NCBI GenBank assembly: GCA_017505745.1 | Contig: JAFVOP010000066.1 | Span: 1 to 40,995 of the forward strand | Direction: 5' to 3' | From: Clostridia bacterium | GTDB taxonomy: Bacteria; Bacillota; Clostridia; Oscillospirales; CAG-272 | DNA length: 40,995 nucleotides | In this document: piece after piece, positions 1 to 40,995 of the stretch | Position numbering within the stretch: position 1 is the first letter of the stretch | Layout of the letters: each line of letters begins with the position of its first letter | Made by a program: the position numbers and the translations under genes | Notes under the pieces: model-generated | What the model was told of the DNA's origin: nothing | Database searches by the model: none | Seen by the model: only the letters and a program-made list of their open reading frames with translations

Positions 1-97
1 CGAACCAATGTAACTTTCACTTTTTAACTCTTCACTATTACCTATTACTTCAAAATTCTCGGGAGCGTTTTTAGTGAAAAGTGAAGAGGTAATAAGT
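1..97. repeat. AT-rich imperfect repeats next to tRNA
   Basis: This non-coding stretch carries related motifs in both orientations: CTCTTCACTATTACC near 28-42 and AGTGAAGAGGTAATAAG near 80-96 are imperfect inverted copies. The block AAATTCTCGGGA occurs near 52 and again near 100, where it forms one arm of the tRNA terminator. It looks like a decayed palindromic repeat cut by the left window edge. No gene is seen. Confidence 0.4.
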
Positions 98-131
98 AAA
101 AATTCTCGGGAACTTTGCTCCCGAGAATTTT
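98..131 (-). terminator. Rho-independent terminator of tRNA-Ala
   Basis: A 13-14 bp stem (arms AATTCTCGGGA and TCCCGAGAATT) closes a short loop and is followed on the minus strand by a T-run. It starts immediately after the tRNA CCA end. The T/A-rich flanks on both sides could let it work in both directions. Confidence 0.8.
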
Positions 132-207
132 TGGTGGAGCATAGGGGATTCGAACCCCTGACCCCAACACTGCCAGTGTTGTGCGCTCCCAACTGCGCTA
201 ATGCCCC
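132..207 (-). tRNA. tRNA-Ala (anticodon GGC)
   Basis: The minus strand folds into a complete 76-nt cloverleaf with an encoded CCA end. The anticodon stem CAACA/TGTTG encloses loop CTGGCAG, giving anticodon GGC, which reads Ala GCC and GCU codons. The acceptor stem GGGGCAT/ATGCTCC contains the G3:U70 wobble pair, the classical alanyl-tRNA synthetase identity element. The T-loop is GTTCGAATC. It is a single-tRNA transcription unit with its own promoter and terminator. Confidence 0.97.
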
Positions 208-225
208 GTCTGTCTGACTGTCCCT

Positions 226-254
226 ATTGTATCATATCTGTGCAGAGTTGTCAA
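226..254 (-). promoter_or_regulatory. Sigma-A promoter of tRNA-Ala
   Basis: On the minus strand TTGACA (249-254) and TACAAT (226-231) are separated by 17 bp, about 20 nt upstream of the tRNA 5' end. Confidence 0.85.
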
Positions 255-309
255 GTCCCTTTTTTTCACGGAACACGATTTTTTTCTCTCCTTGCAAAAT
301 TTCCCCGCC

Positions 310-350
310 AAAAAAGGCGTCTGCCATGGGTGCCACAGCAAACGCCTTTT
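310..350 (-). terminator. Terminator of PH-like membrane protein gene
   Basis: Arms AAAAGGCGTTTGC and GCAGACGCCTTTT (minus strand) form a stem with a T-run after it, 15 nt beyond the stop codon of the 365-1123 gene. Confidence 0.8.
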
Positions 351-364
351 GAAAACGGTTTTAA

Positions 365-1123
365 TTATGCCTCGGGATCAGCGGCAGGCTCCTGGGCGGG
401 AGTCTCCTGGGCGGGAGTCTCCTCTGCCTCTGCAGCTGCTTCAACGGGCTCGGATGCGGTCTCGGCCTCGGCTTCAACCTCGGTTTCCCCTGCCTCGGGA
501 GCGATTTCTTCGTTCGGATCGTAAGCGATCGCGTTCAGGATGGCCGCGCCAAGCTCATTTGCAAGATCCTTTGCGGCCGCGCGGTTCACACGGATCTCAA
601 TGGTGGGCTTTTTCGACTTCTTCTTTTTGTCGGAAACGTCGGAGGTCAACTCACTCTCAATCGAAGCAAAGCCGATAGCCGGACAGATTGGATGATCGGT
701 GGAAATAGAACAAACCACCATTGCCTTGTGGCTGACGATAAAGGCAACCAGAAAGATCACAGCAAGCAGTCCGCATGCGGCGGCAACAAGCGTCAGGATC
801 ATCTTGAGATTGGGCAAAACAAACATGGGCAACACGTAAGCAACAGCCGCCAGGATCGCAAAGATCACGGTCAGCACGAGGAATGCGGGGGTGGAGGTTT
901 TACCCATGGTGGTGTTGACGTATTTCGCGTCGGTCACGGGCATTTCCTGACGAAGGATCACTTCATTTCCGCGGGTTTCGCAAACGGCTTCGTGAACCAC
1001 GCGTTTGTTGGTGACGATCAGGCTCTTGTAGGTGGTGTACTTTGCCAATTTCCGATTGTAGCCAACCGTGGCATAGTCAAACGCCTTTACAACCTTTTCA
1101 TCTTTTGCAAGCTGAATAGACAT
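365..1123 (-). CDS. PH-like domain membrane protein, acidic tail
   Basis: This 252-aa protein of unknown function starts with about 75 residues containing the motif LIVTNKRVVHE, which resembles the core of bacterial PH-like (bPH/YdbS-type) domains. Two adjacent membrane helices follow at about residues 79-101 and 107-130. A short basic segment (KKKKSKK, about 166-172) and a soluble stretch come next. The last 50 residues are Ala/Glu/Pro-rich and low in complexity, ending in a tandem ETPAQ repeat encoded by a 15-bp direct repeat near 396-425. The ATG is preceded by AAAGGAG at good spacing. It is monocistronic, with its own consensus promoter and terminator. No enzymatic motif is seen. The PH-like assignment is tentative. 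Confidence 0.75.
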   Translation of the reverse strand: MSIQLAKDEKVVKAFDYATVGYNRKLAKYTTYKSLIVTNKRVVHEAVCETRGNEVILRQEMPVTDAKYVNTTMGKTSTPAFLVLTVIFAILAAVAYVLPMFVLPNLKMILTLVAAACGLLAVIFLVAFIVSHKAMVVCSISTDHPICPAIGFASIESELTSDVSDKKKKSKKPTIEIRVNRAAAKDLANELGAAILNAIAYDPNEEIAPEAGETEVEAEAETASEPVEAAAEAEETPAQETPAQEPAADPEA

Positions 1124-1157
1124 AACTCAAAACTCCTTTGTTTTTTAATGCTTTACC

Positions 1158-1186
1158 ATTATAGCACTCTTTTTTCACCGTGTCAA
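1158..1186 (-). promoter_or_regulatory. Sigma-A promoter of PH-like protein gene
   Basis: TTGACA (1181-1186) and TATAAT (1158-1163) on the minus strand are 17 bp apart and lie 35 bp upstream of the start codon. Confidence 0.88.
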
Positions 1187-1293
1187 CCAATATTTCTCAG
1201 AAAAAAGGAAAAAAGCGACGAAAAAAATCGTTTTTTTTGAATTTTTTCTTCAGTTTTTTTCAAAAAAGTCTTTTCAAGCCGTTTTTTTTATAG

Positions 1294-1299
1294 TATAAT
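1294..1299 (+). promoter_or_regulatory. Probable -10 of zapA promoter
   Basis: A perfect TATAAT lies 31 bp upstream of the zapA GTG start. The -35 at 17 bp (TTTTCA) is weak. The region is T-rich. Confidence 0.55.
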
Positions 1300-1330
1300 A
1301 TAAGCGGATAACTGAAATGACAGGAGTGCG

Positions 1331-1966
1331 GTGAAAATTATGAAACAGAAATATACCATTACCGTTGCAGATATGGAGCTCAACATCATCAGCGATGCCT
1401 CGCCCGATGAGGTGGAGAACATCGTTGGCATGCTCGACCGTCGCATGAGAGACATCAATCTCAAAAGTCCCCGTTGCACCAAAAACGAGGCAGCCGTGCT
1501 TTGTGCGCTGGCCTATTGCTCCGAGCGGATCGCCATGCAGGAGGCCTTTAAAAAAGTGGAAAAGGATGCCTTCCGCTTTGCCGGCGAAAATGAAAAGCTG
1601 AAAAAGACGATCGAAGGCTTGGAAGAAGAACTGGACAATCTGCGTAAAGACGCGGCTGTTATGCGTTCGATCCTGGACCGTGCCACCCTCACCGCCGCCG
1701 TTCCGCAAAGCACCGATAAAAAGGAGACCGAAGAGGCTCCCAAGGCAAAAAAACAGGCCGAGGAGGATGGCGTGCAGCAGCTTTCTGCCTTTGACGAGAT
1801 TCCCGTAGCCGAGGAGGCTCCCGAGCAGCCCAGCGCACCGGTACCCTCTGCCATCGCAGCAGCAACCACCACCGAAGATCCCGCCGCGCAGAAGAAGGCG
1901 CAAAAGCCCGCCAACAAGAACCGCGTGGGCTCGATGTTCGATCTGTTGACCTTCAGCGACGTTTGA
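1331..1966 (+). CDS. zapA: Cell division protein ZapA with long C-terminal tail
   Basis: Residues 1-100 match the ZapA family: an N-terminal beta-rich domain (KYTITVADMELNIISDASPDEVE) and a coiled coil from about 65 to 115. ZapA crosslinks FtsZ protofilaments at the division septum. The protein is 211 aa against roughly 85-110 for typical ZapA. The extra 95 residues are Ala/Pro/Glu-rich and probably disordered, ending in a hydrophobic GSMFDLLTFSDV. Two starts are possible: GTG at 1331 (AGGAG 4 nt upstream) and ATG at 1340 (13 nt downstream of the same site). The U32 peptidase gene follows 16 nt later without its own ribosome site, so the two are probably cotranscribed. Confidence 0.88.
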   Translation: MKIMKQKYTITVADMELNIISDASPDEVENIVGMLDRRMRDINLKSPRCTKNEAAVLCALAYCSERIAMQEAFKKVEKDAFRFAGENEKLKKTIEGLEEELDNLRKDAAVMRSILDRATLTAAVPQSTDKKETEEAPKAKKQAEEDGVQQLSAFDEIPVAEEAPEQPSAPVPSAIAAATTTEDPAAQKKAQKPANKNRVGSMFDLLTFSDV

Positions 1967-1982
1967 TCCCGTTCGACTACCT

Positions 1983-3989
1983 ATGAAAAAACTTCCGGAA
2001 CTGCTCTGCCCCGCGGGATCGCCCGAGGCGTTGGACGCCGCGATCGAGGGGGGGGCGGATGCCATTTATTTTGGCGGCGCGTCTTTCAACGCCCGCATGC
2101 ATGCAAAAAATTTCGGCGGAGACACCATGCGCTCCGCCGTTTTGCGCGCTCACGCCTTTGGGGTAAAGGTCTATCTTACCCTTAACACATTGGTCACCGA
2201 CCGCGAGCTGCCCGCCTTTCTGGATGCCGCGCGCGAAGCGGCGGAGGAAGGTGTGGACGCCCTGATCGTTGCCGATGCGGGAGGAGCCGCAGCGATCCGC
2301 CGTACCCTTCCCCACATGGAGCTGCACGCCAGCACGCAGATGTCGGCGCACAACGCCGCCATGGGACGGCAGCTGGCAGAGCTGGGCTTTACCCGCATGG
2401 TAGTGGCGCGCGAGACCTCCGCAGAGAATCTGAAGCAGATCGTACGGGAATCCCCCATCGAGGTGGAGGCCTTTATTCACGGCGCGCTTTGTGTCAGCCA
2501 TTCGGGGCAGTGTCTCTTTTCCTCGCTCGTAGGCGGCCGAAGCGGCAACCGCGGAGAATGCGCCCAGCCCTGCCGCTTACCCTTTACCTGCGGAAAGAAC
2601 AAGAATGCCTATCCGCTCTCGCTCAAAGACCTCTCGCTTGCCGCGCACGTCCCCGCGTTGATCGACATGGGCATTGCCTCGCTCAAGATTGAAGGACGCA
2701 TGAAATCGCCCGAGTACGTCCGCGACACCGCGCGGATCTGGCGGCGGTTGCTCGATGAACACCGCTCCGCGACTCTGGCTGAGATGCAGGCTCTGGCCGA
2801 CGTTTTCTCCCGAGACGGCTTTACCGACGCTTACTTTACGGGGCGCATCGGAGGTCATATGCTCGGCGTACGCTCCGATTCCGACAAATTCAATTCGCGC
2901 GCGCAAACACCCTTTGAGGGACTCACGCGCAAAATCCCCCTGACGCTGGACGTGTGCATGAGAGCCAATGCGCCCATCACACTCACGCTCTCCGATGGTG
3001 CTCGAAGCGTTACGGTATGCGGGGACATCCCCCAAACCGCCATCAACGCGCCTCTGAATGAGGAAAGTGTAAAGCGAAGCCTCACCAAGCTCGGAGGCAC
3101 TGTTTATACGGTCAAGGAATTTCACGCCGAAATCGAGGAAGGCCTGATGCTCCCCGTCTCGCGTCTCAACGATCTGCGCCGCCGCGCGATCCAAACACTG
3201 GAAGAGAACGGAACCGAGAACCGCGCATACGAATCTTATCCTTACGCGCCAAAGACGCCCAAGGAAACGCGTACCGTACGCCGCACCGCTCGCTTTACCG
3301 ATCCCAAGCAGATCACCCCCGCGGCGAAGGCTTATTTCAACCGCCTATACCTGCCGCTTCACCGCTACGATCCTGTGGCCACGGGCGTGGTACTTCCCCC
3401 TGTGATCTTTGACGGAGACATCCCCCTGGTGGAGACCATGCTCCAACAAGCAACCGCGCAGGGCGCGACGCATGCTCTGGTGGGCAACTACGGGCATCTG
3501 GAGCTCGTCCGCCACGCGGGACTGATCCCGATCGGAGACTACCGCCTCAACGCCACCAACCGCGAAAGCGTGGCGCTGGCCGAGGCGCACGGCATCGCAG
3601 AGCTGATCCTTTCTCCCGAATTGACCCTGCCGCAGATCCGTGACGTGGAAGGTAACACCGAGGTGATCGTATACGGGCGGATCCCGCTCATGACGCTGGA
3701 AAAATGCGTAACGCGGGAGCTGGCAAGCTGTGAGCAATGCACAAACGGAAGCGTGGTTCTGCGCGACCGCCGCGGCGTGGAGTTTCCGGTACTGCGCGAG
3801 TGGGAACACCGCAACGTGATCTACAACAGCCTTCCCACGGGAATGTCGGATCGCGCGGAGCAGCTCCGCGGAGCCAACGTCAAGGCAACCCATTTCCTTT
3901 TCTCCACGGAATCTCCCGCAGAGGTGGATGCCATCATTGAGGCGTACCGGAAAAAAGAAGCCTTGCACGGTAAAATCAGAAGAATATAA
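1983..3989 (+). CDS. U32 family peptidase-like protein (RlhA/TrhP-type)
   Basis: This 668-aa protein opens with the U32 signature region (ELLCPAGSPEALDAAIEGGADAIYFGG) and carries the family cysteine cluster at about residues 170-200 (HGALCVSHSGQC and GNRGECAQPCR). The long second half matches the organisation of U32 proteins with a DUF3656-type insertion, such as E. coli RlhA. Characterised members (RlhA, TrhP) act in prephenate-dependent hydroxylation of 23S rRNA or tRNA rather than proteolysis, so an RNA-modification role is the better guess. No Shine-Dalgarno site is visible before the ATG. Translation is probably coupled to zapA, 16 nt upstream. A strong hairpin terminator follows the stop. 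Confidence 0.9.
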   Translation: MKKLPELLCPAGSPEALDAAIEGGADAIYFGGASFNARMHAKNFGGDTMRSAVLRAHAFGVKVYLTLNTLVTDRELPAFLDAAREAAEEGVDALIVADAGGAAAIRRTLPHMELHASTQMSAHNAAMGRQLAELGFTRMVVARETSAENLKQIVRESPIEVEAFIHGALCVSHSGQCLFSSLVGGRSGNRGECAQPCRLPFTCGKNKNAYPLSLKDLSLAAHVPALIDMGIASLKIEGRMKSPEYVRDTARIWRRLLDEHRSATLAEMQALADVFSRDGFTDAYFTGRIGGHMLGVRSDSDKFNSRAQTPFEGLTRKIPLTLDVCMRANAPITLTLSDGARSVTVCGDIPQTAINAPLNEESVKRSLTKLGGTVYTVKEFHAEIEEGLMLPVSRLNDLRRRAIQTLEENGTENRAYESYPYAPKTPKETRTVRRTARFTDPKQITPAAKAYFNRLYLPLHRYDPVATGVVLPPVIFDGDIPLVETMLQQATAQGATHALVGNYGHLELVRHAGLIPIGDYRLNATNRESVALAEAHGIAELILSPELTLPQIRDVEGNTEVIVYGRIPLMTLEKCVTRELASCEQCTNGSVVLRDRRGVEFPVLREWEHRNVIYNSLPTGMSDRAEQLRGANVKATHFLFSTESPAEVDAIIEAYRKKEALHGKIRRI

Positions 3990-3990
3990 C

Positions 3991-4041
3991 AAAAAACAAA
4001 TGAGGGTAATCGCTTTTGCACCAAACCCTCATTTGTTTTTT
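3991..4041 (+). terminator. Terminator after U32 gene
   Basis: Stem arms AAATGAGGGT and ACCCTCATTT flank a 16-nt loop and are followed by GTTTTTT. A-rich sequence before the first arm makes it potentially bidirectional. Confidence 0.88.
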
Positions 4042-4057
4042 ATAAAAAATTATATTT

Positions 4058-4083
4058 TGTCATTTTTCTACTAAATAATCGTC
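4058..4083 (+). promoter_or_regulatory. Possible ECF-type promoter of sigma gene
   Basis: TGTCAT (4058-4063) and CGTC (4080-4083) are 16 bp apart, 40 bp before the sigma start. CGTC is a common -10 core for ECF sigma factors. No sigma-A promoter is evident here, so autoregulation is possible. This is a weak call made by eye. Confidence 0.3.
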
Positions 4084-4122
4084 CTGTAAGGTGAACCCAA
4101 ATTATGAAAGAGGTGAGCGCAT

Positions 4123-4677
4123 TTGGACAATCAAGAACTTGTACGACTTTTTTGGAATCGAGATGAGACGGCAATCGCCGAAGCAATCAAAGAATACGGT
4201 TCTTACTGTTTTACGGTTGCCAACAATATTCTCAATGACCAACAGGATGCGGAAGAATGTGTGAATGACACATGGATCCGTATCTGGAACAACATCCCTC
4301 CCCAATCTCCTCACAACTTTGGAGCATTTGCCGCAAAAATCACCCGCAATCTCTCCATCGACAGGCTCAAACATCGGTCTGCCGCCAAGCGCTACGGACA
4401 AAACCTGGCATTAGCGGAATTGGAAAACAGTCTTTCCACCGACGGAAACCTTTCGGAAAATCTTCAGCTGGAGGAATTGAAAAAATCGATCAACCAATTC
4501 CTGCAACAATGCAAGGGCCGTGATCGAAACGTATTCATCAGAAGATATTTCTTTTTGGAATCCATTGAACTGATAGCGAACGAATATGGAATGACACAAG
4601 AAAACGTAACGCAAATTTTGTGTCGCATGCGCAAAAAACTAAAATTATTTTTGACAAAGGAGGGATACTACATATGA
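4123..4677 (+). CDS. ECF-type RNA polymerase sigma factor
   Basis: The 184-aa product has both sigma-70 domains expected of an ECF factor. Region 2 covers about residues 20-90 (DQQDAEECVNDTWIRIWNNIP, then ITRNLSIDRLKHRSAAKR, the promoter-melting and -10 recognition part). Region 4 covers about 120-175, with a helix-turn-helix around IELIANEYGMTQENVTQILCRMRKKLK. The start is TTG, chosen because AGGTGAG lies 5 nt upstream. The stop overlaps the start of the next gene (ATGA), so the two are translationally coupled, typical of sigma/anti-sigma pairs. Base composition is visibly lower in GC than the flanking genes, which suggests later acquisition. Confidence 0.92.
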   Translation: MDNQELVRLFWNRDETAIAEAIKEYGSYCFTVANNILNDQQDAEECVNDTWIRIWNNIPPQSPHNFGAFAAKITRNLSIDRLKHRSAAKRYGQNLALAELENSLSTDGNLSENLQLEELKKSINQFLQQCKGRDRNVFIRRYFFLESIELIANEYGMTQENVTQILCRMRKKLKLFLTKEGYYI

Positions 4678-7541
4678 ACCTCTACTTCTTTGCCGACCTT
4701 TTGAGCGATATTGATGAAAACCTGATCGCCGCAAGTGAAGCCGCGAAAAAAAGCACTGCAAAATCCAGCATACACACACGAACCAGAGTTTATTTCATCG
4801 CTGCCGCAATCGTCATGGTTATGCTGGCAACCATCGCTACCGTGATCGCCTTTCAGCGGGAAAACGGTAGCAATCCCGGCGGCATTCCGGAAGAATCCCA
4901 ATCGAATGAGGAATCCCAGTCGTCGCTCCCCAATCCCAACGATTATTTTGTGATTGAAAACGGCATCCTGCTCTCCTACACCGGCAAGGAAAGCGAAATT
5001 TTCATCCCCGAGGGTGTTGTCACGCTTTCTGCGGATGCGTTTGTCAATGCCAAAAGCTTAAAAATCATCCATCTTTCCAAAACACTGGAAACGGTTGAAG
5101 AAAAATGCCTTTCCAACTGCGAAAGCTTGGAAGAGGTACATGTGGCAGAAAACGGAAATCTTACCGAAGTCGGCGGGATGATCTTTTCTATGGACGGAAC
5201 GAAAATCATCTATGTCAATAAAACGGAAAAGCTTCCGGAGGTACTGATTTTCCCCGAGGGACTGGAAGTCATCCCCGATTTCGCGTTTTCCGGCAGAGAT
5301 GAACTCAAAAAAATCGTTTTCCCACAATCCATGCGAACCATTGGGGAATATTCATTCCAAATGTGCTCCTCTTTGACCGAGGTCGAGTTTGGCGGAACAC
5401 GCGCAGTCGAAGATTCCGCGTTCCGATTGTGCATAGCCCTTAAAAAGTTGACTTTCCATGACGTTATCACTATTTATGAGGATGCATTCTATCTTTCTCC
5501 GATATCCGAAGTGGACTTTGGAAATCGGCTGCGTCAAGTACAAATAAATGCTTTTCGCGGAAACGAAATGACCGAGGTCACCTTCCCCGAAACCCTGAAG
5601 ACCCTGTACCAACTTTCCTTTTACGGATCTATCCAAACGGTGTTCTTTGAAGGTGCTCCTTACCAATGGGAAAAAGTGGAGGTCGCGGGCAACGCCTTTG
5701 GACCAAGCTCCACAAATCAAGTGGAAATTGTGTGTTTGAAGGAGAACCCTGAGGAAAATCCGCTCCAATACTATTCCAACGGAAACGGAACCTGCTCGGT
5801 AGGCCCCTCCGCGAGCAGGCTAAACAGTGGCGTGATCGAAATCCCCCAAAAAAGCCCGGCTGGAGATGACGTGACTGCCATAAAGGATTTCCGAGACTGT
5901 GTCAACATTACGAAGGTCATCCTCCCCGAAAAAATCCAATCTTTGCCGAACTATGCATTTGCAGGATGTATCAACCTTGAAAGCATTGAAATGCCCGGCG
6001 TGCAACGGCTTGGGATCAGCTCCTTCCACGGTTGTGAAAAATTAACTTCGGTTGTGCTCCCCGATGCGCTGACGGTGATTCCGGAAAGTGCGTTTCAGGC
6101 TTGCAGATCTCTGGAAAATATAAATTGGCCGTCCGATCTGCGAATCATCAGAAAAACCGCATTTTCCGAATGTGATTCTTTCACAAGTATTACGGTTCCG
6201 CAAACGGTAACCACCATTGGGGAATGTGCGTTTTCCTATTGCCGTAATTTGGTTTCCGTAGACATGAGCAAAATGACCGTCACAAGCTTCGGATTCGGCG
6301 TATTTTCCGAATGTCACGCGCTCACCGACGTAGCATTGCCGCCTACCCTTCGGGAATTGGAACGAGGGATGTTTGCAAATTCGGCAATTGAAACCATCAC
6401 CATTCCCGATTCCGTCGTCGTTTGCCATTTGAACATGATGCCACGTTTAAAAACCGTCCAATTCGGCGCAAACGTCACCACACTTACAATGACTGACTCG
6501 ACCGCGATAGAATCCATTACGATTCCCTCGACCGTTACAGAAATCGGCATTGAGGCCTTTAAAAATTGCACGTCACTGCGCACGGTAATCATTCCCGACA
6601 CCGTAACCGCGATCCATAAGGTTGCGTTCCAAAATTGCACGGCTCTGGCGTCGATCACAATTCCAAACTCAGTCACTTCCATAGGCATGAGGGCTTTTGA
6701 GGATTGCAAGGCACTCGCATCAGTAACAATTCCATACTCGGTAACCGCAATCGACGAAAAGGCTTTTCTGAACTGTACGGCATTGGAAACAGCGATCCTC
6801 CAAAGTCCCGTTGCGGGAACACAGATGTTTGAAGGTTGTTCAAGGCTGAAAACCCTTACCTTGTCTCAAAATCAAAAAGAAATCCCCATATTTGCATTCC
6901 GAAAGATTACATCCTTGGAAACCCTGATCTGCGAATCTTCCATCCTGACAGAATACATGTTTGAGGGATGTTCCAATCTGACAAGCGTAAGCTTATCACC
7001 CACGCTCCAAGAGATTCCCATGCAAGCCTTTTACGGGTGCAGCGCACTGAAAACAATCGTACTTCCCGATTCGCTTACGACACTTGGAAAGAGTGCCTTT
7101 GGAAACTGCACCAATCTGGAAAGCGTCACGATTCCTTATGGAATTCGGTCCATTTCCCAAATGCCCTTCCATGGATGCTCTTCTCTTCAAACAATTTATT
7201 ATGAGGGATCCCGGGATATGTGGAATATATTGTTCAAGCCGGACAGCAATATTCCATCAAATGTCACCGTGGTGTGCCGGGATCATGTTGTATATCCCGA
7301 AGGATTCACAAAGGGTATTGCGGAAATCACGATCAGCGAGGACGTGGTCTTTGCGGAATTGGATGCAAGCTTCCGACCCACCGAAGGTACACATGAATTT
7401 ATATTGGAAAAAGAGAACAATATAGCCTATCGGGTAGCTTACAGCGAAACACATAGCATCGTGTACCATTGTTCGCAAAAGGATCAGACATTTTATTACT
7501 GTATGATTCCAAATTCCGCGATCTTGATAATCGACGAATAA
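4674..7541 (+). CDS. Membrane-anchored BspA-type LRR protein, probable anti-sigma partner
   Basis: This is a 955-aa protein in type II orientation. Residues 1-38 are cytoplasmic and include SDIDENLIAASEA, which resembles the short D-x-LI-x-EA motif at the N-terminus of many clostridial anti-sigma factors. A single membrane helix spans about 41-60, followed by a Gly/Ser/Pro linker. From about 85 to 870 there are two blocks of BspA/TpLRR (LRR_5) repeats, with recurring units such as IPxSVTxIGxxAFxxCxxLxxVxIP, split by a linker near 360-390. The last 80 residues are a separate unrecognised domain. There is no signal peptide, LPXTG or dockerin. ATG at 4674 was chosen because AAAGGAGGG lies just upstream and it overlaps the sigma stop. 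A role as an extracytoplasmic sensor controlling the sigma factor is inferred. Confidence 0.85.
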   Translation: MNLYFFADLLSDIDENLIAASEAAKKSTAKSSIHTRTRVYFIAAAIVMVMLATIATVIAFQRENGSNPGGIPEESQSNEESQSSLPNPNDYFVIENGILLSYTGKESEIFIPEGVVTLSADAFVNAKSLKIIHLSKTLETVEEKCLSNCESLEEVHVAENGNLTEVGGMIFSMDGTKIIYVNKTEKLPEVLIFPEGLEVIPDFAFSGRDELKKIVFPQSMRTIGEYSFQMCSSLTEVEFGGTRAVEDSAFRLCIALKKLTFHDVITIYEDAFYLSPISEVDFGNRLRQVQINAFRGNEMTEVTFPETLKTLYQLSFYGSIQTVFFEGAPYQWEKVEVAGNAFGPSSTNQVEIVCLKENPEENPLQYYSNGNGTCSVGPSASRLNSGVIEIPQKSPAGDDVTAIKDFRDCVNITKVILPEKIQSLPNYAFAGCINLESIEMPGVQRLGISSFHGCEKLTSVVLPDALTVIPESAFQACRSLENINWPSDLRIIRKTAFSECDSFTSITVPQTVTTIGECAFSYCRNLVSVDMSKMTVTSFGFGVFSECHALTDVALPPTLRELERGMFANSAIETITIPDSVVVCHLNMMPRLKTVQFGANVTTLTMTDSTAIESITIPSTVTEIGIEAFKNCTSLRTVIIPDTVTAIHKVAFQNCTALASITIPNSVTSIGMRAFEDCKALASVTIPYSVTAIDEKAFLNCTALETAILQSPVAGTQMFEGCSRLKTLTLSQNQKEIPIFAFRKITSLETLICESSILTEYMFEGCSNLTSVSLSPTLQEIPMQAFYGCSALKTIVLPDSLTTLGKSAFGNCTNLESVTIPYGIRSISQMPFHGCSSLQTIYYEGSRDMWNILFKPDSNIPSNVTVVCRDHVVYPEGFTKGIAEITISEDVVFAELDASFRPTEGTHEFILEKENNIAYRVAYSETHSIVYHCSQKDQTFYYCMIPNSAILIIDE

Positions 7542-7557
7542 AGGGATCTCGCACTTG

Positions 7558-7592
7558 AATATATTCATTTTTTTGCATATATTCATTTTTTA
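7558..7592 (+). repeat. Short AT-rich tandem duplication
   Basis: The unit ATATTCATTTTTT occurs twice in tandem directly after the LRR gene stop, before the terminator. It is probably slippage-derived. Confidence 0.6.
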
Positions 7593-7596
7593 AACA

Positions 7597-7638
7597 AGAG
7601 AAGCCACCTTCTGAAAGGCGGCTTCTCTTCGCTTTTTT
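7597..7638 (+). terminator. Terminator of sigma/LRR operon
   Basis: Arms AGAGAAGCC and GGCTTCTCT, extended by an inner CACCTT/AAGGCG pairing, are followed by CGCTTTTTT. Confidence 0.85.
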
Positions 7639-7731
7639 CCGTAAATACCCCTGTTTTTAATAGAATAAATAGGTTGATTTCGGCGATAAAAAATCTTTTT
7701 TGAAAAAAATGAAAAAAATTTCAAAAAAGGC

Positions 7732-7760
7732 TTGACAAATGAATATTTATGCGCTATAAT
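7732..7760 (+). promoter_or_regulatory. Sigma-A promoter of amino acid ABC operon
   Basis: A perfect TTGACA (7732-7737), 17-bp spacer and perfect TATAAT (7755-7760) give a leader of about 35 nt before the ATG at 7804. The leader is too short for a riboswitch or T-box. Confidence 0.92.
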
Positions 7761-7803
7761 AGCGGCATACAAAAACAAATCACTTTTTTGGAGGAATCAG
7801 ATC

Positions 7804-8673
7804 ATGAAAAAATTACTCAGCATTCTGCTGGTGGCCGTGCTTCTGCTCGGCACCGTGGCTTCGTTTGCATCGTGCTCGAACGAAGAAACGATCATCGTTC
7901 AAACCAACGCTTTCTTCGCTCCCTTTGAATACTACGACGGCACCGAAATCAAGGGTGTGGACGTAGAGATCATGAACATGGTTGGCGAAAAACTTGGTAA
8001 AAAGATTGAGTTTGAAAACGTAGAATTCTCTGCTATCATCGACAACGTTAAGGCCGGAGAAGTTTGTGATGCAGGCGCGGCCGGCATCACGATCACCAAA
8101 GAAAGAAAAGACAAGGTAGACTTCTCCACCCCCTACTACACCTCCGTGCAGTACGTGATCTTTGAAAAGGACAATGACGCGATCACAACCAAAACGGCAG
8201 ACGGCACCGAGTACATCGTATGGGAAACTCTCGCCGGCAAGACCATCGGCGTGCAGACCGACACTACGGGTTGGATCTACACCGACGGTGAGATCAACGC
8301 AACCGCCGACAACGATTACGGCTATAACGGCGTGCTCTACGGTACCGAGACCAAGCTCAACTGCTATGACAACGGACAACTGGCGGCAGATGCAATCACT
8401 GCTAACCACATTGACGTTGTAATCATTGATGAGCTTCCTGCGCAGTATATCGTTTCCAAGAACAGCTCCTTCAAATGCGTTCCCCTCTACTATTCGGGCG
8501 AGACCGACGCGGACGATGCTCCTGTAGAGGAACAGTACGCGATCTGCGTGACCAAGGGCAATCAGGAACTCCTGGATGCGATCAACGACGTGCTCGCAGA
8601 GTTGATGGTGAAGGATGCCCACGGCAAGACCGAGATTGAAAAGATGGTTATGACCCACATGGGCATGAACTGA
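7804..8673 (+). CDS. Polar amino acid ABC transporter substrate-binding lipoprotein
   Basis: This 289-aa family 3 solute-binding protein begins with a lipoprotein signal (MKKLLSILLVAVLLLGTVA, lipobox FASC with Cys about 23). The mature part shows the amino-acid-binding fold motifs: NAFFAPFEYYDGTEIKGVDVEI near the start, then CDAGAAGITITKERKDKVDFS and TPYYTS around 85-115. It captures an amino acid at the outer membrane face and hands it to the permease encoded next. The ATG at 7804 follows GGAGG. An upstream in-frame ATG at 7732 lies inside the promoter and was rejected. The substrate cannot be told from sequence. A hairpin separates it from the permease gene. Confidence 0.93.
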   Translation: MKKLLSILLVAVLLLGTVASFASCSNEETIIVQTNAFFAPFEYYDGTEIKGVDVEIMNMVGEKLGKKIEFENVEFSAIIDNVKAGEVCDAGAAGITITKERKDKVDFSTPYYTSVQYVIFEKDNDAITTKTADGTEYIVWETLAGKTIGVQTDTTGWIYTDGEINATADNDYGYNGVLYGTETKLNCYDNGQLAADAITANHIDVVIIDELPAQYIVSKNSSFKCVPLYYSGETDADDAPVEEQYAICVTKGNQELLDAINDVLAELMVKDAHGKTEIEKMVMTHMGMN

Positions 8674-8691
8674 TTCAAAGCGAATACCTTT

Positions 8692-8730
8692 GCGAAAAAG
8701 AACGAGGCGTAACGCGGCGTTCTTTTTCGC
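8692..8730 (+). promoter_or_regulatory. Intercistronic hairpin between binding protein and permease
   Basis: A 13-bp perfect stem (GCGAAAAAGAACG with CGTTCTTTTTCGC) has a 13-nt loop and no clear T-run beyond it. Such hairpins often stabilise the upstream message or partly terminate, which keeps the binding protein in excess over the membrane components. Confidence 0.7.
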
Positions 8731-8769
8731 ATGTATGCTCTCAATTTCAAGAAAAAAAGGAACAAAAGA

Positions 8770-9462
8770 ATGGATTTTTTTCATAAAATAATCGAGCTCT
8801 TCTCCACTCCCAAATACATGGAAAGCATTTGGGAGGGACTGAAAACCACGCTGATCATTTCGGTGCTCGCCGCCCTGATCGGCCTTTTGCTCGGAACGCT
8901 CCTCGCAATCGTTGCGATCGCCAAAGACTCCAAATGGACGAAACTTCCCAAGCTGATCTGCAAGATCTATATCACCGTCATCCGCGGAACGCCGATGGCG
9001 CTCCAACTCTTTATCATGGCCTACGTCATCTTCGCCATTCGCGGCTTTCCTCAAATCGTGACCGCAACCATTGCCTTCGGTCTCAATTCCAGTGCCTACG
9101 TGGCGGAAAACATCCGCGCGGGCATCTTGTCGGTGGACATCGGGCAAACCGAGGCCGGACGTGCGCTGGGTCTTCCCGGAAGGACCACGATGCTGAAAAT
9201 CGTGATCCCGCAGGCCATCAAAAACGTGATTCCCGCAATCGGTAACGAGCTGATCGCCTTGATCAAGGAAACCTCGATCGTAAGCATGATCGGCATGTAC
9301 GATCTGACGATGGCGGCAAAGATCATCGGCAGCGGAAACAACATGGCAAGCTATATCGTTCCCATGACCGTGGTCGCGCTCTTCTATCTGGGAATCGTAT
9401 ATCTGCTCACCTTTGGAATCAAACTGATAGAAAAGAGGTTGCGTGCAAGTGATAAGCGTTAA
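8770..9462 (+). CDS. Amino acid ABC transporter permease (HisM/GlnP family)
   Basis: This 230-aa inner-membrane protein has about five hydrophobic helices. It carries the EAA loop that docks on the ATPase ([20 protein letters not shown] and [19 protein letters not shown], about residues 115-155) and an early [12 protein letters not shown] motif typical of His/Glu/Arg-type permeases. The ATG at 8770 was chosen because AAGGA lies 8 nt upstream. The longer open frame begins inside the intercistronic hairpin. Its 3' end overlaps the ATPase start by 20 nt. Confidence 0.93.
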
Positions 9463-10342
9463 GAATATTTATAAAGACTTTGGCACGCTCCGCGTGTTGA
9501 ATGCCGTTTCCTGCGAGATCAAGGACGGGGAAAAAGTGGTGATCATCGGCCCCTCGGGAAGCGGAAAAAGCACCATGCTCCGCTGCATGAACCTGCTGGA
9601 ATCCCCCACCTACGGGGAAATCTGGCTGGACGGCAAGCTCCTTACCCCCGCCGATCCCTACCTGCATCCCGCCGTGATGCAAACATCCAAGACCTACGCC
9701 AAGCTCTACGGCAAAATGCCCGATGAAGCGGAAGTGATTCGCGCCATTAAGGAAAAGGACCTCTTGAAAAAACACGAGGGCAGAGCCTATCAGGCGGCAC
9801 TCAAAGAGGTGGAAAAGCAGAACCAGATCGATATCAACCTTGCGCGTCAGCAAATGGGCATGGTCTTCCAACACTTCAACCTGTTCAATAACATGACCGT
9901 GTTGCAGAACCTGACGCTCGCACCGGTCCAGCTCAAACTCAAAAGCAAGGAGGAAGCCGAGCAGCATGCCATGCAGCTCCTGACCCGCATCGGTCTGCAA
10001 GATAAAGCAAACGTTTATCCCTCTACCCTCTCGGGCGGTCAAAAGCAGCGCATCGCCATTGTACGCGCGCTGGCTATGAACCCAAAAGTGATGCTCTTCG
10101 ACGAGCCCACCTCGGCGCTGGATCCCGAAATGGTAGGTGAGGTGCTTGATCTGATCCGTGAGCTTGCCGACGAGGGAATGACCATGGTGATCGTCACCCA
10201 CGAAATGGGCTTTGCCCGCGAGGTTGCCGACCGCATCCTCTTTATGGACGGCGGACAGATCGTGGAGGAAGCACCTCCCGCCGAGCTTTTCACCAGTCCG
10301 CAAAATCCGCGTACCAAGGAATTTTTGAGTAAGGTATTATAA
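9443..10342 (+). CDS. Amino acid ABC transporter ATP-binding protein with insertion
   Basis: This 299-aa GlnQ-type ATPase has Walker [10 protein letters not shown] (about residue 36), Q-loop [11 protein letters not shown] (about 138), signature LSGGQKQR (about 193), Walker B VMLFDEP (about 213) and switch His VTHEMGF (about 249). It powers uptake with the permease and binding protein just upstream. It is about 60 residues longer than the usual 240, because an unusual charged segment (about residues 70-133, TPADPYLHP to [10 protein letters not shown]) sits between the Walker A strand region and the Q-loop. The GTG start has AGAGG 4 nt upstream and overlaps the permease gene. Confidence 0.92.
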
Positions 10343-10354
10343 GAAATATGTTTT

Positions 10355-10394
10355 TGTGTGGGCCCCCTTTTTTCGCAAAAAGGGGGCCCACACA
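10355..10394. terminator. Very GC-rich palindrome at 3' end of ABC operon
   Basis: Arms TGTGGGCCCCCTTTTT and AAAAAGGGGGCCCACA enclose a 4-nt loop. The internal T/A block sits within the stem rather than after it. It probably ends the ABC operon transcript. Confidence 0.65.
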
Positions 10395-10452
10395 CACCTC
10401 TACCAGAAACGTTCCCCGCACTTATTTTCAGAAAGTACTTGAAATGGGGTAA

Positions 10453-10498
10453 AACGTGCAAACACGTTGGGGGAAACTTCTTGTAAGAAGTTTCCCCC
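10453..10498. repeat. Hairpin repeat, solo copy (convergent ABC/lysC junction)
   Basis: A mini-hairpin AACGTG-CAAA-CACGTT (10453-10468) is followed directly by the main palindrome: GGGGGAAACTTCTT, loop GT, and its complement (10469-10498). The 30-nt core is identical to the one at 40281-40310. The flank on the left (TTGAAATGGGGTAAAACG) matches, in inverse orientation, the flank of the 13595 and 40565 copies. It lies between two convergent genes. Confidence 0.85.
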
Positions 10499-10524
10499 GG
10501 AAAAAACCTTTAATATTATTTTAC

Positions 10525-11835
10525 TTATTTTACAAATTCGAGATAAATGGCATTCAGTGCTTTTTCGAGGTCATGCTCTTCCACGCCAACGATAATGTTC
10601 AGCTCACTGGAGCCCTGGTCGATCATACGGATATTGATTCCGGCATCCGAGAGAGCCACAAACACACGCGCAGCAGTTCCCTTTGCCTTGACCATACCGC
10701 GTCCAACCACGGCAAGCAATGCCAAACCGTCCTCGATGACCACGCTATCGGGACGCACGCGCTTGTTGATCGAGGTCAGAACGCGCTCGCGGCGCGCGTC
10801 GAGGTATTGGGTAGCAACCACCACGCTCATGGTATCAACGCCGGAGGGCAGATGCTCGAAGGAGATATCGTTGTCCTCCAAAACGTCGAGGATCTTTCGC
10901 CCAAACCCAATTTCGGAGTTCATCATGTCTTTTTCCACGTTGATAACCGAAAATCCCTTGCGACCGGCAATCCCTGTAATCACGTGCTCGGAATCGTATT
11001 CGTTAGTGCTTGCCACGATCATCGTGCCGGGAGCATCCGGCTCGTTGGTATTGCGGATGTTGATCGGGATACCGGCATAGCGAACCGGGAAGATCGCGTC
11101 CTCATGGAGCACCGACGCGCCCATGTAGGAAAGCTCCCGCAGCTCGCGGTAGGTAATAGTTTTGATGGGAAGCGGATCCTTAACGATACGGGGATCGGCC
11201 ATCAGGCATCCCGATACGTCGGTCCAGTTCTCGTACAGCTCGGCGTCGGCGGCGCGGGCAACGATCGAGCCCGTGATATCCGATCCGCCGCGGCTGAAGG
11301 TTTTGATGGTGCCGTTTGGCATCACACCGTAAAAGCCGGGGATCACGGCGTATTCGTGCTTTTTGAGCTCCTTGCGCATCTCCTCGTCGGTCTTTTCGTC
11401 ATCGTACAAACCGTTTTCATGGAAAAAAACCACCGACTCGGCGTCAATGAAATCAAAGCCGAGGAATTTGGCAAGAATGAGGGAGTTGAGGTATTCCCCG
11501 CGGCTGGCGGCAAAATCACGTCCCGAATGGTGCTGGATCGCGTTGCGGATATATTCCAATTCACCCGTAATGTCGAAGTTGAGGCCAAGGTCGCGGATGA
11601 TGCTGTTATACCGCTCGCAGATCTGCTGATAATATTCGGTGATATCCTCGTGATTGCGCACCATCTCATAGCAACGGTAAAGCATATCGGTAACCTTGAC
11701 GTCACTCGAAAAACGCTTACCGGGTGCGGACGCCACCACAAAGCGGCGGTCGGGATCGGCTTTTACAATAGAGGCAACCTTGCGGAATTGCTCAGAATCT
11801 GCCAGGGAGGAGCCTCCGAATTTTACAACTTTCAT
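10525..11835 (-). CDS. lysC: Aspartate kinase
   Basis: This 436-aa cytosolic enzyme phosphorylates L-aspartate, the first step to lysine, threonine, methionine and diaminopimelate. The N-terminal amino-acid-kinase domain shows VVKFGGSSLAD at residues 3-13, the FSRGGSDITGS substrate/nucleotide region at about 200 and a DPRIV segment at about 232. Two C-terminal ACT domains follow (about 290-435; GFSVINVEKDMMN and VVGRGMVKAKGTAARVF), the usual site of lysine or threonine feedback. The ATG has AAAGGATG upstream. Promoter and gene are separated by about 70 nt, with no room for a lysine riboswitch. It is monocistronic. Confidence 0.96.
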   Translation of the reverse strand: MKVVKFGGSSLADSEQFRKVASIVKADPDRRFVVASAPGKRFSSDVKVTDMLYRCYEMVRNHEDITEYYQQICERYNSIIRDLGLNFDITGELEYIRNAIQHHSGRDFAASRGEYLNSLILAKFLGFDFIDAESVVFFHENGLYDDEKTDEEMRKELKKHEYAVIPGFYGVMPNGTIKTFSRGGSDITGSIVARAADAELYENWTDVSGCLMADPRIVKDPLPIKTITYRELRELSYMGASVLHEDAIFPVRYAGIPINIRNTNEPDAPGTMIVASTNEYDSEHVITGIAGRKGFSVINVEKDMMNSEIGFGRKILDVLEDNDISFEHLPSGVDTMSVVVATQYLDARRERVLTSINKRVRPDSVVIEDGLALLAVVGRGMVKAKGTAARVFVALSDAGINIRMIDQGSSELNIIVGVEEHDLEKALNAIYLEFVK

Positions 11836-11912
11836 GTCTCTTACATCCTTTCAAAGGGGAGTCGGTCTTTCGGATCCATTGCCCAAAAAACCTTTTTTCG
11901 ATAATTACTAAT

Positions 11913-11941
11913 ATTATATGAAATCTTGCGCGCTTTGTCAA
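11913..11941 (-). promoter_or_regulatory. Sigma-A promoter of lysC
   Basis: TTGACA (11936-11941) and TATAAT (11913-11918) on minus have a 17-bp spacer. Confidence 0.9.
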
Positions 11942-12014
11942 GATACAAAACGCCAAAAGAACACAAAAAATGCGCTTTTTTCAAGACAGAATCACAAAAA
12001 AGAGAAAAAACGCG

Positions 12015-12043
12015 TTGCAAACGCAGCTTTTTTCTGCTATAAT
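12015..12043 (+). promoter_or_regulatory. Sigma-A promoter of malQ
   Basis: TTGCAA (12015-12020) and TATAAT (12038-12043) are 17 bp apart, 46 bp before the ATG. An intact promoter and AAAGGA ribosome site suggest the interrupted gene is still transcribed. Confidence 0.85.
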
Positions 12044-12089
12044 AAGATAAAGATAAAACATTCCCCCGGAAAGAAAGGATCCTGAAATC

Positions 12090-13520
12090 ATGAAACGCAA
12101 CAGCGGTGTGCTCATGCACGTCTCGTCCCTTTGGGGCAATTACTCGGAAGGAGCGCTTGGGAAGGAAGCGCGCGAATGGATCGATTTTCTCGTCGCGTGC
12201 GGTTTCCGTTATTGGCAGGTGCTACCCTTCTGCCTCCCCGACGATTGCAATTCGCCCTATAAATCCTTCAGCGCGTTCAGCATCAACCCCTATTTTATTG
12301 ACCTCCCCACGCTGTGCGAGCAGGGGCTTCTCACCGAGGCCGAGCTGAAGGCCGCCGAGCAAAAAACGCCCTATGCCTGCGAATTTGACCGTCTGAACGA
12401 AGAACGCATGGAGCTTTTGGCCGTGGCCTCCGCGCGCGTTCGTGACCGCGCCCCCATCGACGCGTTCCTCGCGTCGCACCCGCAAACGGCAAGCTTTTGC
12501 CGGTTTATGGCGCTCAAGGCCTCCAACGGCGGTGCGGAATGGGTGGACTGGACCTGTAACACGCCCGACGCTCGCACACTCAGGACCTAGCAGTTTGCGC
12601 AATACGAGGTCTGGCGGCAATGGATGGAGCTGAAAGCCTACGCCAACCGGCGCGGCGTTTCGATCATCGGGGACATCCCGATCTACGTGGCGTACGACAG
12701 TGCCGATGTATGGGCAAACAAAGAAATGTTTCAGCTGGATCAGCGTAACCGCCCCACCGCCGTGGCAGGTGTTCCGCCCGACTATTTTTGCGAGGACGGC
12801 CAGCTTTGGGGCAATCCGCTCTACGATTGGAAGCGCATGAAGGCTGACGGCTACGCCTGGTGGTGTGAGCGCATGTCCTTTATGATGGAGCTCTTCGACG
12901 GCGTGCGCATTGACCATTTCCGCGGGCTTGAATCCTATTTCAGCATCCCCGCCGGGGAAACTACAGCACGCAACGGGGTTTAGAAAAAAGGGCCCGGGAT
13001 GTCCTTTGTGCGCGCGATCCGCAAGATCTGCGGCAACAAGCTGATCATTGCCGAGGATCTCGGTGACATCACGCCCGCCGTGCAAAAGCTGGTTACGGAC
13101 AGTGGTTACCCCGGCATGCGCGTGCTGCAATTCGCTTTTCTTGGCGACGACGGCTCGCCGCATCTGCCGCACAACTACGACAACAATTGCGTGGCCTATA
13201 CGGGTACGCACGACAACAACACGCTCCTTGGCTACGTCTGGGAGCAGGACGACGCCACCCGCGCCAAGCTCATGAAATACTGTGGCTTTGAGGGTGATTG
13301 GAACGCTTGCTACAACGCCGTGTTGCGCACGATGTTCGCCAGCCACGCGGGGCTTTTGATGCTCCCCGTACAGGATCTTCTACTCTTTGGGCGCGATACG
13401 CGGATCAATACCCCCGGGCAGAGCGACGGCAATTGGAGCTATCGCATCACAAAAGAACAACTCGCTTCCCTCTCCCCCGAAAAGTTCCTCGCCTGGAACC
13501 GTCTCTACGGGAGAGTGTGA
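12090..13520 (+). pseudogene. malQ: 4-alpha-glucanotransferase (MalQ) with two in-frame amber codons
   Basis: Read straight through, the frame gives a 476-residue GH77 amylomaltase, close to the usual 500, which transfers alpha-1,4-glucans between chains in maltodextrin or glycogen use. Family motifs are intact: GDIPIYVAYDSADVWA, VAGVPPDYF, RIDHFRG (nucleophile Asp about 274), IIAEDLG (acid/base Glu about 322) and GTHDNNT (stabilising Asp about 374). TAG interrupts it at 12588-12590 (codon 167, before QFAQYEVWRQW) and at 12981-12983 (codon 298, before KKGPGM). At the second site the family has a conserved Trp (compare GRWVKAPG in Thermus). The first is an aromatic position. There is no frameshift and no other damage. 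Only the last fragment would contain two of the three catalytic acids, so truncated products should be inactive. It is either a very recent pseudogene or a read-through or recoded gene. Confidence 0.88.
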
Positions 13521-13594
13521 AGGAGATAGTATATTATGAGTATGCGGGGAGACCCCTTTTTGAAAAAAGGCTTTATTAGCGTAATATTTTTTGT

Positions 13595-13959
13595 GGGGAA
13601 AACTTTTGGAAAAGTTTTCCCCAACGTGCTTGCACGTTTTACCCCATTTCAAAACTTTCCGCACATCTTTCTTGCTAAATTGGTTCGTTTAACGCGCTTT
13701 ATATATGCATTGGCTCCCACGAGCACTTTGGGACGGCTTCTTGCAAAGAAGCCTTCGACCACAAAGTGCTCCAAATAGTTAGTTTTGATATGGAAAATAT
13801 TCTATTTTACGCTAACGAAGTTTTAGTTGAAAAAAGTTTCTCCCCCGCTTGCAAGCAATGAACGAAACGCGCACGAAAGTAACCAATTTAGTAATAAAAA
13901 AGTGTGTAAAGTTCTTGAAAGGAGTCTGGGGAAAACTTCTTTTAAGAAGTTTTCCCCAG
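13595..13959. mobile_element. MITE-like element with inverted terminal hairpins
   Basis: This 365-bp non-coding element lies between the convergent malQ and cysteine desulfurase genes. The left end is the palindrome 13595-13622 (arms GGGGAAAACTTTT, loop GG), followed by the mini-hairpin ACGTGC-TT-GCACGT and TTTTACCCCATTTCAAAACTTT. The right end is the palindrome 13926-13959 (16-bp stem, loop TT), preceded by GTGTGTAAAGTTCTTGAAA. The two flanks align as inverted repeats of roughly 90 bp, including CTAAATTGGTT on the left and AACCAATTTAG on the right. A nested hairpin lies inside at 13721-13771. No convincing ORF is present. The structure suggests a nonautonomous element or a structured RNA. 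Mobility is inferred from repetition only. Confidence 0.7.
13721..13771 (+). repeat. Nested hairpin module, copy 1
   Basis: The outer stem GAGCACTTTG (13721-13730) pairs with CAAAGTGCTC (13762-13771). The inner stem GGCTTCTT (13735-13742) pairs with AAGAAGCC (13746-13753) around loop GCA. The bases TTCGACCA join the inner and outer 3' arms and are the same in copies 2 and 3. An A/T-rich tail ending in TTTTACGCTAACGAAG follows. Confidence 0.8.
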
Positions 13960-13969
13960 AAATCTATAA

Positions 13970-15142
13970 TTACCCTCTGTTCCGCCGGACGAGGCGGTCG
14001 AGGGCGGATTGCATTGCGGAAACGAGGGCGTCGACGTCCTCGTTTTGATTTTGCCGACCGAAGCTGATGCGAATGGAGCACTCGGCGTCAGCGGCGGAAA
14101 GCCCGAAGGCCAGGAGCGCGCGGCTGACCGTTGCGGCGTGCGACGAGCATGCCGAGCCTTGCGATACCGAGATCCCGCTCTCGGAGAGCGCGTGAAGCAT
14201 CGTTTCGCTGCGGATATCGGGCAGCGTCAGGTTCAGGATGTGCGGCGCGCAAGCCCCCGCGGGCAGATTGAGGCGCACGGGAAGCGACGAAAGCCGCTCG
14301 ACGGCGTAGGCACGGAGCGCGCGCAGGTGCGCCAGATCCGCGGTCAGGTTGGCGTAACCCTCCTTTGCCGCCGCGCCAAAGCCCGCGATTCCGATCACGT
14401 TTTCGGTTCCCGAACGGAATCCTCCCTCCTGACCGCCGCCAAGCAGTAGCGGGATCAGGTCGCGGCGCTTGAGGGCTTCGGGCGAGACGTAAAGAGCACC
14501 CACCCCCTTGGGACCGTGGATCTTGTGCGCGCTGAGCGTCACCAGATCGGCGTGGATCGCGGCAGGAGAGAGCCTGCCCTTGAGATAGCCCTGCACCGCG
14601 TCGGTGTGCGTCACGGTGTCGGGATTTTTCGCTTTTGCCAACGCAAAGGCGCGTGCGATATCGTATTGCGCCCCCGTTTCATTGTTCACCGCCATGAGCG
14701 TGACCAAAAAGGTGCTCGGAGTGAGAGATTTCTCAAATTGGGTGAAATCAAGCGCCCCGCCCTTGGTGGAGATGCGAACGACCTCAAATCCGTCGGCCTC
14801 GAGCGCGCGCAGAGCGTTTTCCACACCCGCATGCTCAGAATCGGTGGAAAGGATCCTGCCCCCCTTGCGGCGCGGTTTGGCGTAGGCGGTCCCGAGGATC
14901 ACCAGATTGTCCGCCTCGCTTCCGCAGGAGGTAAAAAAGAGCTTTCCCGCGTCGCGCATATTGCGAACCCCCAGCGATTGGAGGATCTGCCTACGCGCGT
15001 CTTCGATCAGCGTATGCGCCGCCTGCCCCGCAGGATGCAGAGACGATGGGTTTCCGTAGATCTCCATCGCGCGGCACATGGCGTCTTTGGCCGCCTCGCA
15101 CAGCGGCGTGGTGGCACTGTTGTCAAGATAAATATCCTTCAT
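13970..15142 (-). CDS. Cysteine desulfurase (NifS/IscS family)
   Basis: This 390-aa class V aminotransferase-fold PLP enzyme removes sulfur from cysteine as enzyme-bound persulfide. Motifs: MKDIYLDNSATTPL at the start, the HTDAVQ Asp/Gln segment (about 179), the SAHKIHGPKG PLP lysine (about 205), GGGQEGGFRSGTEN (about 236) and the active-site Cys in GSACSSH (about 326). The short form of the active-site loop fits the group II-like or ThiI-partner (tRNA thiolation) desulfurases of Firmicutes, but no IscU, SufU or ThiI gene is in the window, so the acceptor is unknown. It starts 25 nt after the lipoprotein gene and probably shares its transcript. AAGGAT lies 11 nt before the ATG. Confidence 0.94.
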   Translation of the reverse strand: MKDIYLDNSATTPLCEAAKDAMCRAMEIYGNPSSLHPAGQAAHTLIEDARRQILQSLGVRNMRDAGKLFFTSCGSEADNLVILGTAYAKPRRKGGRILSTDSEHAGVENALRALEADGFEVVRISTKGGALDFTQFEKSLTPSTFLVTLMAVNNETGAQYDIARAFALAKAKNPDTVTHTDAVQGYLKGRLSPAAIHADLVTLSAHKIHGPKGVGALYVSPEALKRRDLIPLLLGGGQEGGFRSGTENVIGIAGFGAAAKEGYANLTADLAHLRALRAYAVERLSSLPVRLNLPAGACAPHILNLTLPDIRSETMLHALSESGISVSQGSACSSHAATVSRALLAFGLSAADAECSIRISFGRQNQNEDVDALVSAMQSALDRLVRRNRG

Positions 15143-15167
15143 AAACCGTCAACATCCTTCGTTTCGT

Positions 15168-16253
15168 TCAACGGAATTCAAAAGCGTCCACCATGCGCTC
15201 GAAATCGGCCAGGTGGGCGTCAAAGAGTTCGGCACTTGCCGCCGTGTAGGTCATGCTGTATATGCAGCTCTTGTAGGCCGCAACCACTTGTTTGTAATAG
15301 AAATCTCTGCCGCCCACCGTATAACGGTAGGTGTACGCGGTGGCAAGGCGTCCGCCCAGATCCTGCTCGGTCTCGGTTTTCAGCAACTCGTACCCATCCT
15401 CATCGGCGGTGCTCTTCATCATATCCTCACACAGAGCAAAGAACTCAGCCACGCTCATGCTGTCGGCATCGGGCATATACGGCACCACGCTGACGTTGGT
15501 GCGGTCGCTCTCCAGATAGGCGGCGTAGATCGCCTCGTCGCCGTTGACCGTCCAATCGGTGGGCACGTAGAAGCGGTAGGCCACGTCTCCGTTAGAAGCA
15601 AGCTTCATGCCCTCGGGAGCATCGGCATCGGGATCGATGGGCTTGACGTAGGTGGAGGGCACGTATGCCTCGGCAAAAATGAAATTGGTGAGAATGCTCT
15701 CAATATGAGAAACCAGCGTAGCGTAAAGATCGTCGGCAACCGTAAAGGTGATCACGTAAAAGGCGTTGGCTTTTTCGGCCAGCACGTGTACCACGTGGAG
15801 CGTCTCTCCCTTCACGGTGGCCGTGAGGTGGTAGCGCTGCGCGTTGAGCGTTCCCAGCGTGGTGGCCGTGGTCTCCTCCTCTACGGCAGTTACGCTGCCG
15901 CCCAGGGCAATTGCCTCTACCGCGGGCTTACATTCCTGCTCCCAGAACCACGAAAGTCGCGCGCTCCCCTTGAGGTCCAGCGCCGCCATTTGGGTCTCTA
16001 ACTCCTCACTCACGGGGTATTTCACCGCGCTCACCGTGGATTGTTGGGTCATCGTAAAATAAGCGCCCGAAACGCCGTACGCCGTACTGACGTTCCAAAC
16101 CGAGGGAACGTACAAACGAAACTCTGCGCCCGCCGCGGTGGCGTTTTTCATACCGTCGGGCACCCCGTACTCCTTGGTCGCGCAGGAAACACAGGTCAAT
16201 GTCAGCGCAAGGCAAAGCAAGAGCAACAACCGGCTCGAAACTCGTTTTTTCAC
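15168..16253 (-). CDS. Lipoprotein with two related PsbP-like/DUF1795-type domains
   Basis: This 361-aa exported protein begins with VKKRVSSRLLLLLCLALTL and a lipobox TCVSC (Cys about 24). The mature part has two similar halves. Each starts with GMK-x-A and a Y(R)FYVP-x-W-x-V strand (EFRLYVPSVWNV near 49 and YRFYVPTDWTV near 227), suggesting tandem domains of the PsbP/DUF1795 fold. The function is unknown. The GTG at 16253 was chosen because GGAAGGGAG lies 9 nt upstream and the signal peptide starts there. A longer upstream reading frame would bury the signal. It precedes the cysteine desulfurase gene with a 25-nt gap. Confidence 0.8.
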   Translation of the reverse strand: MKKRVSSRLLLLLCLALTLTCVSCATKEYGVPDGMKNATAAGAEFRLYVPSVWNVSTAYGVSGAYFTMTQQSTVSAVKYPVSEELETQMAALDLKGSARLSWFWEQECKPAVEAIALGGSVTAVEEETTATTLGTLNAQRYHLTATVKGETLHVVHVLAEKANAFYVITFTVADDLYATLVSHIESILTNFIFAEAYVPSTYVKPIDPDADAPEGMKLASNGDVAYRFYVPTDWTVNGDEAIYAAYLESDRTNVSVVPYMPDADSMSVAEFFALCEDMMKSTADEDGYELLKTETEQDLGGRLATAYTYRYTVGGRDFYYKQVVAAYKSCIYSMTYTAASAELFDAHLADFERMVDAFEFR

Positions 16254-16320
16254 AGTCCAAGACTCCCTTCCAAGAGACAACCTGCCGTTTTGGGACGGCG
16301 AACTCCCCTGTATCTTTTGC

Positions 16321-16329
16321 ATTATACCA
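16321..16329 (-). promoter_or_regulatory. Extended -10 promoter of lipoprotein gene
   Basis: On minus, TGGTATAAT (TATAAT at 16321-16326 with an upstream TG) lies about 70 nt before the GTG start. The -35 is poor. Confidence 0.6.
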
Positions 16330-16408
16330 TATTTCCATTTGAATATCTTCAATATTCTGTTAATTTTTTAAGCAAAAGAACTCTTTTGCAAAAAAACGCG
16401 CCCCTCTC

Positions 16409-16437
16409 TTGCATTTTCCGTACGGATGTGGTACAAT
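16409..16437 (+). promoter_or_regulatory. Sigma-A promoter of aldolase gene
   Basis: TTGCAT (16409-16414), a 17-bp spacer and TACAAT (16432-16437) lie 42 bp before the ATG. Confidence 0.75.
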
Positions 16438-16478
16438 AGAGCGGTATTCATCGAAATTCCCTTACAAAGGAGACCAAC

Positions 16479-17504
16479 ATGCTATCGTTTGAAAGTGATT
16501 ATATTACCGGCGCGCACCCGAAGATCCTCGAAGCGCTCACCCGCACCAACCTGGAGCAGCATCCCGGCTACGGCGCTGACGTGTACTGCGAGCGCGCGAA
16601 GGAAAAGATCCGCGCCGCCTGCCAGGCCCCCAACGCCGACGTCCGCTTTCTGGTGGGTGGTACGCAGACCAACAAGATCGTGATCGGCACGGCGTTGGCC
16701 GGCTACGAGGGCGTGATCGCCGCCGAGACCGGACACGTCAGCTTGCACGAGGGAGGCGCGATCGAGTCCACGGGACACAAGGTGATCACGCTGCCCCACC
16801 AAAACGGAAAGCTCAACGCCGCCACCGTGGAGCAGTATCTGCTCGATTTTTACGCCGACGGCGCGCACGAGCACATGGTTGCCCCCGGCATGGTCTATAT
16901 TTCGCACCCCACCGAATACGGCACGCTCTATACCAAGGACGAGCTGACCGCACTCTCGCAGCTCTGCCGCCGTTATGAGCTTCCGCTCTTCCTCGACGGC
17001 GCGCGCCTTGGCTACGGCCTGATGAGCCTGCAAACCGACGTGACCCTGCCCGATATCGCCGCGCTCTGCGACGTCTTTTACATCGGCGGCACCAAGGTGG
17101 GCGCACTTTGCGGCGAGGCCGTGGTCTTTACCCGCAACAACACCCCCAAGAATTTCATCACGCTCGTCAAGCAACACGGTGCGCTTCTGGCAAAGGGACG
17201 TCTGCTCGGCGTGCAGTTTGACGTCCTCTTCACCGACGGGCTCTACTTCTCGATCAGCCGTCACGCCATCGACATGGCCGAGCGACTCAAGGAGCTCTTT
17301 GCAAGAAAGGGCTACCGCTTCTATATGGAGTCCCCCACCAACCAGCAGTTTATCATCCTGGAAAATGCGCAAATGGAGGCACTGAGCCAACGCGTGGCGT
17401 TCAGCTTCTGGGAAAAATACGACGAGACCCACACCGTGGTGCGCTTTGCCACCTCCTGGTCCACGTCTGAAGAGGACCTGCAAGCGCTCGAAGCGATTTT
17501 GTGA
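16479..17504 (+). CDS. Threonine aldolase-like PLP enzyme
   Basis: This 341-aa fold-type I PLP enzyme is of the beta-eliminating lyase/low-specificity L-threonine aldolase family, which cleaves L-threonine or allo-threonine to glycine and acetaldehyde. It begins FESDYITGAHPKILEAL, then shows FLVGGTQTNKI (about 57), HVSLHEGGAIE with the PLP-stacking His (about 85), the Asp/Arg motif LFLDGARLGYG (about 169) and the PLP lysine in YIGGTKVGALCGE (about 204). The length fits the family. AAAGGAG precedes the ATG. It is monocistronic, with its own promoter and terminator. The exact amino acid substrate is not certain. Confidence 0.92.
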   Translation: MLSFESDYITGAHPKILEALTRTNLEQHPGYGADVYCERAKEKIRAACQAPNADVRFLVGGTQTNKIVIGTALAGYEGVIAAETGHVSLHEGGAIESTGHKVITLPHQNGKLNAATVEQYLLDFYADGAHEHMVAPGMVYISHPTEYGTLYTKDELTALSQLCRRYELPLFLDGARLGYGLMSLQTDVTLPDIAALCDVFYIGGTKVGALCGEAVVFTRNNTPKNFITLVKQHGALLAKGRLLGVQFDVLFTDGLYFSISRHAIDMAERLKELFARKGYRFYMESPTNQQFIILENAQMEALSQRVAFSFWEKYDETHTVVRFATSWSTSEEDLQALEAIL

Positions 17505-17512
17505 GAGAGGAC

Positions 17513-17549
17513 CGACTCCGTCTGTTTTTGGCAGACGGGGTCGTTTTTT
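17513..17549 (+). terminator. Terminator of aldolase gene
   Basis: Arms CGACTCCGTCTG and CAGACGGGGTCG are followed by TTTTTT. Confidence 0.93.
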
Positions 17550-17627
17550 GTCGGTTCGCGAGGGCTTGTCAACGGTTTATTTTCAATTCGCACACAAATT
17601 AGTCTTGCAATTTATCTTATTTTGGGG

Positions 17628-17638
17628 TATGATATAAT
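17628..17638 (+). promoter_or_regulatory. Extended -10 promoter of DUF5685/J-domain operon
   Basis: TATGATATAAT (TATAAT at 17633-17638 with an upstream TG) lies 40 bp before the TTG start. A TTGCAA further up is 22 bp away, which is too far, so recognition probably relies on the extended -10. Confidence 0.65.
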
Positions 17639-17678
17639 AGATGGGATATGGATTCTTTTGGAAACGGAGGGAAACGCC

Positions 17679-18566
17679 TTGCTGGGATACGTAAAAACCG
17701 TGCCGTCGGAGCTTCGGGTACGCGAGCACACCTACTACCGCGCGCTCTATTGCGGACTTTGCAAGCGCATGGGAAAATGCACGGGACAATGCTCTCGCAT
17801 GACGCTCAGCTACGATTTCGTCTTTTTGGCGGCCGTACGCATGGCGATTACGGGAGAAGCGCCCAACATGAAGGCAGAGCGTTGCCTGCTCCACCCCTTC
17901 CGCAAGCGTCCCACGGCGCAGGCCTGCCACGCGCTTGACTACGCCGCCGACGCCTCCGCGCTCCTCTCCTATCACAAGCTCACCGACGATCTTACCGACG
18001 AGCACGGTCTGAAAAAGCTTCGCGCCGCTCTCGCCCGCCCCTTTCTCTCGGGCGCTTACCGCAGAGCCCGGCGGCGCCACCCCGATCTGAACGATACCAT
18101 CGCCGCGCATCTGCGCGAGATCTCCCGCTTTGAAACGGGGGAACGCCCCTTTGAGGGTGCCGACGCGATCGCCGAGCAGTTCGGGCAGCTGATGGAGGCC
18201 GTCTTTTCCGAAGGACTCACCGGCAGCGACGCGCGCATCGCGGGAGCCATCGGGCGCTCGGTGGGACATTGGATCTACCTGATCGACGCCGCCGACGATT
18301 TTGACGAGGACCGCAAGCAGGGGCGCTTCAACCCCTACCGCAAGCTCTTTGGCGACGAGCTGACCCCCGCGGACCGCGAAACGCTCCGTGTGGCGCTCAC
18401 CGTCCACCTGCTCGACGCCGACCGCGCCTTTGCGCTGATCGACCGCTTCCCCGCCCCCGAGCTGAAGGAAATCATCGCGAACATTCTCTACTTCGGGCTT
18501 CCCGCCACCGCCAAGCGCGTAACGGGAACGTCCCCAATGACAACGAAAGGCAACGAGATATCATGA
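17679..18566 (+). CDS. DUF5685 family protein
   Basis: This 295-aa, mostly helical soluble protein starts [36 protein letters not shown]. The GYVKP-like opening and YCGLC-x3-G motif are hallmarks of DUF5685, whose function is unknown. Later features are SYDFVFLA (about 48), HPFRKRP (about 72), [11 protein letters not shown] (about 95) and an Asp-rich [22 protein letters not shown] (about 210), which resembles the acidic helices of metal- or diphosphate-binding folds. TTG at 17679 was chosen because GGAGGG sits 7 nt upstream and it begins exactly at the conserved N-terminus. The stop overlaps the J-domain gene start (ATGA), so a joint role with Hsp70 is inferred. Confidence 0.85.
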
Positions 18567-19189
18567 AAAATCCTTACGAGGTGCTTGGCGTCGCTCCCAA
18601 CGCGAGCGACGAAGAGATCAAAAAAGCCTACCGCGAGCTGGCGCGCAAGTACCACCCCGACAAATACCGTGACAGCGATCTTGCCGATCTCGCCACCGAA
18701 AAGATGCAGGAGATCAACGCGGCGTATGACGAAATCCAAAAAATGCGCGCAGGTGGCAAGCATCAAAGCAAACAAGCCAACGGACGGACGTCCTACAACG
18801 GCAATCCTTACAGCGGCAGCACCAACCCCACCTTTGCACAGGTACGCCGCCTGATCAACGAGGGGGAGATCCTGCAGGCTGAACAGCTGCTTCGCGGCGT
18901 GGAGGCCTCGGGGCAAAACGCGGAATGGAACTTTTTGATGGGATGCGTGCTCTACAAGCGCGGGTATTTCCTGGATGCGCAAAAGCTGTTTGACCGCGCA
19001 TGCGCAATGGACCCGCAGAACGCCGAATACCGCGCCGCCTGCGATCGCTTGCGCCAGCAAAGCCAAACCTACGGCGGCGGCTACCGCACGGCCTCCTCGG
19101 ACGGCGGCTGCTGCGATTGCTGCACCTCTCTGATCTGCGCCGATTGCCTGTGCGAGTGCTGCGGCGGCGACCTGATCTCGTGCTGCTGA
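18563..19189 (+). CDS. J-domain protein with Cys-rich C-terminus
   Basis: This 208-aa protein starts with a J-domain ([33 protein letters not shown], residues 3-35, HPD intact), so it should stimulate the ATPase of a DnaK-type Hsp70. A TPR-like helical region follows at about 92-165. The last 28 residues contain 11 cysteines in CC and CxC pairs, suggesting metal binding. It lacks the Gly/Phe, zinc-finger and CTD regions of true DnaJ. It is translationally coupled to the DUF5685 gene, an arrangement I recall from other Clostridia. Confidence 0.9.
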
Positions 19190-19224
19190 TGACAACCATC
19201 CGAATCTGATTGCATGGAGGACTT

Positions 19225-19758
19225 ATGGCAGACCGCATCCGAAAACGAACCAAATATCTCACCGTAAGCGCCATGCTCTCTGCCTTGGGAGTGATCTTCC
19301 TGGCGCTGGGCGCCTTTATTGAGGTGCTGGATATCACCACCGCCGTCCTGGCATCAATGCTTTGCATCTACGCCGTCATCGAAATGAGCGGCGCATACCC
19401 CTGGGGCATCTGGGTCGTTACGTCGATCCTCTCCCTGCTCCTGCTCCCCATCAAAACTCCCGCGCTCTTCTACGCGCTCTTTGCCGGCTTTTACCCGATC
19501 CTCAAAGAAAAGCTGGAGCGCTTAAAGCGTCCGCTCGCATTCGTGCTCAAATTGGCGGTCTTTCACCTCTCACTCGGTGCGATCGTGCTGTTGCTCCGCC
19601 TCTTTTTTCCCGAGCAGCTCGATTGGGGCGGCATGCAGTGGCTCCCGATCGCAATGTACGTGCTGTGCGTGGCAGTATTTCTCCTTTACGATCTCGCTCT
19701 CACCCGCGTGATCACCTTCTATCTCATCCGCCTGCGGCAACGCTTTCGGATCAAATAA
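19225..19758 (+). CDS. Small integral membrane protein, possible ECF-transporter S-component-like
   Basis: This 177-aa very hydrophobic protein has about five predicted helices (13-35, 38-58, 62-90, 105-130, 143-165) and a basic N-terminus (MADRIRKRTKYLTVSAMLSALGVIFLALG). The TKYLTVSAMLSALGVI opening resembles S-components of energy-coupling-factor vitamin transporters. No ATPase or T-component gene is nearby, and the substrate motif cannot be read. ATG at 19225 was chosen over 19210 because GGAGG lies 5 nt upstream. It lies 35 nt after the J-domain gene and may be cotranscribed. Confidence 0.7.
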   Translation: MADRIRKRTKYLTVSAMLSALGVIFLALGAFIEVLDITTAVLASMLCIYAVIEMSGAYPWGIWVVTSILSLLLLPIKTPALFYALFAGFYPILKEKLERLKRPLAFVLKLAVFHLSLGAIVLLLRLFFPEQLDWGGMQWLPIAMYVLCVAVFLLYDLALTRVITFYLIRLRQRFRIK

Positions 19759-19861
19759 GGAAAAGATCTATCCCCCGCCTCCCCCTCCCCCTAAATGTCC
19801 CACGCGGAAGTCTGATTGGAAAAATATACGAAAAATGCGCGCGAAAAAAGAGCGGAAGCTC

Positions 19862-19890
19862 TTGACATTCGGCGCTTTTTTGTGTATAAT
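19862..19890 (+). promoter_or_regulatory. Sigma-A promoter of rny
   Basis: Perfect TTGACA (19862-19867), 17-bp spacer and perfect TATAAT (19885-19890) lie 80 bp before the ATG. Confidence 0.92.
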
Positions 19891-19969
19891 GATAGATGTA
19901 TGATTATATCTATTACTATCAGTTTAATTCATACAAATTTTTAGCAAAACCCAATTAAGGAGGTGTTTT

Positions 19970-21511
19970 ATGGAATATTTAATTCCCATCATTGTCGGTG
20001 TTGCGGCACTGGCGGTTGGAGTTCTGATCGGCATCCTCTTCCGTAAAAAGATCGGAGAGGCAAAGATCGGGTCTGCCGAGGAAGAAGCCAAGCGTATCCT
20101 GGACGAAAGCTTCAAGAACGCCGAAGCGAAAAAAAAGGAAGCCCTGATCGAAGCCAAGGAAGAAACCCTGCGCCTGCGCAACGAAACCGAGCGTGAGCTG
20201 AAGGAGCGTCGCTCCGAAATCTCGCGTCAGGAGCGTCGGATCAATCAGAAAGAGGAAAACCTCGACCGAAAGACCGAAAACCTGGAGCGCAAGAACGAAC
20301 AGCTCGACGAAAAGCTCAAGGCCAACGATGCATTACGCGAGCAGATCAACGAGGTTCTGGAGCAGCATTTGAAGCGCCTGGAGGAGATCTCGGGCTACAC
20401 GGCAGAGCAAGCCAAGGACGAGCTGCTCGCCCGCGTGGAATCCGAAACGCGCCATGAAATGGCACAAAAGCTGGTGGAACTGGAAGCTCAATTCAAGGAA
20501 GAGGCCGATAGCAAGGCAAGAAACCTGCTCACGCTGGCCATTCAGAGATGTGCAGCTGATCACGTTACCGAGTCTACCATTTCGGTGGTTTCCCTTCCCA
20601 ACGAGGAAATGAAGGGACGTATCATCGGACGTGAGGGACGAAACATCCAGAAGCTTGAAACGCTGACGGGTGTGGAGCTGATCATCGACGATACCCCCGA
20701 AGCGATCACCGTATCCGGATTTGATCCCGTTCGCCGCGAGATTGCAAGACAAGCCCTGGAAAAGCTGATTGCCGACGGCCGCATTCACCCCGCCCGCATT
20801 GAGGAAATGGTGGAAAAGGCGCGCCGCGAGGTAGAGGCATCGGTGAAGCAGGCAGGTGAACGTGCCACCTTCGATGTCAATGTGCACGGCATCAACCCCG
20901 AGTTGGTACGTCTCTTGGGCCGTTTGCGCTACCGCACCAGTTACGGACAAAACGTGCTGCAACACTCGGTGGAGGTTGCATGGCTGGCCGGTCTGATGGC
21001 AGACGAGCTGGGGCTCGACGGAAATCTGGCACGCCGCGCAGGACTTCTGCATGATATCGGTAAGGCATTCCCGCAAGACATGGAGGGCTCACACATAGAG
21101 CTGGGTGTCAACGCGGCAAAGAAGTATAAGGAAAGCGCAGAGGTCGTTCACGCGATCGAGGCGCACCACAATGACGTAGAACCCCGCACCCCCATCGCAG
21201 TTCTGGTACAGGCAGCAGATGCAGTGTCCGCCGCAAGACCCGGTGCTCGCCGCGAGGATATGGAGAACTACATCAAGCGTCTGCAAAAATTGGAAGAGAT
21301 CGCCGTTGGCTTCCAAGGTGTGGATAAGGCCTACGCCATCCAAGCGGGCAGAGAGATCCGCGTGATGGTCAAGCCCGAAATCGTAAATGACGAGGGCATG
21401 AAGCTGATCGCACGCGAAATGGCAAAGAAGATTGAAGAAGAAGTGAAGTATCCCGGACAGATCAAGCTGAATCTGATCCGTGAGACCCGTGCGGTTGATT
21501 ACGCGAGATAA
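19970..21511 (+). CDS. rny: Ribonuclease Y
   Basis: This 513-aa membrane-anchored endoribonuclease initiates mRNA turnover in Firmicutes. The order is canonical: an N-terminal membrane helix ([20 protein letters not shown], residues 4-23), a long charged coiled coil (about 30-195), a KH RNA-binding domain ([20 protein letters not shown] at about 208, then ITVSGFDP) and the HD phosphohydrolase domain with metal ligands in [14 protein letters not shown] (about 355) and [10 protein letters not shown] (about 390). Length is normal (about 520). AAGGAGGTG lies 6 nt before the ATG. Confidence 0.98.
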
Positions 21512-21647
21512 GCAAAGCCGCCCCGCTACCGAAATCGGTATTACTGACTTTTTCCGAAGCACGGAATTTATCATATCCATTCGCATAGATTCGTATGATG
21601 AAAAAAACCGCCGCTTTTGCGGCGTCCGTATAAACAAACACGCAAAA
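21512..21647. other. Non-coding 3' region after rny
   Basis: Only small palindromes are seen here: TACCGA-AA-TCGGTA near 21528-21541 and GCCGC-TTTT-GCGGC near 21610-21623, without T-runs. The stretch 21687-21867 after the terminator also shows no gene. Confidence 0.5.
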
Positions 21648-21686
21648 AGGAGCCTCTTTTCAAAAAAGAGGCTCCTGATTTTTTTC
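21648..21686 (+). terminator. Terminator of rny
   Basis: Arms AGGAGCCTCTTTT and AAAAGAGGCTCCT (13 bp) with a 3-nt loop are followed by GATTTTTTTC. Confidence 0.92.
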
Positions 21687-21867
21687 AAATGAAGGGGACA
21701 TCCCCGCAAATACCCTGCAAGAACCAAACGTCCTTGCCATTCCCCCCTCGGGCTTGGGGTGGCAGGCGGAAAATGAATCGGAGCTTGCCCCACAAAATAG
21801 CAGGCTGAAAAAGTAAATCTGCGAAAATTCACGCGGAGTTCAAAAAAAGCCTGTATAATGGAAGGGA

Positions 21868-23046
21868 TCAGACGATATGCCCCACGGGAGGAAGGTCCTT
21901 GATGCCATGCATGTGGTCGAGGACGAATTGAGTAAAGACGTTGACACCAACCTCCAAGGCCGATTCATCGATATCAAAGTTTTTTTGATGCAGTCCCGCC
22001 GTAATGCCGCGCTCCGTGTTGCGGATACCGAGACGAAACATCGCACCCGGTTTTTTTTGCGTCATGTAGGAAAAATCTTCACCGCCCATAGTGCGCTTCC
22101 GTTGAAGCCCCCCTCGCTCGGTCCCCAATACCGAAATGGCGCTGTCGCGCAGGCACTCGGTGACGGTAGGATCATTATAGACCACGGGATAGTATTTCAC
22201 CTCTTCAAAGGCAAATTCGCCACCGCCGGACAACGCAACCGATTGGCAGATGGCCTTGATGCGGCCCATCACATGCGAATCCACCTTGGAGCTGTACGTA
22301 CGGAGAGTGCAGAACATGGAGCAGGAATCGGCCACGATGTTGTTCGCGGTGCCGCCTTGAATCACGCCCACGTTGAATACCACGGGCTCGCGTGCGGCCA
22401 CCTCCTTGGCCACCATCATTTCCAGCGATGTATACGCGCGGACCGCCAGCATGATGGCGTCCACCCCGCGGTGCTGCTCGGCCGCATGGGCATTCTTTCC
22501 CTTGAAATGCAGACGGAATCCGTGGCTCACAGCGTTTTGCTCGTAAGGAACCAGTGCGATCGATCCCACATCAAACCCGGGATCGCAATGCAGGGCAACG
22601 ATGCAATCGATGCCGTCCATGACGCCGTCCCGCACCATCAGACTTGCGCCTGACGTGGTATATTCTTCGGCACTCTGAAAGAGCACCTGCACGCGACAAT
22701 CGATCCGGTCGCGCATCTCATGCAGCTTTTTGAGGGTTGCAAGCGCGATCGCGGTGTGCGCGTCATGCCCACAGGCATGCATCTTGCCGTCGATCCGCGA
22801 GCCGTATTCGCGCCCCGGCACCTCCTGCATCGGCAACGCATCAATATCAGCGCGAATACCAATCGTGAAATTCGTTTTTTCGGGGTTCACGGTTGCCACA
22901 ATACTGCTTTGCCCGTACACCTCGGTATAGGAAACGCCGATTGCATCCAGCTCGCGACGAAGCAGTGCCAGCGTGCGGTCGAGATCAAACCCAACCTCCG
23001 GGTATTGGTGAAGCGCTCTTCGGATCTTGGTTGCATATGCCTGCAT
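21868..23046 (-). CDS. M20D family amidohydrolase (carboxypeptidase-like)
   Basis: This 392-aa zinc peptidase of the N-acyl-amino-acid amidohydrolase/hippurate hydrolase/N-acetyldiaminopimelate deacetylase group removes acyl groups from amino acids. Visible metal-site motifs are MHACGHDAHTA (about 89), FQSAEEYTTSGA (Glu pair about 126), LHCDPGFDVG (about 150) and the C-terminal MGGEDFSYM (about 342). The dimerisation lid lies between (HFKGKNAHAAEQHRGVDAI). ATG at 23046 was chosen because GAGGTGA lies just upstream. The in-frame GTG 9 nt earlier is part of that site. It is monocistronic. The true substrate is unknown. Confidence 0.92.
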   Translation of the reverse strand: MQAYATKIRRALHQYPEVGFDLDRTLALLRRELDAIGVSYTEVYGQSSIVATVNPEKTNFTIGIRADIDALPMQEVPGREYGSRIDGKMHACGHDAHTAIALATLKKLHEMRDRIDCRVQVLFQSAEEYTTSGASLMVRDGVMDGIDCIVALHCDPGFDVGSIALVPYEQNAVSHGFRLHFKGKNAHAAEQHRGVDAIMLAVRAYTSLEMMVAKEVAAREPVVFNVGVIQGGTANNIVADSCSMFCTLRTYSSKVDSHVMGRIKAICQSVALSGGGEFAFEEVKYYPVVYNDPTVTECLRDSAISVLGTERGGLQRKRTMGGEDFSYMTQKKPGAMFRLGIRNTERGITAGLHQKNFDIDESALEVGVNVFTQFVLDHMHGIKDLPPVGHIV

Positions 23047-23078
23047 AACGGTCACCTCATGTTCGTTCAGATGCCCTC

Positions 23079-23107
23079 ATTATAGCACATCCAATTTGCT
23101 TTTGCAA
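23079..23107 (-). promoter_or_regulatory. Sigma-A promoter of amidohydrolase gene
   Basis: TTGCAA (23102-23107) and TATAAT (23079-23084) on minus are 17 bp apart. Confidence 0.82.
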
Positions 23108-23162
23108 GTCATTTCAAAACAAATTCATAAATCGAAATAAAAAAGGAGATATCCATATCCCT

Positions 23163-23870
23163 ATGAAGATCACCACGGTTCTTTTTGATCTGGACGGCAC
23201 GCTACTGCCGCTGGATCAGGACGCCTTTATGAAGCTCTATTTTGGCGGTCTCACGGCTGGGCTTGTCCCCTTCGGCTACGATCCCAAGGCGCTGGTCGAC
23301 GCAATCTGGGCAGGCACGGCAGACATGGTACGAAATGATGGCTCCAAAAGCAACGAACAGGTCTTTTGGGATCGTTTTGTTGCCATTTTTGGAGAGAAGA
23401 GCCTTGCCGACGTACCGCGCTTTGAGGCCTATTATCAAACCGATTTCGACAATGTGCGCGCCGCTTGCTCACAAGCTCCCGCGGCAAAGGAGATCGTCAA
23501 GGACCTGCAGGCACGCGGCAAACGCGTGGTCCTTGCCACCAATCCCCTCTTCCCTGCCATTGCCACCGAAAAGCGGATCGCCTGGGCCGGGCTTTCCCCC
23601 GATGACTTCCTTCTCTACACCACCTATGAAAACTCGCGCCATTGCAAGCCGAACCTGGATTATTACCGTGACATTCTCCGCGAGATCGACGCCGAGCCCT
23701 CGGAATGCCTGATGGTAGGAAACGACGTGGACGAGGACATGATCGCCTCCACGCTTGGCATGCAGGTCTTTCTTTTGACCGACTGCCTCCTCAACCGCCA
23801 TGACCTCCCCATCTCCCACTACCCTCACGGCAACTTTTCCGAGCTTGCAGAGTTTTTGCGGGGGATTTAA
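23163..23870 (+). CDS. HAD family hydrolase
   Basis: This 235-aa phosphatase-type protein carries all four HAD motifs: DLDGTLL (nucleophile Asp 9), the VVLATN Thr (about 126), the CKPN Lys (about 162) and VGNDVDEDM (about 185). A helical C1 cap lies between motifs I and II. The substrate is not predictable. GGAG lies 12 nt before the ATG. No clear promoter of its own is seen in the 56 bp after the divergent amidohydrolase promoter. It converges on the giant surface protein gene, with a hairpin repeat between them. Confidence 0.9.
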   Translation: MKITTVLFDLDGTLLPLDQDAFMKLYFGGLTAGLVPFGYDPKALVDAIWAGTADMVRNDGSKSNEQVFWDRFVAIFGEKSLADVPRFEAYYQTDFDNVRAACSQAPAAKEIVKDLQARGKRVVLATNPLFPAIATEKRIAWAGLSPDDFLLYTTYENSRHCKPNLDYYRDILREIDAEPSECLMVGNDVDEDMIASTLGMQVFLLTDCLLNRHDLPISHYPHGNFSELAEFLRGI

Positions 23871-23877
23871 AAACATA

Positions 23878-23936
23878 AGCTTCGTTAACGAAATACTATC
23901 TGGGGGAAACTTCTTGAAAGAAGTTTCCCCCAGATA
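23878..23936. repeat. Hairpin repeat, solo copy (convergent HAD/surface protein junction)
   Basis: A 19-bp perfect stem (TATCTGGGGGAAACTTCTT and its complement) with loop GA spans 23897-23936. The adjoining AAGCTTCGTTAACGAAATA is the inverse of the TTAACGAAGCTT-type tail that follows the nested hairpin module elsewhere, so this is the end of a once longer element. Confidence 0.85.
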
Positions 23937-23975
23937 AATATTATACTAAGAAAGTCTGTACTTCAAAATAGTCGG

Positions 23976-26900
23976 TTAAAGATCGGAGTAACCGGGTGCG
24001 GGAGCACGGTCGCCTTCGGCGTCGGGCTCAATGTAGAATTCCGGCTCATTATCTTCCTCGACCTCTTCGGTCGCTTCTGCATCGGCTTCTTTCTCAGCAG
24101 GTGCTTCGGCAGACTCGTCGGGCTCCTCCGAAAACGCCTCCGGTGCCTCTTCCTCGGGCTCTGCGGAAACGTCCTGCAAATCCTCTTCGAGAACTGTGTC
24201 CGCAGGCGCATCGTCAAATTCCCAAGCGGTGGAATCGGACAAGGGCTCCTCCTCGACCAAAGCCTCTTCTGTCTCGAAAGGCTCGTCTGCATCGGATTCT
24301 TCTGCTTCGGATTCCTCGGGTACGGGTTCCCAAATCAGAGGATCCCCCTCCTCAGCGGGAGCATCCTCCCAGGCGTTAGTATCGGCAAGCTCCTCCTCGG
24401 GGAGCGAATAGCGCGGATTTGCGGCCGGCTCGATGAAGTCCTCGGCGTCTCCGTCCACATCCATCAGCTCATCCTCCGCATCCTCCTCCAACGGCGCTTC
24501 TTCAAAACCGACTTCGTCAAACGCATCCTCAGAGCCGGCATCCCCGTCCGCCGTATCGGTAGAATCGGAAAGGCCGTCAAAAATCGCATCCGCGGCGGCA
24601 TATTCGTAGGCAAAGGCCTCGTCGCCACCCTCCGCAGCTGCGGTCTCCTCGGAGGCATCCTCTGCCGTGAACACGTCCTTGTCCTCGGGCTCCGCCATCA
24701 CGGGGAGGCTTTCCTCGGGTGCACGTTCAACGGGTCTTGTACGCTGTTTTCTGCGACGGATCACGTCGGACGAAAGCAACAGATAGGTGAGAATGATCTG
24801 GCAAAGCACCACCAATCCGCCCAGTACGGTTACGATAAGGATCGCGTTCTCGGGCAGGAATTGGATCGCAAGCACGGCGGGCAACGCCAAGCTGTAACGG
24901 CGTACCGACTTTGCGTTCTTCGCGCGGCGTACCGTCAGCCATACGATGGCGATCAGCTGGCACAGAAGCGTGACGCCAAGGGCCACGATAAATCCGGTCA
25001 GATTCATGGTGGGATCGCCCAGGAGCACGAAATCACGCGGCTGCAGAGTCTCAAACACCAGATAATTGCCATCGCGCTTGGTAGACAGGATCTCAAGCAC
25101 ACCCGTGGTCTCGTCGTAGCACGCCACCTGCAGTCCACTCACACCGCGCAGCTCCTCGGGGAGCAGCAAACGGAGCTCAAACGAGTCGTCCAAAAACGTC
25201 ATGGTAAGGTTGTTGTGCGTAATTTTCAGCTTGTAGGCCGCCATCAGCTCCAGCGTGCTCAGCTTATCTGCCGCCTCGGCAAGCGTCATATCCGTACCAA
25301 CCCCTACCGAAACCTTGCCGGCACGAATGGCGGCATCCACCGCATCGGTGAGCGCGCTGATATCGGTAATACGGGAGAGGATCAGCTTACTTCCCTGCAA
25401 AAGCCCCTTGAGAGAGGTCAATCGAAGCTCGGCGGTAAAGAGGTAGGAAATCTTCACGGCTTGCATCTCGGCCACAGCCTGCAGATAGATGCCTTGGATC
25501 TCGTCCTGCGCCTCGGCGTCCTGAATTTCCGCTACGGCTGCCTGGTAGATGCGACCAAGCTCGGCCTGGCCGATAAGGTTAAATTCCTCGGTAGCGATCA
25601 GCGTATCATGCAGAGCCTTCAGCTCGGCAATCTTGGCATCCTGCTCCTGTGCAAACGGGAGAGCCAGAAGCGTGCGGTTGTAGATACCCATCAGGCTATC
25701 GTAGAAGGTTGCGGAGGGCTTCTTCAGTGCCTTGATCTCGTCCTTTGCGGCATTGATCAAAGCCTCCACCATCGCGCCGCCGTCCTTTCTGCTCTCCAGA
25801 TCGGCAAGGATCTGGTTGAAATAGTCCTCATAGGCGGTATTCTGCTTGAAATACTGCTCTTCGCCGTGGGGAGCCTGTCCCGCAACGGCCTTGACGCGTA
25901 CGAAAATATAATAATCGGTTCCGGGGTGGAGATCCTTGAAATCCACGCTTCCGTCGTCGTTTCTCACGATCCGAACGCCGTCGGGCGACGTCCAGTCGAT
26001 CAGCATTGCCGAGCCGTCGGCGTTGAGCGACAGAGCAAACTCATACTCGTAGGTATATCCGGAATTCAGATTGAGATTTACGGCCACCGAATAGGTCTCG
26101 CTCGTGGTGCCGCTGATATGGTCGTTGAGAACCGGCTTTTCGGGACGTGCCGCCAACATCAGCTCGGTGGGATCGCTATCCGCGGTGGTGGTTCCGTTTC
26201 CGTACATGCTCATCCGCACGGTCTCTCCGAAAAAGGCATTGGGAATTGCGATCTGCGTCACCTGGGTGCCGTTGACGTAAAGATCGGCGCCGCTCACGCG
26301 GAGCTCCAGAGCCTGCTCCCCGCAGGTGATGCGGTACAAACCGTCCTGCGCAGCGTCAAGCAGGAAAAGCTCCTTGACGTAATCCACGGAGAAGCTGGGG
26401 GAAGTCACCACGGGAAGGACCGCAAGATCCAGGGTAAGGTCTCCCGCCCCCATCGTAAAGGTGGTTTCAAATTCCTTTTGGTGGGAAACGCTCTCGCCCT
26501 CCCACTTGGTAACCTTGTAGCCGCTCTCGCAAAGTGCCTTTACGGTTACGGTGGTGCCATAGGGGATCGAGAATGCGGTGCCACTGTAAAGCTCGCCGTT
26601 GATCCACACCTGCGCGTGGCTGACGTTGACCGTGACCTCGTAGGAGATCACTCCCCATTTTGCATACAGCGCGGTATCGGCGGCAATGTCCCACGCTGCG
26701 CGCAGGAATTGGCCGTTTGCATCGATGACGGCATCGTCACCGTCCTTGGTAAGCGTAAAGCCGAGGAACATATGTCCCTCCCGCACGGGAAGCTGCAGCG
26801 CAGAGAGGTCGGGAAGTGCATCGAAGGTGACCTTCATGCTCTCGGTTCCCTTCTGCTCGGCCAGGTTCTCGTCAAAGGTAACCGTGTACTCGTTGGCCGT

Positions 26901-28394
26901 CCAAAGTGCCTTCAGGGTGATGTCTGCCACGTAGGCCGTTGCAGCCAGTGTGGTCTTACCCTCTACCGACTCGAGCTTACCGGTAATCTCACCGCTGGTA
27001 ACCTCCCAGCCGCGGAAGGTGTAGCCCACGCGGATCGGATCGGTGATCACAAGGTCGGTATCATACACGTATTCGGTCAGCTTGGTAAAGGTCAGAGCGC
27101 TCTCATCCGCGCCGTTCCAATCGTAGGTAACGGCAAAGGTCTTGGGCGTCCAGACCGCCTCGAGAACGATCTCGCTGTTCTCGTTGCCCTCGGCCAGAGC
27201 AATCTCGCGCGCGTTAAGCGTGAGATTCGGATATACGGCGATGCCGCCGTTGTTGTTCAGACTTGCGGTGACGTCGGTCATGACGCCGTTCTTTTGTACG
27301 TAAACTCTCCAGCCCGCAAAGTTGTAGCCAACGCGCTCGGGCTTACAATCGGCAAACGGGGTGGCCACGTTGTAAACGTGCGCGGTGGGATACCCGGTGG
27401 AATCCTCCACGCCCTCGTATTTCACGGTGTATTCGATCGGAACGTAGTAGCGGTATACCACGTTGGCGGAAACGTCGGTTTTTACCTTGCCCAGGCGCTC
27501 AAAGTACTGTTCGGCGCAATAATCGGCAAAATCGTAATAGCCAACGTATTTCTTGTAGCCATCGCGGTCAAGCGCAATGCCCGCGGCAGATGCATCCACC
27601 GCATTCCCTCCGTCCTTGCCGTTGACGTTCTCCTCGCCCGTGGGCTCGGTCCAGGAGGTGGTGTTGGAAATGCCGGGCACGCCGTCGTTTACGGGCGTTT
27701 TCGTGTTTCCGGTAGGATCGTACTCGCAGTCGTAGCGGGTAACGTTTTGCGGCTCGCCCTCCCAGATCGGCTTGGCGTAAAAGGTATCGCCGCTCTTGGG
27801 ATAGTAGCTGGTGGAAAAGACAATGGCGTTGTTTTCGATGGTGCCCAGGGTAAAGGAGCTGCCGCTATCGTCGGAAATTTGCCAGCCGATGAATTTGTAG
27901 CCGTTGAGCGTGGGGATCGGAAGCGTAACGCTATCGGTAGACGAATAGGTGTAGGTCTTTTCGGTAAACACCAGCGTATGGTTCTGTCCGGCCGCGCCCT
28001 GCTCCTTGACGGTGTAGACCATGGGGGTCTCCACCACCTTAAAATCCATATCCTTGTCGATGGGAGGCTCGAAGAAGAGTCCGTCGGTTGCGGCGAACGC
28101 CTGATCGGTAGCCTTATCGGTCAAGGGAGAGAGACGGTAGCCGGTTTTGGGGGTGATCTCCACTTTAAAGCTGCGGTGATTCTTATCGATCAGATAGGTT
28201 TGTCCGTTGACCTCGGTAGGATTCTGGACCGCTCCGTCCACCGTTACTGTTACGGTGCAGGCATTGGGATTGTACTCAATCGAAACGGTATACTTGTCGG
28301 TAGCGGTGGCCTGCACGATGCTTCCCAGCGCAGAAAAAACGGTGAGAAGCAATATGATGGCAAGTACCAGCTTGATATGTGTTTTTTTGATCAT
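23976..28394 (-). CDS. Giant InlB-repeat membrane protein with acidic cytoplasmic tail
   Basis: This 1472-aa protein has an N-terminal signal (IKLVLAIILLLTVFSALGSIVQA, residues 8-30). The extracellular part, up to about 1130, contains several InlB B-repeat/Flg_new-type units (YTVKYEG, FAVTYDWNG and YTVTFDENL, each ending in a GYxFxGW-like core), a fibronectin-like segment (about 750-850) and a helical region (about 860-1050). A juxtamembrane domain (FELRLLLPEELRGVSGLQ, about 1070-1125) follows. Three hydrophobic helices lie at about 1131-1210, then a 260-residue Glu/Asp-rich, probably disordered tail faces the cytoplasm. No LPXTG is present. It starts 11 nt after the uL15-like gene stop with AGGAGGAAT upstream, so both form an operon. 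Adhesion or envelope architecture is a guess. Confidence 0.85.
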   Translation of the reverse strand: MIKKTHIKLVLAIILLLTVFSALGSIVQATATDKYTVSIEYNPNACTVTVTVDGAVQNPTEVNGQTYLIDKNHRSFKVEITPKTGYRLSPLTDKATDQAFAATDGLFFEPPIDKDMDFKVVETPMVYTVKEQGAAGQNHTLVFTEKTYTYSSTDSVTLPIPTLNGYKFIGWQISDDSGSSFTLGTIENNAIVFSTSYYPKSGDTFYAKPIWEGEPQNVTRYDCEYDPTGNTKTPVNDGVPGISNTTSWTEPTGEENVNGKDGGNAVDASAAGIALDRDGYKKYVGYYDFADYCAEQYFERLGKVKTDVSANVVYRYYVPIEYTVKYEGVEDSTGYPTAHVYNVATPFADCKPERVGYNFAGWRVYVQKNGVMTDVTASLNNNGGIAVYPNLTLNAREIALAEGNENSEIVLEAVWTPKTFAVTYDWNGADESALTFTKLTEYVYDTDLVITDPIRVGYTFRGWEVTSGEITGKLESVEGKTTLAATAYVADITLKALWTANEYTVTFDENLAEQKGTESMKVTFDALPDLSALQLPVREGHMFLGFTLTKDGDDAVIDANGQFLRAAWDIAADTALYAKWGVISYEVTVNVSHAQVWINGELYSGTAFSIPYGTTVTVKALCESGYKVTKWEGESVSHQKEFETTFTMGAGDLTLDLAVLPVVTSPSFSVDYVKELFLLDAAQDGLYRITCGEQALELRVSGADLYVNGTQVTQIAIPNAFFGETVRMSMYGNGTTTADSDPTELMLAARPEKPVLNDHISGTTSETYSVAVNLNLNSGYTYEYEFALSLNADGSAMLIDWTSPDGVRIVRNDDGSVDFKDLHPGTDYYIFVRVKAVAGQAPHGEEQYFKQNTAYEDYFNQILADLESRKDGGAMVEALINAAKDEIKALKKPSATFYDSLMGIYNRTLLALPFAQEQDAKIAELKALHDTLIATEEFNLIGQAELGRIYQAAVAEIQDAEAQDEIQGIYLQAVAEMQAVKISYLFTAELRLTSLKGLLQGSKLILSRITDISALTDAVDAAIRAGKVSVGVGTDMTLAEAADKLSTLELMAAYKLKITHNNLTMTFLDDSFELRLLLPEELRGVSGLQVACYDETTGVLEILSTKRDGNYLVFETLQPRDFVLLGDPTMNLTGFIVALGVTLLCQLIAIVWLTVRRAKNAKSVRRYSLALPAVLAIQFLPENAILIVTVLGGLVVLCQIILTYLLLSSDVIRRRKQRTRPVERAPEESLPVMAEPEDKDVFTAEDASEETAAAEGGDEAFAYEYAAADAIFDGLSDSTDTADGDAGSEDAFDEVGFEEAPLEEDAEDELMDVDGDAEDFIEPAANPRYSLPEEELADTNAWEDAPAEEGDPLIWEPVPEESEAEESDADEPFETEEALVEEEPLSDSTAWEFDDAPADTVLEEDLQDVSAEPEEEAPEAFSEEPDESAEAPAEKEADAEATEEVEEDNEPEFYIEPDAEGDRAPAPGYSDL

Positions 28395-28405
28395 ATTCCT
28401 CCTCC

Positions 28406-30892
28406 TTATCTCACCATGACCGCATCGCCGTCGGCGTCGCTGATCGCTTTGATGGCTTCATAGGTAAAGTGGTTGGCCTCTACAGTAAAGGCTTTGGTGA
28501 TCGGTCCGCTGGCGGTGATCTTGAGCACCGTTGCAGTAGGCAACACCAACCCCAAAACCTTCAGGCTATCCAGCTTGATCACCGATTCCTCGGGGAAATG
28601 CTCCTCAACGGCGCAAATGTCCACTACGGCCACATTGGGGTTCACGATGCGGCGCACCGGCGTGGGTGTGGGCTCGGGCTCAACGGCCTCCGCCGACGCG
28701 TTCTCAGCTTCAACCTCTTCCTCGGTCTCTGCTTCAACTTCTTCCTCGTCGGGTTCGGCAAAGAAGAGCTCCTCGGGCATCCCGTCCGCATCCTCGGTCA
28801 CGGGAAGCTCCTCCTCTACAACCGCAAGATCACTCCAAACGTCCACCGATTCCTCTGCGGGCTCGGCCTCCGTCTCTTCTGTAGCTTCGGAACGGTTCTC
28901 TTCCTCGGCCGTTTCGGGAATCGGCTCCTCGGCGGGGACCTCGGCCACGGACTCTGTCTCCACAGGCTCCACGGTGGTGATCACCTGCTCGTAGCTGGGT
29001 GCGGCATCGGCATAGTAGCGCTCGGTGTAGCGCATCTCGGTCACCTTCACCGTTTCGCGTACGATCGCGGGCTGCGGCTCGGCAGCAGGCTCCTCCACGG
29101 GTGCAGGCTCCTCTACGGGCGCCTCCTCCACTTCGGGAGCGGGCTCCTCGGGCTCGGGAATCGGCTCGGGCTCCTTTTCTACCATGCGCTCGTTGTCAAA
29201 CTCCCAAGAGAAGTTTGCGTTAGCGGGAATGACGCTGTCATCCTCGCTCGGAACCTCGGGAACGTGATCGGGATCCAACTCAAAGGAGGTGGCCGGCTTT
29301 TCCTGACGGATGTATTCCTTGATCAGGCCGCGCTTCACCAGATTCTCGGTGGTATCAAAGGGATACTGCTGCTCGTAATCCACGCGCTCGATATCGATGG
29401 GAGAAAGTCCCTGCTCCTCGCATACGCGTTGCACCAGCTCCATGGCCCACTTGAATTTACGTGGGGTGCGAAGCTTGTAGCGGAAGGGCGTGTCGACGTA
29501 CTTTTTAATGTGGCTGACGTCCGTACCGCGATAAACGGTACCCTCCAGGCTTGCGGGGTCAAGTGCCAGATAGAGCTCCAGGATCCGCGTTTTTACATTG
29601 ATCTTTGCAATGGGTGTACGACCGTTATGGAAGCTATCCGCCGTCCAGCTGATGCGGTCCTTGCTTCCCTTATAAGACAGAAGCGCGTTTTTAAGCTCAC
29701 TGTAATACTTTTTGATGTTGGGGCGCGATTGGATCAGCTTTGCCTCAAAGCTCTTGCGGTAGTGCGCCACGATGTAGCAGCCCGTTTCCTCGTCAAAGCC
29801 AATGATACGCTCGTTTCCGGTAAAGCGATCGCCGTCGGAATCATTCTCCTCGTCATCGGCATCCTCGTCGTCGCCGCCATCCGACATTCCCTTCTCGGAT
29901 TCCTCCAGCTCGTCCTCATCGTCCATGCCTTCGTCCTCGTCCTCCTCATCCTCACGGTCGGCCGTAGCAAAGGTAGGAACGCTCTCGGCGGAAGACGTCA
30001 ACGGGTTCTCGGCCCCCTCGGTCTCCTCGCTCTCCTTGCGCTTTTGCAGCTCGTAATCCAGAAAATCAGCCAGCTTTTCCATCACCGCATCGGTAGCGGT
30101 GCTTCCGGTTGATGTGGGCGCAGCCGATGCCGGCGGAGTTTCCTTGTACACCTCCTTATAGGTTTCGGTAACCACCTTCTCCACCACCTTATAGGGACGG
30201 GTGCCGTCGGCAAAGGCGGGCTCTCCCTCGGCAGGCATCACCTCCACAGACGTTGCGGTAACCGCTTCGGGCGCATTGGACATCTCAGCGGCAGCTCCCT
30301 CGGACGAATCGGGCTCCTCGGCAAAGGTTGCAATGGGATCCTCTCCCGGAACCGCATCCTCCTCGGTAAAGGCATATTGGCGTTGCTCCTCGCTCGCGTC
30401 AGCAAATACCTCCTCCGATGAGTAGACCGTTTCGGTCTCCTCGCTCGCGGGATCCTCTGTAATCTCCGCATAGCGCGACTCCTCGGGATCCTCCTCGATC
30501 GCACGAACCGCCTCGGAGCGACGGTGCGATGCGCTCGCAAAATCGTATCCGCACACGCGTACCACGATCAAAAGGACCAAAAAGACAATCGCCGCAATTG
30601 CCGCAAGCACCGTGAGCACGGTGAGGGTCACGTAAGTGGTTTGCGGAATGGCACCGGCCAAAAGCATTACGCCAACGCCATACTCGCGGTAGGAGGAGGA
30701 ACGGTCCTCGCTCTCGGCGCGGCGACTCTCCTCCGCTCCCTCCCGACGTGCGCGAAGCAGCTTGCTGATCAAAATGCAGATCCCGGCGATCTCCGCACCG
30801 AGAATGCACGCCATCACGGCAATGGCAATCAAGAATCCCGTGTGGGAAAAATTGGTGCCCCAGCCGCTTGAAAATAACATCGAAAAATGCAA
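28406..30892 (-). CDS. Acidic membrane protein with C-terminal ribosomal uL15-like domain
   Basis: This 828-aa protein of unknown function has a helix at about 19-44, then a second hydrophobic region (about 75-112). A long Glu/Asp/Ala/Pro-rich region follows to about 355, including a run of acidic residues. A conserved basic domain lies at about 355-525 (YIVAHYRKSFEAKL, KKYYSELKNALLSYKG, RISWTADSF, LYLALDP). A further acidic linker follows. The last 80 residues (NPNVAVVDICAVEEHFPEES, IKLDSLKVLGL, then TKAFTVEANHFTYEAIKAI) resemble the C-terminal half of ribosomal protein uL15. The start is uncertain: TTG at 30892 has GGGGGA 8 nt upstream, while ATG at 30880 has none near. It is cotranscribed with the giant surface protein gene. 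Confidence 0.82.
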   Translation of the reverse strand: MHFSMLFSSGWGTNFSHTGFLIAIAVMACILGAEIAGICILISKLLRARREGAEESRRAESEDRSSSYREYGVGVMLLAGAIPQTTYVTLTVLTVLAAIAAIVFLVLLIVVRVCGYDFASASHRRSEAVRAIEEDPEESRYAEITEDPASEETETVYSSEEVFADASEEQRQYAFTEEDAVPGEDPIATFAEEPDSSEGAAAEMSNAPEAVTATSVEVMPAEGEPAFADGTRPYKVVEKVVTETYKEVYKETPPASAAPTSTGSTATDAVMEKLADFLDYELQKRKESEETEGAENPLTSSAESVPTFATADREDEEDEDEGMDDEDELEESEKGMSDGGDDEDADDEENDSDGDRFTGNERIIGFDEETGCYIVAHYRKSFEAKLIQSRPNIKKYYSELKNALLSYKGSKDRISWTADSFHNGRTPIAKINVKTRILELYLALDPASLEGTVYRGTDVSHIKKYVDTPFRYKLRTPRKFKWAMELVQRVCEEQGLSPIDIERVDYEQQYPFDTTENLVKRGLIKEYIRQEKPATSFELDPDHVPEVPSEDDSVIPANANFSWEFDNERMVEKEPEPIPEPEEPAPEVEEAPVEEPAPVEEPAAEPQPAIVRETVKVTEMRYTERYYADAAPSYEQVITTVEPVETESVAEVPAEEPIPETAEEENRSEATEETEAEPAEESVDVWSDLAVVEEELPVTEDADGMPEELFFAEPDEEEVEAETEEEVEAENASAEAVEPEPTPTPVRRIVNPNVAVVDICAVEEHFPEESVIKLDSLKVLGLVLPTATVLKITASGPITKAFTVEANHFTYEAIKAISDADGDAVMVR

Positions 30893-30978
30893 AGTTTTTG
30901 TCCCCCATTCCGTAGTTTTTTGTCTGCGGTTTTCCGAATTTTTCGTGCTTCGGAAAAATTATCGGATCAGTTAGTAAT

Positions 30979-31007
30979 ATTGTACCACATCTGCGGCGTA
31001 TAATCAA
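30979..31007 (-). promoter_or_regulatory. Promoter of the acidic membrane protein operon
   Basis: TTGATT (31002-31007), a 17-bp spacer and TACAAT (30979-30984) on minus give a leader of about 80 nt. Confidence 0.7.
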
Positions 31008-31316
31008 TAAGATTGGAAAAAATATTTTCACTTTTTTTGCGACTTTTTCTTGGAAAATACCGCAAAATGCAAGGAAATTCCGCCATTTTCGGGGATTTGC
31101 GGTGATGCAGGGCACTTCTGAAAGCACGGGCACCGGTTACACAAATTTTGTCAGGAGCTTTTTAAAAAAAGGGGGCAACGCCGCCGTTTTCTATCGGCAA
31201 CCGCGTTCGCTTTGAGCACCGGAACAGCATTCAGCAAAAGAAACGGGGCCCCTACCTTTTGCGTACGAAAATCACTGACGGAGTAATCAAATAAGTACGT
31301 AAAATTTTGAAAAGAA
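31008..31316. other. Non-coding region between glpK and acidic protein operon
   Basis: No gene or RNA is recognised here. The right part (AGTAATCAAATAAGTACG, then TTTTGAAAAG) resembles the degenerate inner flank of the hairpin repeats and leads into the palindrome at 31317. Confidence 0.5.
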
Positions 31317-31350
31317 TGTGGGGAAATCTTTTCCAAAAGGTTTCCCCACA
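31317..31350. repeat. Hairpin repeat, solo copy after glpK
   Basis: A 16-bp stem (TGTGGGGAAATCTTTT with AAAAGGTTTCCCCACA, one G-T wobble) has loop CC. It lies 60 nt beyond the glpK stop and may end that transcript. Confidence 0.8.
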
Positions 31351-31409
31351 AAAATATTACGTTCACAAGCCTGTTCACAAAAGGAGGGATCCCCACGAAA
31401 AGAACCGTG

Positions 31410-32909
31410 TTAACCGCGATCCTTTGCCCAACCGAGGGTACGTTCAACGGCACGATGCCAGCCTGCAAGAAGCATGTCACGCTCTTCCGCGGACATATGC
31501 GGTTGAAAATCGCGGTCAACGGCCCATTCCCGCCGCAGCTCATCGGTACCCGAATAAAGCCCCACGGCAAGTCCCGCAAGAGTTGCCGCGCCCCAGGCCG
31601 TAGTCTCTACGCATGCAGGACGAACCAGGGGGAGCCCCAGGATGTCGGACTGGAATTGCAGCAGAAAATTGTTTGCCGAGGCTCCGCCGTCCACGCGCAG
31701 GGCAGAAAGCGGAACGCCGGTCTCTTTTTGAATCGTCAGCAGGACGTCGGCGGTTTGATAAGCCATGCTTTCCAGCGCGGCGCGCACAATATGATACTTG
31801 GTGGTGGCACGGGTAAGGCCTTGGATTCCGCCGCGCGCATAGGCGTCCCAATAGGGCGCTCCAAGCCCCACGAAGGCCGGCACCAGATAGACGCCCGCGC
31901 TATCGGAGACCTTGGTGGCCATGCGTTCACTGTCAGCTGCGTTTTTCAGCAGACCCAAGCCGTCCCGCAGCCATTGAATCACGGCTCCGCAAACGAATAC
32001 CGATCCCTCGGTCACATAGTTGACCTCGCGTCCGATCTGCCAGCCCACCGTAGAGAGCAGTCCCTTCTCGGACAAGATCGGGCGCGTGCCCGTGTTCATG
32101 AGCAAAAAGCCGCCCGTGCCATAGGTGTTCTTGGCGTCCCCGGCCGCAAAACAGCATTGACCGAACAACGCCGCCTGCTGGTCACCCGCCACCCCTGCGA
32201 TTGGAATGCTTCCGCCAAATAGGCGCGGATCGGTGTAGCCGAACACGCCCGAGGACGGAAGGACCTTGGGAAGCATGCAGGAGGGGATGCGGAACAGGCG
32301 CAGCAGCTCCTCGTCCCAGCTTAAGGTATGAATGTTAAAAAGCATGGTGCGTGCCGCGTTGGAGGGATCGGTGGCGTGAACCTTGCCGCCCGTGAGACGG
32401 TAGATCAGCCAGCTGTCCACAGTGCCAAAAAGCAGCTCTCCGCGTGCGGCTCGCTCGCGAGCGCCCTCGACGTGATCCAGGATCCATTGCAGCTTGGTAG
32501 CCGAAAAATACGGATCGATCAGCAGTCCCGTCCGCTCACGGATCATCGCCTCCAGCCCCTCGGCCTTGAGGCGATCGCAAGCTGCGGCGGTGCGGCGGCA
32601 TTGCCACACGATGGCGTTGCAAATCGGGCGCCCCGTTTCCTTTTCCCATACCACCACCGTTTCACGTTGGTTGGTAATTCCGATGCCCGCAATATCGGAG
32701 GCCGAAATACCCATGCTTTGCATGGCTTCCACGGCCACTCCCATTTGCGAGGCCCAGATCTCGGTGGCGTCATGCTCCACCCATCCGTCCTGCGGAAAGA
32801 TCTGCCCAAATTCACGCTGCACCTTGGCGCAAACCGCCCCGTGACGGTCAAAAATGATGCATCGGGAGCTGGTAGTCCCTTGATCCAATGCCATTAAATA
32901 ACGTCCCAT
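31410..32909 (-). CDS. glpK: Glycerol kinase
   Basis: This 499-aa FGGY-family enzyme phosphorylates glycerol to sn-glycerol 3-phosphate. It begins [20 protein letters not shown] (phosphate-binding loop), then shows [13 protein letters not shown] (about 43), [16 protein letters not shown] (about 78) and the FGGY signature regions ([11 protein letters not shown] about 268; [22 protein letters not shown] about 405). Length is exactly that of the family. GGAGG lies upstream of the ATG. It is the last gene of a lipid kinase/unknown/glpK operon. No GlpF or GlpD lies in the window. Confidence 0.97.
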
Positions 32910-32924
32910 ACGATACCTCCGAAA

Positions 32925-33671
32925 TTAATTGAATCCGCCCTCCATGGCTGCGCGGAGCTCTCCGCAAAGCGAAGCCAGGGCAACGGGATCGCAAGCGGCT
33001 CCCTCGTGCTCCATGTCCGCCAGCGATAGAGTGCGCTCGTAAAATGCGGGTAGGGTGCGCATGCAAAGCTCGGAAAGTCTTTGCTCCACGGTGTCCAGCA
33101 CCTCCAAAAGAGCAGCTCCGTCCGCCACGCGTCCCTCCCAAGCCGTGCGCCATGCAACCGCCCGCGCCTCGGTCTCGCCATCCCCGTTGCGCTGTGTCGC
33201 GGCTATGATCTCGCAAAACAGCATCTCCGTGTCAAAGCGCGTGCGCAGGATCTCCTCAGTACGGGTGCGCAAGCGCAGCAACCGAAGCAAAAGAAGATGG
33301 AGGGCTTGCATCCGCTTGTCAAGCAGCTCCAGCAACCGACAAATTTCCCGATAGGCGGGAGCGCGCTCCTCCGTCCCCACGAAAAACCCGCGCGGCTGCG
33401 GGATCCGCGCCGCACACGTCGACACGTCCTTCAAAATCAACTGCCACAGGGTGCAAATTTCAGGCAAAAGCACCTGCCATGCGTCATTCACTCCGTCAAA
33501 CACGGTCTTTTTCGCCGCATCAGAAAGGACGGACAACACCGCCTCCCGCGATTCCGACAGGCGTGCTTGCCAATCGGAAATCCGAGGCTCCGTCTGCCCG
33601 TCCTCCAAATAAAATGCCCGTGGACCGTTCCGCATATTCGTTATATCCGTACCGCTTCGGCTTCGCGGCAC
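32925..33671 (-). CDS. Hypothetical helical protein between lipid kinase and glpK
   Basis: This 248-aa soluble protein is almost entirely helical, with heptad-like Leu/Arg patterns (LLELLDKRMQALHLLLLRLLRLRTRTEEIL, about residues 110-145). I do not recognise the family. The four-helix look recalls PhoU or MgtE-N type folds, but no signature supports this. The GTG at 33671 overlaps the lipid kinase gene by 31 nt and has GGGGAGG 11 nt upstream. An ATG at 33635 lacks a ribosome site. It is followed after 15 nt by glpK, so the three genes are probably one operon. Confidence 0.65.
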   Translation of the reverse strand: MPRSRSGTDITNMRNGPRAFYLEDGQTEPRISDWQARLSESREAVLSVLSDAAKKTVFDGVNDAWQVLLPEICTLWQLILKDVSTCAARIPQPRGFFVGTEERAPAYREICRLLELLDKRMQALHLLLLRLLRLRTRTEEILRTRFDTEMLFCEIIAATQRNGDGETEARAVAWRTAWEGRVADGAALLEVLDTVEQRLSELCMRTLPAFYERTLSLADMEHEGAACDPVALASLCGELRAAMEGGFN

Positions 33672-34606
33672 GGCACATGCGCCTCCCCGATCAGGGGCTT
33701 GGCACCCTTGGGAACCGCAAAACGGATTGCACGCGGAACTGCTTCCACGGTAAACCCGTTCGCTCGGATCAACTCACCGTCCAAGCAGTATACAAATCCC
33801 TCGGCGGTCTCCACACGGATGGTTTTCCCGCGCCGATAGGTCAAAAATTTTTCAAAGCGAGGATCCTCCAGATGCGTTCCCTTTTGGTATTCTCCCATCA
33901 GCTTTAAAAACGTGAAATGTGAAATCGGATTGACCAGGCAGACCTCTAAAAGTCCATCGTTATCGAGCGAACGCGGCGCGGCACGGAAGGAGCCTCCCAC
34001 GTACTGACCGTTTGCCACCGTGCAAAGTAAAATCGTGCCCTTGGGATTGAGCATCTCACCGTCTACAAACACGCAGCATTTGTTGCGCATGGCCTTGATC
34101 AACGCTACCACGATGCCCGTGGTATAGGCATTTTTACCGCCGATCAGCTTCTTACGGAGTACGTTTGTCATGGTCTGCGCCACAGCGGAATCAAATCCGA
34201 AGTGCGTGGCATTGATCGCATATTTATCGCCCACACGCATCAGGTCGATATATTCCTCCTCGGCCTCCAGAAGAGCGGGAAGATCGAGGAAATGCTTCTT
34301 GCCGCCGTAATATTTAACAAAATCGTTGCCCGAGCCACACGGATAGCAGCCAAGCGAGGTTTGCGGAAAGCCAACCGCCCCGTTGACCACCTCGTTGAGC
34401 GTACCGTCGCCGCCGCACGCATAAAACCGCACACGCTCGGGATGCTCCTTGCAATACGCGCGAATAAACGCCGTTGCATCGCCGGGTCCCTGCGTCAGAT
34501 AGATTTCACAGTCTGATGCGAATTTCGATTTTTCAACAGCCGCTCGGATCACTTCGGCCGCGTTCTCCTTCCCAGCCGCCGGATTAACGATAAATACGTG
34601 CTTCAT
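33641..34606 (-). CDS. Diacylglycerol/lipid kinase family protein (YegS/DgkB type)
   Basis: This 321-aa kinase shows the DAGK catalytic N-domain: VFIVNPAAGKENA at the start, FYACGGDGTLNEVVNG at about 60 and the CGSGNDFVKYY loop at about 90. The C-terminal beta-sandwich carries DNDGLLEV and FVYCLDGELI motifs. It phosphorylates diacylglycerol or a related lipid at the membrane, feeding phospholipid resynthesis. Pairing with glycerol kinase downstream fits glycerolipid metabolism. ATG at 34606 was chosen because AAAGGGAG lies 9 nt upstream and the conserved motif starts there. Confidence 0.92.
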   Translation of the reverse strand: MKHVFIVNPAAGKENAAEVIRAAVEKSKFASDCEIYLTQGPGDATAFIRAYCKEHPERVRFYACGGDGTLNEVVNGAVGFPQTSLGCYPCGSGNDFVKYYGGKKHFLDLPALLEAEEEYIDLMRVGDKYAINATHFGFDSAVAQTMTNVLRKKLIGGKNAYTTGIVVALIKAMRNKCCVFVDGEMLNPKGTILLCTVANGQYVGGSFRAAPRSLDNDGLLEVCLVNPISHFTFLKLMGEYQKGTHLEDPRFEKFLTYRRGKTIRVETAEGFVYCLDGELIRANGFTVEAVPRAIRFAVPKGAKPLIGEAHVPCREAEAVRI

Positions 34607-34649
34607 CCAATGTTCTCCCTTTCGTGAAATCGGTCTCTCTGTCATCCTC

Positions 34650-34678
34650 ATTATATCATACCCCTATTCAAAAATCAA
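34650..34678 (-). promoter_or_regulatory. Promoter of lipid kinase-glpK operon
   Basis: TTGATT (34673-34678), a 17-bp spacer containing TATGA and TATAAT (34650-34655) on minus: a perfect, TG-extended -10. Confidence 0.82.
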
Positions 34679-34740
34679 GTGCTTTTTTCGGGCGTTTTTC
34701 GTGGATCTCCGGAATCAGTTTCTCCAAAAAAGCAAAATTA

Positions 34741-34779
34741 AAAACCGGGGATGGAGCCGCACGGCTCTATCCCCGGTTT
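34741..34779 (-). terminator. Terminator of CNNM-decarboxylase operon
   Basis: Arms AAACCGGGGAT and ATCCCCGGTTT with an inner AGAGCCG/CGGCTCC stem, followed on minus by TTTTTAATTTT. Confidence 0.92.
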
Positions 34780-34787
34780 GTATGGAA

Positions 34788-35003
34788 TTATTTTTTATTG
34801 GATTTCGGTCTGGTTGCGTAGTTGAGGGCGCTGGTAGCGAGAATGATCAGTCCGATCACGATAAAGATACCGAGCATGCCCATGCCGATATATCCGAGGT
34901 TTTTGAGAAATTCCATCGGGCGAAAGACCAGGTCCAGGTCGCTGCTTTCCGCAGGCGTCGATTGCGCCAGGCGGGTGATGGCGGAAATCATGTGATTCAT
35001 CAT
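34788..35003 (-). CDS. OadG-like gamma subunit of Na+-pumping decarboxylase
   Basis: This 71-aa protein has one membrane helix (about residues 39-60, GMGMLGIFIVIGLIILATSAL) and a basic end. It sits directly behind the beta subunit gene, matching the size and position of OadG/gamma subunits that hold the decarboxylase complex together. AGGAGG lies upstream of the ATG pair. Its small size makes the family call mainly contextual. Confidence 0.72.
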   Translation of the reverse strand: MMNHMISAITRLAQSTPAESSDLDLVFRPMEFLKNLGYIGMGMLGIFIVIGLIILATSALNYATRPKSNKK

Positions 35004-35024
35004 TGTCTATCCTCCTCTTTCCAA

Positions 35025-36146
35025 TTACTTTAAGAAGAAGTTGAGGATCATACCGCCCGCGATGACCGACGCGATCTGTCCCGAAACGTTGACGCCGATC
35101 GAGTGCATGAGCAGGAAGTTTTGGGGATCCTCTTGCAGTCCCATTTTATGTACGATACGTCCCGACATGGGGAATGCCGAGATACCTGCCGCACCGATCA
35201 TAGGGTTGATCTTGTTCTTGGAGAAGAGGTTGATCAGCTTTGCAACCAGGATACCGCCGATGGTATCGAATACAAACGCGAACAGACCCAATCCCAGAAT
35301 GAGCAGGGTTGCGGGGGCGATGAAGTCGGCCGCCTGCATTTTGAAGGCGATCGAAATACCCAGGAAGATGGTGACGAGGTTTGCCAGCACCTTTTGCGCG
35401 GTATCCGAGAGCGACTCGAGCACACCGCACTCGCGGATGAGGTTACCGAACATCAGGAAACCGACCAGCGAAACGGCCGAGGGAGCGAAGAGTCCCGCGA
35501 TGAGCGTGATGACGATCGGGAACAGGATACGCGTGGTCTTGGAAACGCTCTTGGGCGCGTAAGGCATGCGGATGAGACGCTCCTTTTTGGTGGTCATCAT
35601 TTTAATAACGGGGGGCTGAATGATGGGCACGAGCGCCATGTAGGAGTAAGCCGCCACCATGATCGCGCCCTGGTAATTGGATTCCAGCGCCTGCGACACG
35701 GCGATCGCCGTGGGGCCGTCCGCCGCACCGATGATCGCGATCGACGCCGCGTCATTGATGTTCGGAAAGAAGATCGAAGCCAGGCACAGGGTAAAGAAGA
35801 TACCGAACTGCGCCGCCGCGCCGAAGATCATCAGCTTGGGGTTGGAGAGCAGCGGTCCGAAGTCGATCATCGCGCCGATTCCGATAAACAGGAGCAAGGG
35901 GAAGAGCTCGTTGGCAATTCCCGCGTTGTACAGGGTGGTAATGGGGCCGTGATCCAGCACCGCGTCCGCCATCGGGATGTTGACGAGGATCGCGCCAAAG
36001 CCCATGGGCAGGAGCAGCGTGGGCTCCATCTCAAACTTGATCGCCAGGAAGATCAGCAGTCCGCCGATGATCCACATGATCAGGTTTTTCCATCCGTCGT
36101 TTTCAATCATCCATTGAAAGCTTTCGTACAAAAAGTTCAAATTCAT
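35025..36146 (-). CDS. Na+-translocating decarboxylase beta subunit (OadB/GcdB/MmdB family)
   Basis: This 373-aa polytopic membrane protein couples decarboxylation of a biotin-bound carboxyl group to Na+ export. Family motifs are clear: NELFPLLLFIGIGAMIDFGPLL (about 80), the conserved Na+-site loop IIGAADGPTAIAVS (about 142), MPYAPKSVSKTTRILFPI (about 193) and the C-terminal GAAGISAFPMSGRIVHK with NVSGQIASVIAGG. The carboxyltransferase alpha and biotin carrier genes are not in the window, so the substrate (oxaloacetate, glutaconyl-CoA or methylmalonyl-CoA) is unknown. It follows the CNNM-type gene after 39 nt. AAGGA lies upstream. Confidence 0.94.
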   Translation of the reverse strand: MNLNFLYESFQWMIENDGWKNLIMWIIGGLLIFLAIKFEMEPTLLLPMGFGAILVNIPMADAVLDHGPITTLYNAGIANELFPLLLFIGIGAMIDFGPLLSNPKLMIFGAAAQFGIFFTLCLASIFFPNINDAASIAIIGAADGPTAIAVSQALESNYQGAIMVAAYSYMALVPIIQPPVIKMMTTKKERLIRMPYAPKSVSKTTRILFPIVITLIAGLFAPSAVSLVGFLMFGNLIRECGVLESLSDTAQKVLANLVTIFLGISIAFKMQAADFIAPATLLILGLGLFAFVFDTIGGILVAKLINLFSKNKINPMIGAAGISAFPMSGRIVHKMGLQEDPQNFLLMHSIGVNVSGQIASVIAGGMILNFFLK

Positions 36147-36185
36147 TGTTTCGTCCTTCTTTCCAAGGGGTTGTGTTAGCGTGGA

Positions 36186-37574
36186 TCAGGAGCGCACCGC
36201 TTCGGTGTCCGAAAGATCGGTGGAGGCAGCCGTTGCCTCCGCGTCCTCGTCCTGTGCGATCTCGGTCTTGATCACTTCGGTGGTTTCAATGCGCTTCTCG
36301 CGAACCGAGAGCACCTTCACCGCCAGATTTTCATAGGTAAATTCGGGCATGTCGTCCTCCTGCGGGATGTATTCCAGCTTGGAGAAGACAAAGCCTCCAA
36401 AGGTATCAAAGGTATTCTCTTCCCTGCGGAGAGTTACCCCGATCGCCTGCTCCACGTCCTCTACGGTCGCGCTTCCGGCGATCTGCCAACGGTTCTCCTC
36501 CAGCTCCACGATCTCGGGAGCCTCGGGGGCGTCGGTTTCATCGTAAATGCTTCCAACGATCTCTTCCAAGAGATTTTCCATCGTGATCAGACCCGCGATC
36601 TGGCCGTATTCGTCGATGACGAACGCCATATGGATCTGGTTTTCACGCATATCCCGGAACAGGCGGTTGGCAGGGAGCGATTCGGGCACGAATTTTGCCT
36701 CCTGCATCAGATCGTTGAGCGTGAGATCGGGCTGGTTTTGGAGCGCAAAGAGATATTCGCGCGCCAGCACGATGCCCTTGATGTCGTCGGTGTCCTCACC
36801 GCACACGGGAAAACGTGAAAATCCGCTTTCCTGCATCACGCGAAGGACCTCCTCGGGGGTATCGGTCTCGCGGAGCACCGTCATATCCGAGCGGCGCACC
36901 ATGATCTGCGAAACCGTTGTATTGTCAAATTCAAACACGTTCTCAATCATTTCCTTGGTATCGGTGTCGATCTCACCCTGCTCCTCCACCGCATCCACCA
37001 GGTCCAGGATATCCTCCTCGGATACGTCCTCGTTGCTTTCATGGGGGTTGATGCCAAAGAGGTGGAGCATGCCGTTGGTGCTTACCGAGAGCAGCCATAC
37101 CACGGGGCGCAACGCCACCGAAAGGCCTGCGATAAATCCGCACACGCGGCGTGCCAACCCCTCGGGGTTTCGCATGGCCACGCGCTTGGGCACCAGCTCT
37201 CCCAACACCAACGTGAAGAAAGAGAGAATGATGGTGATCAGGATCACCGAAATGGTATCCAGCACTGCGGGGGAAATAAAGGTGATCTTGCAGGTATGGA
37301 TCAGGAAATTGACCAAATACTCCGAAAATCCGTCGGCCGCGAATGCCGAGCCGAGGAATCCGGCCAGCGTGATACCAACCTGAATCGTGGAGAGAAAGCC
37401 CGTGGGCTCCTCCACCATGCGAAGCATTTTCTTTGCCTTCGCGTCACCTGCCTCCGCCTGACGGCGAAGCTTGACTTCATTGAGGGAAATTACCGCGATC
37501 TCCGACGCCGCAAAAAAGGCGTTGAGCGCGATCAGTACGATTTGAATGACGATCTGCCATATGACAGTATCCAT
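36186..37574 (-). CDS. CNNM/CorC-type transmembrane protein (hemolysin family)
   Basis: This 462-aa protein has the standard order: a DUF21/CNNM membrane domain with about four helices (residues 1-190; LNAFFAASEIAVISLNEVKLRR, VGITLAGFLGSAFAADGFSE, LVLGELVPKRVA), a CBS pair (about 205-325; VSQIMVRRSDMTVL, MAFVIDEYGQIAGLIT) and a CorC_HlyC domain (about 345-420). An acidic tail follows. Relatives (CorB/CorC, CNNM) are Na+-coupled Mg2+ exporters or regulators, so the hemolysin label is historical. ATG at 37574 has AAAGGAGA 12 nt upstream. The leader of about 250 nt contains a short ORF with a matching initiation site. Confidence 0.92.
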   Translation of the reverse strand: MDTVIWQIVIQIVLIALNAFFAASEIAVISLNEVKLRRQAEAGDAKAKKMLRMVEEPTGFLSTIQVGITLAGFLGSAFAADGFSEYLVNFLIHTCKITFISPAVLDTISVILITIILSFFTLVLGELVPKRVAMRNPEGLARRVCGFIAGLSVALRPVVWLLSVSTNGMLHLFGINPHESNEDVSEEDILDLVDAVEEQGEIDTDTKEMIENVFEFDNTTVSQIMVRRSDMTVLRETDTPEEVLRVMQESGFSRFPVCGEDTDDIKGIVLAREYLFALQNQPDLTLNDLMQEAKFVPESLPANRLFRDMRENQIHMAFVIDEYGQIAGLITMENLLEEIVGSIYDETDAPEAPEIVELEENRWQIAGSATVEDVEQAIGVTLRREENTFDTFGGFVFSKLEYIPQEDDMPEFTYENLAVKVLSVREKRIETTEVIKTEIAQDEDAEATAASTDLSDTEAVRS

Positions 37575-37677
37575 GATTAAAAATGTTCTCCTTTTCGATT
37601 TTTCAGAAATTCGACACAACCTACAACGTAAAACTCAACACGCTTGTGTCACGCGCGTGTTCCGTGCGGCATACGCG

Positions 37678-37746
37678 CTATCCGATCAATCGTTCCGGGG
37701 GCGTGGTTCGGTCGGCGTCCGCGGGATCAGAACCTTCCGTCTTCAT
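37678..37746 (-). CDS. Possible leader peptide upstream of CNNM gene
   Basis: A 22-codon ORF (MKTEGSDPADADRTTPPERL...) begins with ATG behind GAAAGGAGAACG, a nearly identical copy of the initiation site of the CNNM gene itself. It ends at TAG, and the frame then stays open past that codon to another TAG at 37621-37623. A functional uORF is possible. Coding is unproven. Confidence 0.3.
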   Translation of the reverse strand: MKTEGSDPADADRTTPPERLIG

Positions 37747-37832
37747 GATAAAATGACGTTCTCCTTTCTTTTTCATTGGCGATTTGTTCGGCTTTCCGGA
37801 TCCTGAAATCCAAAAAGCCCAAAATCAGTATC

Positions 37833-37861
37833 ATTATACCGCAAAAAGCTTTTAAAATCTA
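37833..37861 (-). promoter_or_regulatory. Probable promoter of CNNM operon
   Basis: TATAAT (37833-37838, minus) is perfect. The -35 at 17 bp (TAGATT, 37856-37861) is weak. It would give a leader of about 250 nt. Confidence 0.5.
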
Positions 37862-37927
37862 TATATAAATTGTTAACAATTATTTTTTTGCAAATATCAA
37901 AATAGGGGGGCTTTTTACGGGAAAGTA

Positions 37928-37936
37928 TGTTATAAT
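37928..37936 (+). promoter_or_regulatory. Extended -10 promoter of DUF1538 operon
   Basis: TGTTATAAT (TATAAT at 37931-37936) lies 44 bp before the TTG start, with no good -35. Confidence 0.6.
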
Positions 37937-37980
37937 ATAAATAACATGAAATTTTCTAGGAAAGGAGTGTGTATCTACAC

Positions 37981-39534
37981 TTGAAAGAACTCATCAAAGA
38001 CAAGCTGCACGAATCGCTGACGTCGATCCTGCCGATCGCCGGCATCGTGCTTTTGCTCAGCATCACGCTGGCCCCCATGAGCCCCAGCACCTTTCTGCTC
38101 TTTCTGCTGGGTGTGCTTTGCCTGATCGCGGGGCTTTCGATCTTTACGATGGGCGCGGAAATGTCGATGCAGCCGCTGGGGAATAAGCTGGGAGCCTCGC
38201 TGGCAACCTCGGGAAAGCTCTGGCTGATCGCGGGGGTGAGCTTTGTGATCGGAATTCTGGTCACGATCTCCGAGCCCGACCTGCAGATCCTTGCCGAGCA
38301 GGTCTCGGGCGTGGAAAACCTGCTTCTGATCCTCACCGTTTCGATCGGCGTTGGCATCTTTCTTGCCATTGCCATGCTCAAAATCGTCTTCCGCATCAAT
38401 CTTGCGGTCCTGCTTGCATTTTTTTACATCGCGGCATTCGTGCTTTGCCTCTTCATCTCGCCCGACTTCTGGTCGGTGGCCTTTGACTCGGGCGGAGTGA
38501 CTACGGGGCCTATGACGGTCCCCTTCATCATGGCGATCGGCGCAGGCGTTGCCAATATGCGCTCGGGCGAGGACGGACACAGCGACGCCTTCGGTCTGGT
38601 GGCGCTTTGCAGCATCGGCCCGATCCTTGCGGTGCTGATCCTCGGCATCGTATTTGACCTGAACGGCGGAGAATACGATCCCGAAAGCATGATCCCCATG
38701 GTGGAAAGCACGCGCTCAGCCATGCAGATCTATCTCCACGGCTTTGCGCAACACGCCAAGGACGTTGGCATGGCGCTCCTGCCCACCATCGTGTTTGCCG
38801 GGCTCTTCCAGCTCGTCACCCGCGCCTTCAGCGTCAAAAAGCTGATCCGTATCGGCGTTGGTATCGTTTATACCTTCGTAGGTCTGGTGGTCTTTCTTTC
38901 GGGCGCCAATGAGGGCTTCGTGCCTGCGGGCGCATCCTTGGGACACTCGATTGCCCTGCTGGGTAACGGCTACCTCCTGATCCCCGTGAGCATGCTGATC
39001 GGCTACTTCATCGTGAATGCCGAGCCTGCCGTGTACGTGCTCAACAAGCAGGTGGAGCAGATCACCGCAGGCGCGATCTCGGCTTCTACCATGCGGCTCA
39101 CCCTTTCCATCGGTGTGTCGGCGGCATTGGGACTTTCGATGCTCCGCATCCTCACCGGCATCTCGATCCTTTGGATCCTGATCCCCGGCTATGCGATCGC
39201 GCTGGGACTGAGCCTGTTCGTGCCGAAATTCTTTACGAGTATCGCCTTTGACTCGGGCGGAGTGGCCAGTGGCGTGATGATGAGCGCCTTCGTGCTTCCC
39301 CTCTCAATCAGCGCCTGCTCCGCGCTTGGCGGCAACGTGATGTCGCAGGCCTTTGGATGCGTGGCCTTCGTGGCGCTCACGCCGATCATCTCGATCCAGA
39401 TCTGCGGTCTGATCTATAAGATCAAGGAAAAGCGCGCGATCCGCCGCTTTACCTCCGAAACCGAGATCATTCTCGATTACTCCCCTACCCTTTCCAAAAC
39501 GCTTGCAAAACGTAACAAGGAGGTGAAATCCTGA
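37981..39534 (+). CDS. DUF1538 family membrane transporter
   Basis: This 517-aa polytopic protein contains two DUF1538 halves, each with the family motif FDSGGVTTGPMTVPF (about 165) or FDSGGVASGVMMSAF (about 420) inside re-entrant-looking hydrophobic stretches. DUF1538 pairs (UmpA/UmpB) have been reported as a Na+(Li+)/H+ antiporter system. Here both halves sit on one chain. The N-terminus is LKELIKDKLHESLTSILPI. TTG at 37981 is preferred: AAAGGAG lies 13 nt upstream with the small hairpin GTGT-ATCT-ACAC in between, while the in-frame GTG at 37969 would be only 1 nt from the ribosome site. The stop overlaps the PII-like gene, implying direct regulation. Confidence 0.88.
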   Translation: MKELIKDKLHESLTSILPIAGIVLLLSITLAPMSPSTFLLFLLGVLCLIAGLSIFTMGAEMSMQPLGNKLGASLATSGKLWLIAGVSFVIGILVTISEPDLQILAEQVSGVENLLLILTVSIGVGIFLAIAMLKIVFRINLAVLLAFFYIAAFVLCLFISPDFWSVAFDSGGVTTGPMTVPFIMAIGAGVANMRSGEDGHSDAFGLVALCSIGPILAVLILGIVFDLNGGEYDPESMIPMVESTRSAMQIYLHGFAQHAKDVGMALLPTIVFAGLFQLVTRAFSVKKLIRIGVGIVYTFVGLVVFLSGANEGFVPAGASLGHSIALLGNGYLLIPVSMLIGYFIVNAEPAVYVLNKQVEQITAGAISASTMRLTLSIGVSAALGLSMLRILTGISILWILIPGYAIALGLSLFVPKFFTSIAFDSGGVASGVMMSAFVLPLSISACSALGGNVMSQAFGCVAFVALTPIISIQICGLIYKIKEKRAIRRFTSETEIILDYSPTLSKTLAKRNKEVKS

Positions 39535-40259
39535 TGGCAAAACGGACCCCCACCCTTGAAAAACGTGCCAAGCTGCTCGTTTGCATCATCCGCAAGCAGG
39601 ACGAGATCGCTCTGACCGAGGCCGTGAACGAGTGTTGCGTTTCTCTGCACTTTTCGGGAATTGGCTTTGGCACCGCACGATCCAACTACATGAGTTATCT
39701 GGGACTGGACGAGATTGAAAAGCGCGTGGTCTATTCCCTCATCCCCAACTACTGCGAGTCCCGCGTTCTGCGCGCGATTAACCGCCGTTTGCGCCTCTAT
39801 CTCCAGGGCAACGGCATCGCCTTCACCATTCCGCTCTCGGGCATTTCCAGTATTGTCAGCAATGCCATTCTCACCACTCCCATGAAGGAAGACCCCGCCG
39901 AGCAACAAAAAAACACCCCCGAAAAGGAGCGTAACGCTATGCATGAACTGATCATTGCCGTTGTCAATCAAAAATATACCGATAAGGTCCTGGATTGCAG
40001 CCGCGCGGCCGGCGCCACGGGAGCTACCATCCTGCATACCCGCAGCGTCAACAACAAACAAGCCGAACAGCTGATCGGTACCTCCCTTCAACAGGAGACC
40101 GATACCATCGCCTTCCTCACCACCTACGAGTATAAAGCGCATATCATGGAAGCCATCCGCGAAAACGGCGGCCTCAAAACCGAAGGCGGCGCCGTCCTCT
40201 TCTCCCTCCCCGTCGATTCCCTCATCGGAATCGGCCGCTTCGATGATCAGGATCTGTAA
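39534..40259 (+). CDS. Tandem PII-like (GlnB-fold) regulatory protein
   Basis: This 241-aa soluble protein has two similar alpha/beta halves. The N-half (about 1-105, RAKLLVCIIRKQDEIALTEAVNECCVSLHF) and C-half (about 136-241, MHELIIAVVNQKYTDKVLDCSRAAGATGATILHTRSV) both follow the ferredoxin-like PII pattern. The linker is Glu/Lys-rich. It begins one base inside the DUF1538 stop codon, so it probably gates that transporter in response to a small ligand, as PII-like proteins do. The C-half begins with an internal ATG (39939) behind AAAAGGAG, so it may also be made separately. Confidence 0.85.
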   Translation: MAKRTPTLEKRAKLLVCIIRKQDEIALTEAVNECCVSLHFSGIGFGTARSNYMSYLGLDEIEKRVVYSLIPNYCESRVLRAINRRLRLYLQGNGIAFTIPLSGISSIVSNAILTTPMKEDPAEQQKNTPEKERNAMHELIIAVVNQKYTDKVLDCSRAAGATGATILHTRSVNNKQAEQLIGTSLQQETDTIAFLTTYEYKAHIMEAIRENGGLKTEGGAVLFSLPVDSLIGIGRFDDQDL

Positions 40260-40277
40260 AACCGTAACAGAATGTTC

Positions 40278-40313
40278 TCTGGGGGAAACTTCTTGTAAGA
40301 AGTTTCCCCCAGA
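40278..40313. repeat. Hairpin repeat at 3' end of DUF1538 operon
   Basis: A 17-bp perfect stem (TCTGGGGGAAACTTCTT and its complement) has loop GT. It is followed by CCCCTTTCAAGAACTTTACACAC, which is the inverse of the inner flank of the right end of the 13595-13959 element. Confidence 0.85.
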
Positions 40314-40460
40314 CCCCTTTCAAGAACTTTACACACATTTTTATTGCGAAATTGGCTACTTTCGTGCGCGTTTCGCCTTGCTTCTCAATTTGAGCAACGC
40401 TCAATTTGCCGTAGCGGCAACTGATGTTCGCTCTAAACGGTATAGCCGCGATGATCCCGC

Positions 40461-40511
40461 GAGCACTTTGGGACGGCTTCTTGCAGAGAAGCCTTCGACC
40501 ACAAAGTGCTC
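40461..40511 (+). repeat. Nested hairpin module, copy 2
   Basis: The same 10-bp outer stem as copy 1 (GAGCACTTTG at 40461, CAAAGTGCTC at 40502), with the same GGCTTC/GAAGCC inner stem and TTCGACCA joint. The following tail (CTATTTTACGTTAACGGAGC) is also shared. Confidence 0.82.
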
Positions 40512-40564
40512 CAAATAGTTCGTTTTGATATAGAAAATATCCTATTTTACGTTAACGGAGCTTT

Positions 40565-40624
40565 TGGGAAAAAGTTTTCCCCATCGTGCTCGCACGTTTT
40601 ACCCCATTTCAAAACTTTTCGCAC
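40565..40624. repeat. Degenerate hairpin repeat and conserved flank
   Basis: The left arm of the main palindrome is eroded (GGGAAAAAGTTTTCCCC). The mini-hairpin CGTGC-TC-GCACG (40585-40596) and flank TTTTACCCCATTTCAAAAC match those at 13624-13660. Confidence 0.7.
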
Positions 40625-40682
40625 TTGTTTGATTACTAGATTGCTTAATTTCGTGGGCGACAGATAATCAATTGCTCCCGCA

Positions 40683-40730
40683 AGCATTTAGGGCGGCTTC
40701 GCGTAGAGAAGCCTTCGACCACTAAATGCT
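40683..40730 (+). repeat. Nested hairpin module, copy 3 (compensated stem)
   Basis: The outer stem AGCATTTAG (40683-40691) pairs with CTAAATGCT (40722-40730), differing from copies 1 and 2 on both sides of the helix so that pairing is kept. The inner stem GGCTTC/GAAGCC and joint TTCGACCA are unchanged, while the inner loop differs. Confidence 0.82.
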
Positions 40731-40824
40731 CCACAAAGATAGTTTTTACACAGAAAACGTGCTATTTTACGTTAACAAAGCTTATAGGAAGAATATAAAA
40801 ATTCTATGTAAAAACGATCTTGTG

Positions 40825-40855
40825 GAGCACTTTGGGTGGTGGCACCAAAGTGCTC
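40825..40855 (-). repeat. Nested hairpin module, copy 4, inverted and shortened
   Basis: GAGCACTTTGG (40825-40835) pairs with CCAAAGTGCTC (40845-40855). The inner GGCTTC hairpin is replaced by a 9-nt loop. On minus the context (GCTCCCGCGAGCAC and, after it, CTCCACAAGATCG) matches the other copies, so this is an inverted, shortened copy. Confidence 0.7.
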
Positions 40856-40934
40856 GCGGGAGCTATTGTAAATATAAAGCGCTCTAAACCAACCAACTTA
40901 GCAACAAAAATGTGTAGAAAGTTCTTGAAGGGGC

Positions 40935-40966
40935 GTGGGGGAACTTCTTCCAAGAAGTTCCCCCAC
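40935..40966. repeat. Terminal hairpin repeat at right end of array
   Basis: A 15-bp stem (GTGGGGGAACTTCTT and its complement) has loop CC. The inner flank AACCAACTTAGCAAC, then AAAGTTCTTGAAGG matches the right end of the 13595-13959 element, in the same orientation. Confidence 0.82.
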
Positions 40967-40995
40967 AAAAACCCCGTTATATATCAATATCCTTC

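Follow-up and report, generated by a model that had tools for sequence, protein, structure and literature searches.

Hairpin modules in two composite clusters

The window studied here, the whole 40,995-nucleotide stretch of contig JAFVOP010000066.1 from a Clostridia bacterium, contains two composite clusters built around small hairpins. The first (13577..13962, limits approximate) is flanked by a malQ-like and a NifS-like gene in convergent orientation and consists, in this order, of a palindrome, a spacer motif, a hairpin, a tail, the inverted spacer motif and a second palindrome. The second (40262..40971, limits again approximate) lies at the contig end and holds three hairpin modules. The flanking palindrome T is found at 13592..13622 and 13925..13957 as well as at 40278..40310 and 40934..40964. 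The spacer motif P, which adjoins T, lies on the forward strand at 13647..13675 and 40319..40347 and is inverted at 13891..13919 and 40901..40929.

Three hairpins of nested type and a fourth, simple and inverted one had been described in an initial annotation of this DNA, and all four were recovered at their intervals. Three are of a long form and lie on the forward strand (copy 1, 13721..13771; copy 2, 40461..40511; copy 3, 40683..40730), while the fourth, at 40825..40855 on the reverse strand, is an inverted short form without the inner hairpin, placed tail to tail with copy 3. The core thus spans 31 to 51 nt in the window. Copies 1 and 2 share the outer stem GAGCACTTTG/CAAAGTGCTC, the inner stem GGCTTC/GAAGCC and the joint TTCGACCA; in copy 3 the inner stem and joint are identical, and the outer stem is AGCATTTAG/CTAAATGCT. 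This change on both sides of the stem, to which the annotation had drawn attention, is real and is one of many such changes among the copies of the same genome.

A covariance model built from own-genome copies matched the window strongly at four places, with 45 to 101 bits, and these are the four modules. Copy 1 scored 100.9 bits over 13713-13786, copy 2 99.9 bits and copy 3 86.3 bits, all three also being supported by folding, and the short form scored 45.0 bits, or 78.1 bits in a further search. The ten further window matches listed did not exceed 18.5 bits, and two of them are copies 1 and 2 read on the reverse strand. Six stretches folded against shuffles had z-scores of -3.2 to -5.3; 2 of 200 shuffles folded at least as well as copy 3, and none did so for the other folded stretches. 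With up to two mismatches, GAAGCCTTCGACCA occurs four times in the window (three times exactly), where 0.43 occurrences are expected.

A repeat family in two genera

The modules belong to a family of non-coding, intergenic palindromic repeats with a core hairpin of about 30 to 50 nt that is present in two genera of one bacterial family. There are 67 module matches in the own genome, and 16 of 35 genomes of the genus, the own one included, contain matches, with six congeners at 41, 36, 27, 26, 22 and 17. In the second genus, at least 27 matches were found in four genomes. This search and the one made outside the family, each of more than 40 genomes, used stricter filters and scored a capped number of candidates; absences in them are soft and counts are lower bounds. 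Outside the family, 14 loci from at least 116 stretches of a loose 17-mer scan were scored, and the sole match at E<=0.1 reached an unconvincing 15.5 bits. As this contig scan is too loose, absence outside the family rests on one stricter search of more than 40 genomes.

A phage or plasmid element was rejected, as 40262-40995 had no match in either collection. Two patterns searched on viral contigs yielded 0 and 1 stretches, the single one being GC-rich and, by eye, not continuing as the module. In the literature searched, judged by title or the start of the abstract, no description of the repeat was encountered.

In the own genome none of 44 clusters lies within a coding call. The 54 copies fetched fall into 36 distinct sequences, with classes of up to six identical members, and identical cores occur in differing surroundings. 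Several identical copies are located at contig ends, where a few may represent the two sides of one assembly gap. Together with the flanking palindrome, the hairpin core forms part of a composite, which in one case measures about 275 bp. The core often lies tail to tail with a second copy, and larger inverted composites are also present. Several composites have complementary ends, as judged by eye and by folding, and the ends of similarity differ between copies.

Conserved pairing and conserved unpaired bases

The outer stem carries one of two tops, either a plain loop, in which CC.C is conserved, or an inner hairpin whose 3' arm carries the conserved joint TTC..CC-A, and both coexist in three species. 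The joint had been called invariant. It is indeed conserved, but across 26 long copies from three species it reads TTC-N-R-CC-A and is not strictly invariant. Apart from the free N (9 of 26), each position has its commonest base in 21 to 26 of the 26 rows; the columns count T 25, T 24, C 21, C 22, C 26 and A 22, and those of the inner arm 11 to 24. Further conserved unpaired parts are CAATAGCTCCCGC before the stem and TCCA..TAGTTT after it. The stem sequence itself drifts while its pairing is kept.

For the analysis of covariation, the 54 own matches (35 short, 19 long) contributed 16 short and 11 long copies to alignments A4 and A5, and 51 of 56 congener matches were aligned, 36 in A4 and 15 in A5. 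Two long loop inserts, two longer inner hairpins and one apparently different palindrome were left out, and two visibly misaligned rows of A5 (L267) were kept. Of 27 second-genus matches, 22 entered alignment A6 and 19 alignment A7.

Stem pairing is maintained, and covariation is strong in both forms. The short form showed 59 double-changed cells against 13.4 in shuffles and the long form 86 against 35.3, although these shuffle counts overstate significance because copies within one genome are not independent. In the accompanying slide controls the short form reached up to 31 double-changed cells, at +3. Among 16 long copies of the own genome, 8 of 21 pairs had changed on both sides, with 20 double-changed cells against 5.1 in shuffles. 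Further pair types were no more numerous than in shuffles, which is what one would expect had a small number of events been passed on to many copies. Stem support is weaker in the second genus, with 11 double-changed cells against 3.7 and 3 changed pairs against 2.7. For its longer unit RNAalifold found only 11 pairs, so that the upstream part is not established as structured.

Such a pattern might arise without any function, if quasi-palindromes were perfected by arm-to-arm template switching in replication and spread by ordinary duplication and recombination. The double changes in the short form, with few intermediates, would fit copying from arm to arm, and the composites resemble mosaics. 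Template switching would, however, tend to erase the one-sided TTC and A bulges and the C.T stem mismatch, yet these persist between species, and the flanking motifs are conserved in two genera. We regard this explanation as very improbable.

Probably a DNA repeat rather than an RNA

From the conserved joint the initial annotation had suggested a protein-binding or RNA role rather than simple termination. The latter part is borne out, as no terminator-like site was found within 13400-14100 or 40200-40995, and a terminator was rejected. The RNA role did not find support. A structured RNA, be it a processing signal, a protein-binding site or a gene-end regulator, would be transcribed from one strand and selected for its fold, and the stability of that fold, the covariation and the conserved loop and joint are all in line with this. 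The sites also face gene 3' ends more often, with 9 convergent, 14 tandem and 2 divergent among 25 sites between genes. On the other hand, their strand relative to tandem genes is neutral (7 versus 6), and copy number is uneven, ranging within the genus from 0 to 67. The short-form outer stem contains hardly any G-U pairs (1 of 510 cells), and in the short and long forms together they show no excess over A-C mismatches (10 each), whereas a control of eight different tRNAs, encoded at loci in these genomes, has 11 G-U and no A-C cells. A known RNA family was rejected, as the module had no Rfam match. In the whole window only a tRNA exceeded the gathering threshold, and at a relaxed threshold the ten matches in 13400-14000 were all far below gathering scores. 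A structured RNA is an unlikely explanation for the family, but as the long form contains 9 G-U cells such a role is possible for some copies.

As judged from these sequence comparisons, the evidence favours a DNA repeat rather than an RNA, and the scattering of the copies, which occur in inverted pairs and in composites, suggests a DNA palindrome that is mobile or is mobilised.

Comparison with known palindromic repeats

Among the bacterial palindromes that may move about in the form of folded single strands, the best-known case is that of tagged REP elements with their transposase. The modules, like REP/BIME elements, are high-copy intergenic palindromes in the size class of 20-50 nt. As REP, BIME and REPIN sequences are described (PMC3733652, PMC8266576), the likeness extends to intergenic location, copy numbers in the tens or higher, sub-families whose stems differ by complementary changes, self-complementary loops of a short and a long type as alternative tops, inverted dimers and conserved bulges. 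GTAG stems are reported to contain G-T pairs frequently, in contrast to the short-form stem, in which they are nearly absent.

A classical REP/BIME element moved by TnpA-REP (RAYT) or by an IS200-type Y1 transposase would bear a GTAG/CGTC tag. Within 8 bases before the stem, GTAG occurs in none of 100 aligned copies (52, 26 and 22) on either strand, CGTC in none on the plus strand and in one on the minus strand, and CTAC in 16 (5, 1 and 10); the tag is not a family feature, and the flanking motifs are different ones. The own genome (G000) does have two Y1 genes, and weak or partial matches exist in G015, which has one Y1 fragment, and in G064. No Y1 match was found, however, in five of the seven genus genomes with at least 17 module matches or in three of the four second-genus genomes, the matchless ones being drafts of 78 to 97% completeness in both cases. 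PF01797 was matched neither in G006, G007, G014, G017 and G022, with 17 to 41 copies each, nor in G124, G166 and G209. Modules were present at none of nine Y1 loci examined. That the modules are classical REP/BIME elements moved by such an enzyme we hold to be very unlikely.

IS200 ends were also considered for the modules and rejected, as the two own Y1 genes bear other ends by eye.

Integron attC sites are recombined as folded single strands; they have extrahelical bases and a top that varies, and their end-box consensus is RYYYAAC and GTTRRRY. The modules likewise have a varying folded top and extrahelical bases, but they are dispersed and lack the end boxes: by this consensus, both boxes were present in 0 of 110 copies and the 3' box alone in 5. 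MITEs, as characterised in PMC10969869, are like the repeat in being non-coding, intergenic, multi-copy and foldable composites, and several copies of the repeat appear, by eye and by folding, to have inverted ends; here, neither a clear target-site duplication in the flanks viewed nor a parent insertion sequence was found. Pneumococcal BOX elements (PMC3049150) are likewise intergenic repeats of modular build, in which individual parts may be present or missing and the core can fold. They differ in sequence and in their tandem repetition, whereas here inner hairpins are swapped inside the loop.

A proposed recognition of folded DNA

We consider it reasonably probable that the modules are a palindromic DNA repeat spread by copying within genomes, whose fold is read as folded DNA by an enzyme acting in trans. 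That enzyme would be a recombinase or transposase recognising the hairpin in its folded state, most likely on a single strand, and this recognition would be the reason why the fold is kept. The strand itself would be marked by the one-sided bulges, by analogy to the stem bulge that E. coli TnpA-REP, which acts on one strand, is described to require (PMC8266576). The putative moving enzyme probably belongs to a type other than IS200/REP Y1. A more specific and clearly more tentative version is that the modules are putative recognition sites of an as yet undescribed recombination system, different from the Y1/HUH REP type, reading the folded strand by the unpaired joint and loop bases, which would leave the stem free to change and allow new inner hairpins to be grafted into the loop.

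By eye, the flanks inspected gave no clear target-site duplication, and no pair of filled and empty sites emerged; at malQ, identity to the nearest congeners is about 81%. None of the copies was seen to bear a gene. Seven ORFs were scanned in three stretches with neighbouring copies, and those between copies that matched a family are ordinary genes: a sulfate permease and a MATE protein (L243), an oxidoreductase (L252) and an RluA-type pseudouridine synthase overlapped by an antisense ORF without a match (L212). In the own genome (87% complete) there were at least 57 left-end matches, 40 of 67 candidates having been scored, and by eye no two of them enclosed an insert the size of a gene.

Covariation in repeats need not mean RNA, and counting G-U against A-C cells helps to separate RNA from DNA. 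A repeat with the habits of REP elements, but with no tag and with no Y1 match in most copy-rich genomes, would imply either that folded DNA is read by a second enzyme as well or that there is a different route of spreading.

Hairpins of the window and anatomy of the module

The initial annotation had described four hairpins, and at all four intervals the sequence reads as it stated: nested copies lie at 13721-13771, 40461-40511 and 40683-40730, and the hairpin at 40825-40855 is inverted and lacks the inner stem. This observation is confirmed, and it is wider than claimed. Folding of six stretches yielded z-scores of -3.2 to -5.3, and for the third copy 2 of 200 shuffles reached an equally good fold. 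The first copy is flanked by the end of a malQ-like gene and by a NifS-like gene on the opposite strand; the other three hairpins come after the ORF 39534-40259, at the contig end. Note that the malQ-like gene is spread over three ORFs (12090-12590, 12624-12983 and 12999-13520), of which the first and last were scanned and gave Pfam GH77 matches; either the assembly is wrong here or the gene may be broken. Elsewhere, 37969-39534 encodes one protein with two DUF1538 stretches and below-cut-off matches to the antiporter subunits UmpA and UmpB, which suggests a fused pair, and a large protein at 4620-7541 matches a leucine-rich-repeat adhesin with a score far under the cut-off.

As read from 54 own and 56 congener matches, the core consists, in order, of CAATAGCTCCCGC, the first arm of a stem (about 9 to 11 pairs), GG, the top, CC, the second arm and TCCA..TAGTTT. 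In the short form the top is a loop, where columns 30, 31 and 33 hold C in 52, 51 and 52 of 52 rows. In the long form it is an inner hairpin, and its sequence varies both between and within species (GGCTTC/GAAGCC, AATTTC/GAAATT, CATGGGC/GCCCATG, AACGGC/GCCGTT), with TTC, two less conserved bases, CC and one additional A coming after it on the 3' side. The own genome (G000) and the congeners G007 and G014 each have both tops. At locus L259 of congener G006, the modules at 167 and 496 carry near-identical, partly self-complementary long loop inserts, and some copies in the second-genus alignment A7 (for example loci L287 and L293) hold small extra hairpins within the unit, such as GGACCGGCCTCCCGGACGGTCC and GATTTCGCC..GGCGAAATC.

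Copy number, composite structure and genomic context

The own genome yielded 43 matches (E up to 10) to a 111-base blastn query taken around copy 1, and 67 (E up to 0.01) to a first covariance model, built from 16 long copies. With this model 16 of 35 genomes in the genus, the own one counted, contained matches; the richest congeners had 41, 36, 27, 26, 22 and 17, and the remaining nine had one to six each, some of them weak. A second model gave at least 27 matches in a further genus of the bacterial family, spread over four genomes. Family-wide it matched in at least 5 of 246 genomes and at least 2 of 71 genera, and in an order-wide search of 394 genomes the own genome alone gave a match; both searches ran with stricter filters and capped the candidates scored, and their counts are lower bounds. 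Within the own genome, 22 of 59 listed copies lie at most 300 bases from a contig end, where random places would give 3.1%. The assembly thus breaks at the repeats, which makes the copy number in this genome uncertain; in a few cases, identical copies may represent the opposite flanks of a single assembly gap.

In the own genome the core belongs to a larger composite. A flanking palindrome, T, stands upstream of the core; the distance is 104 to 107 bases in most cases and 101 to 193 in the others, and a spacer motif, P, lies between the two. A tail comes after the core. Complementary outer ends enclose the entire composite in several copies, one of which (C89) spans about 275 bases, and a tail-to-tail arrangement of modules is frequent. 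The T-P part also occurs alone at several places in congeners with few or no core matches, for example G003, G005, G008 and G025, of which G005 and G025 have T and P and no core match. The stretch 40262-40995 is a composite cluster terminating the contig. Solo T sites with partial element ends and no hairpin core are found at 10431-10506, 23850-23968 and 31289-31384, and these three resemble the ends of the full composite.

When genes were called by a codon score trained on nine genes of the window, none of the 44 own hairpin clusters fell within a coding call. Where both neighbours were called (25 sites), they were convergent at 9, tandem at 14 and divergent at 2, and single modules between tandem genes ran along the genes' strand in 7 cases and against it in 6. 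REP elements tend to avoid promoter regions, and the distribution of sites here resembles theirs.

Covariation and the question of DNA or RNA

Pairing is maintained as the stems change, although the aligned copies are related to one another and the counts below do not represent independent events. In the own long copies 94.6% of cells are paired, with 20 double-changed cells versus 5.1 in shuffles and 0 to 5 in slides. The short form (52 rows, six species; 90.7% paired) has 59 versus 13.4 in shuffles and 0 to 31 in slides, and the long form (26 rows, three species; 90.0% paired) 86 versus 35.3 and 9 to 33. Further pair types did not exceed shuffles in these three sets (13 vs 14.1, 11 vs 12.5 and 26 vs 24.8, respectively). 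In the second genus 85.6% of cells are paired and 11 are double-changed versus 3.7 in shuffles, but pairs with a double change were at shuffle level (3 vs 2.7), so that support for covariation there is weak.

The initial annotation had suggested a protein-binding or RNA role. If selection on RNA pairing maintained the hairpin, G-U should be tolerated and A-C mismatches should not. Short-form cells, counted without the outermost and loop-adjacent pairs, comprise 499 Watson-Crick, 1 G-U, 3 A-C and 7 other; long-form cells, without the outermost and inner closing pairs, comprise 399, 9, 7 and 25. For the second genus, counted over seven pairs, the figures are 135, 0, 2 and 17. Eight distinct tRNAs from loci of these genomes, a control favoured by ARAGORN's own pairing requirement, gave 161 Watson-Crick, 11 G-U and 0 A-C. 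The G-U fraction is thus 1/510 in the short form versus 11/172 in tRNAs (p 1.9e-6), and the G-U to A-C ratio is 10:10 in the repeat versus 11:0 (p 0.005), the repeat rows being related in both comparisons. Among 42 distinct stem-arm pairs (110 copies), cut with a 9-base window that sometimes takes in a loose outer base, the counts were 10 G-U, 9 A-C and 18 other mismatches. G-U occupies 11 of 332 cells in the long alignment of the own genome, and the inner closing pair accounts for eight of these. The covariation thus does not bear the mark of RNA selection, and the RNA role is weakened, although G-U cells in the long form sustain it as a rival.

Comparison with known repeat families

REP families include sub-families with complementary stems, self-complementary loops both short and long, inverted dimers and insertions within other palindromes (PMC3733652); for the E. 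coli enzyme, a stem bulge and the GTAG tag are required, and one strand is acted on (PMC8266576). The hairpin family and REP elements have habits in common, but two defining REP features, the tag (GTAG/CGTC) and the Y1 transposase (IS200/REP-type, profile PF01797), fail here. In the 8 bases before the stem, GTAG was found in none of 100 aligned rows on either strand and CGTC in one, on the minus strand; CTAC precedes the stem in 16 of 100. Seven genomes have at least 17 module matches, and in five of them PF01797 had no match; of the other two, G000 carries two IS200-like genes and G015 a fragment of 49 residues. The Y1 profile had no match in three of the four second-genus genomes and one match, of 24.7 bits, in the fourth (G064), and modules were found at none of nine Y1 loci. 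Integron attC sites differ in their end boxes, which are absent from the module copies. The composite may be a MITE; its ends of similarity vary between copies, and by eye the flanks showed no clear target-site duplication.

A mobile palindromic DNA repeat of REP or MITE habit is our preferred explanation of the hairpin family, and its maintained fold would then reflect a hairpin that is read as folded DNA by an enzyme.
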